From Rariglobus sp. (GTDB lineage Bacteria; Verrucomicrobiota; Verrucomicrobiia; Opitutales; Opitutaceae): a stretch of DNA of 52,549 nucleotides. Position numbers and translations under genes: made by a program. The stretch lies in the NCBI GenBank assembly GCA_029266495.1, contig JAQSWS010000041.1, positions 1 through 52,549 of the forward strand. The letters are read 5' to 3'. Position 1 is the stretch's first letter, and each line of letters begins with the position of its first letter. Below the pieces are notes generated by a model. It worked only from the letters and a program-made list of their open reading frames with translations. It was not told the DNA's origin and searched no databases. This document shows positions 1-52,549 of this stretch, in pieces.

Positions 1-296
1 TCGGGTATTCAGGAATTGCCTACAAGACCGCGAACGTGAGCTCCGTGCCGGTGGCCAAGGCGGCGGACGGCGCCAGGGTCACGCCCGGTGAGACGACTGC
101 CCTCGACGGCAGCTATCCGCTGGCGCGCGGACTCTACGTTGTGATCAACCGTGATCCGGCCCGCCCTGCGAGCGACAAGCAGCGTGAGTTTCTCGCCTTT
201 GCCCTGTCCCCGGTCGGACAGGACATCGTCAAGCGGATCGGCTACTACCCGCTGGTGGGTGCCGCCCTCGAGAGCGAGCGCGCCAAGTTGAAGTAA
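1..296 (+). CDS. Phosphate ABC transporter substrate-binding protein, PstS-like (C-terminal part)
   Basis: The reading frame is open from the left edge (codons in phase with position 3) to the TAA at 294-296, so only about 97 C-terminal residues are seen. They begin GYSGIAYKTANV, followed by LDGSYPLARGLYVVI, then a segment resembling the end of periplasmic phosphate-binding proteins (FLAFALSPVGQDIVKRIGYYPL). The nGSYPLxRxLY block is typical of PstS-type PBP-like proteins, which capture phosphate outside the inner membrane and hand it to PstCA. The permease genes are not in the window, so the transporter link is inferred from the family alone. Confidence 0.75.
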   Translation, partial: GYSGIAYKTANVSSVPVAKAADGARVTPGETTALDGSYPLARGLYVVINRDPARPASDKQREFLAFALSPVGQDIVKRIGYYPLVGAALESERAKLK

Positions 297-385
297 CCCG
301 GCGCTGACCAGGGCATGGGCGTTCAGGTGTTGAGGATTGGATTGGGTTTCAAATCCGGCGTGTTTTTCGCCATAACCCTGCGCTC

Positions 386-1303
386 ATGAACCCTGTGTTT
401 TCGTTTCGGGCCGTTGCAAACCTCGTTGCCGGCGTCCTCGGTCTGGCGGGTCCCCTCCAGGCCGCCGGACCCGATCTGTGGGCGGTTTACGAATCGACCT
501 TGAAGCAGGCTCGTTACGTGGATCTCACCCACACGATCACGCCCACGATTCCCGTTTGGTCAGGTTTCGGTCCGGCGACGTTTGGGCCGGTGACGAATCC
601 GGCCACCGGGAAGCCCTACAGCTACGCCACGGATGGATTCGAGGCCAACCGCTACGTGCTCGCGACCGATCAGCTGGGCACACAGCTCGATCCACCCGCA
701 CACTGGGCGCCCGAATATCCGGCGATTGACGAACTGCCGCCGACCTTTGCGGTGCGTCCGCTGGTGGTGATCTCGATTGTCGAGCAGGTTGGCCGCGATC
801 CGAATTATCACCTGCAGGTCGCCGATATCGTTGCATGGGAAAAAGCGCACGGACGCATTCCCGCGGGCTCGGTGGTGTTTGTGCGTTCGGACTGGTCGAA
901 GCGCTGGCCCGATCCCGCACTGGCCAAACTGGAAAAATTCCCCGGGGTGAGCCTGGCCGCGCTCAAGTTCCTGCATGAGGAGCGCAGGATTTTGTTTCAC
1001 GGTCACGAGCCGCTCGATACCGACAGCACTCCAACCCTGGAGGGCGAGGCCTGGCTGATGCATCACGGCTACGCCCAGGCCGAAGGCGTGGCTCATCTTG
1101 ATCGGATTCCAGAGACCGGCGCGTTGGTGACGATCGGTTTTCCGAAGTTCGGCGGCGGCCTTGGCGGTTACGCGCGCTACATCGCCATCTGCCCGCCTGA
1201 CTGGCCGCATGGCGTGAAAATTGGCGAAGTGCCCGAGGCGCCCCTGCCGAAAAGCGACAAGCCCCTGCACTGGGATCCCATTGCCGGCATGCGCGTGAGG
1301 TGA
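386..1303 (+). CDS. Secreted cyclase-family protein (kynurenine-formamidase-like fold)
   Basis: This 305-residue protein has an N-terminal signal peptide (about residues 1-26, ending near LQA-AGP). It belongs to the cyclase / kynurenine formamidase-like metal hydrolases (Pfam Cyclase family): the VDLTHTITPTIPVW opening, the GTQLDPPAHW block (98-107) and FHGHEPLDTDST (204-215) are recognisable. The usual metal-binding pattern HxGTHxDxxxH reads QxGTQxDxxxH here (Q96, Q100, D102, H106), so two expected histidines are glutamine. Either this is a subfamily with other ligands or activity is altered. The substrate cannot be told. It lies 89 bp downstream of the PstS-like gene and converges with the next gene. 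Confidence 0.8.
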   Translation: MNPVFSFRAVANLVAGVLGLAGPLQAAGPDLWAVYESTLKQARYVDLTHTITPTIPVWSGFGPATFGPVTNPATGKPYSYATDGFEANRYVLATDQLGTQLDPPAHWAPEYPAIDELPPTFAVRPLVVISIVEQVGRDPNYHLQVADIVAWEKAHGRIPAGSVVFVRSDWSKRWPDPALAKLEKFPGVSLAALKFLHEERRILFHGHEPLDTDSTPTLEGEAWLMHHGYAQAEGVAHLDRIPETGALVTIGFPKFGGGLGGYARYIAICPPDWPHGVKIGEVPEAPLPKSDKPLHWDPIAGMRVR

Positions 1304-1381
1304 GGCGGTGGCGGGACTGCACGTTTTCGCGTGGTGTCCGCAACCACCGCCCTCTTCGGGAAGGAGCCCACTCCGCGTATT

Positions 1382-3196
1382 TCACCTGCCGGCGGCGAGG
1401 ATTTCGAGCATGCGGGTGTTGGTAGCGGCGTCTTTGACGGCGATGCGGAGGGCGTGCGTGCCTAGTCCGGAGCCCATCAAGGCGGCATCGCGCAGGAAGA
1501 GGCCGTGCTGGCGGGCGGCACGGACCACCTCGGACGCGCGCGGGCCGTCGGGTGGAAGATGGCAGAGGAGGAAATTGGCGATGCCGGGGAGGACCTCCCA
1601 GCCGAGCCGTTCGCCCAAGGCGGAGGCGAGGTCGAGACGGAGGACATGCGTTTCGGCCCAGCGTGCGGTGTAATAGTCGGAAGCAGCGAGGGCGCGGACA
1701 ACGGCGACTTGGGTTGGCAGGCCAATCACCCAGGGCGGCGTGATCGCGCGCAACGCTTCGAGTTGGTGAGCCCCGGCGCAGAGGTAGGCGGCGCGGGCAC
1801 CGGAGAGCGCGTAAACCTTGGAGAGGGATTTGCAGACGATAATGTTTTCGCTGGCGGCGGCGAAGGGCTCGAGGGTTTGGTCCGGGCCGGTGAAGTCGAC
1901 GTAGGTCTCGTCGACCCAGATCCGGGTGGTTTGCGGTGCGTGGCGGAGGATTTCAATGAGGCGTTCGCGCGGGATGTGTCGACCGGTGGGGCTATTGGGG
2001 TTCACCAGGACGACGAGATCGTAATCATCGGCGAGGGCGGCGGCGAGGCGGTCGAGGTCGACGGCGTAGTTGTCCTCGCGGCGGAGGGTGAGGCGATCGA
2101 CGGTGCAGCCGATGACTTTTTCGAGCACGTGGGCGTATTCGCCGTAGGTCGGGTCGAGGATGAGGACGTGCGAAGCGGGGGTGAGCCAGTGGCGCAAGGC
2201 GCGGAAAATGAGATCGGACGAGCCGGCGCCGGGAAGGATGTTGGCGGGCGAGACGCCGCGGGCGGTGGCCACGGCGGTGATCACACCGTGGCAATCGGTG
2301 GGCGGGGAGGTGCGCAGCAGCCAGGGGAGGTGTGCATGGAGCGTCTCGAGCACGCCGGGTGCGGACGGAAACCAGGCGTCGAGGACGTCGGCATTGATGA
2401 TGGTGTGGTGGCGTTCAAGCGTGGCGAAGTCGTCGCCGATCGCATCGAAGAAGGCGCCGCCATGAAAGCAGGAGGCGGGCTGGCGAAAGGGAAAAGCGAG
2501 GCGCCAGTCGGTGCGTTCTTCCATGCGCGTGAAGAGGTCCGACAACGTGGAGAGATTGGCGCGGCCCTCGGCGATGGTCATGTGGAGGAACTCGTAGTCC
2601 ACGGCTCCGCTGCGCACCGAGCGGCCGAAGGGTTTCAAGCCGGCTTTCAAGTAGAGATCGAGCACTTCGCGACGACCGATGGCGACAATGCGGGTGCCCC
2701 CGTGGGACTCGACCCAGCGGAAGGCGGCATACATGAGGAGCGTGGCGAGATTGCAGCCACGGAAGGCGGGAAGGACCGTGAGCAGGCGGACTTCGTAAAG
2801 GCTGGCGTCGCAGGCGAAGGGCAGGTCGTTTCGATCGATGTATTTGTCGATGGAATACGCAGGGGCGGTGGGCGGCGTGAGGCTGATGAAGCCGGCGAGC
2901 GTTCCGCGGATGCGGGCGACGAGGTAGGTGTTGTGCGGGTCGAGGGAGTCGGTGAGGCGGGACTGCGGGTTGGGGGTGTGCTGGTGGAGTTCGGTGGCGT
3001 AGACCTGGTGGCGAAGGCGGTAGATTTCTTCGCGGTCGGCGATGGTGGCCGGGGCAAGGACGATGCGATCATTGACAGGCGCATGGACGAGGGCGGGCGA
3101 GGCGGGCAGGCGGGAGGTGGTGATCATAGGAGGAAAAGTGAGACGTGAAGGGACGTTAGGAAGGAGGGAGGGACGCGTTGCTCGCGGGCGGACCAT
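1382..3196 (-). CDS. Fusion of a GNAT / autoinducer-synthase-like acyltransferase with a HisC-like aminotransferase
   Basis: This two-domain protein has 604 residues from 3196, or 581 from the ATG at 3127. Residues about 45-210 are a GNAT-type domain: IYRLRHQVYATEL, a DxxD pair (DSLD, 83-86) and YEVRLLTV (134-141) recall LuxI/FeeM-type N-acyl synthases. Residues about 240-604 are a fold-type I PLP aminotransferase of the histidinol-phosphate class: NPNSPTG (399-405), DETYVDF (429-435) and the Schiff-base lysine in SLSK (Lys460). The 3127 start removes a low-complexity head and is preceded by a C/T-rich leader; I cannot decide between the starts. A 23-bp palindrome lies just upstream of 3196. 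The gene follows lplT-aas on the same strand, which hints at an acylated amino compound. True HisC function is possible but the fusion argues for something special. Confidence 0.8.
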   Translation of the reverse strand: MVRPRATRPSLLPNVPSRLTFPPMITTSRLPASPALVHAPVNDRIVLAPATIADREEIYRLRHQVYATELHQHTPNPQSRLTDSLDPHNTYLVARIRGTLAGFISLTPPTAPAYSIDKYIDRNDLPFACDASLYEVRLLTVLPAFRGCNLATLLMYAAFRWVESHGGTRIVAIGRREVLDLYLKAGLKPFGRSVRSGAVDYEFLHMTIAEGRANLSTLSDLFTRMEERTDWRLAFPFRQPASCFHGGAFFDAIGDDFATLERHHTIINADVLDAWFPSAPGVLETLHAHLPWLLRTSPPTDCHGVITAVATARGVSPANILPGAGSSDLIFRALRHWLTPASHVLILDPTYGEYAHVLEKVIGCTVDRLTLRREDNYAVDLDRLAAALADDYDLVVLVNPNSPTGRHIPRERLIEILRHAPQTTRIWVDETYVDFTGPDQTLEPFAAASENIIVCKSLSKVYALSGARAAYLCAGAHQLEALRAITPPWVIGLPTQVAVVRALAASDYYTARWAETHVLRLDLASALGERLGWEVLPGIANFLLCHLPPDGPRASEVVRAARQHGLFLRDAALMGSGLGTHALRIAVKDAATNTRMLEILAAGR

Positions 3197-3202
3197 GCGG
3201 AC

Positions 3203-3225
3203 AAAGTAACCTATTGGGTTACTTT
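3203..3225. repeat. 23-bp palindromic repeat, copy 1 (AAAGTAACC arms)
   Basis: The arms AAAGTAACC (3203-3211) and GGTTACTTT (3217-3225) are perfect complements around TATTG; C3202/G3226 add a tenth pair. It sits between the end of aas (3254) and the start of the GNAT/aminotransferase gene. The same sequence recurs at 10649 and 50049. Confidence 0.9.
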
Positions 3226-3253
3226 GGATCGGTGGGTTCGTTGGGGGGGAAGG

Positions 3254-5407
3254 TCAGGCGGCGGCGGTCGCGGTTGCGGTCGATTCGGCGGCGAGGAAGC
3301 GCTGGAGGGTGCGGTGGTCGGTTTTGCCGGTGCCGAGTTTTGGGATGGTGGGGACGACGCGGAGTTCGCGGGGAGCGCAGAGGTTGGGCAGGCCGCGGTT
3401 GCGCAAAACGACCCGGACGGAGGAGAGGTCGAGGCGCGGCTCGGTGGTGACGGCGATCAGGGCTTCGCCTTTGTCGGGATCGGGACGGGCGATGATGGCG
3501 ACCTGGCAGCGCGGGCCGAACTGCGGGAAGGCGTTGTCGAGTGCTTCTTCGACGGCGCCAAGGGAAACCATTTCACCGCTGATTTTGGCAAACCGTTTCA
3601 GGCGTCCGCGGATGTGGACAAAGCCATTGGCGTCGAGCTCGACGATGTCGCCGGTGTCATACCAGCCATCGAGGACGGCAAAGCGGGCGTGGGCGTCGGC
3701 GTTGAGGTAGCCTTTCATGATGTTGGGTCCGCGGACGAGCAGGCGTCCGCCGGCGGTGACGCCATCGACGGGTTCGAGGCGATGTTCGACGCCGGGGAGC
3801 AGGCGTCCGGCGGTGCCGATGCCGGGCTCCATGCGGGTGTTGAGGCTGAGGCACGGGCTGCATTCGGTGGCGCCGTAGCCTTCGAGGATGCGCACGCCGA
3901 ACTTGCGCGCCCACGTGTCGATGGTGGAGGACTGGACCTTCTCGGCCCCGGCGACCAGCCAGCGGACGGAGGTGAAATCGTAGGGATGGGCCTTGCGGGC
4001 GTAGCCGTGGAGAAACGTGTTGGTGCCCATCAGCACGGTGCACTGGCGGTCGTAGACGAGCGTGGGCACGACGCGGTAGTGAAGGGGAGTCGGGTAGAGA
4101 AACGTGTAGCAGCCACGAACAAGCGGGAAGAGGGTGCCGGCGGTGAGACCGAAGGAATGGAAGAGCGGAAGGGCATTGAAAAAGCGGTCGTGCTCGGTGA
4201 GGTCCGTGACGGCGGCAACCTGGAGGATGTTGGCAAGGAGGTTGCGGTGGGTGAGTTCGACGCCTTTCGGAGTGCCTTCGGAGCCGCTGGTGAAAAGGAT
4301 GACGGCGGTGTCGCTGGCATGGAGCGGCGCGAGGCGAAGGCGGCGACCGGGGGCGAAACGATTGCGGATGAGGGCGGCAAGCTTGACGGCCGGATGGATT
4401 CGCGGGCGCAGGTCTTCGAGGTGCCGAAGCGTGATGCCGGCGGCGACGAGCGGAGCGAGATCCAGGCGGGCGCGTTCCAGGAAGGCGCGCGAGGTGATGA
4501 TCGTATCGAGTTGGGCGAGGCGGGCGCAGGCGAGGAGCGTGGTGGAGCCGCTGGTGTAGTTGAGCAGAACGGGGGTGTGTCCACGTTGCCAGAGGCTGAG
4601 AAGGGCGACGGGCAGGGCGTTGACGTTGGGCAGAAGCAGGCCGATGCGGCGTGGCTCGCGCGACCAGAGGCTGGAAAGCGCATCGGCGGCAGTGGCGAGA
4701 CGGCGGTAGTTGAGACGCGAATACGTGGCATCTTCCAAGGCGATGCGTGACGGGGTGTCGGCAATGGTGGCGCCGATGGCGGCGGGGAGGGTGGCGGGGC
4801 CGTGGGCGAGATCGGCTTCGAATTGCTGGCGGACCATTTCGTCGCGAAGCCAGACGGTGAGGCGTTCGCGATCATCGGAAGCGGAGAGGCCGGGGCGCAC
4901 GGGTGCGATGAGCACGGGGCTGAAATGGACGGTCACCCGCGGGAACCAACGGGTCCAGCCGGGGTGGCGCACGAAGCGCACGCGATTGGCGCCTTGCAGA
5001 TAGCAGGTGATGACCCGGGCACCGGTCTTGCGGATGAGAAAGCCGGTGCCGTCGAAGAACTTCATGAGGGAGCCGGTGAGCGAAATCCGGCCTTCGGCGA
5101 AGAGCACGAGGCGTCCACCGCCTTCGAGGAACCCGGCCATCTCGCGCACGGCGTAGGGCGAGGTGGGGTCAACGGGAAACGTGCGACGGTTGACCATGAT
5201 CTTGCGGAGAAACCAGGCGGTTTCCGCGGTTTTGGCGGAGGTAACGAAGCGCCAGTCCTCGTCGAGGCAGACACCGAGGAAGAGCCAGTCGAGCCAGGAA
5301 GGATGGTTCGGAATGAGCAGGACCGGTCCGGGTGTGCGGAGGACCGCGGCGTTGGTCGTGCGAAAGCGAAAGAGGACGTGGACGATGAAGCGGAGGAAGG
5401 AGATCAT
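3254..5407 (-). CDS. aas: Acyltransferase / acyl-ACP synthetase bifunctional protein, Aas-like
   Basis: This 717-residue protein joins a PlsC-type acyltransferase domain (about 1-200) to an AMP-forming acyl-activating domain (about 210-717). The acyltransferase motif HxxxxD is NHPSWLD (H35, D40) and motif EGR is seen at 105-107 (FAEGRIS). The adenylation loop is TSGSEGTPKG (373-382), followed by YGATE further on. In E. coli, Aas re-acylates 2-acyl-lysophospholipids at the inner membrane using fatty acids loaded on its bound ACP. The preceding gene encodes an LplT-type transporter and ends 9 bp before this start, the same lplT-aas order as in E. coli, which supports the assignment. A related ligase with another lipid substrate remains possible. 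Confidence 0.87.
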   Translation of the reverse strand: MISFLRFIVHVLFRFRTTNAAVLRTPGPVLLIPNHPSWLDWLFLGVCLDEDWRFVTSAKTAETAWFLRKIMVNRRTFPVDPTSPYAVREMAGFLEGGGRLVLFAEGRISLTGSLMKFFDGTGFLIRKTGARVITCYLQGANRVRFVRHPGWTRWFPRVTVHFSPVLIAPVRPGLSASDDRERLTVWLRDEMVRQQFEADLAHGPATLPAAIGATIADTPSRIALEDATYSRLNYRRLATAADALSSLWSREPRRIGLLLPNVNALPVALLSLWQRGHTPVLLNYTSGSTTLLACARLAQLDTIITSRAFLERARLDLAPLVAAGITLRHLEDLRPRIHPAVKLAALIRNRFAPGRRLRLAPLHASDTAVILFTSGSEGTPKGVELTHRNLLANILQVAAVTDLTEHDRFFNALPLFHSFGLTAGTLFPLVRGCYTFLYPTPLHYRVVPTLVYDRQCTVLMGTNTFLHGYARKAHPYDFTSVRWLVAGAEKVQSSTIDTWARKFGVRILEGYGATECSPCLSLNTRMEPGIGTAGRLLPGVEHRLEPVDGVTAGGRLLVRGPNIMKGYLNADAHARFAVLDGWYDTGDIVELDANGFVHIRGRLKRFAKISGEMVSLGAVEEALDNAFPQFGPRCQVAIIARPDPDKGEALIAVTTEPRLDLSSVRVVLRNRGLPNLCAPRELRVVPTIPKLGTGKTDHRTLQRFLAAESTATATAAA

Positions 5408-5416
5408 GGCGGTGAA

Positions 5417-6667
5417 TCAGGCGGCGACGGCGGGACGGGTGGAGCGGAGGGCGAGGACAGGCAGGACGACGGCGGAGGCGAGGGCGACGAAGACGGGCAT
5501 CGAGGTGAACTCGAAGCGGGTGAGGAGCTGGAGGAAGGCGGCGCCGACGAGCATGGCGGCGTAGTCCACGAAGTTTTGCGCGGCGATGGTCTTGCCGCGG
5601 GTGGCGGGGTCGCCCTCGTGCTGGAGGGTGGCGTTGAGCGGGACCACCAGGAGTCCGGCGAAGAGGCCCGTGACGGCGAGCAGGGCGGCGGCGAGAAGGA
5701 CGCCACCGTGTCCGCCGATCACTCCGAGCGCGAGAACACCGGCGGCCATGCCTGTGCCGTAAAAGCGCGAACCGGAGAGGTCGCCGATGGCGTGGAAGCG
5801 ACCGGCGAGGAGGCTGCCGGCCACAACGCCGCCGATGAGGCCGAGTTTGAGCAGGGCGAGCTTTTGATTGTCGATTGCGACGACGCCGGCGGCGTGGAGT
5901 GCTTCGAAACCCCAGGACTGGAGGTTGCCGCGGAGGACGGCGCCGGCGAACCAGAAGAGCCCGCAGCCGAGGAGAACGCGACCGAGACGGGGGTGACGCA
6001 TCAGCAGGGTGAGTTGGTCGACGAACGCTCCCGCGCTACGGCCCAGGGTGGCCGTGGAGTCGGAGGGCGTGCGGGCCATGCGGGCATTGCAGGCGAGGGC
6101 GAGCAGATAGAGGCCGGCGGAGGCGGCGTAGCAGGCGGTGAGCGAGCGGGTGGCATCGAAGAGCGTGGCGCCGCCCCAGAGCCCGGCGAGGACGGCGACC
6201 AGGGTGAGCATCTCGACGGTGCCGTTGGCCTTCACAAGGCGGTCGGGAGGCAGGATTTCAGGAAGGACTCCGTATTTAGCAGGCGAATACACGCAGGCGC
6301 CGAGGCCGACGATGAAGTAGGCGGCGAGCTGCCAGGGGCGGGAGGCGGCGAGGTCTCCGGAATGGAGGGCGATGGCGGCCAGCCCGAGGAGGGCTCCGAG
6401 GAGTTTGATCGCATTGCCGCCGGTGAGCCAGATGGACTTCGGCATGCGGTCGTTGAGCCAGCCGGCGAGCGGGGCGAGAGCCAGGAAGGGCACAAAGAAG
6501 ACGGCGCTGAAGAGCGCGTTCTGGGTGTTGACCTGCGGTTCGGTGAGGGTGCCGGCAAGAAGCTGAAACGTCAGCGGGCCGAGGATGGCGGCGAGCAGGA
6601 AGTTGTCACCGAAGGCGCCGAGGAATTGTCCGGTGAGGAGGAGTGGGTAGTCGCGTTTGTTCGGCAT
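5417..6667 (-). CDS. lplT: Lysophospholipid transporter LplT-like (MFS)
   Basis: This is a polytopic membrane protein of 416 residues with MFS features, starting MPNKRDYPLLLTGQFLGAFGDNFL, a typical N terminus of the LplT group. The frame can be extended to 6682, but the ATG at 6667 puts the conserved PNKRDYPLLL segment at the start. LplT flips lysophospholipids across the inner membrane for re-acylation by Aas. The two genes are consecutive on the same strand here, 9 bp apart, so they are probably co-transcribed and work as a pair. A LysR gene is transcribed divergently. Confidence 0.85.
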   Translation of the reverse strand: MPNKRDYPLLLTGQFLGAFGDNFLLAAILGPLTFQLLAGTLTEPQVNTQNALFSAVFFVPFLALAPLAGWLNDRMPKSIWLTGGNAIKLLGALLGLAAIALHSGDLAASRPWQLAAYFIVGLGACVYSPAKYGVLPEILPPDRLVKANGTVEMLTLVAVLAGLWGGATLFDATRSLTACYAASAGLYLLALACNARMARTPSDSTATLGRSAGAFVDQLTLLMRHPRLGRVLLGCGLFWFAGAVLRGNLQSWGFEALHAAGVVAIDNQKLALLKLGLIGGVVAGSLLAGRFHAIGDLSGSRFYGTGMAAGVLALGVIGGHGGVLLAAALLAVTGLFAGLLVVPLNATLQHEGDPATRGKTIAAQNFVDYAAMLVGAAFLQLLTRFEFTSMPVFVALASAVVLPVLALRSTRPAVAA

Positions 6668-6725
6668 GGCGGGAGAGGTCAAAGAGGACGGCTCCAGCGT
6701 AGCGGAAAGGGGCGGAAGGGCGTTA

Positions 6726-6753
6726 ATCGATAAACCTGATCGGCATTATCGAT
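6726..6753. promoter_or_regulatory. Interrupted dyad ATCGATAA-N12-TTATCGAT between lplT and the LysR gene
   Basis: The perfect 8-bp arms ATCGATAA (6726-6733) and TTATCGAT (6746-6753) lie 12 bp apart in the divergent promoter region, 59-73 bp from the two start codons. LysR-type regulators usually bind interrupted dyads near their own divergent promoter, so this is the likely operator of the adjacent LysR protein. That is an inference from position and symmetry. Confidence 0.55.
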
Positions 6754-6836
6754 CCGGCTGATGCGGGGCCGCGTGAACGGGGCGACGGATCAGGATGGCA
6801 AAACGAAGGGCGGGTGCTTGGGATGGGGCACGAGCC

Positions 6837-7730
6837 ATGAACGTCCACCATCTGGAACTTTTCTTTTACGTCGCGCGGCATGGAGGGATCAGCAAGGCGG
6901 TGCGGCATATCCCCTACGGCATTCAGCAGCCGGCGGTGAGCGGCCAGATCCTGGCGCTGGAGCAGGACATCGGGAAGCGGTTGTTTGAGCGGACGCCGTT
7001 CCGCCTGACGCGTGAGGGCGAGGAGCTTTATGCGTTCATCGAACCGTTTTTCTCCCATCTCGGGACCATGGCGGCGCGTTTGCAGAAGCAGGCGGAACCC
7101 CAGTTGCGCATCGGGGCCTCGGAGGTGGTGCTGCGCGATTATCTGCCGGCGATTCTGGGACGGTTTCGGGCGACGCATCCGCGGTTGCGGGTGACGCTGC
7201 GGTCGGGCTTTCAAGCGCAGATGGAGGCGGCGCTGCAGGAGCGGGAGCTGGATCTGGCGGTTGTCCCGCTGGAGAACCGGCCTCCGGCGCGGATTCAGTG
7301 TCAGCGACTGGTGCAGCTGCCGCTGGTGCTGCTGGTGCCGAAGACGTGCCGGATCAAATCGGCCGCGGAATTATGGGCGCGCGGGCAGGTGGAGGAGACG
7401 TTGATCAGCCTGCCGCCGAGCGAGAGTGTGTGCCGGAACTTTCGCAAGGGGCTCAAGCGGTTGAAAGTCGACTGGCCGACGGTGATGGAGGCGAGTTCGC
7501 TGGAGCTGGTGTCGCAGTATGTCGCGAACGGCTACGGACTCGGCGTGACGGTGGGGGCGGGCAGCGTGATGAAGAATCCCAAGGTGCGCGTGCTTTCGCT
7601 GGAGGGATTCGAGCCGGTGGTCATCGCGGTGCTTTGGAACAGCAAGCCGGAGCCGCTGGTGGCGGAGGCGGTCGGGGAAATGAAGGCGTATGCGCGGCAA
7701 CTGTGGCCGGAGCAGGCGCTGGAAGGCTGA
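6837..7730 (+). CDS. LysR-family transcriptional regulator
   Basis: This 297-residue protein is predicted from the ATG at 6837 (MNVHHLELFFYVARHGGISKAVRHIPYG). Residues 1-65 form the LysR winged helix-turn-helix (QQPAVSGQILALEQDIGKRLFERTPFRLTREGEEL). The rest is a two-lobed effector domain of the periplasmic-binding type. An upstream in-frame extension to 6795 lacks the family's usual N terminus and was not used. It is divergent from lplT and converges with pit. The perfect dyad at 6726-6753 is a likely binding site. The effector is unknown. Confidence 0.9.
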   Translation: MNVHHLELFFYVARHGGISKAVRHIPYGIQQPAVSGQILALEQDIGKRLFERTPFRLTREGEELYAFIEPFFSHLGTMAARLQKQAEPQLRIGASEVVLRDYLPAILGRFRATHPRLRVTLRSGFQAQMEAALQERELDLAVVPLENRPPARIQCQRLVQLPLVLLVPKTCRIKSAAELWARGQVEETLISLPPSESVCRNFRKGLKRLKVDWPTVMEASSLELVSQYVANGYGLGVTVGAGSVMKNPKVRVLSLEGFEPVVIAVLWNSKPEPLVAEAVGEMKAYARQLWPEQALEG

Positions 7731-7766
7731 CGAGCCACGCGGCCTCCTTGCCGGACGCAGATTCCT

Positions 7767-8849
7767 TTACATGAACAGCCCGCGAAGCGTGGCGAATACG
7801 AGGCCTCCGACGAGCGCGGAGCCCGGCAGGGTCAGCACCCAGGTCAGCGCCATGCGACGCCAGACGGACCAGCGGATGCCGCCGGCCAGCTCCATTTCCA
7901 CATCGGTGTTTAATTCGAGCTGATGGCCCTCCGTCAGTTTCAGCCGGGTGCGGCGATGATGGGCGACGACGCCTGCCCCGGTGATGCTGCCGACCACCAC
8001 GTGAGTCGTGCTGACGGGCATGCCGAGCTGGCTGGCAAGCACGATGGTCAGCGAACCCGCGAGGTTGGCTGCCGAGCCGCTTTCCTGGTCGAGCCGGGTG
8101 ATCTTCTCGCCGGCAGTCTCGATGATCTTTTTGCCGCCGCAATAGGTGCCGCCGGCCATGGCGATCGCGCACAGCAGAATCACCCACCACGGAATCGCGC
8201 TGTCGGCGGGCAGCCAGTGGGCGCCGATCAGGGCGAGGGTGATGAGCCCCATTGTTTTCTGGGCATCGTTGGAGCCGTGGGAAAAGGCCATCAACGCCGC
8301 CGAGCCGATTTGCAGGCGGCGGAAGAGCGTATGGTTCTTCACCAGGTCGGCGTGGCGGAAAAAAGCATAGATGATCGCCATCAACCCCGCGGCGACCAGG
8401 GCGCCGAGCATCGGGGAGCACAGCATGGGCAGCACGACTTTGCCAAGCACGGCAGACCAGATGATATCCTGCGAGTGGCCATGGACGAGACCGGCGCCCA
8501 CGAGGCCGCCGACAATCGCGTGCGAGGAGCTGCTGGGCATGCCGAAATACCAGGTGAGCAGGTTCCAGGAGATCGCCCCGAGCAGGGCGGAGAGCACGAA
8601 GAGTTGCGAGGTGACGGGATCGCCGACCTCCCGGATCAGGCCGTGCTGGATGGTCTCGGCGACCGCGGTGGCGAAAAACGCCCCGAGCAAATTCATCGCG
8701 GCCGCCATGATCAGGGCCGCCCGCAGGGAGAGCGCGTGGGTGGATACCACGGTGGCGATGGCGTTGGCCGCGTCGTGAAACCCGTTGGTGATGTCGAAGC
8801 AAACCGCGATCACGATCACCAGGACGAGCAGCAAGAGGGGCACTTCCAT
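7767..8849 (-). CDS. pit: Low-affinity inorganic phosphate transporter, PiT family
   Basis: This 360-residue integral membrane protein has the duplicated PiT signature: FDITNGFHDAANAIATVVSTHAL near the N terminus, and GSNDAQKTMGLI plus ASQLGMPVSTTHVVVGSITGAG in the second half. PiT proteins import phosphate (as metal-phosphate) with H+ or Na+. A PstS-like gene lies at the left edge of the window, so both phosphate uptake types appear to be encoded within 9 kb. No DUF47 (PhoU-like) partner gene is adjacent, although one often accompanies pit. Confidence 0.9.
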   Translation of the reverse strand: MEVPLLLLVLVIVIAVCFDITNGFHDAANAIATVVSTHALSLRAALIMAAAMNLLGAFFATAVAETIQHGLIREVGDPVTSQLFVLSALLGAISWNLLTWYFGMPSSSSHAIVGGLVGAGLVHGHSQDIIWSAVLGKVVLPMLCSPMLGALVAAGLMAIIYAFFRHADLVKNHTLFRRLQIGSAALMAFSHGSNDAQKTMGLITLALIGAHWLPADSAIPWWVILLCAIAMAGGTYCGGKKIIETAGEKITRLDQESGSAANLAGSLTIVLASQLGMPVSTTHVVVGSITGAGVVAHHRRTRLKLTEGHQLELNTDVEMELAGGIRWSVWRRMALTWVLTLPGSALVGGLVFATLRGLFM

Positions 8850-8947
8850 TGGCGGCAGGCTGACCCGGGCCCTTGCAGGGTCAAGGCGGAGGTGCCGCGA
8901 CAGCCATACTTACGGACGAAGAGGATGCGTCCGGCGTTTTGAGCTCA

Positions 8948-11584
8948 TCAGGTCTTCTTAAACATGACCTGCGGGGCGGCTTCCATCTGGCCGCGGGTGA
9001 CGCCGAGCTGGTTGAGGAGCTTGAGCTCCCGCCACAGGTCGTAGCCGCTGACTTCGCCGCGGAGGAGCTTTTGGTAGTGAGCGATGGTGCGGGTGACTTC
9101 GGCGGCGCCTTCGTTGACGAATTCGACACGGAAGTTGCGGGCACCGAGATCGAGGAAGCGCTGAACGTATTCGGCACCGGTCTGCGCGCGGTTGTTGTAA
9201 ACGGTGTTGCGGCAGCCGGCGTCGGCTTTGAGCGGGAGTTCCGCCCCGGTGCGATCGCGAAGGGCGACGGCGTGTTTTTCGCAGGGACGACCGCAGTCGT
9301 GGTAATCTTTGCCTTTCGAGAGGAACGCGCAAAACACGCAGTGCTCCATGTGAAACATCGGCATGTGCTGATGGATCGTGAGGTCGAACCACGCTCCGGG
9401 CGCGGCGGCCAGCAGCGACTCGAGCTGGGCGACGTTCAGGTCGTAGCTGGCGGTGACGCGCTCCAGGCCGTAGTGGGAAATGAAATACTCGGCGGTGAGC
9501 GGGTTGGCGACGTTGAGGGAAAAGTCGCCGCGCTTGCGGTCGTTCTTGAAGAAGCGGAGATGCTCGTGATTGCGCACGAGATAGCCGTCGGCTTCGCAGG
9601 AACGCACCTGCTTGAGGATCCATTCCTCGCCGGGTTTGAAGATGCGGGGGGGCGCGACCCAAACCGCCGGCTTCGCCGGCGGTAATGACGAATGACCAAT
9701 GTCCAATGACGAATGGGCGGAGACGGACTGCCAGGTGCGGAATTTTTCGACGGCTTCGCGGTAGTGCTTGGGGTTTTCGAATTCGCAGTAGATGTCGGCG
9801 AAGCCGCCGGCCGCGAGAGTGGCGTCGAGTTGCTCCAGGCTGCGGACCACGATGATGAGGGAGGGGGTGGTCGGGGCGGACTCGGAAAGCGCGTTGGGGA
9901 CAACGCGCTCCACCTTGTCGATCAGTTGCCAGCGCTTGGGCTGGCCGCGGAGGCGGTCGAGTTCGGTGGCGGCGTCGCGGCGGAGGCGGTTGAGCTCGCT
10001 CATCGGCAGCATGACGGCGCCTTCCAAGTGCGACGTGAGCGTGGCGAGTTTGAACGGTGTGCCGCCGAGGCGGCCGAGTTGGTCTTCGAGGCGTTGCTGC
10101 GTGAGCGGCTGGTTTTGGGCGGCGGCGAGCGCGACTTGGGAATCGAGCTTCACCACATGGCCTTCGCGGTCGTTCAGGATAAGCGTGAGCGGAGTGCCGG
10201 CGTGGCCGTGGACCTCGATTTCGACCGAGCGGGTGAAGCGGATTTTTTCGCCTTCGAAGGTGGTGCGCAATTCGCGGTCGAGCGCGGGGTCGTTGTTTTT
10301 CCAGAGCAGGTTGCCGGGCTTGATGCGGCGGAAATTGATATCGCCGTGGCCGAAGCGGAGGACGGTTTCGCCGTTGCGCTGGGGTTCGACCTGGTAAACG
10401 CGTCCGCCTTCCTCGCCGGCGGCGTGGTTGCCGGCGTCGAAGACGACGCCGTCGCCGGGCTTGAGGGCGCTTTCGAGCACGATCGCGACATGGTCGTCGC
10501 CGACGCGGGTGACCTTGCCGAGGAGCACGCCGCGCTTGGTGCCGAAGCGGCCGTGGGCGAGTTCCTGGTTCTGGATGCCTTTGAACCAGCCGGTGTAGAG
10601 GCCGCGGGAGAACGTCATCGAGAGTTCGTAGCGGGCGCGGACGGGATCAAAGTAACCTATTGGGTTACTTTGGGCTTGGTTGAGGGGAGTGTTTTTTTCG
10701 GTTTCGGCGAAGATTTTGTCGAGGGCCTGGCGGTAGACGCGGGTGATGCTGGCGACGTATTCGGGGGACTTGAGGCGGCCTTCGATCTTGAGGGAGGCGA
10801 CGCCGGCTTTCACCAGGTCGGGCAAGACATCGAGGCCGGCAAGGTCCTGCGGGCTGAGCAGGTATTTGCGGTCACCGAGGGGGACTTGTTTTCCGTCAGA
10901 AATGAGATCGTAGGGAAGGCGGCAGGCCTGGGCGCATTCGCCGCGGTTGGCGGAGCGTCCGCCGAGCGATTCGCTGGTGAGGCACTGGCCGGAGTAGGCG
11001 ACGCAGAGGGCGCCGTGCACGAAGACTTCGAGCGGCAGCGGAGTTTTGTTGGAGGCGCGCTGGGCTTCCTGGATGGCCTCGATTTCCTTGATGGAGTTTT
11101 CGCGGGCGAGGACGACGAGTTCGGCGCCGAGTTCGCGGGCGAATTCCACGCCGGCGTCGCCGGTGACGGTCATCTGGGTGGAGCCGTGGATGGGGAAGTC
11201 GGGGGAGATTTTGCGGATGAGGCGGCAGATGCCGGTGTCCTGGACGATGGCGGCGTCGACTCCGGAGGCGATGATGGTGCGCAGGTAGTCCTCGGCGTCG
11301 GCGAGTTCGTGGGTGAAGACGAGGACGTTGAAGGTGACGTAGCCGCGCACGCCGCGTTTATGGAGAAACTCCATGAGCGCGGGCAGATCGGCCTGCGTGA
11401 AGTTCTTGGCGCGCATGCGGGCGTTGAAGCGCTCGAGGCCGAAGTAAACCGCGTCGGCACCATTCTCGACGGCGGCGCGCACGCATTCCCAATCGCCGGC
11501 GGGTGCAAGCAACTCCGGACGCACGAGGGGCGGACGAGGTGCGGCGGGTGCAGAGGAGGAAACAGTGGTCGTAACGGCGGACAT
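8948..11584 (-). CDS. U32 peptidase-family protein (RlhA/TrhP-type) carrying two repeat insertions
   Basis: This 878-residue protein is predicted from the ATG at 11584 (MSAVTTTVSSSAPAAPRP); an extension to 11647 would begin inside a dispersed palindrome. The U32 core opens with PELLAPAGDWECVRAAVENGADAVYFG and has the family signature around EVFVHGALC-SGQC and GRSANRGECAQACRLPY, then a long C-terminal part with further cysteines (HMEHCVFCAF, CGRPCEKHA). Relatives act in prephenate- or iron-sulfur-dependent RNA hydroxylation (RlhA, TrhP) rather than proteolysis. Length exceeds RlhA (about 650 residues). Two in-frame insertions are visible: SNPIGYF (about residue 305), encoded by the palindrome at 10649-10671, and SSLDIGHSS (about 623-634), encoded by an ATGACCAATGTCC-type repeat. 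Which U32 subfamily it belongs to is uncertain. Confidence 0.87.
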   Translation of the reverse strand: MSAVTTTVSSSAPAAPRPPLVRPELLAPAGDWECVRAAVENGADAVYFGLERFNARMRAKNFTQADLPALMEFLHKRGVRGYVTFNVLVFTHELADAEDYLRTIIASGVDAAIVQDTGICRLIRKISPDFPIHGSTQMTVTGDAGVEFARELGAELVVLARENSIKEIEAIQEAQRASNKTPLPLEVFVHGALCVAYSGQCLTSESLGGRSANRGECAQACRLPYDLISDGKQVPLGDRKYLLSPQDLAGLDVLPDLVKAGVASLKIEGRLKSPEYVASITRVYRQALDKIFAETEKNTPLNQAQSNPIGYFDPVRARYELSMTFSRGLYTGWFKGIQNQELAHGRFGTKRGVLLGKVTRVGDDHVAIVLESALKPGDGVVFDAGNHAAGEEGGRVYQVEPQRNGETVLRFGHGDINFRRIKPGNLLWKNNDPALDRELRTTFEGEKIRFTRSVEIEVHGHAGTPLTLILNDREGHVVKLDSQVALAAAQNQPLTQQRLEDQLGRLGGTPFKLATLTSHLEGAVMLPMSELNRLRRDAATELDRLRGQPKRWQLIDKVERVVPNALSESAPTTPSLIIVVRSLEQLDATLAAGGFADIYCEFENPKHYREAVEKFRTWQSVSAHSSLDIGHSSLPPAKPAVWVAPPRIFKPGEEWILKQVRSCEADGYLVRNHEHLRFFKNDRKRGDFSLNVANPLTAEYFISHYGLERVTASYDLNVAQLESLLAAAPGAWFDLTIHQHMPMFHMEHCVFCAFLSKGKDYHDCGRPCEKHAVALRDRTGAELPLKADAGCRNTVYNNRAQTGAEYVQRFLDLGARNFRVEFVNEGAAEVTRTIAHYQKLLRGEVSGYDLWRELKLLNQLGVTRGQMEAAPQVMFKKT
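9684..9715. repeat. AATGACCAATGTCC-type repeat inside the U32 gene
   Basis: The segment contains ATGACGA, ATGACCAATGTCCA and ATGACGA units in a row and is preceded by a perfect GC hairpin (CCGCCGGC 9664-9671 / GCCGGCGG 9675-9682). The same 14-mer occurs in two tandem copies at 46590. It is translated in frame on the minus strand as SSLDIGHSS. Confidence 0.8.
10649..10671. repeat. 23-bp palindromic repeat, copy 2, inside the U32 coding sequence
   Basis: It is identical to copy 1: arms AAAGTAACC and GGTTACTTT around TATTG, with C10648/G10672 extending the stem. It is read in frame on the minus strand and adds SNPIGYF to the protein. Confidence 0.9.
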
Positions 11585-11639
11585 GGAAGGCGTGGCGGGG
11601 AACCATGCGCGCCCTCCGGCACGGCGCAAGCCCGGCAGG

Positions 11640-11662
11640 TTTGTCACTTATTAAGTGACAAA
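11640..11662. repeat. 23-bp palindromic repeat, copy 3 (TTTGTCACT arms)
   Basis: The arms TTTGTCACT (11640-11648) and AGTGACAAA (11654-11662) are perfect complements around TATTA; G11639/C11663 extend the stem. It has the same geometry as copies 1 and 2, with compensated arm changes. It lies in the divergent region between the U32 gene and the EamA transporter gene. Confidence 0.9.
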
Positions 11663-11737
11663 CTGGGTTTGGACGGGAAAGGGGAGGGGTGAGAGTTGCG
11701 CCCGGGCGGGTGTGGGGTGATAAGGTCGTCCCCCTCC

Positions 11738-12619
11738 ATGCATTTTCCGGCTCATCTCTTTTTTCCGCTGGCGAGTAGTTTTGGCTATGTGTTTGCGGTG
11801 CTGTTGTTGAAGCGGTCGGCGGATTGGGGCGTCGGGGTGTGGCGCACGACGTTTGTGGCCAACATAGCCATGGGGCTGGTGCTTTTGCCTTTGCTGTGCC
11901 TGGGCGGCGAGTGGCAGCCGGCGGCATTATGGCAACCCGTGGTGGCGGGATTGCTGTTTTTCATGGGGCAGATTTTTACGTTCCTTGCACTGAACTATGG
12001 GGATGTCTCGGTGGCCACGCCGGTGATGGGGCTGAAGATCGTGCTGGTGGCGTTTTGCAGCGTGTTGATGCTGCCCGATCCGGTGCCGCTCAAGTGGTGG
12101 ATCGCGGCCGGCTTGAGCACGGTTGCGATCATGTTGTTGAGCCGCGGCGATGCGCGTCCGAAACATGCGGTCGGGCGCACCATCGTCATGGCCGGGCTGG
12201 CGGCGGCGAGTTTCGCCATGACCGATGTGCTGGTGCAGAAATGGGCGCCGGCGTGGGGTGTGGGGCGTTTTTTGCCGACAATGTTTGGCTCGGTCGCGCT
12301 GGTGTCGGTGGTGCTGGTGCCGTTTTTTAGCGCGCCGCTGAGGGCGGTGCCGAAGGCGGCGTGGGGTTGGTTGGGGTCTGGATGCGTGCTGCTCGCGGTG
12401 CAGTCCGGGAGCATGGCCTTTGTGCTTGGGGTGTTCGGTGACGCGACGGCCGTGAATATCGTGTATTCAGCGCGCGGATTGTGGAGCGTGGCGGCGGTGT
12501 GGCTCGTGGGGCACTGGTTCGCCAATGAGGAGCAGCGGCTGGCGCCGGCCGTGCTGCGGAGCCGGTTGATCGGCGCAGGACTGATGCTCGCGGCGATCTC
12601 GCTCGTGATGTTGGGGTGA
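11738..12619 (+). CDS. EamA/DMT-family membrane transporter
   Basis: This 293-residue protein is predicted from the ATG at 11738. About ten hydrophobic helices are arranged as two similar halves, the layout of drug/metabolite transporter superfamily proteins (for example LASSFGYVFAVLLLKRS, ATPVMGLKIVLVAFCSVLM in half one; VNIVYSARGLWSVAAVWLVGHWF in half two). It is an inner-membrane transporter of unknown substrate. The start is preceded by a C-rich leader (CGTCCCCCTCC) with no Shine-Dalgarno. It is divergent from the U32 gene and converges with the ABC exporter operon, whose last stop lies 11 bp away. Confidence 0.82.
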   Translation: MHFPAHLFFPLASSFGYVFAVLLLKRSADWGVGVWRTTFVANIAMGLVLLPLLCLGGEWQPAALWQPVVAGLLFFMGQIFTFLALNYGDVSVATPVMGLKIVLVAFCSVLMLPDPVPLKWWIAAGLSTVAIMLLSRGDARPKHAVGRTIVMAGLAAASFAMTDVLVQKWAPAWGVGRFLPTMFGSVALVSVVLVPFFSAPLRAVPKAAWGWLGSGCVLLAVQSGSMAFVLGVFGDATAVNIVYSARGLWSVAAVWLVGHWFANEEQRLAPAVLRSRLIGAGLMLAAISLVMLG

Positions 12620-12630
12620 GCCTGGCAGCG

Positions 12631-13431
12631 CTAGCTTCCCGTGCTGGTGTAGCGGGCGACTCCGCGCCGCCACGCGAGCAATGCCAGCGCCAGGAACGCC
12701 AGGCCGACCACGGGGCTGAAGGCTTGCCAGGCGAGCGTTGTTCCCAGCGGATCCTCGCGACCCAGAATTGCCACCACGGGAAAATAGGCGACGCAGCCGA
12801 TGGGCACCACTGCGAGAAAGAACACTCTCAACCAGTCTGGATAGATCGAGAGCGGATATTGCGCGGTGGCGACGCCCCCGTAGGTGAGCACGTTCATGAT
12901 TTCCAGGGATTCCACGGTCCAAAAGGCGAGGGTCGCCTGCAGGACGAGCAATCCCATGAACAGGGCCGCGCCTCCCAGAATGGCTCCGCCCAGCAGGGCG
13001 GCCTTGGCCGCGGTCATTTCGAGATCCAAGGCGTGCCAGCCCCAGGCCATGATGACGAGTCCTTGCACGAGCCGGCCCACCCGGCGCAGGGAGAATTCAC
13101 GACCGAGCAATTGGAGGACGGTCGTCCGTGGCCTTAGCAGGACGCGGTCGAACTCACCCGTTTTGACCAAGGGTCCAAAGTTGTCGAAACCGCGCCCGAC
13201 GCTTTCGGCGAAGGTCCAGGTGATGTTGACCACGCCGTAGAAGACCGCGACCTCCGGCAGGCTCCATCCGCCCACGGAGCGAAAGCGTGCGAAGAGCGCC
13301 CAGATGGCGAGAAATTCACCCACCGACGTCAGCGTCGTGCCCAAGGTCTGAAGGACGAACGAGGCCCGGTATTGCAGCTGGGACCGGCACGAGATGCCGA
13401 GGTAGCGCAGATAGAGGCGTCCGGAGTTCAT
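12631..13431 (-). CDS. ABC-2 type exporter permease subunit (PF06182-like), second subunit
   Basis: This 266-residue protein is predicted from the ATG at 13431 (MNSGRLYLRYLGISCRSQLQYRASFVLQTLG). About six membrane segments and the WTFAESVGRGFDNFGPLVKTGEFDRVLLRP block mark the ABC-2 permease group found as pairs next to one ATPase. The frame continues upstream to 13818, but that extension runs over the neighbouring permease gene and has no membrane-protein character. It is the last gene of the three-gene operon ATPase, permease 1, permease 2. The exported substrate is unknown. Confidence 0.85.
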   Translation of the reverse strand: MNSGRLYLRYLGISCRSQLQYRASFVLQTLGTTLTSVGEFLAIWALFARFRSVGGWSLPEVAVFYGVVNITWTFAESVGRGFDNFGPLVKTGEFDRVLLRPRTTVLQLLGREFSLRRVGRLVQGLVIMAWGWHALDLEMTAAKAALLGGAILGGAALFMGLLVLQATLAFWTVESLEIMNVLTYGGVATAQYPLSIYPDWLRVFFLAVVPIGCVAYFPVVAILGREDPLGTTLAWQAFSPVVGLAFLALALLAWRRGVARYTSTGS

Positions 13432-13454
13432 GGCGTTCGATGAGTGGTGACGGG

Positions 13455-14138
13455 TCAGCCGCCCTGGAGAACGACCCGGTGAAGTCCGCGTGAAAGGATG
13501 GCGCGTCCGGCAAGTATGAGCAGGGCGATCCAGAGCCACTGGTGGCCGAGTGCGAGCCAGGCCTCCGGGCCGGATAGATCTCCGAGCCAGAGCCGATGCG
13601 GGGTGTCCATGATCCCGCGAAAGGGAAGCAACGTGAGCACGGGCTGGGCCCAGGCGGGAAAGAGGGGAAGCGGCAGCAGACTTCCGGAAAGGAGCGTGGA
13701 CAGGGCGGGGACGAGAAATTGCACGCCGTCTCCGCTCAATGTCCAGAGAAGCGAGATATTCATGAGGACGGTGATGGTTGCGCTGAGCGCAACCGCGCCG
13801 GCGAGGCCCAGCGACCATCGCAGGAGGGCGTCAGGCGAGGCGGGGAGTTGCAGGTCGAAGAAAAACCAGGCGACGGCCAGCAACGGGATCGCGCGGAGGG
13901 CCAGCGGCGCGAGGCGAAGGGCGACCGCGCGCGCGAACCAGAGCGAATACAGATCGGTGGGCTTGAGCAGTTCGTAGGCGAGGCCGCCGCTATTCACCAT
14001 CGACTTCACCTCGTCGTCCATCCGCCAGGGGAGCAGGCCGAGCATGGCCTGGCCCAGCCATACATAGGTGACGACCGCGCCCAGCGAAAGCGGCGGGGTG
14101 CCAAACCGGGCGGAGACAATGGCGCGAAACGGCGTCAT
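13455..14138 (-). CDS. ABC-2 type exporter permease subunit (PF06182-like), first subunit
   Basis: This 227-residue membrane protein starts with [20 protein letters not shown] and contains [32 protein letters not shown]. That block corresponds to the GEFDRVLLRP region of its partner at 12631. Its ATG overlaps the end of the ATPase gene by 4 bp, so the two are translationally coupled. The two permeases presumably form a heterodimeric channel. It lies at the short end of the family's usual length (about 260). Confidence 0.83.
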
Positions 14139-15127
14139 GGCCCGGCGGATTCACCGTAGACGCGGCTGATGATTTCCTCGATCGGCGGATTCTCGACGAA
14201 CAAATCGTGAAGCGCGTGCCGTTGGGAGAGCCGCGCGATCAGTTGTTCGGGCCGGATGCGGCGCGGATCAAAGCCGAGGCGGACGCGCGCTCCGTCCCGC
14301 GAGACAAGGCGGGCGGAAAACTCGCCGGCGTCCAGGGCTTCGCCGGCCTCGGCGAGGTCGACGATGAGGTGGCGTTCGCGGCCAAAGCGGTCGCGGAGGT
14401 GATCGAGGGAGCCGTCGCTCAGCAGGCGGCCGCCGGCGATCACCATGACCCGCGAGCAGAGGGCCTCGATGTCGTCCATGTCGTGCGTGGTGAGGATCAC
14501 GGTGACGCCGCGCTCGCGGTTGAGACGCCGGACGAAGTTGCGCACCGCGAGTTTGGCGGGCGCGTCGAGGCCGATGGTGGGTTCGTCGAGAAAAAGAATC
14601 GGCGGAGAGTGAAGCAGGGCGGCGGCGAGGTCGCAGCGCATGCGCTGGCCCAGCGACAACTGGCGGACCGGCACGTCGAGCAAGGTCTCCAGGCCCAGGA
14701 GCGGGACGAGTTCGTCAATGCGTGCGGCGTAGTCCTTGGCGGGGACGCGGTAGATATCGCGCAACAATTCGAAACTCTCGATGACCGGCAGGTCCCACCA
14801 GAGCTGGGTGCGCTGGCCGAACACCACGCCGATTCCGGCGACATGGGTGGCGCGTTCGAGCCAGGGAATGCGACCGCGCACCTGGCATTCGCCGGAATCG
14901 GGAACGAGGATGCCGGCCATGATTTTAACGGTGGTCGATTTTCCGGCGCCATTGGGGCCGATGTAGCCGACGAGTTCCCCGGGCTCGAGGTCGAACGAAA
15001 CGCCGTCGAGCGCGTGGACGGAGCGATGCCGGCGCGAGATCAGGCCGCGGACCGCGCCCCAGGCGCCGGGCTGCCGCGACGCCACGTGAAATGCTTTCTT
15101 CAGATTGCGGACGACGATCTGCGGCAT
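14135..15127 (-). CDS. ABC exporter ATP-binding protein
   Basis: This 330-residue ATPase shows a complete set of nucleotide-binding motifs: Walker [11 protein letters not shown]-loop region [14 protein letters not shown], signature LSLGQRMR, Walker [13 protein letters not shown] and H-loop TTHDMDD. The [12 protein letters not shown] stretch and the C-terminal extension of about 90 residues are typical of ATPases paired with PF06182-type permeases. It is the first gene of a three-gene operon with a 4-bp overlap to permease 1. The start is preceded by a C-rich leader (CCTTATCCCCGCCCC). The substrate is unknown. Confidence 0.92.
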
Positions 15128-15195
15128 GGGGCGGGGATAAGGCCGCCGGCGGGAGTCGCTGTCAAGGTCCGGCCCCGCGGGCCGTCGAAGGGAGT

Positions 15196-16848
15196 TTACC
15201 GATGGCGGCCGTGGCGGATGATGTCCCAGACGATGTAGAAACCGAGCAACGCGGAGATGACGTAGCCGATGATGCCGAGGGCGGGATAACCGAAGAGGTG
15301 CGGGCGGATGCCGGTCGTGACGATCGAGGAGGAGCCGATGATCAGCGCGCCGATGATCACACCGAGGGTGAGGCGGTTGCTGGCGGAGCTGATCGCGTTG
15401 TCGAGGTCTTCGAGTCCCTGGTGCTGGAACTTGATCGTGAGGTCGTCGTGCTCGATGCGGCGGACGATGCGGAAGATCTCCGCGGGCAGTTCACGGGCGC
15501 CGGTGAGGAGCGAGCGCAGCATGGTGCGGCTTTCGCGGAGGATGGCGCGCGGGCCGGTGCGATCCTTTTGAAGCTGCGTGAGGATGGGGCGCGCCTCGGT
15601 GCGCAGGTCGAACTCGGGATCGAGCGTGCGGGCAACCTCCTCGATCGAGAGGACGGCCTTGGCCATCAGCGAATAGTCGCGGGTGATGTTGATGCCATTC
15701 TGGCCGAAGATGAAGAGGAGCTTCAGCATGGCGCGGCCGAGTTGGACGCGGCCGATGGAGCTGTTGAAATCCTCGCGGAGGGCGAGGGTGACATCGCGTT
15801 CCATCGCGCGCAGGTCGGCGCGGCCGCCGGGGCTGCCGAGGTCGGCGGCGATTTGCACGATGCGTTCGGCGTCCTGGTGGACGGCGGCGAGGAAGAGGTC
15901 GGCGAGGCCGAGACGCAGGCGGCGCGTGAGGTTGCCGGCCATGCCCCAGTCGAGAAAGCAGAGGCGGCCGTCGGGTGTGACGAGGACGTTGCCGGCGTGG
16001 GGATCGGCGTGGAAGAAGCCGGCGATCAAGACCTGGTGGATGAGCGAGGCGGCGCCGTTGGAGGCGATGCGTCTGGCCTCGGCGGGGGCGAGGCGGGCGG
16101 TGCCGACGGTGACGCCTGCGATGCGTTCCATCACGAGCACGCGTTCGCCGGACAGTTCGGAGATGACGGACGGGGCGTAGACGCGGTCGGGGTGGGGGTT
16201 GAGCGCGTTGAAATATTGCTGGTTGCGCGCCTCGTGGCGGAAGTCGAGTTCGCGCAGAAGGTTGTCCTTCACCTCGGCGACGACGGAGGGGAGGTCGTAG
16301 GGCTTGAGTCCTTCGATGCGCTGGTGGAGTTGCGAGGCAAACCACGCGAGCAGGTCGAGGTCGGCGTGAACGGTGCGGGCGAGATTGGGGCGCTGGATCT
16401 TGACGGCGACTTCGCGGCCGTCGGGCAGCGTGGCAAAATAGACCTGCGCGAGCGAGGCGCTGGCGATGGGAGTCTCGTCGAACGAAGAGAAGACCTCGGA
16501 CGTCGTGAGTTCGAGTTCCTCGACGAGCACGAGGCTCATCTCGTCGAAGGGAAGGGGGCGGACGGCGTTTTGAAGCTTGCGGAGCTCGAAGATGAGCGCG
16601 TGCGGGAGGGCGTCGGGACGCATGCTCATCAACTGGCCGGCCTTGACGAACGTGGGGCCGAGTTCCTCGATGGCGAGGCGGATGCGTTCCCAGATGGTGC
16701 GGCGCTCGGCGGGTTGCGGAATGATGCGCTTCCACAGGCCCTCTTGCGGGTCGAGCTGCGTGAGCAGGTTGGCGAAGCCGTGCTTCGCGAGGACGGCGAA
16801 GATGTCCTTCGCGCGCGAGGCGTTGCTGAGGAACGTCAGCGGTTTCAC
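15196..16848 (-). CDS. UbiB/AarF/ABC1 family atypical kinase
   Basis: This 550-residue protein has a GTG start that overlaps the stop of the phasin-like gene. UbiB hallmarks are present: [19 protein letters not shown] (KxGQ motif), AVKIQRP (nucleotide-binding lysine), [14 protein letters not shown] and CFLDWGMAG (metal-binding Asp). Two hydrophobic helices close the C terminus ([18 protein letters not shown] and [17 protein letters not shown]). Family members are membrane-bound ATPases needed for ubiquinone or other isoprenoid-lipid metabolism. No ubiquinone or menaquinone genes are nearby, so the exact role is open. Confidence 0.9.
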
Positions 16849-17165
16849 GGTTCGCCGGCGCGGGTGGGGGGCGTGGCGAGTTTCGCTTCGAGGTCGCGGA
16901 TGCGTTGTTCGAGGGCGGCGACGCGGGCGTCGGTTTTTTCGCCGCCGCGCGAGGTGAGATCCGTGATCTTGGCGGCGAGTTTGTGGCTGACGTCCTCGAA
17001 TTCCTTGCGGCCCTGCTCGGCGATTTTATCGGCGATGATGCGGGCGTCCTCGGCCTTCACTTTGCCCTGGCGCACGTAGTCGTTGAGGGTTTCCTCGACT
17101 TTTTCCTTGGTGACGACGGCGGCACCGACGCCGGCGAGGAGGGTTTTTTTGATGAGGTCGATCAT
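16845..17165 (-). CDS. Small phasin-like coiled-coil protein
   Basis: This 106-residue protein starts MIDLIKKTLLAGVGAAVVTKEKVEETLNDYV, continues as an amphipathic helix (KVKAEDARIIADKIAEQGRKEFEDVSHKL) and ends in a heptad-like coiled coil (DARVAALEQRIRDLEAKL). This is the pattern of phasin / PhaF-type small proteins. It overlaps the ubiB-like gene by 4 bp and precedes it, so the two are coupled. The pairing suggests a membrane- or granule-surface partner for the UbiB kinase; that is inference. No polyhydroxyalkanoate synthase gene is in the window. Confidence 0.75.
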   Translation of the reverse strand: MIDLIKKTLLAGVGAAVVTKEKVEETLNDYVRQGKVKAEDARIIADKIAEQGRKEFEDVSHKLAAKITDLTSRGGEKTDARVAALEQRIRDLEAKLATPPTRAGEP

Positions 17166-17264
17166 GGTGAACGCAGCATAATCACATGATGCAAGCGGGC
17201 AACCGCAAAGGCGGAGCGAGCCGGGCTGATCTTTCTGAAGAAAGAGAAAGAGGGCGGGACGGGA

Positions 17265-18515
17265 TCATTTCGCGATCGCCGGGGTGGCGGCGTGAGGGGC
17301 GGCGGAGCGCAGGCGCCAGGCGAGCACGAGGGTGAGCGCGAACGCGAACACGGCGAGCCAGCCGACGCGCGGATAACCCTCGAGGCGGCCCGAGGCGTTA
17401 CGAACAACGAGCGCGCCGGCGGTGAGATTGGCGAGGCCGCCGGCAGCTTGCTGGACCGCGGAGTTCACGCTCATGAAGCCGCCGCGGTAACGCTGCTCCA
17501 CGGCGTTGCTGATCATGGCGGTCGTTGGCGTGAAGCGTCCGGCCATCGTTATAAAGAACACCGTGGTGACGGTGAGCGTGAATGCGATCGGCGACGAACC
17601 CAGCCGGGTGAGCACCAGGGTCGAAGCGATGGCGGCGAAGGTGACGCCGGCGAGCACGTGGAGTTTGTCGTGGCGGTCGGTGAGGCGTCCGAAAAGCGGC
17701 GTCGTGAAAAACGTAGCCGCGCCGCCGAAGAGATAGACGTATTTAAGCTGGGACTCGGTGAGGCCGGTGTTGGCGACGAGCGAGGGCGACATGAAAGGAA
17801 TGATCAAGGCGCCGGCGAACACGAGGGCGGCGGTGACCATGAAGGCCCGCAGGTGCACACCATGAGTGAGGATTTCCCACATCTGGCGGCCCGGGTGGGT
17901 TTTGATGGGCGAGGGAGGAAGCGCGGGCAGGTAGCGCGAGGCAATGAACCAAATGGGGACGCTCAGGACGGCGAGCAGGAGGAACGGAGCATGCCATTCG
18001 AAGAGATCGGCGAGGGTGAGGCCCGCCGGGATGCCGATCACCGAGGCGAGCGGAAAGGCGGTCATGACCACGGCCATGCCGCGTCCGCGGCGTTCGGGCG
18101 GGATCACGTCGCTCACGATGGAGAGGACGAGCGAGCCGGCCACGCCGCCGCAGGCGCCGGCGGCGAGGCGCGCGGCCAGCAACCAGAGGAATGTCGGCGC
18201 GAGCGCGCAGCCGAGCGTGGCGGCGCCAAAGCCGGCGAAGAGCCAGAGGAGCGCGTGCTTGCGGTCGAGGCGGTCGATGAAGAAGCCGCCGGCGAAACCG
18301 GTGACGGCGGCGGCGAGTCCGTAGGCGGCGACGAGGTAGCTGAATTGCGTGGGCGAGATGTTGAACACCCGCATGAGGCCGGCTCCGAGCGGCATCATGA
18401 TCATGAAGTCCATGATGTGCGTGAACTGCACGGCCGCCAGGGTGAAGAGGATGCCGCGTTCGGACGTGGCGGCGCGCGTGGCGGGCGGCGACGTGAGCGG
18501 GAGGCGGAAAGGCAT
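17265..18515 (-). CDS. MFS transporter
   Basis: This 416-residue protein is predicted from the ATG at 18515 (MPFRLPLTSPPATRAATSERGILF). Twelve hydrophobic segments are expected; MFS loop motifs are visible (GFFIDRLDRKHALLW between helices 2 and 3, SDVIPPERRGRGMAVVM, PLFGRLTDRHDKLHVL). It resembles DHA1-type drug or sugar efflux proteins. The frame extends to 18641, but that head is Arg-rich and unlike the family. The gene stands alone between tatA and the phasin-like gene on the same strand. The substrate is unknown. Confidence 0.87.
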   Translation of the reverse strand: MPFRLPLTSPPATRAATSERGILFTLAAVQFTHIMDFMIMMPLGAGLMRVFNISPTQFSYLVAAYGLAAAVTGFAGGFFIDRLDRKHALLWLFAGFGAATLGCALAPTFLWLLAARLAAGACGGVAGSLVLSIVSDVIPPERRGRGMAVVMTAFPLASVIGIPAGLTLADLFEWHAPFLLLAVLSVPIWFIASRYLPALPPSPIKTHPGRQMWEILTHGVHLRAFMVTAALVFAGALIIPFMSPSLVANTGLTESQLKYVYLFGGAATFFTTPLFGRLTDRHDKLHVLAGVTFAAIASTLVLTRLGSSPIAFTLTVTTVFFITMAGRFTPTTAMISNAVEQRYRGGFMSVNSAVQQAAGGLANLTAGALVVRNASGRLEGYPRVGWLAVFAFALTLVLAWRLRSAAPHAATPAIAK

Positions 18516-18706
18516 GGTGACGAACGGATGGAGATTACCGGCGACGGCAAGCCGGGGAGCGCAAAAAGAGAGGCACCCGGCAGCGGCGTGGTCTGCGCGG
18601 AGGCGGCGGGTCCGCAGGGCGAGGCGTGTGAGATGGTTCACCGGCGTTCGCCGGGCTCACGCTCAGGGCCACCGGCGACCGACGACACAAATGGAGCTTT
18701 TTCTCT

Positions 18707-19081
18707 TCAGGCCGCCGGTTTGTCGGGCGGTGAAGGAGGCGAGGCATCTTCGGTCGGGGATTTGGCTGCGGCGGGTGAAATGGGGGGCGTCTCCAGGGAA
18801 TCAATCGTGGTGAGCGGTTCGATCGTGGCAGGTGGCGCGGTATACAGCGGGCTTTTCGGGGAAGGCTTCGTCGTTGGCGGCGGCTCTTCGAGCACGCGCT
18901 TGATTTCGTTCTCCACCCCGGCGGTGGCTTTTTTGAATTCACGGACCGACCGGCCCAGTCCGCGGGCCAGCTCGGGCAAACGCTGGCCTCCGAAAAGCAG
19001 CAGGATGACCAGGAAAATGAGCATCATTTCCCCGCCGCCGAGGCCGTCGATGAAGGCGAATGAAATGGATGAGGAAGCCAT
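18707..19081 (-). CDS. tatA: Twin-arginine translocase subunit TatA/TatE
   Basis: This 124-residue protein is predicted from the ATG at 19081. A single hydrophobic helix (MMLIFLVILLLFGG) is followed by the conserved amphipathic helix QRLPELARGLGRSVREFKKA, the TatA/B/E signature with its FG hinge. A Pro/Ser/Thr-rich tail completes it. TatA forms the export pore for folded proteins. A Tat substrate candidate with an SRRDFL signal is encoded in the same window at 31153. No tatC is adjacent. Confidence 0.9.
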   Translation of the reverse strand: MASSSISFAFIDGLGGGEMMLIFLVILLLFGGQRLPELARGLGRSVREFKKATAGVENEIKRVLEEPPPTTKPSPKSPLYTAPPATIEPLTTIDSLETPPISPAAAKSPTEDASPPSPPDKPAA

Positions 19082-19135
19082 AAGGATGGGAAACGATAAC
19101 ACGGGGCCCTCGCCGGGCCAGCACGCGGGCGGATT

Positions 19136-20056
19136 TTATTTCACGGCGATTTCGACCACGAAGCTTTGTGCGTGGCCGGGCTGGACCCAGTGGAGGCCGA
19201 TCTTGGTCTCGGGCGCATTGGGCGGACCCATCCAGGGTTCGACGCAGTAGAAAGGAGACTCGGGAGCCGCGGTCCAGGTGACGAAAGCCGCCTCGGCGGG
19301 AGGCACGGCGGCGGTGCCGTGGCGGACGGTGACATGGCCGGGGCCGGAAGCCGGGCCGAACGTGACGGCGTTGGACTTGAGACCGAGGTGAATGGCGTCC
19401 ACGAGCGCGGGGTTGTCGAGGCGCTCCTCGGGCTTGAGGATGGGGCCGGGGACGAGTTTGCCGGCGGGGTCCTGACGGTGCGTGCGCGTGGCCGGGATGC
19501 GGATGGCGTAGTCACCGCGAGAGAGACCCTCGGTCCAGGGCACGGTGAAATAGAAATGATGGCCGGCGCTCCACGGGATGGATTGGGTGTCCAGGTTGCG
19601 CAAGGTGAGTTCGCAAGCGAGGCCGAGTTCGGAGAAGCGATAGGCGACGGTGAACTCGTAATTGAAAGGATACGCCTGCTTCGATTCGTCGGTCGGCACG
19701 AGGACGGCGGTGAAGCCGCGCGCGTCGAGCCGGGTGACCTTGAAGACGCCTTCGCGTGCGAAGCCATGCATCGGCATGACGCGGCGCATGCCGGCCGGGT
19801 CGCGCCAGTAGCCGATTTCACCGGCATCGAATGTGCGGGCGTTGAAGGGGAAAAGAATCGGATTGCCGCCGCGGACCTTATGAAAGGCGCCGAAGTCGGC
19901 ATCCTCGGGCCAGTAAAGAATGTCGCGGACCGAGCCGTCGCCGAGGCCGAGGTGCCAGTTCATCAGGCGCGCCCCGTGTTCGGGCAGGGCGAGGAAGGTC
20001 GAGTTGCCGACTTTCCAGCGGGTGAGTGTTTTTCCGAGATAGGACACCTTTTCCAT
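19136..20056 (-). CDS. Aldose 1-epimerase family protein
   Basis: This 306-residue protein has a galactose-mutarotase-like beta-sandwich pattern: GARLMNWHLGLGDGSVRDILYWPED, GGNPILFPFNARTF, MPMHGFAREGVFKV (conserved His), WSAGHHFYFTVPW (second His region) and FYCVEPWMGPPNAP near the end. Family members interconvert alpha and beta anomers of sugars or sugar phosphates. Its divergent neighbour is the NfeD protease gene; there is no obvious operon partner. The sugar substrate cannot be deduced. Confidence 0.88.
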   Translation of the reverse strand: MEKVSYLGKTLTRWKVGNSTFLALPEHGARLMNWHLGLGDGSVRDILYWPEDADFGAFHKVRGGNPILFPFNARTFDAGEIGYWRDPAGMRRVMPMHGFAREGVFKVTRLDARGFTAVLVPTDESKQAYPFNYEFTVAYRFSELGLACELTLRNLDTQSIPWSAGHHFYFTVPWTEGLSRGDYAIRIPATRTHRQDPAGKLVPGPILKPEERLDNPALVDAIHLGLKSNAVTFGPASGPGHVTVRHGTAAVPPAEAAFVTWTAAPESPFYCVEPWMGPPNAPETKIGLHWVQPGHAQSFVVEIAVK

Positions 20057-20187
20057 GAGCGGTTGTTTTCACGCGCACCACCCGCGCAGGCAAAGGGATT
20101 TTATGGAAACAGGCAGGAGAGTTTATAACGCGCTGATACACCGTGACGCTTGCGCATTGAATCACGGGGATATTATCGTCCCGGCTT

Positions 20188-20586
20188 ATGATGCGTGTTT
20201 TCCTTGCCCTGCTCACGGTCATCGTCGCCCCGGCCCTCATGCTCCGGGCGCAGGCGGTGGCGCCGGCCGCAGGGGAAGTTCCGTCCAAAAAAACCGTCAG
20301 GACGGTGATGGTGATTCCGGTGCGCGATCAGATCGACAAACCGATTCTCTACGTGTTGCGGCGCGGTCTTAAGGAAGCGATCGACAACCACGCGGATGCG
20401 GTGGTGCTCGATATGAAAACCCCCGGCGGCGCGGGCCACATCGCCTTTGAAATGATGGAGGCGCTTCAGAAATTCGAGGGGGAAACCATCACGTTTATCA
20501 ACGACGAGGCGATTTCGGCGGGCGCGTTTATCTCCGCGGCGACGGATGAAATCTACTTTACGCCGTTTGGCGTCATCGGCTTTTGA
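20188..20586 (+). CDS. NfeD/ClpP-class membrane serine protease, N-terminal fragment (frame-broken)
   Basis: This 132-residue piece has a signal peptide (MMRVFLALLTVIVAPALMLRAQA) and the first part of the ClpP-class protease domain of NfeD-type proteins: DAVVLDMKTPGG and TFINDEAISAGAFISAATDEIYFTPFGVIG with the expected nucleophile Ser110. It then hits TGA. The rest of the protein continues in another frame from 20583. About 20-25 residues normally found between GVIG and RAISEG, including the region that carries the catalytic lysine in this family, are missing. The gene appears broken by a small deletion, or read through a -1 slip at the TTTTGA. Confidence 0.75.
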   Translation: MMRVFLALLTVIVAPALMLRAQAVAPAAGEVPSKKTVRTVMVIPVRDQIDKPILYVLRRGLKEAIDNHADAVVLDMKTPGGAGHIAFEMMEALQKFEGETITFINDEAISAGAFISAATDEIYFTPFGVIGF

Positions 20587-21548
20587 GGGCGAAAATCCGG
20601 GCGATCTCGGAAGGCGAGCCGTATCGGGGCGCGGTCATCTCGGCGATGATCGACAAGGATTATGAGCTGAAGATCGGCGAGGCGGTGATCAAACCCAAGG
20701 GGGAGCTGCTTTCGTTGACTGCGACCGAGGCGAGCAAAACCTACGGTGAGCCGCCGCAGGCGCTGCTCGCCGCGGGCATCGCGAAGGACGTGGAGGATTT
20801 GCTCACGCAGAGATACGGCGCGGGCAATTTCACGGTGAAGCGGCTTGAGGTCACCTGGTCGGAGGAGCTGGCCCAATACCTGAACACGCTTTCGCCGATC
20901 CTGATGGGGCTCGGCTTGCTGGCGGTGTTTATCGAGTTCAAGACGCCGGGTTTCGGTTTCTTCGGAATCTCGGGGGGCATCCTGCTGGGTCTGGTATTCT
21001 TTGGCCATTACATCGCGGGACTTTCGGGTCATGAGCCGGCGCTGGTGTTTGCGCTGGGCGTCCTGCTGGTGTTCGCCGAGATCCTGTTTTTCCCCGGTGT
21101 GATCGTGGCGGCGCTGACGGGCGTGCTGCTGATGCTGGGCGCGCTGGTGTGGTCGATGGCCGACCTCTGGCCAAACGAACCGGTGACGATCGATGGCGAC
21201 GTGTTCACCGCGCCTTTGCTCAACATGGGTCTTGGCGTGCTGGTGGCGCTGGCCCTGGCCGTGGCGTTCGCCCGCTTTCTTCCACGCGGATGGTTCTGGG
21301 ATAAAATGGTTCTGCAGGCGGCGATCGACACCCACTCGCAAGCCTCCGCCAGCGACGCGGCCGGGGCCGGCGTGCTGATCGGCCGGCGCGGGGTTGCGGC
21401 GACGGCGCTCATGCCCTCGGGGCAGGTGGAAATCGACGGACGCCGTTATGAAGCGCGTGTGAGCGTCGGCGCGATCGAGGCGGGCGCGCCCGTGGTCGTC
21501 GTGCGCCGCAGTGATTTCAGCCTGATCGTGGAGAGGGCCGAAGCATGA
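20583..21548 (+). CDS. NfeD-family protein, C-terminal fragment of the broken protease
   Basis: This 321-residue frame starts at a TTG that overlaps the stop of the preceding fragment. It begins RAKIRAISEGEPYRGAVISAMIDKDYEL, which matches the middle of NfeD-type proteases rather than a natural N terminus. Several membrane helices follow (LSPILMGLGLLAVFIEF, GFFGISGGILLGLVFFGHYIAGL, LVFAEILFFPGVIVAALTGVLLMLGALVW) and then a C-terminal OB-fold NfeD domain. It overlaps the next gene by 4 bp and appears intact from here on, so the membrane and OB parts may still be made. Confidence 0.78.
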   Translation: MRAKIRAISEGEPYRGAVISAMIDKDYELKIGEAVIKPKGELLSLTATEASKTYGEPPQALLAAGIAKDVEDLLTQRYGAGNFTVKRLEVTWSEELAQYLNTLSPILMGLGLLAVFIEFKTPGFGFFGISGGILLGLVFFGHYIAGLSGHEPALVFALGVLLVFAEILFFPGVIVAALTGVLLMLGALVWSMADLWPNEPVTIDGDVFTAPLLNMGLGVLVALALAVAFARFLPRGWFWDKMVLQAAIDTHSQASASDAAGAGVLIGRRGVAATALMPSGQVEIDGRRYEARVSVGAIEAGAPVVVVRRSDFSLIVERAEA

Positions 21549-22012
21549 GCGCGATCACCACATTATTTATCGCGGGGGCGGTGCTGCTTGCGGCCGAGGT
21601 GTTCGTGCCCGGTGCGATTCTCGGAATTTTTGCGGCGATCGCCTTGCTGGCGGGCGTGGTGCTGGCGTTTGTCGACCATGGTTCGGCGGGCGGCTGGATC
21701 GCGATCGCGGCCGCGCTCGGGCTTGCGGCGTTTACCCTTTGGTTTGAGTTCATCATCCTGCCGAAAACGGCCTTGGGCCGGCGGCTCTTTCTCCATGCCG
21801 AGATCAAGGGTGCGAGCCAGCCGGCGCTGGCGGAGCGAGACACCGTGCTCGGCCGGGATGGTGTCGCCGACACGGTGCTGGCGCCGAGCGGCTATGTTGT
21901 GGTGGCGGGAAAACGCTACGAGGCGTATTCACGCTCGGGCCTGATCGCAAAGGGCGAGGCGTTGCGCGTCGTGGAGCTGGATAACTTTCGTCTGATCGTC
22001 CAAAAAAACTAA
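21545..22012 (+). CDS. NfeD-like short membrane protein
   Basis: This 155-residue protein has an N-terminal hydrophobic part of three to four helices ([39 protein letters not shown] and a further pair). A small OB-fold domain follows ([41 protein letters not shown]), the NfeD C-terminal type. It overlaps the preceding fragment by 4 bp and is followed after 4 bp by floA. NfeD proteins are known companions of flotillin-like scaffolds and probably organise membrane domains with them. Confidence 0.85.
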
Positions 22013-22016
22013 TCCT

Positions 22017-23012
22017 ATGAACTGGTTCCTTATCGTCGTTATCGGCCTGCCCGTCCTCATCGTGGGCGGCATCGTTCTTTCATTTTTCAGCGTATGGCTG
22101 CGTGCCTGGCTGGCGGGCGCCTACGTGGGGATCGTCACGCTGGTTGCCATGCGCCTGCGCCAGGTGCCCTACGGCCTGGTGGTTGACGCGCGCATCACCG
22201 CCAAAAAAGCAGGCATCGACATTTCAATCGATGACATCGAGGCGCACTTCCTCGCCGGCGGCAATGTCGTCCCCACGATCCAGGCGCTGATCGCGGCGCA
22301 GAAGGCCGGCATCGAGTTGAGCTGGAATCGCGCCTGTGCGATCGACCTCGCGACCAAGGGCTCCGGCAAATCAGTCGTCGAGGCCGTGCGCACGAGCGTC
22401 GATCCGAAGGTGATCGACTGCCCCAATCCCGAGGCCGGTCGCACGACGATTGATGGCGTGGCGAAGGACGGCATCCAGGTGAAGGTGAAGGCCCGCGTGA
22501 CGGTGCGCACCAATCTCGATCGTTTCGTCGGTGGTGCCAAGGAGGATACGATCATCGCCCGCGTGGGTGAGGGCATCGTTTCGACCATCGGTTCCTCGGA
22601 AAGTTACAAGGTGGTGCTGGAGTCGCCTGACAGTATTTCGAAAACGGTCCTTGCGCGCGGTCTCGACGTGGGCACGGCATTCGAAATTCTCTCGATCGAC
22701 ATTGCCGACGTGGACGTTGGTGAAAACGTCGGTGCAAAGCTCCAGGAAGCGCAGGCCGAGGCCAACAAGAGCATCGCCCAGGCGCAGGCGGAAATCCGTC
22801 GTGCCGCCGCCGTGGCCGTGGAGCAGGAAATGAAGGCCAAGGTGCAGGAGATGCAGGCGGAGGTCGTGCGTGCGCAGGCGGAGGTGCCGAAGGCGATCGC
22901 GGAGGCATTCCGCTCCGGCCGCCTGGGCGTGATGGATTATTACAAGATGGAAAACGTGCAGTCCGACACCGCCATGCGGAAGTCGATCGCACATCCCGAC
23001 GACAAAAAGTAA
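22017..23012 (+). CDS. floA: Flotillin-like protein FloA
   Basis: This 331-residue protein matches the FloA family in length and layout. A membrane hairpin lies at 1-45 ([39 protein letters not shown]). An SPFH-like domain follows ([31 protein letters not shown] through [16 protein letters not shown]). The C-terminal Ala/Glu-rich helical region ([19 protein letters not shown]) ends in the conserved [24 protein letters not shown]. FloA assembles membrane microdomains. The order NfeD protease, NfeD, FloA and a coiled-coil protein within a few bases of each other indicates one operon. Confidence 0.95.
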
Positions 23013-23018
23013 CCGGCC

Positions 23019-23630
23019 ATGGACTGGATCCAAGATCATCTCCAGCTCGTCATCGCGGCCGCCGCCGCGATCGCCTACTGGCTGAATGCACGCCGGAAGG
23101 ACAAGGCGGGACAGGCCGCCGATTACGATGGTGATGGCAAGCCCGACAACGTGCCGGGCGGTGCTCGCGCGATGCGCGAGCACGAGCAGGCGATGGAGCA
23201 CGCCGAGACCACCCGGCGTATTCAGGAAGAAATACGCCGTAAGATCGCCGAGCGCCAGGGCGGCGGCCATGCGGTCCCGCCGCCGATGCCGCCAGCGATG
23301 CCTCCGGCTCCGCCGGTGCTCCGGCGCGAGCAGCCGGAGCGGGCGCGTCAGGCGATGGAGGAGCGTCGCGCAGAGGCGGAACGTGAGGCGGCCGTGGTGC
23401 TGGAGCGCCAGCGGGGACTGGCCGCGCAACTTGCCGCGCTGCAGGCACGGAAGGCCGAGGCCGGCCGCGAGGCGAAGTCAGTGTGGGCATCGCAGCAGCC
23501 GGAACCCGTGGCAACGCCGGGGCGGGTGCGCGATGACGCCGGGCTGCTGGCCGAGTTGCGCAATGCGCGTTCGCTCCGCCGGGCGATCATCCTGCGCGAA
23601 GTGCTCGGCACCCCGGTGGGGTTGCGGTAA
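23019..23630 (+). CDS. Hypothetical membrane-anchored coiled-coil protein in the floA operon
   Basis: This 203-residue protein starts 6 bp after floA. One N-terminal hydrophobic helix (LQLVIAAAAAIAYWLNARR) is followed by charged helices (EHEQAMEHAETTRRIQEEIRRKIAERQ), a Pro-rich linker and a second coiled coil (RQAMEERRAEAEREAAVVLERQ). It ends with a conserved-looking RNARSLRRAIILREVLGTPVGLR. I do not recognise a domain. Its position and coiled coils suggest a FloA/NfeD partner; function unknown. Confidence 0.75.
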   Translation: MDWIQDHLQLVIAAAAAIAYWLNARRKDKAGQAADYDGDGKPDNVPGGARAMREHEQAMEHAETTRRIQEEIRRKIAERQGGGHAVPPPMPPAMPPAPPVLRREQPERARQAMEERRAEAEREAAVVLERQRGLAAQLAALQARKAEAGREAKSVWASQQPEPVATPGRVRDDAGLLAELRNARSLRRAIILREVLGTPVGLR

Positions 23631-24111
23631 CAACCTCGTCGGGTTGCCTTAGAAAAGGGCGCCTCCCAACAGCCGGGAGGTGGAGCCCCGAACCCCCGCG
23701 CTCATGGCTCGATGAAGCGGGAGCATTCACCGTCTTGAATATCAGGACGGTTAAATAAAAACCACAGACGGTGAAGGAGGCGGGGCGCGGCTGCTGGACG
23801 CGCCGGTTCGGCGCAAGCATGCCTTTGGATATTCGCGGTGGTCCCAGCGGTCCCGCCCTAGCTCGCAACGAGCACGTCGTTTGACTGTCAATGACAGGCG
23901 GACTTGTTCCGCTGTCGGTCCACCGAGTAAGTGACCTGCATGAGCGAGTGGCCGAAGCATGAAGACCCCGGCAGGGGACGCGCTGGGGGCCGCCGTGAAC
24001 ATCCCTTTCGGGATTGGATCCCCGTCGATGAAGCGCCGGCGATCCATTCTGAGTCACCCTGCCCGGACCAAATGGCGCCGGGCGTTTTCCAACCCCAAAC
24101 CCCAACCCCAC
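23631..24111 (+). other. 481-bp gene-free leader between the floA operon and the GH26-like gene
   Basis: It starts with a small hairpin after the operon (CCTCCC 23662-23667 / GGGAGG 23675-23680). Next come two mutually exclusive stems sharing one arm: ACCGTC (23729-23734) can pair with GACGGT (23746-23751), or TTCACCGTC (23726-23734) with GACGGTGAA (23767-23775). The perfect operator TTGACTGTCAA is at 23881-23891. An in-frame upstream start at 23959 exists for the next gene, but the signal peptide begins at 24112. Confidence 0.6.
23881..23891. promoter_or_regulatory. Operator-like palindrome TTGACTGTCAA, site 1
   Basis: It is a perfect 11-bp palindrome 221 bp before the GH26-like start. It shares the core with sites at 28175, 35227, 42007 and 42110, all next to polysaccharide-use genes or the LacI gene. 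Binding by the LacI-type protein is inferred. Confidence 0.6.
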
Positions 24112-25659
24112 ATGTTAAGAAAACTAACCACGCTCACGCGATCCGGCGGGCTTTTGCTGGCCTTGCTGTGTTCCTCCCTCACGACGCAGGCACTTCCTCA
24201 ATTGGGCGTCTATCGCTGGGCCGCGCCCAGTGGCCCCGGCAATGTTAACACCTACAGCCAATGGCTCAACCAGCCCGACATGTGGGCGGAGGATTTCGAG
24301 GCCTCCGATAGCTGGAGCAATATCGCGGGGCCCAGTTGGATCTTGAATCCGTGGTCCACCTGGGTGGCGGCCAGACCCGGACGAACGCTGATCCTCAGCG
24401 TTCCGATGCTGCCCAGTTCGCCGTCAGACGTGTCCCTGGCCACGGGAGCCACGGGTGCGTATAACTCCTATTATCAAACCTTGGCGACCAACCTGGTGGC
24501 CAAAAATCTGGGGAATACGATCATTCGCCTGGGTTGGGAGTTCAATGGCGGCTGGTATAAGTGGGCGGCCAAGGGCAAGACGGCCGACTTCATCGCGTAT
24601 TGGCGGCAGATCGTCACCACGATGCGCGCGGTGCCGGGAGCGGCGAACCTCAAGTTCTGCTTCAATCCGGTGTATGGTTATCAGCAGTTTCTCGCCGACC
24701 AAGCGTATCCGGGCGACCCCTACGTGGATTATGTCGCGCTGGATGTTTACGACGAATCCTGGATTGCGAACACCTATCCCTGGCCGGCCGGCACCAGCGC
24801 GGCGGAAATCGAGTCGCGGCGCGCGACGGTATGGAATGACCTGCTCAACGGCGTTCGCGGTTTGAACTACTGGAAGAACTTCGCGGCCAGCCATGGAAAG
24901 CCCTTCGCGATCGGCGAATGGGGCGTGAACAATCGCAGTGACGGTCATGGCGGCCTGGATAACGCCCAATTCATAACCAACATGTATGACTTCATGACGA
25001 ACAACCCGGTGGCGTGGGCGGTGTATTTCGACGTGCAGGCCGGCGATGGCCATCACCAGCTTTCACCGACCACCAGCGGCACGAATTTCCCGCTGGCCCG
25101 CGCGCGCTTCCTCGAGCTGTTCAGCGGGGTGAAACTTCAGGATGAGTTCACGAGCGGCAGCACCGCGAACTGGACGCCAAATCTGCCCGCGCAATGGCTG
25201 ATCGTGAGCGATGCCGGAGACAACGCCTACAAATGGGATTTCAACTGGACCAACCAAGGCGGGCTCAGCACCGCGGGCAGCAGCACCTGGACCGACTACA
25301 CCGTGTCTGCGGAAATGAAGATCACGGATCTGCAAAGCTGGAGTGAAACCCACCTGTATGCGCGCTACACCGACTCCAGTAATTACTACCGGCTGATGGT
25401 GCAGGACCAGGGCGGGACGCGGAAGCTGGTGCTGCAGAAAAGAGCGGCCGGCACACTCACCGCGCTCGGCTCGGCAAGCGCCGCCATCAATGCCAACACC
25501 TGGTATCACCTGGCGCTGGACGTGGCGGGCGGCACCCTGACGGTTTATCTGAACGGAACCCAGGTGTTGCAACGAACGGACGCTTCTCTGGCCGCCGGAA
25601 AGGTCGGGCTCGGGGCCTGGAAGCAGGACGTGCAGTTCGACAGTGTATTGGTGCAGTAA
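24112..25659 (+). CDS. Secreted GH26-like glycoside hydrolase with a C-terminal LamG-like domain
   Basis: This 515-residue protein is predicted from the ATG at 24112 with a signal peptide (MLRKLTTLTRSGGLLLALLCSS). Residues about 28-370 resemble GH26 (beta-mannanase clan GH-A): RLGWEFNGGWYKW supplies the acid/base Glu143 and FAIGEWGV the nucleophile Glu269, followed by YFDVQAGDGHHQL. Residues about 375-515 form a concanavalin-like beta-sandwich probably used for sugar binding. It is a paralogue of the larger protein at 32489 with the same catalytic blocks. A perfect operator-like site lies upstream and a terminator downstream. The substrate could be mannan or another plant or algal glycan; the subfamily is uncertain. 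Confidence 0.8.
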   Translation: MLRKLTTLTRSGGLLLALLCSSLTTQALPQLGVYRWAAPSGPGNVNTYSQWLNQPDMWAEDFEASDSWSNIAGPSWILNPWSTWVAARPGRTLILSVPMLPSSPSDVSLATGATGAYNSYYQTLATNLVAKNLGNTIIRLGWEFNGGWYKWAAKGKTADFIAYWRQIVTTMRAVPGAANLKFCFNPVYGYQQFLADQAYPGDPYVDYVALDVYDESWIANTYPWPAGTSAAEIESRRATVWNDLLNGVRGLNYWKNFAASHGKPFAIGEWGVNNRSDGHGGLDNAQFITNMYDFMTNNPVAWAVYFDVQAGDGHHQLSPTTSGTNFPLARARFLELFSGVKLQDEFTSGSTANWTPNLPAQWLIVSDAGDNAYKWDFNWTNQGGLSTAGSSTWTDYTVSAEMKITDLQSWSETHLYARYTDSSNYYRLMVQDQGGTRKLVLQKRAAGTLTALGSASAAINANTWYHLALDVAGGTLTVYLNGTQVLQRTDASLAAGKVGLGAWKQDVQFDSVLVQ

Positions 25660-25691
25660 GGATCGCAGTCGCTTCGAGACGACCAGCTATG

Positions 25692-25730
25692 GGCCTCCTC
25701 CGGTTCGTTCCGGAGGGGGCCTTTGTATTT
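25692..25730 (+). terminator. Intrinsic terminator after the GH26-like gene
   Basis: The stem GGCCTCCTCCGG (25692-25703) / CCGGAGGGGGCC (25710-25721) has one T-G wobble and a 6-nt loop. It is followed by TTTGTATTT, 33 bp after the stop codon. Confidence 0.75.
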
Positions 25731-25825
25731 GAAGATTAGATACAGATCACTGGTTTGAGCTTATGCCCGGGGCCCGATCACTGTGACTTTGCAGGGCTGC
25801 AATCCAGAAGCATTCAGCTGCCGGA

Positions 25826-27430
25826 TTAGGGCGCGTCCGTCCGGAAGGTGAAGGCGGGCAGGCCGTCGGCGTTGAACAGGTTCGCCCAGGCGAGAGGCCA
25901 GGTCCAGGCGTAGCGGGCCGCCACGGGACGGGAAACTTGCGGACTCGAAAGAACAACGGTTTTCCCGTCGATGCGGGCCTCCGCCCAGTGAAATTTCTTA
26001 TCCTCGCCGGCGATCAGGAACCCTTGGAGTGGCTGGCCGGCGGGAGTGGTCAGGCCCTTGCCCGTGTGAGTGAAGGTGATGCGGAGCGTGTTTCCTTCCG
26101 GTTTCGCCGACTCATACACCGGGCCGTAGTATTCCGCGGGTTTGCCATACACCGCGCCCATGGCGACCAGGCAACCGCGGGTGCCATAGCCTGATTTGTT
26201 GACCGGGTGAAGACCGCCGACCAGATCCGTCGTGGTCACCAGAAAGGTGTTGGGGTTTTGAGCGATGCGATAGCTCTCCTGATGTTTGCTCGAGAAATAA
26301 TCCTGTGCGGGCGGCTTTGATGGCAGAGGCTCGAACGGTTTCGCGCCGCGATTGACCGGGTTGTCGGGGTTCAGTGCGCAGCCGCCTCCGCTGGGTTTTT
26401 TAACATAGAGCCAGGGAAATTCTCCCTGTCCCCAGTTTTTTCGCCAGGCGCGAATCAGTCCGGACATCAACGAGATTTGATCGATTCCGCCCGTGCTGCC
26501 GCCTTCTCCCTGGTCCCAGAGCACACCACGGATTGCAAAGGGAATGATCGGGCGGACGAACTGATCGTAAAACTCTCCGGTGGTTTGTTGGCCGTAGGGT
26601 TTGGGCCTGGCGGGCGCTTTGGGCCATTGGCTTTCCGGTGTGCCCGCCGCCTTGGCGGCGGCGGTCTTCTCCTGCCATTGTTTCAGGGAGGCCTCGTAGT
26701 TTTTCATCCGCGACTCCAGTGGCTCCTTTGCGTTGCTGAGGGCGGCGGCTTGCTGGATGACGGGGTCCGATCTGAAGGACTCCGCGTCGATCCAAGGACC
26801 CGAGGGTGAACCCGCGACGGCCGCCTGGATCAGGCCCACGGGAACGCCGAGTTCCTCCTGCAGCTTTAGTCCGTAATAGAATAGTTGTGCGGAGAACGAG
26901 CGGGTTTTCTTGGGATCCCACTGGCTCCATTTCAAATGGGTCTTCCCGTTGCGGAAGACGCGCACATTGGGGTGAAGTTGGTCGGCGGCTTCCTTGAGGA
27001 TCGGGTCGTCCTTGTCATACATGGTGACAGGGCTGTCTATGTTGGATTGGCCGGAGCCCACCCAGACTTCGCCGACGACGACATCCTTGAGTGTGATGGT
27101 GTTTTTTCCGGTCACGATCAGCTCGCCGGGGTCGCCGGGTTGGAGCGGGTCGAGCTTGATCATCCATTTCCCGGAGGCATCGGCGGCGGTGCGTTTTGTC
27201 TGGCCGTGGAATGCTACGGAGACAGCTTCGCCGGGTTCGGCCGTGCCCCAGACGGGGACGGGCATGCCGCGTTGCAGCACCATGTGGCTGTCCAAAACGG
27301 GGGGAAGCTCCACCTTGGCAAACGCGTTCGACGTCGCGCAAAGCGCAAGGAGGGCAAGCCAGCCCGAGCGGAGCGCGAGCCTGCGAGGAAAAAAGGGACT
27401 GCGAGGCGAGGAGGGGCTCATGGCGGTCAT
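25826..27430 (-). CDS. Sialate O-acetylesterase-like SGNH hydrolase (secreted)
   Basis: This 534-residue protein has a signal peptide (SGWLALLALCATSNAFA) after an Arg/Ser-rich head; the ATG at 27421 is an alternative start. The SGNH-type block EVWVGSGQSNIDSPV (GQSN 127-130, catalytic Ser129) and VLWDQGEGG mark the sialate O-acetylesterase family, which removes acetyl groups from glycans. A jelly-roll-like first part (VLDSHMVLQRGMPVPVWGTAEPGE) is typical. Its start overlaps the stop of the upstream accessory gene by 4 bp, so they are coupled. In this context it probably de-acetylates a plant or algal polysaccharide rather than sialic acid. Confidence 0.87.
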   Translation of the reverse strand: MTAMSPSSPRSPFFPRRLALRSGWLALLALCATSNAFAKVELPPVLDSHMVLQRGMPVPVWGTAEPGEAVSVAFHGQTKRTAADASGKWMIKLDPLQPGDPGELIVTGKNTITLKDVVVGEVWVGSGQSNIDSPVTMYDKDDPILKEAADQLHPNVRVFRNGKTHLKWSQWDPKKTRSFSAQLFYYGLKLQEELGVPVGLIQAAVAGSPSGPWIDAESFRSDPVIQQAAALSNAKEPLESRMKNYEASLKQWQEKTAAAKAAGTPESQWPKAPARPKPYGQQTTGEFYDQFVRPIIPFAIRGVLWDQGEGGSTGGIDQISLMSGLIRAWRKNWGQGEFPWLYVKKPSGGGCALNPDNPVNRGAKPFEPLPSKPPAQDYFSSKHQESYRIAQNPNTFLVTTTDLVGGLHPVNKSGYGTRGCLVAMGAVYGKPAEYYGPVYESAKPEGNTLRITFTHTGKGLTTPAGQPLQGFLIAGEDKKFHWAEARIDGKTVVLSSPQVSRPVAARYAWTWPLAWANLFNADGLPAFTFRTDAP

Positions 27431-28101
27431 GTCACGGGGACGGCGGGGGAGGGAGCCGGGGTGGGTGCCGCCGGGAGGCTGCCGTCGATCTTGATGGAAT
27501 AATCGATCTCGGGAACGTGCTTCTTCCCGGGGAAGTAGAGGATGTGTCCCAACGAGAAGAAGGCTTTACCATACACGCGATTATCACCGAGCATGGTGAA
27601 GGTTTTCCGCTGATTGATGTAGGTGAGGGTGAAGCCCGCCGCGCCTTGTTGGAAAACAAAGCTGGAAGGGCTGATGGTTTTGAGCCTGACCTCGCCCTTG
27701 CTCGCCGGGAACGGCTTGGCGGGCTGCCCGTCGAAGGACCAGCGGGCGCCTTGCTCAATGACGCTGAGCGAGAAGGGGAGGCTGAAGGCAAACTTGACGC
27801 GATCGGGGGGGATTTCAGTGAAATGAAAGGACCAGCTGCCGTCGGCCTGCTTGCTGATGACCAGCTTTCCGGAGGGGGAATACGTCATGGTGGCTCCGCT
27901 GCCGTCTTCCTTGATCGTAATGTTTTCCGGCTTCAGCCCGCCGTCGTTCGGGTTCAGGAGCGCGGGATACTTCATGACATAGACACCGGCGGCGTTGGCA
28001 TCAATGGCGAAGCCGGTCGGCGTCAGCTTCACGTCGCCGGCGTGCATGCAATGCAGGGGGCAGGCGAGGGCGAAAAGAACAGCGAGCAGGGGGTGTTTCA
28101 T
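27427..28101 (-). CDS. Secreted stand-alone module related to the N terminus of the GH50-like enzyme
   Basis: This 224-residue protein has a signal peptide (MKHPLLAVLFALACPLHCMHA). No catalytic domain is recognised. The sequence follows the pattern of the 205-residue protein at 39132 and of residues 20-200 of the GH50-like protein at 35349: a short KLTPTGF-type opening, GSGATMTYSPSGKLVI, FSLPFSLSVIEQGARWSFDGQPAKPFPASKGEV, GAAGFTLTY and GDNRVYGKAFF. It ends in a Pro/Ala tail. An operator-like site lies 74 bp upstream, and the sialate esterase gene overlaps its end. It is probably a glycan-binding or enzyme-support protein; function unproven. Confidence 0.75.
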   Translation of the reverse strand: MKHPLLAVLFALACPLHCMHAGDVKLTPTGFAIDANAAGVYVMKYPALLNPNDGGLKPENITIKEDGSGATMTYSPSGKLVISKQADGSWSFHFTEIPPDRVKFAFSLPFSLSVIEQGARWSFDGQPAKPFPASKGEVRLKTISPSSFVFQQGAAGFTLTYINQRKTFTMLGDNRVYGKAFFSLGHILYFPGKKHVPEIDYSIKIDGSLPAAPTPAPSPAVPVT

Positions 28102-28174
28102 GAGGTAGTTGAATGAGGTGACATGATTTACATACCCTCTCGCGGTTCCTGGCTTCCGGCCAGTCTGTCTCCGT

Positions 28175-28185
28175 TGGACAGTCAA
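28175..28185. promoter_or_regulatory. Operator-like palindrome TGGACAGTCAA, site 2
   Basis: It lies 74 bp upstream of the accessory-module gene at 28101 and differs from the perfect palindrome by one base. Flanks (TTGGACAGTCAATG) match the site at 35227. Confidence 0.55.
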
Positions 28186-28265
28186 TGAGCCGTCGCTGCG
28201 TGACCCGGCGCCATTCCGGTCCTGTAGCTTGTGATGAAGGCCGATCCCGTTCCGCGCCGTCCGGC

Positions 28266-29099
28266 TCAGGGCTGCAGTTTCGCGGCCCGCCGGCGATACT
28301 CGCTCGGCGACACACCGTAATCCTCTTTGAATACATGGCTCAGGTGGAATGCGTCGGAAAACCCCGTGGCCTCCGCCACGACTGCCAGCTTCATCTCCGT
28401 CGAAACCAGCAGCCGGGCCGCCGCCTCGAGCCGCGCCGCGCGGACGTAGTTCATCGGCGTCACCCCGAACTCCTCCTTGAAAACCGCGTGGAACCGCGCC
28501 GGGGACAAACCCGCCCGCTCCGCCAACCCGTCCACCGAAAGCGGCTCGGCCAGCCGATCGCGGATATGCGCCAGCACCGGCACGAGCTGTTCTCTTCGCG
28601 GGCCGACGACCGCTGTCCGCCCCCGGCACAACAGCGCCGCGATCCTCGCCGCCACCGCATGCTGGCCCAGCAGCCGGCCGGCGTCGTCGTCCCGCAGCCT
28701 GTTCAACGCCAGTGCCTCGCCGATCAGCCGCCCGGCCTCCTCCCCGTCGCTTTTCTCCAGCAACAACGACGCGTCGTAACGCGCCAAAAAATCCTCCATG
28801 CCCCACCGGCTCCAGTGCAAGTGGACCCAGCGCGCCTCCATCAGCCCGCCGGCCCCGTCGTGATGCCCGAACTCCACCGGCGTATGCGCGGGCACATACA
28901 ACACGCGCCCCTCCGTCACCGTCTCGCGCCGCCCGTTCCTCCGCACCGCATAGCTGCCCGCCACCGGCTGTGCCACGATCGCATACGGCACCGTCTTGCG
29001 ATGCACCCATCCGTCCACCCGCCGGCGAAAACTCCCCGTCTCGAAAAACTCGAGCTGAAGCGCATGGCCTGAGGAGAGGCGGGTTGGAGTTTCAGACAT
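28266..29099 (-). CDS. AraC-family transcriptional regulator
   Basis: This 277-residue protein is predicted from the ATG at 29099. The N-terminal half is a cupin-like sensor domain (YVPAHTPVEFGHHDGAGGLMEARWVHLHW). The C-terminal hundred residues hold two helix-turn-helix motifs of AraC type (LSVDGLAERAGLSPARFHAVFKEEFGVTPMNYV and LAVVAEATGFSDAFHLSHVFKEDYGVSPSEYRR). It is divergent from the sugar isomerase gene and probably controls that pair in response to a sugar. It sits in a C-rich stretch of the plus strand unlike its surroundings. Confidence 0.92.
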   Translation of the reverse strand: MSETPTRLSSGHALQLEFFETGSFRRRVDGWVHRKTVPYAIVAQPVAGSYAVRRNGRRETVTEGRVLYVPAHTPVEFGHHDGAGGLMEARWVHLHWSRWGMEDFLARYDASLLLEKSDGEEAGRLIGEALALNRLRDDDAGRLLGQHAVAARIAALLCRGRTAVVGPRREQLVPVLAHIRDRLAEPLSVDGLAERAGLSPARFHAVFKEEFGVTPMNYVRAARLEAAARLLVSTEMKLAVVAEATGFSDAFHLSHVFKEDYGVSPSEYRRRAAKLQP

Positions 29100-29187
29100 G
29101 CTTTTTTGACCCCTGATCATGGGAAAATGAGACGTTATCCGATATTTTCAGACACACACCTCGGTTCAACACAATCCCCTCGTTCCC

Positions 29188-30027
29188 ATGCGCCTCTACT
29201 ATCACCTTTACCAACCTTTCGCCTCCGCGACCGAGTGGGCCGCCGCCCACCGCGCCGCGGGCTTCGGCGCCGCCGACGCGCTGCTGGAGACTGATGCATC
29301 CGACGCCGTCGTGGCCGCTTACGTCGAGGCCGCCCGTCGCGCGAACCTTGTCATCGGCGAGGTCGGCGCCTGGTCCAATCCCATCGACCCCGATCCCGTC
29401 AAGGCCGCCGCCGCCCTCGACCTGTGCCGCCGCAATCTGGACCTCGCCGAACGCCTTGGCGCGCGCTGCTGCGTCAATATCGCCGGCTCCCGCAATCCCG
29501 CCAAATGGGACGGTCCTCACGCCGACAATTTCTCCCCGGACACCTTCGATCTCATTGTCCAGTCGGTCCGCTCCATCGTCGATGCCGTGAAACCGCGCCG
29601 CGCCGCCTACGCGCTCGAAACGATGCCGTGGATTTTCCCGTCCTCACCCGACGAATACCTCGCGCTCCTCCGCGCCATCGACCGTCCCGGCGCGGTCGCC
29701 GTTCACCTTGACCCGGTCAACATGATCAACAGCCCCGCCCGGGCCTATCGCACCACGGAGTTTCTCCGCGAATGCTTCGCCAAACTCGGCCCGCACATCC
29801 GCAGCTGCCATGCCAAGGACATCGTGCTCCGTGACCATCTCACTGTTCATCTCGACGAATGCCGTCCCGGCGCCGGCGTTCTCGATTACGCGACCTATCT
29901 CCGCGAACTCTCCCGGCTCGATCCCGACACGACTCTCCGCATCGAGCATCTCGCCGCCGAGGACTACCCGATGGCCGCCGACCACCTTCGCGAGGTCGCC
30001 GCCCGCAACAATCTCTCCTTCCGCTAA
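29188..30027 (+). CDS. Sugar phosphate isomerase/epimerase (xylose-isomerase-like TIM barrel)
   Basis: This 279-residue protein belongs to the AP-endonuclease-2 / xylose isomerase-like TIM barrels. Likely metal ligands are in YALETMPWIFP, VAVHLDPVNM, RSCHAKDI and LRIEHLAAED. Family members isomerise or epimerise sugars, keto-inositols or related compounds. The start follows a C-rich leader (ATCCCCTCGTTCCC). The next gene begins 13 bp after its stop, so isomerase and dehydrogenase form an operon, divergent from the AraC regulator. Confidence 0.87.
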   Translation: MRLYYHLYQPFASATEWAAAHRAAGFGAADALLETDASDAVVAAYVEAARRANLVIGEVGAWSNPIDPDPVKAAAALDLCRRNLDLAERLGARCCVNIAGSRNPAKWDGPHADNFSPDTFDLIVQSVRSIVDAVKPRRAAYALETMPWIFPSSPDEYLALLRAIDRPGAVAVHLDPVNMINSPARAYRTTEFLRECFAKLGPHIRSCHAKDIVLRDHLTVHLDECRPGAGVLDYATYLRELSRLDPDTTLRIEHLAAEDYPMAADHLREVAARNNLSFR

Positions 30028-30040
30028 CTCCCGCCCCTCC

Positions 30041-31000
30041 ATGCGCCAGATCCTTTTTACCGCCCGCGAAACCGCCTCGCTCTCCGAAGTTCCCGACGCG
30101 TTCGATCCCATCAAGGCCGGCGATGTGCGCGGCCGCACGCTCGTCTCCCTGGTCAGCCCCGGCACCGAACTCAACTGGGGTTACCTTGGCGACACGTTCC
30201 CCGCCGCGACTGGCTACGCTTGCGTATTTGAGATCGACGAGACCGGCTCCGCCGTGCGCGATCTCGCCCCGGGCTCGCTTGTCTTCGCCTCCGGTCCGCA
30301 CGCGGGGCGTCAGCAGGCTGACCGCTCCCAAGTCACCCCGATCCCCGCCGGCCTCGCGCCGGAGACCGCGGTTTTCGCCCGCCTCATGGGCGTCAGCATG
30401 AGCACGCTGAACACCGCCGCGGCCCGCGCCCCCGCCCGCGTGCTCGTCACCGGGCTGGGTCCCGTTGGCAACCTCGCCGCCCAAGTCTTCACTCGCTGCG
30501 GGTATCGCGTAACCGCCCTGGATCCCGTCGATTCGCGCCGGGCTTCCGCCCGCGCGGCCGGCCTGACTGATGTGCGCGCCTCGTTCGCCGACTGCAAGGA
30601 CCTCGCCGGCCATGTCGCCCTGCACCTCGAATGCAGCGGACACGAGCAAGCCGTCCTCGATGGCTGCAAGATCGTCGCCAAGCGCGGCGAGGTGGTCCTC
30701 ATCGGCGTCCCCTGGCGCAAACGCACGGAGATTTCCTCCTTCGAGCTTTTGCACGCCGTCTTTCACAATTACGCCGTCATCCGCAGCGGATGGGAATGGG
30801 AAGTTCCCGGACAGCCCCGCGATTTTTCCTTCCATTCGCTTTCGGCCAACTACGCCGCCGCGCTCTCGTGGTTGCAAGAAGGCTCCGTCAAGGTGGACGG
30901 CCTCGCCACGACCTTCTCCCCCGCCGACGCCCAAGCCGTTTACGCCGGTCTTCTCGCCCAGTCGCTCCCTTCGCCCGGGGCGCTGTTTGACTGGCGTTGA
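30041..31000 (+). CDS. Zinc-type (MDR) alcohol dehydrogenase family protein
   Basis: This 319-residue protein is predicted from the ATG at 30041, shorter than classic zinc alcohol dehydrogenases (about 340-350). The N-terminal GroES-like part includes LVSLVSPGTELNWGYLGDTFPAATGY; the nucleotide-binding fold has VTGLGPVGNLAAQVF. The usual zinc ligands of the first domain are not evident, as in the short sugar-associated MDR subgroup. It probably oxidises or reduces a sugar alcohol or keto sugar together with the upstream isomerase. Confidence 0.82.
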   Translation: MRQILFTARETASLSEVPDAFDPIKAGDVRGRTLVSLVSPGTELNWGYLGDTFPAATGYACVFEIDETGSAVRDLAPGSLVFASGPHAGRQQADRSQVTPIPAGLAPETAVFARLMGVSMSTLNTAAARAPARVLVTGLGPVGNLAAQVFTRCGYRVTALDPVDSRRASARAAGLTDVRASFADCKDLAGHVALHLECSGHEQAVLDGCKIVAKRGEVVLIGVPWRKRTEISSFELLHAVFHNYAVIRSGWEWEVPGQPRDFSFHSLSANYAAALSWLQEGSVKVDGLATTFSPADAQAVYAGLLAQSLPSPGALFDWR

Positions 31001-31152
31001 CGGTGATGGAGCCGCACGTCCCGCCTGCGGAAAACATCGTGGTGTCGCGGTCGGGACCAGGTCTGAGATGGGGCCCCGCTCTGTCACTGGACTGGCAAAC
31101 GAGCCCCTGCTTGGCAGCCGTGCGCGAGGTGTGCGATATGCTCCTGCTTCCA

Positions 31153-32424
31153 ATGATTCATTCCCGCCGTGATTTTTTGCATCGAACACTTTGGGGAGGG
31201 GCGATCGCCGCGCTGGCCGGCCGCGATTTGTTCGCCGGGGGAAACGGGACGCCGCCGGAGGTTGTGCAGGCACCCCGGCCTGCGTCGGATGCCACGATGC
31301 CTATTCTGACCACCGCCCGATCCTGGCAGGCTTTTCGTGCGGCGCTTTCAGCCAGCCCCGAAGACGGGCGTTTGCTGCAAGCCGGGTCCGACGCCGCGCT
31401 GGAAATCGCCCGTCTGACCGTTGCCGACAAAAAGGCTCCGCCTCCCGGCCGCACGCCCAACGACTATGCAAGCCAGGCCCCCTACTGGTGGCCCGATCCC
31501 ACGACCAAAAGCGGACTCCCCTACGTCCGGCGCGATGGCGAGGTAAACCCGGAGTATTACCAGGGCGATCGAAAGACGCTCGACGCCTTCGGCGAGCATT
31601 TTTCAGGGCTGGTCCTTCAAGCGTATGCCACCGGGGAAACCGCCACGGCCCGCCACGCGGGCCGCCTGTTGCGCGGGTGGTTCATCGACGCGGAAACCAA
31701 AATGAATCCGCACTTGCGCTACGCCCAGGGTATTCCGGGGATTTGCGACGGAAGGGGTATTGGAATAATAGATACAGCATCCTTGTGCTTCCTGGTCGAC
31801 GAGATCGGACTCCTGGACTTCAACCCGGACTGGACGCCGGCGCACCTCGAGCAGGTCAAGGCCTGGTTTTCCGCCTACCTCGACTGGTTGCTGGAAAGCG
31901 AGCATGGCCGTGCCGAGGCGGGCGAAGCCAACAACCACGGCACCTGGTATGATGCGCAGGTGGCGTGTTTCGCGGTGTTCTGCGGTCGTGACGACGTTGC
32001 GCGCCGGCAGATCGAGCGGTTTTCGAAAGGGCGGATCGCCACCCAGATCGCCCCGGACGGCAGCCAGCCGCACGAACTGGCGCGCACGCTGTCCCGGAGT
32101 TATAGCACATTCAATCTTCTCGGGTTCGCCGTGCTCGCGCAAACCGGGCGACATTTGGGGATCGAGCTTTGGAACTGGAGGCCGGAGAGGGGCGCCACCA
32201 TCGCGGAGGCGGTCCGCTGGATGCTGCCTTACTATCTGGGCGAACGGCCATGGACCTGGCCGCAAATATCCCCGTTCAACGATGCGACGGCGACGCTGGT
32301 CTTGAGCCTGGCCGCGCAGGGGACGGGGGATTCCGCCTTTGTGGAGGGTTCAGCGCGATTGGCCCGGCATGCGTGGGAAAACGTTTCGTTCATGAGCGCC
32401 CGCCTCCGTGAAAAAAAACAGTGA
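31153..32424 (+). CDS. Alginate-lyase-superfamily polysaccharide lyase with Tat signal
   Basis: This 423-residue protein is predicted from the ATG at 31153. A twin-arginine signal is evident (HSRRDFLHRTLWGGAIAALAG). The mature part has the (alpha/alpha) barrel signature of the alginate lyase superfamily (PF05426; PL5/PL38-like): APYWWPDPTTKSGLPYVRRDGEVNPE (109-134), QGIPGICDGRGIGIIDT (192-208) and NNHGTWYD (260-267) with catalytic Asn/His candidates. It likely cleaves a uronic-acid polysaccharide (alginate, glucuronan or similar) in the periplasm. A frame extension to 30997 has no signal and was dropped. It converges with the large GH26-like gene, sharing a hairpin terminator. Confidence 0.87.
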   Translation: MIHSRRDFLHRTLWGGAIAALAGRDLFAGGNGTPPEVVQAPRPASDATMPILTTARSWQAFRAALSASPEDGRLLQAGSDAALEIARLTVADKKAPPPGRTPNDYASQAPYWWPDPTTKSGLPYVRRDGEVNPEYYQGDRKTLDAFGEHFSGLVLQAYATGETATARHAGRLLRGWFIDAETKMNPHLRYAQGIPGICDGRGIGIIDTASLCFLVDEIGLLDFNPDWTPAHLEQVKAWFSAYLDWLLESEHGRAEAGEANNHGTWYDAQVACFAVFCGRDDVARRQIERFSKGRIATQIAPDGSQPHELARTLSRSYSTFNLLGFAVLAQTGRHLGIELWNWRPERGATIAEAVRWMLPYYLGERPWTWPQISPFNDATATLVLSLAAQGTGDSAFVEGSARLARHAWENVSFMSARLREKKQ

Positions 32425-32441
32425 GAGCGGGTCCGCCCATG

Positions 32442-32481
32442 CGCCGGCAGCCGCGAATCACGAATGATGCGGCTGCCGGCG
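32442..32481. terminator. Strong hairpin between convergent lyase and GH26-like genes
   Basis: A perfect 13-bp stem CGCCGGCAGCCGC (32442-32454) / GCGGCTGCCGGCG (32469-32481) has a 14-nt loop, between two converging stop codons. A clear T-run exists only further out on the minus strand (32411-32418 read in reverse). It is probably a bidirectional transcription end. Confidence 0.6.
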
Positions 32482-32488
32482 GATCGGA

Positions 32489-35095
32489 TTATTGGACCAG
32501 CAGGTGCGGACGGTTGTCTTCAGTGGTGTGTTCGCGGGAGGCGAAGGACACGTTGGTGACGCTGCCGCTGACATCGCCGGTGATGCGGAGGGAGAGCAGG
32601 CCGTCACCGGCGGCCTCGGCGAGAACCTGGCTGGTGATGTCGATGCTGACCGGAACGCCGACTTTGAGCGCGGGAAGGAGCAACTGTCCGAGCACCACGC
32701 CGGAACCGGCGGGTTTGTTGCCCCAGGTTATCCCGGTTTCGGACCAGGAGTCGTCGGAAACGAACTCGACGGTATAGGTGGCGGTCGTGCTGGTGCTGGT
32801 CCCGACAGGGGTGAGCTGGAGCTGGACCAGGCTGGCGGCGGTCAGGCCACTCACGTCGAAGCGCAGGTAGCCGGTCCGATTGTAGCTGGTGGCGTCCTTC
32901 TTGACGGTGAAGGAGGTTTCAGTTCCGTAGTTTATTAACGAATACGTTCCGTCGCGCACGTAGGAATCGGCCCCGGCCGTCAGGGAGACGGCGGTCGGGC
33001 GCGGGACGAACAGGACGGCGTCGGCGATGACGGACGCCGTGGTGCCCGTGGTTTCGACCAGCACGTTGCCGGACGAACCGGCGTCGAAGGCATACGAGCC
33101 GAGATGATTCCAGAGGTAACGGGCGCTTTGCTGGTTGGCCAGGAACGAGGCGGTGCTTTCCGTGGAGGCGACGGACACCGGGGTGTTTGAGGAAACGGAA
33201 TACTTGGCGGGCCAGCGAATGTAGACATCGTAATCGTTGGCCTGGGCGAGGGACGGGGAGTAGCGGACGGACTTGGTTCCCTTGGCCGTGTTGCCGTCCT
33301 GGATGTAGTTGGCGCCTTCGAACGGTGTGGTCGCAGTCGAGGTGGTCCAGGCGCCGGTGAGGGTGATGCCGGAGGGGGCGTCGTTGTCGAGAACGAGAGA
33401 CTCGGCAATGGAAGCGGTATCGTTGGTTTGGATATCCCGGTGGTCGACCTCGGAGACGGTGGTGGTGGCGAGGGCGGTGGTGGAGCCGCTGCCCACGGCG
33501 ATGCCCAGCTGGGCGGTCCCGGTCATGACCACCGTGCAGTCGCCGACGAGGGTCCAGTTCAGGCCGTCGTTGGAGAGATAGCCGGTGACCCGGTCGGTCT
33601 TGCGGGTGAGCTTGAGCCAGACCGGAGCGGTGACTGCGTTGACCGTCGCATTCAGCAGTGTCCTGGCGCCGGCGGTGGCGCGGCTCTGGAGCACGCATTT
33701 GCCGTTGGCGACGAAGAGCGCGACATAGGCGGCGTTGGCGGTGGTGTCCTGGCGCAGCATGGCGCCGGACTGGGCGGTTGCGGAGCCGGGCAACGCGGAG
33801 ATCTCGAGGATCAGCTCATCGTCGCCGGTGATGCCGCGAGAGCTGAAGTTGAAGCCGTCGACGGTGGCGGCCGGGTGGAAACCCGCGCCGGCGCCGGTGA
33901 AGGTCTCGACCGTGAAGCCGCCGGCCAGGCCGACCGCGCCGACGTCGGTGTTGAGGGGAAACGGCTTCACCGCGAACATTTGCCGGAACATGGCGGCGGC
34001 TTGCGGAAACTCCGTTGGGCCGCCGTTGGGCAGCTGAGTGAGCTGATGATGACCATCGCCGGCCTGCACGTCGAAATAGCTGTGATAATGGACGTTGTTG
34101 TCGGGTTCATGGATATACTCATACATCTTCTGGATGAAGACGGGGTTGTCCTTGCCGCCGGAGGTGTTGACGCTCACCCCCCACTCGGGGATGGTGAACG
34201 GCTTGCCGCGGCTGGCCGCGAAATTCCGCCAGGCGCCCATGTTGTTGTTCAACGTGCCGGAGATGTAGCCCCAGGCGGTGTTGCGCCGCGTCAGGAGCTG
34301 CGCGGGCGTCAGGCCGTCGGGATACGGAGCCTCGTAGGTGTTGGCGGCGGAGCACTTGTCGTAAACGTCGACGCCGATATAGTCTACGTATGCGTCGCCC
34401 GGATACGCATCGGCGATCGGATAAGAAGTCCATACGCGGGCGATGCCGCACCACTCGAACTTGAGGTTTTCGGCGCCGGGGACCGCGCGCATCGCGGTGA
34501 CGACCTTCCGCCAGTAGGCGGCGTAGCTCGCGGCGTCGGTGGCGTTGCGCACCTTCCAGGGATACCAGTCGCCGTTGAACTCGTGACCGAGGCGCACGAT
34601 GGTGTTGTTGGCGAGCCCGCGGGAGACGAGTTTTCCGGCCAGCGTGACGAAGTGTGAATCGTAGAGGCCCGCCGCGCCATTGGCCAGCGAGGTGCCCGAG
34701 GCGGGAGTGGACTGATACCCGGGCAACAGGCAGACGGTGTAGCAGTAGGTTCCGCCCGGATGACTGGCGAGCCAGGCCTTGGCCGCGTCGAGTTGGGTGG
34801 TGGTTCCCTCGATGTAGGACCAACTGGCGTAGCCGCCCATATCGAAGGCGAACAGTTTGCTGCGGTAGAGCCAGGCGGCGGTGGCGTCGTTGTGCGATAT
34901 GCCGGTGTCGGCCAGTCCCCAGCCGTAGATGCCCATGAAGGGGGCGGAGACGTTGTCGGTGGGCGGGACGGGGGTCGCTTGAAGCGTCGCGCCTAACGCG
35001 AGGGCGGCGAGGAGGAGTTTTCCGAGAGATGACGGGTGGCGGATGGCGCAACCGTGATCAGGGGAAACGGAAGCAACGGGGATGGGATTTTTCAT
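32489..35095 (-). CDS. Secreted multidomain GH26-like glycoside hydrolase with CBM96/DNRLRE-type end
   Basis: This 868-residue protein is predicted from the ATG at 35095. A signal-like segment is at about 25-40 (LLLAALALGATLQA). Residues about 50-380 form the GH26-like barrel: RLGHEFNGDWYPW (Glu172 acid/base) and FTIPEWGV (Glu304 nucleophile), then YFDVQAGDGHHQL. Three modules follow: a DUF1349-like sandwich (about 390-550), a golvesin-type domain (about 560-690), and a final DNRLRE/CBM96-like domain (ADSYVRDGTYSLINYGTETSFTVK to the end). An operator-like site lies 132 bp upstream. It is a paralogue of the gene at 24112. The glycan is unknown; CBM96 relatives bind alginate-like polymers. Confidence 0.82.
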   Translation of the reverse strand: MKNPIPVASVSPDHGCAIRHPSSLGKLLLAALALGATLQATPVPPTDNVSAPFMGIYGWGLADTGISHNDATAAWLYRSKLFAFDMGGYASWSYIEGTTTQLDAAKAWLASHPGGTYCYTVCLLPGYQSTPASGTSLANGAAGLYDSHFVTLAGKLVSRGLANNTIVRLGHEFNGDWYPWKVRNATDAASYAAYWRKVVTAMRAVPGAENLKFEWCGIARVWTSYPIADAYPGDAYVDYIGVDVYDKCSAANTYEAPYPDGLTPAQLLTRRNTAWGYISGTLNNNMGAWRNFAASRGKPFTIPEWGVSVNTSGGKDNPVFIQKMYEYIHEPDNNVHYHSYFDVQAGDGHHQLTQLPNGGPTEFPQAAAMFRQMFAVKPFPLNTDVGAVGLAGGFTVETFTGAGAGFHPAATVDGFNFSSRGITGDDELILEISALPGSATAQSGAMLRQDTTANAAYVALFVANGKCVLQSRATAGARTLLNATVNAVTAPVWLKLTRKTDRVTGYLSNDGLNWTLVGDCTVVMTGTAQLGIAVGSGSTTALATTTVSEVDHRDIQTNDTASIAESLVLDNDAPSGITLTGAWTTSTATTPFEGANYIQDGNTAKGTKSVRYSPSLAQANDYDVYIRWPAKYSVSSNTPVSVASTESTASFLANQQSARYLWNHLGSYAFDAGSSGNVLVETTGTTASVIADAVLFVPRPTAVSLTAGADSYVRDGTYSLINYGTETSFTVKKDATSYNRTGYLRFDVSGLTAASLVQLQLTPVGTSTSTTATYTVEFVSDDSWSETGITWGNKPAGSGVVLGQLLLPALKVGVPVSIDITSQVLAEAAGDGLLSLRITGDVSGSVTNVSFASREHTTEDNRPHLLVQ

Positions 35096-35226
35096 GGTAA
35101 CCAAGCATGGCCTTGGGCCGTCTGGGGTGGACTGACGTGGGGTAAAAAACAGGAATGCCCCAAGGCATGTCCTGTGAGTGTGGATACAAATCCCGAGGTC
35201 CGGCGCGCAGGCGAGGGTGCGCATGT

Positions 35227-35237
35227 TGGACAGTCAA
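35227..35237. promoter_or_regulatory. Operator-like palindrome TGGACAGTCAA, site 3
   Basis: It lies 132 bp upstream of the large GH26-like gene. Context TTGGACAGTCAAATG has one mismatch to the perfect palindrome. Confidence 0.55.
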
Positions 35238-35289
35238 ATGCGTTGCGTTGTGCCGCATCGGGGATGCGGCCGTGCTTTCATGCCGCCAC

Positions 35290-35320
35290 AAAAAAGGCGG
35301 CGCCCTTTGCGGGTGCCGCC
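35290..35320 (-). terminator. Intrinsic terminator after the GH50-like gene
   Basis: On the minus strand the stem GGCGGCACCC / GGGCGCCGCC (35320-35311 and 35305-35296, one mismatch) is followed by six T (35295-35290). It lies 29 bp after the stop at 35349 and closes the operon. Confidence 0.75.
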
Positions 35321-35348
35321 CTTCATGCCGGTCGAGTTCTGATTCGGC

Positions 35349-38162
35349 TCAGTTTTCGACGAGCCGGGCGCGTCCCCAGGCGCCGCGGTCGCCGGAGTTT
35401 TTGCCGGTGCCGCTCCACACGAGTTGCTGGAGGCGGGCATCACCGTCGTCGCTGTTGTCGATCGCGACATCAAAGAGCATTTCCAGTCCGGTCTTGGGCT
35501 CGAAACCGAGGACGGTCCACGGCAGGCGCACCTGCACCGTGTAGCCGTCGCCGGACACGTCTTTCACCACCACCACGGAGCAGTCCTTGCCGGCCTCGGG
35601 ATGGTCGACGATGAACACGCCCGGCGCCTCGCCGGTGCCGATAAGGATCTGCCGATCGCTGAACTGGAGGGTGCCGCCCTCGTTAAGGTTCTTGGCGCCG
35701 ATGAACAGTTCGATGCCGTCGCCGGACCAGTAGGACTTCGGGCTCTTGTTGTTTTTGCCCGGCGTGGGATCCTTGACCTGGATGAGGAAGTGCAGGGCCT
35801 TGTCGTCCCAGCACAGGCGGAAGTCTCCGCCGAGTTTCGGGTTGGGATTGCCGATCATGACGCGGTTGGCGCCGATGGGTTCGGCGGGACGACCGGGCCA
35901 GTCGGTGGTGGAGCCGTTGAGCTGGAGGCCGGGCAGCGAAGGCGGGATGGAGACGATCTTGGCGGGACCGGCGCCTTTGCCGGTGAAACGCGCGTCGTCG
36001 TAGGCGAAGGCCGTTTCCTTGCCGAGGATGACGTCGTAAATGCGGGCATGGGTGACGCGGGCGGCGTCGACGAGCGGCTGGTAGGGGCGGTCGGCGACAT
36101 CGACGATGCCGGTGTTGTTGCCCTCGCCGTTGAAGCCGCTGAAGAAGCGGCCGGTGATGGACTGGTCGGTGTAAACGAACCACTGGGAGCCGACGACGTA
36201 GCCGGTGGCGGCGGACTGCTCGATGTAGTTGCGGTAGCCGAGGCCGCGCTCGACCTGATCCTTCACTTCCTTGCCGCCGCCGAGGCCGCGCTCGGTGGAG
36301 CTATAATACCATTCGCTGAAGAGCATGGGTTTGCCGCCGCTCCAGTCATAGACCTTCTTGAGGAAGTCCTTTTCGATGCCGTAGGTGTAGTAGTTGATGC
36401 TGACGACATCGAGATACTTGCCCCCGATGCGGACGACGTCCTCGTTGTTCGCGGTGTGCGGGGTCCAGCGGCTGCCGATGAGGAGGTGGTTCTGGTCGTA
36501 TTTTTTGAACGTGCGACGGATCAGGCTGTAATAGGTTTCCAAATACAGCTGGTAGAAGGCGCGCATGTCGGCCGAGGCGGCGTCGGTCTTGATGAAGAGC
36601 GGTTCCTCGTTGAGGTCATCGAAGCTTGCGAAGGGCTTCACGGGTGCCCAGGCGGCGTTGAACTTTGCAATGTCGCCGTATTTGGCGGCGAGGATCCCGA
36701 CGAGCTTCGCCTTGGCGGGGACCTTGCTGGCCTTGTAGGAGGGGATGAGCTTGGGGAGCAGCTCGAAGTGCTGCTCGTTGCCGAGGAAGTAGCCGATGAG
36801 AAGCGGATCATCGGCGCGTTTGGCGATGGAGCCGGAGAAGGCCTTGTCGAGGGCCTCCTCGATGCCGGGGCCGAACGGGTCGATCAGATCGGCGGCGCCG
36901 ACCTTGTCGGGGAGGTAGGAGACGCCCTGTTCCTTGCCGGAGGGGAGGAAGGAGACGGAGGGGAAGTTGAGGGTGCGGAAGGTGGGGACATGGCCTCCGA
37001 AGGCGCCGGCACTGTTGAAGCCCCAGGCGCGGAGACGGTCGACGGTCTGCCCGGTCCATTCCTCGAAGGAGTAGGGTTTGCCGTATTTGCGGATCCAGTT
37101 GGCGATCTGGAAGGAGAAGATGCCCCAGTCGGGGCGGCCGTTGCGCCAAGCGGTCTTCCACTGCTCGTCCTTGGCAGGCGGCAGCCACTCGTAAATTTTT
37201 TCGCGTCCCTTCACGAGGGTGAAGTCGTCGGTGTTGGCGATGCCGCAGACGCCGAGCTGGAAGAAGGCGTTGCCCTCGGGGGTGACGAGCACGTGGCGGT
37301 CCTTGCCGATCAGGGCGGTGTGGAAGAACCCGGTGGCCTTGAGGCCGAGTTTTTGACCGCTGCCGGCGAGGCCGCCGAACTTGTCGAGCGCGGGACCCTG
37401 ATAGGCGCCAAGGGCGGCCTGCTGGACGGCGATGTCGGCTTTCAGTTCGTCCTCGGATTTGACTTTGCCGGGGTAGTCCTTGCGGGCGGACTGGCCGAAG
37501 CGATCCACGAGGAACCTGGGGGCGGCGGGTGCACCGGCGGCGGCGGGAGTGGCGGCGAGGGATGAAATCCTGAAGGAGAAGCTGGTTTTTCCGGCGTAAC
37601 GTTTCAGATCATAGCGATAGACCCAGGCGAAGACGTTCCAGCCCCACGTGCGGTTGTCCTGGAGTTGTTGAAACGCGGCGGGGACGGTGAAGCGGACGCC
37701 CTCGCCAAGCGGGTGGATCACGTCGAAGGTGGTGGAATCGCCTTGAGCAAGGAACTGACCGGCCTTGGCGGCGGGGAATTCGCCGGACTTGGCGCCGAGA
37801 GCGAAGCGTCCGCCCTGGCTGAGGTTGATGGGGAAAAAGGTGACGAATTTGAGGGAGGCGCCGTTTTTTGGCGGGGTGTCGAAACTGTAGGTGACGGATT
37901 TATCGGCGTTGGAGACGGCGATCTTGAGGACGAAGCCGTTGGAGTAGGTGGCCTGGGCGCCGCCGCCCTCGGGGTTGAGGGCGTAGGTGGGTTTGAGTTC
38001 CTTCTTGTCGGTGGTGTCGATGGAGGGGGCGGGCAGGCTGAAGCTGCCAAGGGTGCCGGCGTTCAGGACCGCTCCTTTTTCGGAGAGGGAGAGTTTGAGG
38101 CCTTGCGCAGAGAGCGGCAGGAAGGAGCAGAGGCCGAGGAGGAGAGGGAGGAGACGTTTCAT
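35349..38162 (-). CDS. Secreted GH50-like glycoside hydrolase with N-terminal accessory module and CBM9-like domain
   Basis: This 937-residue protein is predicted from the ATG at 38162, with a signal peptide (MKRLLPLLLGLCSFLPLSAQ). Residues 20-200 are the module also found alone at 27427 and 39132. The catalytic part (about 275-740) resembles GH50 beta-agarase-type barrels: LVTPEGNAFFQLGVCGI, REKIYEWLPP, DRLRAWGFNSAG, GYFLGNEQHFE (Glu463 acid/base) and PMLFSEWYYSSTERG (Glu617 nucleophile). Residues about 760-937 look like a CBM9-type sugar-binding domain (RLCWDDKALHFLIQVKD). It is the last gene of a four-gene operon starting at 41857. Whether it cuts agar or another galactose polymer is open. 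Confidence 0.82.
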   Translation of the reverse strand: MKRLLPLLLGLCSFLPLSAQGLKLSLSEKGAVLNAGTLGSFSLPAPSIDTTDKKELKPTYALNPEGGGAQATYSNGFVLKIAVSNADKSVTYSFDTPPKNGASLKFVTFFPINLSQGGRFALGAKSGEFPAAKAGQFLAQGDSTTFDVIHPLGEGVRFTVPAAFQQLQDNRTWGWNVFAWVYRYDLKRYAGKTSFSFRISSLAATPAAAGAPAAPRFLVDRFGQSARKDYPGKVKSEDELKADIAVQQAALGAYQGPALDKFGGLAGSGQKLGLKATGFFHTALIGKDRHVLVTPEGNAFFQLGVCGIANTDDFTLVKGREKIYEWLPPAKDEQWKTAWRNGRPDWGIFSFQIANWIRKYGKPYSFEEWTGQTVDRLRAWGFNSAGAFGGHVPTFRTLNFPSVSFLPSGKEQGVSYLPDKVGAADLIDPFGPGIEEALDKAFSGSIAKRADDPLLIGYFLGNEQHFELLPKLIPSYKASKVPAKAKLVGILAAKYGDIAKFNAAWAPVKPFASFDDLNEEPLFIKTDAASADMRAFYQLYLETYYSLIRRTFKKYDQNHLLIGSRWTPHTANNEDVVRIGGKYLDVVSINYYTYGIEKDFLKKVYDWSGGKPMLFSEWYYSSTERGLGGGKEVKDQVERGLGYRNYIEQSAATGYVVGSQWFVYTDQSITGRFFSGFNGEGNNTGIVDVADRPYQPLVDAARVTHARIYDVILGKETAFAYDDARFTGKGAGPAKIVSIPPSLPGLQLNGSTTDWPGRPAEPIGANRVMIGNPNPKLGGDFRLCWDDKALHFLIQVKDPTPGKNNKSPKSYWSGDGIELFIGAKNLNEGGTLQFSDRQILIGTGEAPGVFIVDHPEAGKDCSVVVVKDVSGDGYTVQVRLPWTVLGFEPKTGLEMLFDVAIDNSDDGDARLQQLVWSGTGKNSGDRGAWGRARLVEN

Positions 38163-38220
38163 GAGGTAAAGGGGACGTTGCCAGCGGACCAGTGTCTGGC
38201 AGCCAGGTTCGGAAGGATGA

Positions 38221-39063
38221 TCAGCGGGCGATGAAGTCGAGGACGGCGGTGCCGGCGGGGTCGCCGTTTTCGAGGAAGCGGGAAAGAATGGTTCCGTGAT
38301 TGCGATCCTTGACGATGACGAAAGGCACGGGAGGGTTTTTGGCGACGCGGTGGAGGGCGGCGGCGAGGAACTGGTTTTCCTCGAGGCGGGCGGGCCAGTC
38401 CTTGTCCCCGATGAGGAGGAGGATGCGCGGCGCACCGGCCCGCACATGGGCGAGCGGGGCGGCGTCGTTTACAATCACGGTGTCCTTGGGGAGGCTGGTC
38501 TCGCCGCGAACGGTGAAGTGGGTGGTCATCTGACCGCTCATGCAGATGAAGCCGGCCGCCGTGCCGGCGACTCCGGCGTCATGAAGATAACGGGCGTCGA
38601 GGGCGAGCATGGCGGATACGTATCCACCGGCAGAATACCCTCCGATGTAAATTTTTTTGGGATCGGCGCCGAATCCGGAGGCATGGCTGGCGGTCCAGCG
38701 AACGGCCGCGGCGGCATCTTCGAGGTAGACGGGGAATTTGACCTGGGGGGAAAGGCGGTAGTTGGCGGCGACCACGGCGATGCCGCGTCCGGCGAGGCGG
38801 CGGGCGGCCGCCTGCTCGGGCCCGGCGGCCTTGTCGCCGCCGGAGAGGCCGCCGCCATGGAACCAGACAAGGATAGGGAAGTTCGCGGCGGGTGCGGCGG
38901 GCAGGTAGACGTCGAGCTTGCAGCGTTGTGCGGCGTAGTTGTCAGCGTTGGTGATTTCCCGATAGGGGATATCCAGGCGCTCGGTAATCGGGCCCGGCTC
39001 GGCAAGGGCCTGCGAGATGAAGGCAAGAACGAGACCGAGGATTGGGCTGATCAGGCGGGGCAT
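38221..39063 (-). CDS. Secreted alpha/beta-hydrolase esterase
   Basis: This 280-residue protein is predicted from the ATG at 39063 with a signal peptide (MPRLISPILGLVLAFISQALA). Motifs of carboxylesterases are visible: oxyanion HGGG (69-72), nucleophile elbow GYSAGG (Ser144), Asp near LIGDKDWPA (220-222) and His256 in DRNHGT. The DVYLP-NFPILVWFHGGG arrangement is typical of family-IV-like or BD-FAE-type esterases that remove acetyl or feruloyl groups from polysaccharides. It is the third gene of the operon between a stand-alone module and the GH50-like enzyme. A 13-bp hairpin sits 14 bp before its start. Confidence 0.88.
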   Translation of the reverse strand: MPRLISPILGLVLAFISQALAEPGPITERLDIPYREITNADNYAAQRCKLDVYLPAAPAANFPILVWFHGGGLSGGDKAAGPEQAAARRLAGRGIAVVAANYRLSPQVKFPVYLEDAAAAVRWTASHASGFGADPKKIYIGGYSAGGYVSAMLALDARYLHDAGVAGTAAGFICMSGQMTTHFTVRGETSLPKDTVIVNDAAPLAHVRAGAPRILLLIGDKDWPARLEENQFLAAALHRVAKNPPVPFVIVKDRNHGTILSRFLENGDPAGTAVLDFIAR

Positions 39064-39076
39064 GTGAGGAGAAGGA

Positions 39077-39105
39077 AAGGGAATGCGATGAGATCGCATT
39101 CCCTT
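39077..39105 (-). other. 13-bp perfect hairpin before the esterase gene
   Basis: Arms AAGGGAATGCGAT (39077-39089) and ATCGCATTCCCTT (39093-39105) flank GAG. It lies 14 bp from the start codon in the intercistronic region. No T-run follows on the transcribed side. It may be a processing or stability element. Confidence 0.6.
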
Positions 39106-39131
39106 GGGGAGGGTGAAGACGCTGCCTGCGT

Positions 39132-39749
39132 TTATTTTTTCTTCACCGGGGCGACGTCGATCGTGAAGCTTGTTTCGCTGGGGTAGCGGAGAAAGTCGTA
39201 GTGGTAGATCCAGCTGAAGTTCTGGGTGCCCCAGATGCGGCTGTCCTGCAGCTGCTGGTAGGAGGCGGGCATGGTGAACGAGAGGCCGTCACCGGTGCCG
39301 GTGATGAGATCAAGCCGGGTGAAGGCGCCCTGGGCAAAGAGCTGTTTGCCGGGTTCGCCGGGGAAGGGTTTGGCCTCGCCACCGTTGGTGGCGTAGCCGC
39401 CGCCTTCGTTGTAAGAAACGGGAAGGGTGGCGTTCACGATGATGGATGCGGCGTCGGCGGGAGCGCGGTCGAAGCGGTAGGTGATCGCGCCGGTTTCGGC
39501 GGAAAGGACGATGTTGATCACGAAACCGTCGGTGAACGTGGCGACGGCGGAGGTGCCGTCGGCGGACGGCGCGAACACCGGTTTGCGACTCTTCTTGTCG
39601 GAACCGGTGATGGTCGGGACACCGAGCACGATGCGACCGGAGGGCCCCCCATCAACGACCACGCCTTTGGCATCGGCGGAGAGTTTGATGGATTGCGCGG
39701 ACAAGGGCGCGACGCAGGCGAGGGCGAGAAAAACGAGCAGGGTTTTCAT
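39132..39749 (-). CDS. Secreted stand-alone module, second copy
   Basis: This 205-residue protein has a signal peptide (MKTLLVFLALACVAPLSAQ). It aligns by eye along its full length with residues 1-200 of the GH50-like protein: SIKLSADAKGVVVDGG, TSAVATFTDGFVINIVLS, TYRFDRAPADAAS, GGYATNGGEAKPFPGEPGKQ, SYQQLQDSRIWGTQNFSWIYHYDFLRYPSETSFTIDV. The equivalent end in the GH50-like protein is FQQLQDNRTWGWNVFAWVYRYDLKRYAGKTSFSF. No catalytic residues are evident. It is second in the operon, after the PEP-CTERM protein. It may help bind substrate or assist the enzyme; unproven. Confidence 0.8.
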   Translation of the reverse strand: MKTLLVFLALACVAPLSAQSIKLSADAKGVVVDGGPSGRIVLGVPTITGSDKKSRKPVFAPSADGTSAVATFTDGFVINIVLSAETGAITYRFDRAPADAASIIVNATLPVSYNEGGGYATNGGEAKPFPGEPGKQLFAQGAFTRLDLITGTGDGLSFTMPASYQQLQDSRIWGTQNFSWIYHYDFLRYPSETSFTIDVAPVKKK

Positions 39750-39762
39750 GGGGTATGGAGAA

Positions 39763-39788
39763 GGGACGATGAGATTGCCCATCGTCCC
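39763..39788 (-). other. 8-bp hairpin before the second stand-alone module gene
   Basis: Arms GGGACGAT (39763-39770) and ATCGTCCC (39781-39788) surround a 10-nt loop starting GAGATTG. It begins 14 bp from the start codon, exactly as the hairpin at 39077, and shares the AAGGGA...CGATGAGAT layout. Confidence 0.55.
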
Positions 39789-39820
39789 CTGCAACCGGCC
39801 AGAGCGGCGGTGGTTGACGG

Positions 39821-41857
39821 TTAACGTGAGCGGAGGCCGGCACGGCGGCGCCAGATGGCGCCGGCGAGCAGGAATGCGCCGGCGAAAGCGGCGTAGGTGG
39901 AGGGCTCCGGAATGGTGGAAATGTTGCCAAAGACGAGGGTGTTGCCGACGAGGGCGAACTCGCCAGAGCCGCCGTTGATGGCGGAGAAATCGCCGGCGAC
40001 GAAGTCCGTGGAACCGAAGGTGACGAGCGTGTAGGTGATCGACGTGTTCAGCGTGGAGCCGGTGAAGTCGAAGATGAATGTGGATCCGGTGCCCTTGGTG
40101 AAACCGCTGGCGAGGACGAGCTGGTCGGACGAGACCTGGTCGGCACCGAGATTGAAGAACAGGCCCGCCGCGGAGTCATTGGAATTCCATGTGAGCGAGG
40201 AGCCGCCGGTGAACGTGCCGACCGTGGAGACGCCCGCACCATCCATGTCGCCGGGGGACAGGCGGGCGCCCGCGGCGAGGGTGATGGCTCCCGAGGCCGA
40301 GCCCGCGCCGCCGAGCGTGGCGCCGCTGCTGACGGAGACGGCGCCCGTGCCGGTGCCGCTGCCCGAGGTGTTGTTCACGATCAAGGCGCCGGTGGTGACG
40401 GCGGTGCCGCCGTCGTAGGTGTTGCCCGCGGCGTTGGTCAGGGCGATGACGCCGCCACCGGTATTGGTGGATCCGAAGGTGTAGTTGCCGATGGTGACGG
40501 CCTGGGAGCCTGCGGCGTCATCAATCAATCCGCTGAATTTCGTAATGCCTCCGGATTTGGCGGCCAGGATTACTCCGCGATTCAGGGTCACGGTGTTGCT
40601 GTAGGTGGTCGTGCCGCTGGAGTTGGTGCCGCCGATGACGGTGGTGCCGGAGCTGTTGTTGCTGGTTACATTGATCGCCCGATCGACGGTGAACGCGCCG
40701 TTGGTGAGGAGTTGGATCCGTTGGAGCGCGGCACCGAGGCTGGCGGAACCGGTGTCGCCCAGCTCGATGGCCGAGGTGGCGTTGCCGAGTGCGCCGTTTG
40801 TCCCGCTGGGAGCATCGGCGCCGATGAGCAGGGTGCCTTGGCGGACAATCGTGTCGCCGCTGTAGCTATTGGCCGCATTGGAAAGCGTCAGGCTGCCGGT
40901 GCCGGTCTTGATGATACCGCCATTGGAAACAACGCCTGAAATGCTCACGGGCGTTTGGGTCGAAAGATCGCGGCCGGTGGAGTCGATGAGCAGCGCGCGA
41001 TTGGCCCCGCTTAAATTAACCGTGCCCGTGAACGCGAGCGTGTTGCTTCCCTGAATGTTGAACGAATCGAGGAACTGAACATTGCCGCCAATGATCACGT
41101 TGTTGGTTACGGTGCGCGTGCTGCCGCTGGAGAAGCCGGCATAGGTAACAATGCCTCCGTTCAATGTCAGCGTGCCCGAAGATGCACCGAGGCCGGCGTT
41201 GCTTGCGAGGACCAGGCGACCGCTGTTCAGAGTGGTGCCGCCTGTATAGTTTCCGGTTCCGCCGAGGGTGACACGGCCGGCTCCAATGGTCAGGCCGCCC
41301 GAAAACGTCTGCGTGCCGGTGAACTCGAGCGTGCTGGTGCCACTTTTAAGAAGACCGCCGGATCCACTGAGGCTGCCGCTGAGGGTAAGCTTGTTTCCGC
41401 TGGTGTTTCCGTTGCCGTCCACGGTCAGACCGTTGGCAAAATTTACGGGGCTGCTGATCGCGTAATTGAGGAGGCCGGTTGCATTCAGGGTGATTTTGTT
41501 GGCGGTGCCCGTGAAATCCAAAGAGCTGCTCGTCTGGTTGATGGTGATCGTCCGGGCGGTCGTCGCGGCGGTGCCGGTCAGGATCAAGGTCTGCAGGTCA
41601 AACGAGCTTCCCAGATCGAGGGTGGCATTGAAGCTACTCGTGATGGTGGTTCCTGTGCCGGTGTAGAACTGGATGGTCGAATTGGCCGCCGCGACGGGAA
41701 TGCCATTTGCATCCCAGTTCCCCGAGGTGTTCCAGGTGCCGCCGGTCGTGCTGGTCCACGTGTAGGTGGTTTGGGCGGAGGCTGCGGAGGCCGCCAAGGC
41801 AAAAACCGCCGGGATGAGGCGGGTGAGACGTGAGGTCCTGACGAGGGGTGATTTCAT
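39821..41857 (-). CDS. PEP-CTERM surface protein with autotransporter-type beta-strand repeats
   Basis: This 678-residue protein has a signal peptide (LIPAVFALAASAASA), many Gly/Thr/Ser-rich beta-strand repeats (for example LTLSGSLSGSGGLLKSGTSTLEFTGTQTFSGGLTIGAGRVTLGG; LTLSNAANSYSGDTIVRQGTLL) and a PEP-CTERM sorting tail: IPEPSTYAAFAGAFLLAGAIWRRR. Such proteins are processed by exosortase and displayed or released at the surface. It is the first gene of the minus-strand operon that ends with the GH50-like enzyme, with a perfect operator-like site 150 bp upstream. The exosortase gene is not in the window. A role in holding polysaccharide or biofilm matrix is speculation. Confidence 0.9.
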   Translation of the reverse strand: MKSPLVRTSRLTRLIPAVFALAASAASAQTTYTWTSTTGGTWNTSGNWDANGIPVAAANSTIQFYTGTGTTITSSFNATLDLGSSFDLQTLILTGTAATTARTITINQTSSSLDFTGTANKITLNATGLLNYAISSPVNFANGLTVDGNGNTSGNKLTLSGSLSGSGGLLKSGTSTLEFTGTQTFSGGLTIGAGRVTLGGTGNYTGGTTLNSGRLVLASNAGLGASSGTLTLNGGIVTYAGFSSGSTRTVTNNVIIGGNVQFLDSFNIQGSNTLAFTGTVNLSGANRALLIDSTGRDLSTQTPVSISGVVSNGGIIKTGTGSLTLSNAANSYSGDTIVRQGTLLIGADAPSGTNGALGNATSAIELGDTGSASLGAALQRIQLLTNGAFTVDRAINVTSNNSSGTTVIGGTNSSGTTTYSNTVTLNRGVILAAKSGGITKFSGLIDDAAGSQAVTIGNYTFGSTNTGGGVIALTNAAGNTYDGGTAVTTGALIVNNTSGSGTGTGAVSVSSGATLGGAGSASGAITLAAGARLSPGDMDGAGVSTVGTFTGGSSLTWNSNDSAAGLFFNLGADQVSSDQLVLASGFTKGTGSTFIFDFTGSTLNTSITYTLVTFGSTDFVAGDFSAINGGSGEFALVGNTLVFGNISTIPEPSTYAAFAGAFLLAGAIWRRRAGLRSR

Positions 41858-42006
41858 AGCGGGATGGGAACTTTTATCGATGGCACTCGTGTGCTGGACG
41901 ATGGTTGGGATCTGTCGGGGTTGGCGTGGATGGCGCCTGGCGCACCACCTTGAAGAGTAATTCGGATTACCGTTTTTTTTATATGCCCGGACAAGGGGCC
42001 CGGCAC

Positions 42007-42017
42007 TTGACAGTCAA
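42007..42017. promoter_or_regulatory. Operator-like palindrome TTGACAGTCAA, site 4
   Basis: It is a perfect palindrome in the divergent region, 150 bp from the PEP-CTERM operon start and about 90 bp before the LacI gene. Confidence 0.62.
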
Positions 42018-42105
42018 ACGCAGTGCCCGCCAGCCATGGTAAAAAGGCGCGTGTTGTCGCAGTCGGGTTCACTTCTAGCCTTGCGGCGTTTCGGCGGCGG
42101 TCTCC

Positions 42106-43182
42106 ATGTCTGACAGTCAAATGGCCGATGCCCCCGTCCCCACCATTCGTCAGCTGGCCGCGCTTACCGGCGTATCGCGCACCACGGTCTCGCTGGCGTT
42201 GCGGAATCATCCCAGTCTGCCGGTCGACACCCGCACACGTATTCAGAAACTGGCCGCCGCGCACGGCTATAAGCAGGACCCGCTGGTCTCCTCCCTGATG
42301 GCGCACCTGCGCACCTCGCGCGCCAAACGCTCCGTGGAGCGCATCGCTTATTTCACCACTTGGGATACACGGGACGGCTGGAGAAAGCCGGGGAACGAAA
42401 ACAACTATTTCCTCGGGGCCTGCGAGCGCGCCGAAAAACTGGGTTACGAGATCGAGCATATCTGGGCCCGTGAGCCCGGCGTCACCACCGCACGGCTGAG
42501 CAAGATACTCTACACGCGCGCCATCCGGGGCATCATTCTCGCCCCGTTTGGAAATCCACGCAGCCACATCACGATGGACTGGAAGCATTTTGCGACTGCG
42601 GCGATCAGTCATACGCTGGTGCGTCCGCTCGTGCATCGCGCTTCGCATGGTCATTATAACGGGATGTTTCTCGCGCTGCGCCACCTGAGGCATCACGGCT
42701 ACCGGCGCATCGGTTTTGCGACGCGCCTGGAGCAGAGCGAGCGCGTGGGCAGCAGCTGGCTGGCGGCGCTGCTGGTGTATCAGCAGTCGATTTCCCCGGA
42801 TCAGCGCATCCCGCCGCTGCTTTCACCGGTGCCCACCAAGGCGGGGATGGACGCAGCTGCTTTCAAGCGGTGGTATCACGACCACACGCCGGATGTCGTG
42901 GTCAGTAATCTCAGCACCCCTCTTCACTTGCTTCAGGAGATGGGCCTGCACGTGCCGGAGGACGTCGGCTATGCCTCGCTGGATCTGATCAACAAGGATG
43001 ACCCGTGGTCGGGCATCGACCAGCAGGCGAGGGAGGTCGGAGCCTCCGCGGTGGACCTCGTGATGACGCAGCTTCAGAACAACGAGTTCGGCCTCCCGCG
43101 GTATCCAAAAACTGTTTACATGGATGGTCTCTGGCGCGAAGGGAACACCCTCTTGGCGCATCGCATCGCCGCGGCACGGTGA
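42106..43182 (+). CDS. LacI-family transcriptional regulator
   Basis: The protein has 358 residues from the ATG at 42106, or 353 from the ATG at 42121. The N terminus has the LacI helix-turn-helix (TIRQLAALTGVSRTTVSLALRNHPSLPVDTRTRIQKLAAAHGY), followed by a periplasmic-binding-type sugar sensor domain (IRGIILAPFG, FLALRHLRHHGYRRIGFA, DVGYASLDL). An operator-like palindrome (42110-42120) overlaps the first codons when 42106 is used; with the second ATG it lies directly upstream. It is divergent from the polysaccharide operon and is the best candidate to bind the five TTGACWGTCAA sites. The inducer is unknown. Confidence 0.92.
   Translation: MSDSQMADAPVPTIRQLAALTGVSRTTVSLALRNHPSLPVDTRTRIQKLAAAHGYKQDPLVSSLMAHLRTSRAKRSVERIAYFTTWDTRDGWRKPGNENNYFLGACERAEKLGYEIEHIWAREPGVTTARLSKILYTRAIRGIILAPFGNPRSHITMDWKHFATAAISHTLVRPLVHRASHGHYNGMFLALRHLRHHGYRRIGFATRLEQSERVGSSWLAALLVYQQSISPDQRIPPLLSPVPTKAGMDAAAFKRWYHDHTPDVVVSNLSTPLHLLQEMGLHVPEDVGYASLDLINKDDPWSGIDQQAREVGASAVDLVMTQLQNNEFGLPRYPKTVYMDGLWREGNTLLAHRIAAAR
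42110..42120. promoter_or_regulatory. Operator-like palindrome CTGACAGTCAA at the LacI start, site 5
   Basis: It is a one-mismatch copy directly at the start codon region of the LacI gene, immediately followed by a second ATG. This suggests autorepression and that translation may begin at 42121. Confidence 0.55.
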
Positions 43183-43220
43183 GACGGGAGGAGCGGTGAC
43201 TTCCCTCGCCGACGATCGAA

Positions 43221-43242
43221 GGCGCGGAGCGGAGTCCGCGCC
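43221..43242. terminator. Hairpin between convergent LacI and RNA methyltransferase genes
   Basis: The stem GGCGCGGA (43221-43228) / TCCGCGCC (43235-43242) has a 6-nt loop. It is GC-rich, without a directly following T-run, in a 90-bp convergent gap. A bidirectional terminator is likely. Confidence 0.45.
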
Positions 43243-43272
43243 CTGCCCTGATCCGGCGGAGTGCGATCGGGA

Positions 43273-44526
43273 TTATTTTTTACGCAACGTGATCACGCAC
43301 TCGAGGTGCCGGGTCTGCGGGAAGAGGTCGAAGGGCTGCACCGCGGTCAGTTCGTAGCCGGCGGCGAGGAATGACTTCAGGTCGCGCATCTGCGTTGCGG
43401 GATCGCACGAGACGTAGACGACCGAGCGGGGACCATAGGCGAAGAGCTGTTGCAGGAATTGCTCGTCGCAGCCTTTGCGAGGAGGGTCAATCAGGACCAC
43501 GGTGTCGGCCGCCGGAAAAGTGAGGCCTGCAAAAATCGCCGCCGCGTCGCCGGCCTGAAATGTCACGTTGGCCAGTCCGTTCGCCGCGGCGTTTTGTTTT
43601 GCGAAGACGATGCTGCTTTCGCTGATCTCGATCCCCGTGACCTGTTCGAAGGCGGGCGCGCAGGTGAGCGCGAACAGTCCGCTGCCGCAGTAGGCGTCGA
43701 CCATGAAGCGCGCGCCGCTGGCCGCCGCCTGGTCGCGCGCGTAGCCGGTGAACGCCGGCAGGATGAACGGGTTGTTCTGGAAAAAATCCCGCGCGAGGAA
43801 TCGCAGCTTCAGGTTGCCGACCGTCTCGGTGACGATGTCATCGTAGTTGGTCGTGACGACGCCGGAGGCATCGCGCAACAGGAGGGTGCCGCCACGCTGG
43901 TAGTCGCCGGCGGCGGCCTTGGCGCGCACGGTCGCGCGGGCTTCGGCGAGACGGGCATTGATCGGATCGGTGGCGATCGGGCAGCGCGGCACGTCGATGA
44001 TGTCGAAACGCGTGCCCTGACGAAGGAAACCGATGGGGAGCTCCGCGGCGGGGCGATCGTCGCGCGGCGGGTTGAAGTGAGGGGTGATTTTGGAGCGGTA
44101 GCCGTATTCCACCGGCGAGCCGATGACGGGAGACACGTGAAATTCGACGCCGGCCATGAACTTGAGGAGTTCCTCGACCTGGCGGCGTTTCCAGAGGAGC
44201 TGTTCGTCGTAGGCGAGGTTTTGATACTGGCAGCCGCCGCAGGTGCCAAACACGGGGCAGGGAGGCTGGATGCGCTTCGGCGACGGTGTGAGCACGGTGA
44301 CCAGGTCGGCCTCGGAAAAATTCTTGTGGTTGCGGAAAACGCGGGCCCGCACGCGTTCGCCGGGAAGGGTGAACGGCACCATGACGACCCATTTCGAGTC
44401 CGGCTCGTCCGGATGCGGCACGCGGCCGAGGCCCACGCCCAGATTGGTGAGCGTGGCGATCTCCAGCTCGATCTCCTGGTGATAGGCGAAGGGACGGTCG
44501 TTGAACTTTTTCTTAAATTTACCCAC
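43273..44526 (-). CDS. Class I 23S rRNA/tRNA uracil-5-methyltransferase (RlmD/TrmA family)
   Basis: This 417-residue protein is predicted from a GTG at 44526 (VGKFKKKFNDRPFAYHQEIELEIATLTNLGVGLGRV). The TRAM-like N terminus is followed by an iron-sulfur cysteine cluster (PCPVFGTCGGCQYQ), the SAM-binding DAYCGSGLFAL, FFQNNPFIL, VLIDPPRKGCD, and the catalytic cysteine block VYVSCDPATQMRDL. This is the RumA/RlmD-type m5U methyltransferase design. The longer frame to 44826 runs through a dispersed repeat (TKHTKHTK) and over the next gene, so it was rejected. The exact RNA target is unknown. Confidence 0.88.
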   Translation of the reverse strand: MGKFKKKFNDRPFAYHQEIELEIATLTNLGVGLGRVPHPDEPDSKWVVMVPFTLPGERVRARVFRNHKNFSEADLVTVLTPSPKRIQPPCPVFGTCGGCQYQNLAYDEQLLWKRRQVEELLKFMAGVEFHVSPVIGSPVEYGYRSKITPHFNPPRDDRPAAELPIGFLRQGTRFDIIDVPRCPIATDPINARLAEARATVRAKAAAGDYQRGGTLLLRDASGVVTTNYDDIVTETVGNLKLRFLARDFFQNNPFILPAFTGYARDQAAASGARFMVDAYCGSGLFALTCAPAFEQVTGIEISESSIVFAKQNAAANGLANVTFQAGDAAAIFAGLTFPAADTVVLIDPPRKGCDEQFLQQLFAYGPRSVVYVSCDPATQMRDLKSFLAAGYELTAVQPFDLFPQTRHLECVITLRKK

Positions 44527-44600
44527 GGAACACACGAAACACACGAAAGGAGAGGAAACGAGGCCGGTTTTTTGTTTCGTGTGTTTTGTGTGTTTCGTGG
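44523..44600. repeat. Inverted repeat of the CACGAAACACACGAAA type
   Basis: The left arm 44523-44548 (begins CCACGGAACACACGAAAC) is almost the exact reverse complement of 44575-44600 (ends TGTGTGTTTCGTGG): 24 of 26 positions match. It lies between two divergent RNA methyltransferase genes, so both promoters flank or overlap it. Confidence 0.8.
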
Positions 44601-44613
44601 TTTCTCCATTCCT

Positions 44614-45426
44614 GTGCCTGTTGAAAAAATCTCCAGCCTCCAGAATCCGCGCATCAAGCAGCTCGTGAAGCTGCGCGACCGCCGCCCGCGCGACGAAGCG
44701 GGGGTCTTCCTTGTCGAGGGCTACCGGCAGATCCGGCGTGCGTTGGAAAAAAACATCACGCTCACCGAACTCTACATTTCGCCGGAATGGTATTTGGGTG
44801 AAAACGAGCCCGCGCTTGTCGCCCAAGCCCAGGCGGCCGGGGCCCAGCTTTTTGAGTTATCCAAGGAGGCGTTTGCCAAGGTCGCCTACCGCGAGCGTCC
44901 CGACGGCCTGCTCGCCGTTGCCCCGCAATGGAAACGTTCGCTGGCGGACATCCCTGCGCCCGCGGCCGGCAAGGCGCCGTTTCTTCTGGTGGTTGAAGCG
45001 ATCGAAAAACCGGGCAACCTCGGAACCATCCTGCGCAGCGCGGACGCGGCGGGCGTGGATGCGCTGATCGTGTGCGATCCGGTGACCGATTTGTTTAATC
45101 CCAACGTCGTGCGCGCCTCGACGGGGGTGTTGTTCTCCGTGCCCGTCGTCATCGCGGGCAGCACGGAAGTGCGTGAGTGGCTGCGGGCGCACGGAGTGAA
45201 ATCGGTGGCGACCACGCCTTCGGCGACGGACCTCTACACGGCGACGGACCTGCGTGGACCGCTGGCGATTGTGATGGGCAGCGAGCAATACGGGCTGAGC
45301 AATTACTGGCTCAAGGAAGCCGACCAGCGCGTGGTCATCCCGATGGCCGGACAGGCGGATTCGTTGAACGTGGCGATGGCGACGATCATCACGCTGTTCG
45401 AAGCGGTGCGGCAACGGGGAATGTGA
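44614..45426 (+). CDS. TrmH/SpoU-family RNA 2'-O-methyltransferase
   Basis: This 270-residue protein is predicted from a GTG at 44614 (VPVEKISSLQNPRIKQLVKLRDRRPRDEAGVFLVEG). The N-terminal substrate-binding domain is followed by the SPOUT knot with its three motifs: EAIEKPGNLGTILRSADAAGVDALIV, IVMGSEQYGLS and IPMAGQADSLNVAMATIITLFE. Members methylate a ribose 2'-OH in rRNA or tRNA. It is divergent from the RlmD/TrmA-like gene and converges with oleD; a long hairpin ends both. Confidence 0.92.
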   Translation: MPVEKISSLQNPRIKQLVKLRDRRPRDEAGVFLVEGYRQIRRALEKNITLTELYISPEWYLGENEPALVAQAQAAGAQLFELSKEAFAKVAYRERPDGLLAVAPQWKRSLADIPAPAAGKAPFLLVVEAIEKPGNLGTILRSADAAGVDALIVCDPVTDLFNPNVVRASTGVLFSVPVVIAGSTEVREWLRAHGVKSVATTPSATDLYTATDLRGPLAIVMGSEQYGLSNYWLKEADQRVVIPMAGQADSLNVAMATIITLFEAVRQRGM

Positions 45427-45430
45427 TGGA

Positions 45431-45496
45431 GACCCGGCCGCTGGTCGGGTTGATGGGCTCCCGCCCACCCAATGCAGCCCGACCAGCGGGAGGGTC
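45431..45496. terminator. Long bidirectional terminator hairpin between trmH-like gene and oleD
   Basis: 45431-45449 pairs with 45478-45496: five pairs, a 2x2 internal loop, then twelve pairs (CCGCTGGTCGGG / CCCGACCAGCGG). It fills the convergent gap and touches the oleD stop codon. Confidence 0.65.
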
Positions 45497-46647
45497 TACA
45501 TTTTCGATTCTTTGCGCAGTGCGGCGACGAGTTCGGTGGTGCCGGCGGCCATGGTGATGCGCGGGATGTAACCGAGATCGCGCCGGGCGGCTTCGATCGA
45601 GAACCAGTGGTCCTTCGCCAGTTCGGCGGCGATGAAGCGCGTCATGGGTGGTTCGCCTTTGAGCGGGAGCACCCGCCAGACGGCTTCGCACACCGCGCCG
45701 ATGGCCGAGGCGGCGGAGAGCGGGAGATGGCGGGTGACGGGTGGTTCACCGAGGCCGGAGAGCAGGCCGTTGATCCAGTCCCAGAGGACAACGGGTTCCC
45801 CGTTGGTGATGAAATAGGCGCGGCCCGCGGCGGAGGCAGTCCCGCCAGTGTCACCTAATAGGTGACGCTTTGGATTTACCTCGGACCGGTTTTGAGGGAG
45901 GGCACCGCAGGGAGTGTCACCTAATAGGTGACACTTGGTCAGGGCGGTTTCGGCGGCGAGGTGGGCGTCGACGGCGTTTTCGACGTGGACCATGTCAACG
46001 CGGTTGCGGCCCGAGCCGACGATGCGGAGGCGGCCGGCGCGGGCGCGGTCCAGGATGCGCGGAACGAGATGCGGGTCGCCCACGCCCCAGATAAGATGAG
46101 GGCGAAGGGCAACCGTGCGAAGCGACGCGGAGCTGGCGGCAAGCACTTCGCGTTCGGCGATCGCCTTCGTGAGCGGGTAGGGGCTCGGGCAGGAGGTGGT
46201 GAGCGGGAGGGATTCGTCGGCGTTGGCCAGATTGCATCCGTTATACACCACGCTGGGCGTGCTGGTGTGGACAAAGCGGGCGACGCCGTGTTCACGACAG
46301 CCTTCGAGCAGGGCGCGCGTGCCCAGAACGTTGGCGCGAAAAAAATCCTCGTAGCGACCCCACACGCCGACTTTGGCGGCGACGTGGAAGACGGTGTCGA
46401 CGCCGCGGCAGGCGGCGCGCACCGCAGGCGCATCATCAAGCGAGGCGCGGATGAAGCGCACGCCGCGCTGTTCGAGGTCGGGAGCGGGCGTGCGGGCGAG
46501 GACGGCAACGGGACGGCCTTGCGCGAGCAGGCGTTCGACGAGGCGGCGGCCGAGAAAACCGGTGCCGCCGGTCACCAGGGCGTGACCGGAATGACCAATG
46601 TCCAATGACCAATGTCCAATGTCGGAGATAGGGGGCGCGGAGGGCAC
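45496..46647 (-). CDS. oleD: OleD-like NAD(P)-dependent 2-alkyl-3-oxoalkanoate reductase with an in-frame repeat insertion
   Basis: This 383-residue short-chain (extended SDR) protein has a GTG start. The Rossmann motif is VTGGTGFLG (25-33), the active site YPLTK (Tyr157, Lys161) and VFHVAAKVGVWGRYEDFF follows the OleD / 3-beta-HSD pattern. OleD reduces the beta-keto acid made by OleA in head-to-head olefin synthesis; the next gene upstream is oleC-like. Residues about 238-267 (KCHLLGDT ... KRHLLGDT) are an insertion encoded by two 23-bp palindromes, placed where relatives go straight to GRAYFITNGEP. The N-terminal 20 residues (GHWSLDIGHS) are also encoded by a repeat. Confidence 0.83.
   Translation of the reverse strand: MPSAPPISDIGHWSLDIGHSGHALVTGGTGFLGRRLVERLLAQGRPVAVLARTPAPDLEQRGVRFIRASLDDAPAVRAACRGVDTVFHVAAKVGVWGRYEDFFRANVLGTRALLEGCREHGVARFVHTSTPSVVYNGCNLANADESLPLTTSCPSPYPLTKAIAEREVLAASSASLRTVALRPHLIWGVGDPHLVPRILDRARAGRLRIVGSGRNRVDMVHVENAVDAHLAAETALTKCHLLGDTPCGALPQNRSEVNPKRHLLGDTGGTASAAGRAYFITNGEPVVLWDWINGLLSGLGEPPVTRHLPLSAASAIGAVCEAVWRVLPLKGEPPMTRFIAAELAKDHWFSIEAARRDLGYIPRITMAAGTTELVAALRKESKM
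45847..45869. repeat. 23-bp palindromic repeat, copy 4, inside oleD
   Basis: Arms AGTGTCACC (45847-45855) and GGTGACGCT (45861-45869) flank TAATA, with one T-G wobble pair. Read on the minus strand it encodes KRHLLGDT. Confidence 0.88.
45913..45935. repeat. 23-bp palindromic repeat, copy 5, inside oleD
   Basis: Perfect arms AGTGTCACC (45913-45921) and GGTGACACT (45927-45935) flank TAATA. It encodes KCHLLGDT on the minus strand. It lies 43 bp from copy 4, so the two bound an 89-bp segment. Confidence 0.9.
46590..46622. repeat. Tandem 14-bp repeat (ATGACCAATGTCCA x2) at the oleD start
   Basis: Two exact tandem units followed by a third ATG are translated as GHWSLDIGHS in the OleD N terminus. 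The same unit occurs at 9684 inside the U32 gene. Confidence 0.85.
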
Positions 46648-46652
46648 GGAAT

Positions 46653-46740
46653 TTTAATGCAAAGACGCGAGGACGCTACGGGTGCAAAGAAGAATGAGTG
46701 GGACGTGGGTTGCTTGGCGATTTTGCGTCTTTGCATTAAA
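46653..46740. repeat. Inverted repeat TTTAATGCAAAGACGC between oleC and oleD
   Basis: The perfect 16-bp arms at 46653-46668 and 46725-46740 (GCGTCTTTGCATTAAA) are 56 bp apart. They fill nearly all of the 94-bp gap between the oleC stop and the oleD start. Confidence 0.85.
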
Positions 46741-46741
46741 T

Positions 46742-48412
46742 TCATCGCTTGGGGTCGGATTCGTAGCCCTTGGCGGTTTGCGCCCAGCGGGTCAAAGCGA
46801 GGCGGTGAATCTTGGCGTTGTGGCGGACATCGACGGGGAATTTTTCCCGAAAATAAAAGAGCATGATGCCCGAAGTGTGCGGTAAACGTTTGGCGAGCTC
46901 GCGCAATTCCCGGGCGAAGCGGCGGCAGTCGGCGCTGGTCGCCATGAGTTCGGGCGACATGGGTTCAACCACGACGGCGAGGCGCTGGCGGCCGCGTTCG
47001 CCGAGGCCGATCAAGGCGGAGCGACGCACGTCGGCGTGGGTGTTGAAGAGGGGTTCGACCTGCTCGGTGAAAAGCGTGCCGTCGGTGGTTTCAACGCGTT
47101 CGGCTTTGCGTCCGCAGAACCAGAGATTTCCCGCGACATCGAGATAGCCGGCATCGCCCATGCGGTGCCAGACCGCGCCGGTCAGGGGATCGGCGATCTT
47201 GGCGGAGGCGGTCGCGTCGGGCAGTGCGTCGTAGGCGTGGGTGACGGTGGGGCCGCGGACGATGATTTCACCGATCTGGCCGGCGGGGAGCTCGACGGCG
47301 TCGGTGATACGGGCGATCGGGGCGTCGGTGAGGGCGATGACCTTGACCTCGTTGGCGGGAAGGGGGCGTCCGACGCAGGTGCCGGCGCCGTGTTGCGTGG
47401 CGAGGGCGGGACCGGCGAGGACCTCGGAGGTGCTGATGGTGCTGACGGGGAGGGCCTCGGTCGCTCCGTAGGGGCTGTGCAGGGTGCCGTTGGGGAGGAC
47501 GGGCGTCATCAAGTCCCAGAGATCGGGGGGCACCGGTGCGCCGGCGCAGAGCACACGTTTCAAGGAGGGAAGCGTAACGTGGTGATGGTGGCAGTGGACG
47601 GCGAGTTTGCGCCAGAGCGTGGGGGAGCCGAAGGAGCTGGTGACGGCCTCCTGACGGATGGCCTGGATGATTTTTTTCGGGTCGACGGCTGCGGGGCGGC
47701 TGGGGTCGATCTCGGGCACGATGGTGGTCATGCCGAGCGCGGGGTTGAACAGTGCGAAGACGGGGAGCAGGGGGAGGTCGACCTCGCCCGGCTGGATGCC
47801 GTAGGTGGTGCGGATGAGTTCGACCTGGGCGTCGAACATGCCGTGGGTGTAGCAAACGCCTTTAGGCGCACCGGTGGAGCCGGACGTGAAAAGAATCGCG
47901 GCGGGATCGGACGGGGTCGAAAGCTGGGTGCCGGGAGCCGAGGGCTGGGAGCCGGAACCAAGCCGGGCGGTCGGCGAACTGCTGGCGGGAATGCGAATCT
48001 CGACGGAGCGGAAGGATTTGCGGCAGACGTGGCTGATGAGGCGGGCCAGCGGAACGCCGAGGAGCACGCGGGGGCGGGAGCGTGCGACGCAGGCGAGGAA
48101 ACTTTTGAGCCCCATGCCGGGATCGATGACCACCGGCACGGCGCCGTGGCTGAAGAGGGCGAAGGCGGCGGCGATCAACGGCAGGCCCGGCCGCACCATC
48201 ACGAGGACCCGGTCGTCACGGCGCACGCCGCGTGCGGTGAGCATGGCCCGCCACGAAGCGACTTCGGAGGCGAGTTCCGCGAAAGAGAGGGAAAGGTAGT
48301 CGATCTCGCCGGTGCGGGTGCGGCCACGCGGGACTTTGAGTGCGGCGACGTCGGGTTGACGCGCGGCCATGAGCGAAAGGTGGCGGGCGATGTTTGCGTT
48401 GTCCGAAGGCAC
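46742..48412 (-). CDS. oleC: OleC-like AMP-dependent beta-lactone synthetase
   Basis: This 556-residue protein has a GTG start. The adenylation loop is TSGSTGAPKG (176-185), with YGATEALPVSTI and the hinge region GDAGYLDVAGNLWFCGRKAERV later on. The opening NIARHLSLMAARQPDVAALKVPRG, the IDPGMGLKSFLACVARSRP block and VRGPTVTHAYDALPDATASAKI resemble OleC, which turns beta-hydroxy acids into beta-lactones before OleB decarboxylates them to olefins. The oleD-like gene follows on the same strand. OleA and OleB genes are not in the window. A general acyl-CoA ligase is a weaker alternative. Confidence 0.82.
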   Translation of the reverse strand: MPSDNANIARHLSLMAARQPDVAALKVPRGRTRTGEIDYLSLSFAELASEVASWRAMLTARGVRRDDRVLVMVRPGLPLIAAAFALFSHGAVPVVIDPGMGLKSFLACVARSRPRVLLGVPLARLISHVCRKSFRSVEIRIPASSSPTARLGSGSQPSAPGTQLSTPSDPAAILFTSGSTGAPKGVCYTHGMFDAQVELIRTTYGIQPGEVDLPLLPVFALFNPALGMTTIVPEIDPSRPAAVDPKKIIQAIRQEAVTSSFGSPTLWRKLAVHCHHHHVTLPSLKRVLCAGAPVPPDLWDLMTPVLPNGTLHSPYGATEALPVSTISTSEVLAGPALATQHGAGTCVGRPLPANEVKVIALTDAPIARITDAVELPAGQIGEIIVRGPTVTHAYDALPDATASAKIADPLTGAVWHRMGDAGYLDVAGNLWFCGRKAERVETTDGTLFTEQVEPLFNTHADVRRSALIGLGERGRQRLAVVVEPMSPELMATSADCRRFARELRELAKRLPHTSGIMLFYFREKFPVDVRHNAKIHRLALTRWAQTAKGYESDPKR

Positions 48413-48456
48413 GAGTGGCGGAAAACCTCACGTATCGGCGGACGGAGGCAAAGAAA

Positions 48457-48489
48457 AACCCCGCGCGGCGCAGGGCCGGACGCGGGGTT
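48457..48489 (-). terminator. Terminator after the small lipoprotein gene
   Basis: The stem AACCCCGCG (48457-48465) / CGCGGGGTT (48481-48489), read on the minus strand, is followed by further T residues (TTTCTTT). It lies 23 bp after the lipoprotein stop and 45 bp before the oleC start. Confidence 0.7.
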
Positions 48490-48511
48490 GGGAAAAAGGA
48501 GACGGATTGTC

Positions 48512-48769
48512 TTAGTAGTCTTGGAGCCTGAGGGCACCCCAGCCCAAGGAGAGCTCGTCGCCGGACGGATTGACGCGGCCGAGAAAGTCGGTCGCGTCGA
48601 CGTCCACCGTGTTCGGGGTGGCGGGCAGGTAGCTGCCGGTGTTGTAGGACACCAAGCCGCCGAGGAGGCTGTTATTGCGGCCGGTGCGGGTCTTCTGCGT
48701 GGAGCAGCCGGCGAACAAAGAGGCGGCTACGGCGCAAATCGCAAGGGTAAGAAGGGTCTTCGATTTCAT
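48512..48769 (-). CDS. Small predicted lipoprotein of unknown function
   Basis: This 85-residue protein starts MKSKTLLTLAICAVAASLFAGCSTQKTR: a lipoprotein signal peptide with lipobox LFAGC (Cys22). The mature part (about 63 residues) is polar and ends in GDELSLGWGALRLQDY. No known domain is recognised. It is a single gene with its own terminator, between rnd and oleC. Confidence 0.8.
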   Translation of the reverse strand: MKSKTLLTLAICAVAASLFAGCSTQKTRTGRNNSLLGGLVSYNTGSYLPATPNTVDVDATDFLGRVNPSGDELSLGWGALRLQDY

Positions 48770-48842
48770 AGGGGAATGGGGGAACGTGTAAGGTGCGGGG
48801 AGCTTTGGCAAGCGCAGGAAACGGGGAAAATCCGCCGGAGGA

Positions 48843-49961
48843 TCAAGCGGGATTGAGCGACGGTTCGTTGCGGAGGAGGCCGGCCTGCCAGGGGAGGAGC
48901 ACCACGTCGATTTTAGCGGGATCGCGGGCGATCTGGGCAAGTTGCGAGCGGCTGGCGATCAGCGTGGGATCCAGAGTGAGGCCGGCGGCGATGCGATCGC
49001 GGTCCGCTTTAATGCGGTCCTGCAGGGCGACTTCGGCGGGGGTCAGGGGAGCCTGGTCCGAGCGACGGCGGCGGGGCAGGGTCTGCGGGTCGCGGCCAAT
49101 GCCCTGGCGGAGGGCGGCGTCGAGGGAGGGGACGAGGCGCTCGTGACGTTTGCCGAGGTTGACCTGGGCGAGAATGCCTTCGACGGAATCACCGTCCTCG
49201 GCGGCATAGGCGATGTTAAGGAGCAGGTCGGAGTTGCACACCTTGAACGGGGGGACGTCGAGGGTGCGCGCCCATTCCTCGCGCCAGTGCCAGACGGCAT
49301 GGAGCACACCGAGGCCACGGCCTCGCAGGCGTTCGGAGCGGCCGATGCGCCAGTCGTTTTCATCGTCGACAGGGAAGCCGGTCAGTCCGGACTCAATCTG
49401 GCGCTGGCATTGCTGGTCGAGCCAGTCGAGGCGGTCGAGTTGCGCAAGTTCGCGGGTGAGAATGTCGCGCAAGGCGGGCAGGTGCCAGACGTCGAGTGCG
49501 GCGTAATCGAGAAGTTTTTGGGTGATCGGGCGCTTGGACCAGTTGGCTTTCTGGCCTTCTTTATCGAGGACGACCCCGAAGTGTTGCTCAAGGAGGGCGG
49601 CGAGGCCGATGCGCTGGCGGTTGAGGAGTTGGGCCGCGAGCATGGTGTCGAAGATGCTCTTCGGGCGGAACTGGCAGAGATCGGCCAGCAGGCGGAGGTC
49701 GAAGTCGCTGCCGTGCATCAGCAGGTGCTTGGTGGCGAGCTTCTCCCAAAGCGGCGCGAGCGGGAGCGGGGCAAGCACGTCGACGAGGAAAATCTGCCCG
49801 TCCACCAGGAATTGCAGGAGGCACACGCGTGTGCGGTAGTGGAACATGTTGTCCGCCTCGGTATCGAGAGCGACTTCGTCCACCCGGTCGAGGGCGGCCA
49901 GGAGAGGCGCGAGCTGGCCGGGCTGGTCGATCAACGTGTAGGTGGGCAGGAGGGCGTTCAC
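48843..49961 (-). CDS. rnd: Ribonuclease D
   Basis: This 372-residue protein is predicted from the GTG at 49961 (VNALLPTYTLIDQPGQLAPLLAAL). The DEDD exonuclease core is visible: ALDTEADNMF (Asp33, Glu35), LLMHGSDFDLRLLADL and YAALDVWHLPAL. An HRDC-like helical C terminus follows. RNase D trims the 3' ends of tRNA precursors. The frame is open to 50177, but that extension translates a dispersed palindrome (SNPIGYF) and a low-complexity Pro/Ala stretch; it probably is untranslated leader. It is divergent from queC. Confidence 0.9.
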   Translation of the reverse strand: MNALLPTYTLIDQPGQLAPLLAALDRVDEVALDTEADNMFHYRTRVCLLQFLVDGQIFLVDVLAPLPLAPLWEKLATKHLLMHGSDFDLRLLADLCQFRPKSIFDTMLAAQLLNRQRIGLAALLEQHFGVVLDKEGQKANWSKRPITQKLLDYAALDVWHLPALRDILTRELAQLDRLDWLDQQCQRQIESGLTGFPVDDENDWRIGRSERLRGRGLGVLHAVWHWREEWARTLDVPPFKVCNSDLLLNIAYAAEDGDSVEGILAQVNLGKRHERLVPSLDAALRQGIGRDPQTLPRRRRSDQAPLTPAEVALQDRIKADRDRIAAGLTLDPTLIASRSQLAQIARDPAKIDVVLLPWQAGLLRNEPSLNPA

Positions 49962-50048
49962 TGGCCGCCGAGGAAACGGTGAAGGGGCGATGGACGGAAG
50001 CGCGAAATGCAGGCCCTCCCCGGCAAAGGCGGAAAATCTCCCGGCGAT

Positions 50049-50071
50049 AAAGTAACCTATTGGGTTACTTT
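50049..50071. repeat. 23-bp palindromic repeat, copy 6
   Basis: It is identical to copies 1 and 2 (AAAGTAACC / GGTTACTTT around TATTG). It lies in the 219-bp divergent region between rnd and queC, and would encode SNPIGYF if the longer rnd frame were used. Confidence 0.9.
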
Positions 50072-50180
50072 CTTGCCCGGGCGAGAGCGGGTGGGGCGCG
50101 GGGGCGCCGGGGGACGACGGAGCGGGGGCGGCTTGATATTTGCCTTTGCGCTTTCGGGCGCAGTTTGACCGCATCACGGG

Positions 50181-50873
50181 ATGAAGGTTGTGGTGCTATG
50201 TTCCGGGGGGATGGATTCGGTGGCCGCGCTCCATTGGGCGCAGGTCAGCCATGTCGTGACCGCGGTCGTCAGTTTCGATTACGGTGCCAAGCACAACCCG
50301 CGGGAACTGCCGTTTGCGGCGGCCCATGCCGCCCGGCTCGGATTGCGCCACGAGATTGTGAAACTGGACTTCGTCAACCGGCTCTTTGCCTCCGACCTGC
50401 TTACCTCCGGCGGTGCCATCCCGGACGGGCATTACGAGGCGGAAAACATGAAGCAGACCGTGGTGCCCTTCCGGAATGCCGTGATGTTGTCCATCGCCAC
50501 GGGGTTTGCCGAAAGCGCGGGGGCCGAGGGCCTCGTGATCGCCGCGCATGGCGGGGACCATGCCATCTACCCCGATTGTCGTGAGGATTTCATGCGGGCG
50601 ATGGGCGATGCGATGCGGCTGGGGACCTACGCCGGCATTCAATTGCTCCGGCCCTTTATCGCGATGAACAAGGCCCAGATCGCCGCGGCCGGCGTGCGGT
50701 TCGGGGTGGATTTTGCGCAAACGTGGTCCTGCTACAAGGGAGGCACCATTCACTGCGGCACCTGCGGCACCTGCGTCGAGCGTCGCGAGGCGTTTATCGA
50801 TGCGGGCATTCCCGATCCCACACAATATGCGCACGCGGGACCGCTGCCACGCAAACCCATCGCCGGCGGCTGA
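50181..50873 (+). CDS. queC: 7-cyano-7-deazaguanine synthase QueC
   Basis: This 230-residue protein has the PP-loop SGGMDSVAAL (8-17), a zinc-binding cysteine group near the end (WSCYKGGTIHCGTCGTCVERREAF) and the conserved VPFRNAVMLSIA and HGGDHAIYPDCREDF. QueC makes preQ0 from 7-carboxy-7-deazaguanine for queuosine tRNA modification. The QueE gene begins 22 bp downstream, so the pathway order is kept in one operon. Confidence 0.95.
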   Translation: MKVVVLCSGGMDSVAALHWAQVSHVVTAVVSFDYGAKHNPRELPFAAAHAARLGLRHEIVKLDFVNRLFASDLLTSGGAIPDGHYEAENMKQTVVPFRNAVMLSIATGFAESAGAEGLVIAAHGGDHAIYPDCREDFMRAMGDAMRLGTYAGIQLLRPFIAMNKAQIAAAGVRFGVDFAQTWSCYKGGTIHCGTCGTCVERREAFIDAGIPDPTQYAHAGPLPRKPIAGG

Positions 50874-50895
50874 GCGCGCCCCGGACATTTTACGC

Positions 50896-51588
50896 ATGTT
50901 GATTTCGGAAACATTTTATTCGCTCCAGGGAGAAGGCGAGCTGACCGGCGTGCCGTCTGTCTTTATCCGCACCGCCGGGTGCAACCTGCGCTGCAACTGG
51001 TGCGATACCCCTTATGCCTCATGGAATCCGGAGGGGGTTGACCGGACGGTGGCCGACTTGGTGGCCGAGGTGCGCACGCACCCTGCGCATCACGTGGTGC
51101 TGACCGGTGGTGAACCGATGATCGCCAAACACATTCGTGAACTCGCCGCCGCCCTGCGCGCCGACGGGCGGCACATCACGGTTGAGACCGCCGCGACAGT
51201 CCTCCCGGAGGGGATCGCCTGCGACCTCGCGTCGCTTTCGCCCAAGCTCGCCAACTCCACTCCGGACTCCCGGCTGCCGGACGCCTGGCGCGAGCGTCAT
51301 GAGTCCACCCGCTGGAACCCCGATGCGATCCGCGCGTGGATCGACGGTTACGCGTATCAGTTCAAGTTTGTCGTCTCCACCCCGGCCGACGTCGAGGAAC
51401 TCGAATTCCTGCTTGGCTCTCTGGGGCGGGAAATTCCCCGTCATAAAATCCTGCTCATGCCGGAGGCGACTTCACTCGATCGAATGCGCGAGCGCGCCGC
51501 GTGGCTGGGGGAACTTTGCAAAGCCCGCGGTTATCGGTATGCTCATCGCCTGCATATCGAGCTTTATGGCAACAAACGCGGCACCTGA
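50896..51588 (+). CDS. queE: 7-carboxy-7-deazaguanine synthase QueE
   Basis: This 230-residue radical-SAM enzyme is predicted from the ATG at 50896 (MLISETFYSLQGEGELTGVPSVFIR). Iron-sulfur ligands are Cys29, Cys33 and Cys36 (CNLRCNWC), with TGGEPM downstream. It converts 6-carboxytetrahydropterin to 7-carboxy-7-deazaguanine, the substrate of QueC encoded just before. Its last 23 bp overlap the next gene in another frame. QueD is not in the window. Confidence 0.95.
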   Translation: MLISETFYSLQGEGELTGVPSVFIRTAGCNLRCNWCDTPYASWNPEGVDRTVADLVAEVRTHPAHHVVLTGGEPMIAKHIRELAAALRADGRHITVETAATVLPEGIACDLASLSPKLANSTPDSRLPDAWRERHESTRWNPDAIRAWIDGYAYQFKFVVSTPADVEELEFLLGSLGREIPRHKILLMPEATSLDRMRERAAWLGELCKARGYRYAHRLHIELYGNKRGT

Positions 51589-52297
51589 CTCCGGCAACCC
51601 GAACGCGCGACGCGACGCGTCCGTCGTTCCGGGGGCGAAGGCCGCCGGGGGGGCGGACAGCGTCATCGTGCTTTTTCCCGGGCCGGCTCCGCGAAAACTA
51701 TCCGAAGTGCTGGAGCAGCTCATCACGGAGTTCCACATGCGTCGCGTGACGCTGCGCGAGGTGATCGTCGTTTTGCAGGGCCGCGCCTACAACCTCCTCA
51801 TGCTGCTGCTGGCGATGCCGTTTTTACTGCCGGTGCCGCTGCCGGGCCTCTCGACCGTTCTTGGTCTGGTCATCGCGGCGATCGCACTGCGGCTTACACT
51901 CGGGCAGAAACCGTGGCTGCCCGCCCGGCTCCTGGATCGCGAGTTGCCGCCGAGATTTTTCCCCTCGCTTCTCGGGGGGGCGCGCCGCGTGCTGCGTTTC
52001 CTTGAGGTGATGTTGAAGCCGCGCCAGCTCTGGCTCACCGCGTCTCCGCTGCTCAGCCAGTTGCACGCCTTCATCATTTTGATGGCTTCGCTCGTCTTGT
52101 TGCTGCCGCTGCCTCCGGGCACGAATTTCCCTCCCGCGATCTGCATCGTCATCATGGCGGGCGGCCTGCTCGAGCGCGACGGACGCTTCATTCTCGCCGG
52201 TTATCTGGCCTTTGCGTTCAACGGCGTGTTCTTTGCGCTCTTCGCGATTTATGGTCAGCGCCTTCTCCAATGGATCTGGAGCTGGGTGGCCGGTTGA
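51566..52297 (+). CDS. ExoD-like exopolysaccharide synthesis membrane protein
   Basis: This 243-residue protein is predicted from the ATG at 51566 inside the end of queE. A polar N terminus of about 50 residues precedes the ExoD-type region: LSEVLEQLITEFHMRRVTLREVIVVLQGRAYNLLMLLLAMPFLLPVPLPGLSTVLGLVIAAIALRLTLGQKPWLP, then further helices (LHAFIILMASLVLLLPLPPGTNFPPAICIVIMAGGLLERDG, LAGYLAFAFNGVFFALFAIYG). Members are linked to exopolysaccharide production, with unknown biochemistry. The overlap with queE implies co-transcription but no shared pathway. Confidence 0.85.
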   Translation: MATNAAPDSGNPNARRDASVVPGAKAAGGADSVIVLFPGPAPRKLSEVLEQLITEFHMRRVTLREVIVVLQGRAYNLLMLLLAMPFLLPVPLPGLSTVLGLVIAAIALRLTLGQKPWLPARLLDRELPPRFFPSLLGGARRVLRFLEVMLKPRQLWLTASPLLSQLHAFIILMASLVLLLPLPPGTNFPPAICIVIMAGGLLERDGRFILAGYLAFAFNGVFFALFAIYGQRLLQWIWSWVAG

Positions 52298-52429
52298 AAT
52301 GCCGCGCTCCAGGAGCGCATGATCCAGTCATCCCGCCAAGAATGCGCAGCACTTTACAATCCATGCGTGGTTGCGGTCCGGGGTTTGCTTTAAAATCATA
52401 TCGCTTCACTCACAGACAACCTCTGCGCA

Positions 52430-52549
52430 ATGACCATGACGACCAACTCCCTCACGCCCGAACAGCTCCGCCTCGCCATCAATCTTCGCCTGGGTCTTCT
52501 CGGCTGTTCCCCCGTCACCAGTGGCGACGGGGTCGACCTCACCGGTGTC
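52430..52549 (+). CDS. Unidentified protein, N-terminal part (runs off the window)
   Basis: An ATG at 52430 opens a frame to the right edge (40 residues): MTMTTNSLTPEQLRLAINLR, followed by LGLLGCSPVTSGDGVDLTGV. The second ATG at 52436 is an alternative. The sequence is too short to assign a family. Confidence 0.5.
   Translation, partial: MTMTTNSLTPEQLRLAINLRLGLLGCSPVTSGDGVDLTGV

Follow-up and report, generated by a model that had tools for sequence, protein, structure and literature searches.

A rare, directional sequence element precedes the dispersed polysaccharide genes of the window (the whole stretch of DNA analysed, 52,549 bp), and it is fairly likely that its copies are operators of the LacI-family protein encoded at 42121-43182, placed over the -35 position of one-way promoters whose genes are co-regulated. 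Direct observation established that the sites exist, how rare and how conserved they are, where they lie, which way they point and that they co-occur with a LacI orthologue. On the LacI reading, the dispersed genes would probably be turned on and off as a set. The elements and genes are as follows.

23881..23906, + strand: element TTGACTGTCAA-N12-TTG, exact bipartite match with a perfect palindrome, pointing to the small GH26 gene
23959..25659, + strand: GH26 gene with a LamG-like domain (Pfam Glyco_hydro_26 and Laminin_G_3)
25826..27430, - strand: sialate-O-acetylesterase-type (SASA) gene (Pfam SASA 27.8 bits, cut-off 24.8)
27427..28101, - strand: 224-aa secreted-type protein, the accessory module of the first-pass annotation
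28160..28185, - strand: element TTGACTGTCCA-N12-TGG, exact bipartite match, pointing to the accessory-module/SASA pair
32489..35095, - strand: large GH26-Golvesin_C-CBM96 gene (Pfam; start predicted)
35212..35237, - strand: element TTGACTGTCCA-N12-TCG, exact bipartite match, pointing to the large GH26 gene
35349..38162, - strand: GH50-like beta-agarase with CBM9 (PDB 4bq2, E 2.4e-50, residues 334-715; CBM9_1)
38221..39099, - strand: BD-FAE-type esterase (Pfam)
39132..39755, - strand: 207-aa module resembling the N-terminal part of the GH50-like protein (about 40% identical by tblastn to this part in G117)
39821..41857, - strand: PATR-repeat protein with a PEP-CTERM-like end (Pfam PATR above cut-off)
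41992..42017, - strand: element TTGACTGTCAA-N12-TTG, perfect palindrome, pointing to the PEP-CTERM-to-GH50 operon
42095..42120, - strand: element TTGACTGTCAG-N12-CCG, whose second part carries a single mismatch (C for T), pointing to the PEP-CTERM operon
42121..43182, + strand: LacI-family regulator, candidate reader of the element (Pfam LacI and Peripla_BP_3)

The signal-peptide-like sequences MLRKL... and MKNPIP... suggest that the small GH26 gene may start at 24112 and that the large one probably starts at 35095, not 35224. The 224-aa protein gave no Pfam or NCBIfam match, and the PEP-CTERM match of the PATR-repeat protein (20.2 bits) was slightly under the cut-off of 20.7. A weak copy of the element with two mismatches lies at 39799-39824, before the 207-aa gene; its palindrome, not its second part, is mostly kept in G117.

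All five sites reported by the first-pass annotation were located, at 23881, 28175, 35227, 42007 and 42110, and the perfect 11-bp palindromes were those at 23881 and 42007. The sites read TTGACTGTCAA (23881), TGGACAGTCAA (28175 and 35227), TTGACAGTCAA (42007) and CTGACAGTCAA (42110). Each contains GACAGTCAA on one strand, and no further exact copy of it was present in the 52.5-kb window. With a motif that was picked after the window had been seen, the five copies of GACAGTCAA compared with a shuffle mean of 0.19 (none of 100 shuffles reached five), and the five copies of YKGACAGTCAA with a mean of 0.04. The loose pattern of the first-pass annotation gave a weaker result: with two mismatches it occurred 10 times vs a mean of 4.62, and 3 of 100 shuffles were as high. 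The five sites are confirmed, and their number greatly exceeds the chance expectation.

The palindromic core described earlier was confirmed, but the element is more than a palindrome: the alignment of 15 sites gave the consensus 5'-TTGACTGTC[A/C]A-N12-T[C/G/T]G-3', which has a fixed direction, pointing at the controlled gene, and includes another conserved part at a distance of 12 bp. The bare palindrome was therefore ruled out as the whole motif. In the second part, T was found in 14 and G in all of the 15 sites, the middle position was never A, and 20,000 resamplings produced no match; the set of sites had been fixed before T.G was noticed, and T.G was not a selection criterion. The spacing from TTGACT to T.G was fixed at 17 bp. 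Left out of the alignment were the sites on contigs C21 (inside an ORF), C10, C37 and C84 of the own genome, as well as C185 (inside an ORF) and C232:17035 of G117. In the own genome, T.G accompanied 6 of 7 listed sites vs none of the 7 GACWGTCAA places inside ORFs. The idea that the second part serves as another LacI contact, either a third half-site or the site of a second dimer, found no support. A search of 41800-42200 for sigma-70 promoters, in which a TATAAT-like -10 is separated by 16-18 bp from the -35, gave no promoter-like site.

The own genome (G000) comprises 4,892,833 bases in 172 contigs, and the window is 1.07% of it. TTGACWGTCAA occurred at 3 places (reversed control, 0), YKGACAGTCAA at 8 in the 4.89 Mb (control, 1) and GACWGTCAA at 17 distinct places, of which the window accounts for 5 (control rows, 3 and 2). 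By a simple ORF caller, the 11 GACWGTCAA places outside the window and C165 were divided into 7 inside called ORFs and 4 intergenic or ambiguous ones (C10, C29, C37 and C84). Many copies in unrelated coding sequence, which the first-pass annotation had named as evidence against a regulon, were sought genome-wide and were not found. Of the three YKGACAGTCAA sites outside the window, two lie ahead of pseudopilin, esterase or deacetylase genes, on contigs other than that of the window: the C29 site precedes a prepilin-deacetylase unit, and the C165 site a pseudopilin-like gene. The dispersed polysaccharide units are indeed tied by a shared, rare, gene-proximal element, and the set extends to C165, C29 and the relatives. 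The C165 site and the C16 site of G117 were also considered as signals for the adjoining SASA/GH26 genes; this was rejected on the direction of the arrow, toward the divergent pseudopilin-like gene, in a layout that permits either. The gene that begins 7 bp after the C10 site encodes a GntR-SBP fusion protein and has a GH1 gene as its neighbour. Both C10 and C84 have T.G with arrows not directed toward any called gene start, which counts against the LacI-operator reading. The C37 site has no T.G; within a 78% homologous stretch it is the counterpart of the G117 site TTGACAGTCAG (C232:17035).

The regulator gene was assigned to the LacI family by its LacI HTH (33.1 bits) and Peripla_BP_3 sensor (41.9 bits), both above the Pfam cut-offs. 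The sites at 42007 and 42110 had been assigned to the PEP-CTERM operon and to lacI, respectively; the first does point to the operon, but the arrow of the second points there too. Thus lacI is the neighbour of a shared divergent region and has no arrow of its own. If translation of lacI begins at the conserved MADAPVPTIRQL (ATG at 42121), the 42110 site is outside the gene, immediately ahead of it. It abuts this probable start codon, which makes lacI autoregulation plausible. An equivalent site abuts the lacI ATG in G117, and in G135 a site is near the start of a 50% homologue; the arrow is directed away from lacI.

A LacI orthologue together with the element at comparable genes was found in two relatives, G117 (88%) and G135 (69%). 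The lacI-PATR-GH50 block is kept in G117, with a site at the lacI start, while G135 has only 2 YKGACAGTCAA sites, before a GH50-like gene and the adjacent prepilin operon. Of 28 congeneric genomes, 3 had both the orthologue and at least three exact elements, and none had one without the other; the pattern was derived from the same three genomes, which counts against the LacI-operator reading. A scan of genome contigs with the LacI protein returned only the two known orthologues. The co-occurrence of element and orthologue spans two genera.

Matches to the window LacI at E 1e-20 or better were present in 137 of 150 family genomes. In the Opitutaceae genomes G010 and G056, the same perfect palindrome stands at the start of LacI genes and ahead of arabinose genes; the second part in these clusters is mostly TTTAC, not T.G, which counts against the LacI-operator reading. 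The set of 83 LacI upstream regions includes 4 loci fetched by the motif; without these, 3 of 79 had a site within one mismatch. In a quick LacI tree with long branches, the site-bearing genes need at least 5 label changes, 2 of them forced by starred branches. No site was found at the starts of the 48%-identical LacI paralogues (C29 of the own genome and C189 of G117) or of another SRTTVSLAL-type LacI (L134 in G053), which counts against the LacI-operator reading. In the loci of the 48% paralogues (L071 and L072), a related bipartite operator was sought and no candidate emerged. The 11 palindromes of G033 were rejected as a regulon: 10 of them form inverted pairs 24-32 bp apart and look like hairpin repeats.

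Proximity, footprinting and co-occurrence make the LacI protein the strongest candidate for the regulator; we infer that it binds the sites, that it represses and does not activate, that its inducer is a sugar and that looping takes place. The operator would be the imperfect palindrome TTGACTGTC[A/C]A, occupying the place of the -35 box in a one-way regulatory region, and the second part, T[C/G/T]G, would sit where the -10 element begins. LacI dimers would keep the promoters silent, and this would end when the sensor domain binds a product of the breakdown of the target polysaccharide. Induction would then bring joint expression of the GH26 enzymes, the esterases, the GH50-like agarase and the PEP-CTERM-type surface protein, and outside the window of the prepilin-deacetylase (C29) and pseudopilin-like (C165) units. 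With 103 bp between them, the paired sites at 42007 and 42110 would be suited to looping and to the cross-repression of lacI. Two further points count against the LacI-operator reading: a LacI dimer does not account for the T.G part, and the lacI-side arrows point away from lacI. A broader model, possible though rather doubtful, is that in Opitutaceae a single composite element is read by both a LacI-family protein and RNA polymerase: an odd operator would lie over the -35 position and a non-TATA T[C/G/T]G box would take the -10 position. Such promoters would form a class of their own, one-way and dedicated to secreted polysaccharide degraders and pseudopilins, and their operator part would recur with several of the family's LacI lineages (those of polysaccharide, sulfatase and arabinose genes).

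The main rival is an alternative-sigma promoter, or a regulator encoded elsewhere, with TTGACTGTC as the -35, T.G as the -10 and LacI as a mere neighbour. The direction and the fixed 17-bp spacing fit such a promoter, as do the lack of a TATA-like -10 in the lacI region and the presence of sites on contigs without this LacI. However, an 11-bp near-invariant -35 would be unusual, the orthologue co-occurs with the element in two genera, and in other genera the palindrome is found both where LacI genes start and within LacI-arabinose clusters; we regard this explanation as unlikely. Control by the AraC-family protein at 28266-29120, whose gene adjoins the 28175 site, is very improbable: AraC proteins usually bind direct repeats, the upstream region of this gene and the alginate-lyase genes lack exact or one-mismatch sites, and tblastn of the site-holding loci of G117 and G135 (loci only) found no homologue.

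It is scarcely credible that the sites are ordinary -35 boxes (TTGACA/T) running into GTCAA and noticed by chance through close reading of one window. TTGACW does resemble the sigma-70 -35 consensus, and the choice of motif did follow that reading. Nevertheless, the five copies far exceed both shuffle means, only 8 sites occur in the genome, the second conserved part is independent of the site choice, and independent conservation at comparable genes in G117 and G135 makes chance unlikely. The operator reading with LacI is the one we prefer.

With a 26-bp element and a candidate regulator conserved in two genera, glycan regulation in Opitutaceae becomes directly testable. The prediction is that surface proteins and pseudopilins are switched jointly with the GH26 and GH50 enzymes, a point of relevance to the way in which these bacteria deal with polysaccharides at their surface. 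In Bacteroidetes, polysaccharide utilization loci cluster glycan-degrading genes with a local regulator. The present gene cluster is similar in this respect, but unlike those loci, no SusC/SusD pair or hybrid two-component sensor was found among the window proteins scanned (23959 to 43179). Among the matches listed in searches of open-licence literature, there was no described operator for the numerous LacI-type genes of this family.

In PMC4052901, 52 of 1303 LacI operator motifs are not even (4% odd), and 72% of the LacI regulators are autoregulated; the word Verrucomicrobia is absent from its main text. As in the local sugar regulons described there (Ravcheev-type regulons), the regulator here combines a LacI HTH with a sugar-binding sensor domain, and palindromic operators stand upstream of local carbohydrate genes and at the regulator start. 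The present element differs from those described there in its odd 11-bp palindrome with T/A at the centre, its fixed direction and its T.G part. LacI operators are typically, though not universally, even palindromes of 16-22 nt with a central CG, so that the odd core counts against the LacI-operator reading. The targets here also include pseudopilins and a PEP-CTERM-type protein, unlike those regulons. Another close parallel is in G010 and G056, where the same perfect palindrome stands at the LacI start and before sugar genes; those clusters differ in a LacI about 30% identical to that of the window, a second part that is mostly TTTAC and arabinose genes as targets.

The five sites of the first-pass annotation (23881, 28175, 35227, 42007 and 42110) were all found in the window. 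The core GACAGTCAA occurred exactly five times against a shuffle mean of 0.19, and none of 100 shuffles reached this number. YKGACAGTCAA, which was derived from these five sites themselves, also occurred five times (shuffle mean 0.04). At two mismatches the annotation's own pattern was only mildly enriched (10 vs. 4.62 in the window), and the signal therefore sits in the strict form. The genes of the region were identified by Pfam and solved-structure searches:

23959, GH26 protein with a LamG-like domain
25826, SASA esterase
28266, AraC regulator
29188-32424, TIM-barrel, dehydrogenase and alginate-lyase genes
32489, GH26-Golvesin_C-CBM96 protein
35349, GH50-like agarase with CBM9 (4bq2, E 2.4e-50)
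38221, BD-FAE esterase
39821, PATR protein with a PEP-CTERM-like end
42121 (+), LacI

The AraC and alginate-lyase genes of the window had no exact or one-mismatch TTGACWGTCAA. A weak copy, TTAACCGTCAA-N12-TGG, lies at 39799-39824, 5' of a 207-aa gene inside the PEP-CTERM-to-GH50 operon; in the congeneric genome G117 its palindrome part is mostly retained and its T.G part is not.

In the source assembly (4.89 Mb, 172 contigs, 99.75% complete), TTGACWGTCAA had three places, two of them inside the window, with none in the reversed control, and YKGACAGTCAA had eight (control 1). Besides the window sites, the latter were C165:13106, C29:33604 and C21:6707, the last within an ORF. The C165 site is flanked by a SASA esterase gene and a pseudopilin-like gene, whose N-terminus matches Verru_Chthon_A and GspK far under their cut-offs. 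The C29 site stands 5' of a prepilin gene (TIGR02532 above cut-off), which is followed by a polysaccharide-deacetylase-type gene. The shorter GACWGTCAA had 17 distinct places (controls 3 and 2).

LacI orthologues of at least 69% identity were found in two other searched genomes, G117 (88%), of the same genus as the source, and G135 (69%), of another genus. In G117 the order of lacI, the PATR protein gene, the accessory gene and the GH50-like gene is kept, and a further TTGACAGTCAC directly adjoins the lacI ATG. YKGACAGTCAA occurred at five G117 sites (control 2):

one site, 5' of a small ORF and a solute-binding-protein gene
two sites, with a divergent deacetylase gene on one side and a prepilin-deacetylase operon on the other
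one site, flanked by a pseudopilin-like gene and a GH26 gene
one site, within coding sequence

The two G135 sites (control 0) lie 5' of a GH50-like gene (64% identical) and 5' of the adjoining prepilin operon. There is a real, conserved regulon that extends beyond the window and is better defined than in the first-pass annotation. LacI paralogues (48% identical) adjoin further GH50-like genes at L071 (G117:C189) and L072 (G000:C29:64000-83479, in the source genome); the bipartite element described below was absent from both loci, which suggests that other operators serve these relatives of the lacI locus.

Fifteen sites, fixed beforehand (seven own, five G117, three G135), were aligned on the gene strand; some, namely the sites at lacI and at the prepilin and pseudopilin genes, are orthologous to one another, which leaves about ten independent cases. 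The element reads TTGACTGTC[A/C]A-N12-T[C/G/T]G. Outside the 11-mer, T at position 24 (14/15) and G at position 26 (15/15) were the only strongly conserved columns within 65 bp, the next best reaching 10. When nearby positions were resampled 20,000 times, a top column of 14 turned up in seven draws and one of 15 in none, and no draw had two columns at 14 or above. Four window sites matched the bipartite pattern exactly and 42110 with one mismatch. Over the 17 GACWGTCAA places, T.G was present at 6/7 listed sites, 0/7 in-ORF places and 2/3 remaining ones (C10, C84). The C10 copy (C10:7156, L026:3001) reads GTGACTGTCAA-N12-TCG, 7 bp 5' of a gene for a GntR-solute-binding-protein fusion regulator that adjoins a GH1 gene and a TIM-barrel gene. 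As with lacI, the arrow of this copy is directed away from the regulator gene.

Most unusual about the element is this directional second part. The arrow is informative where the genes on either side share one orientation, and it pointed to the gene start in all six such cases (own 23881, 28175, 35227 and C29; G117 C232; G135 prepilin). Both 42007 and 42110 point to the PEP-CTERM operon, which agrees with the earlier assignment of 42007 to this operon and disagrees with that of 42110 to lacI.

Among 28 genomes of the two genera, three carry the LacI orthologue. These had 6, 4 and 3 exact bipartite sites, whereas 24 of the other 25 had none and G152 had one, the pattern being derived from the same three genomes. 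The window-only TTGACWGTCAA, in the ten congeneric genomes within the family sample, had three places in the source genome, one each in G117 and G135, and none in seven. A search of 150 family genomes with the bipartite pattern gave 53 matches (reversed control 20), of which the three genomes behind the pattern contributed 13. Seven matches (L177, L183, L185, L193, L203, L204, L205) read TTGACTGTCCT, and those in L204 and L205 stand 5' of related genes (...KVGFAQTG...); this type represents either another regulator's sites or chance. Inverted TTGACTGTCAA/TTGACAGTCAA pairs 24-32 bp apart in G033 (C13, C71, C108; L103-L105) are probably unrelated hairpin repeats, being paired and repeated across that genome.

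The motif occurred within one mismatch in 7 of 83 LacI upstream regions, four of the 83 having been picked via the motif, and the best of 58 other permuted half-sites reached 1. All perfect palindromes of G056 (3/3) and G010 (2/2) lie at the LacI start and 5' of sugar genes in clusters (G056:C56:21665-30062, L110; G010:C147:27892-29779, L112) with LacI and FGGY kinase genes and, in one or other, an aldolase, epimerase, arabinofuranosidase or symporter gene. G127 (C116, C123, C132; L106-L109, L119) has 11 perfect palindromes, 5/11 with T.G, several between divergent sulfatase-type genes, with sites 5' of sulfatase genes; in G089 one site stands 5' of a LacI gene. Taken together, these results make LacI-type proteins the likeliest readers of the palindrome. 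The LacI of the window is the probable regulator of the window sites. The site-bearing LacI genes were scattered over several lineages in a quick tree with long branches. Other palindrome-like sequences, TTTCCCGTAAA at -23 near LacI starts in both L042 and L061 (G126, G129) and GTTTACTGTAAAC 5' of the source genome's own C50 LacI (L160), are possibly operators of other LacI proteins.

Against LacI as the reader stands the T.G part, which a LacI dimer leaves unaccounted for. Its spacing of 17 bp from TTGACT is suggestive of a -10 box, and an alternative sigma factor possibly reads the element, because none of the 15 aligned sites has A as the second T.G base and the lacI region yielded no sigma-70-like promoter. 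In the arabinose-type clusters of G056 and G010 the T.G position mostly reads TTTAC; these are likely a separate LacI regulon with GTTTAC as second part.

None of the open-licence search listings on regulators of Opitutaceae, on LacI in Verrucomicrobia, or on sulfatase and PEP-CTERM alongside LacI in that phylum described this operator, and no paper was listed that combines LacI, Opitutaceae and polysaccharide. Matches to TTGACAGTCAA concerned, by title, rat adrenal cortex and haematopoietic stem cells. Upstream of LacI genes, exact odd 11-bp palindromes numbered 34 vs. 20.8 in shuffles and exact even 10-bp ones 20 vs. 18.0, in a small sample that includes motif-picked loci; as odd palindromes exceed the shuffles and even ones hardly do, there is a hint that the LacI proteins of this family favour odd operators. 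That the palindrome described here is odd counts against a LacI reader, since published LacI motifs are mostly even (1251/1303; PMC4052901) with a central CG.
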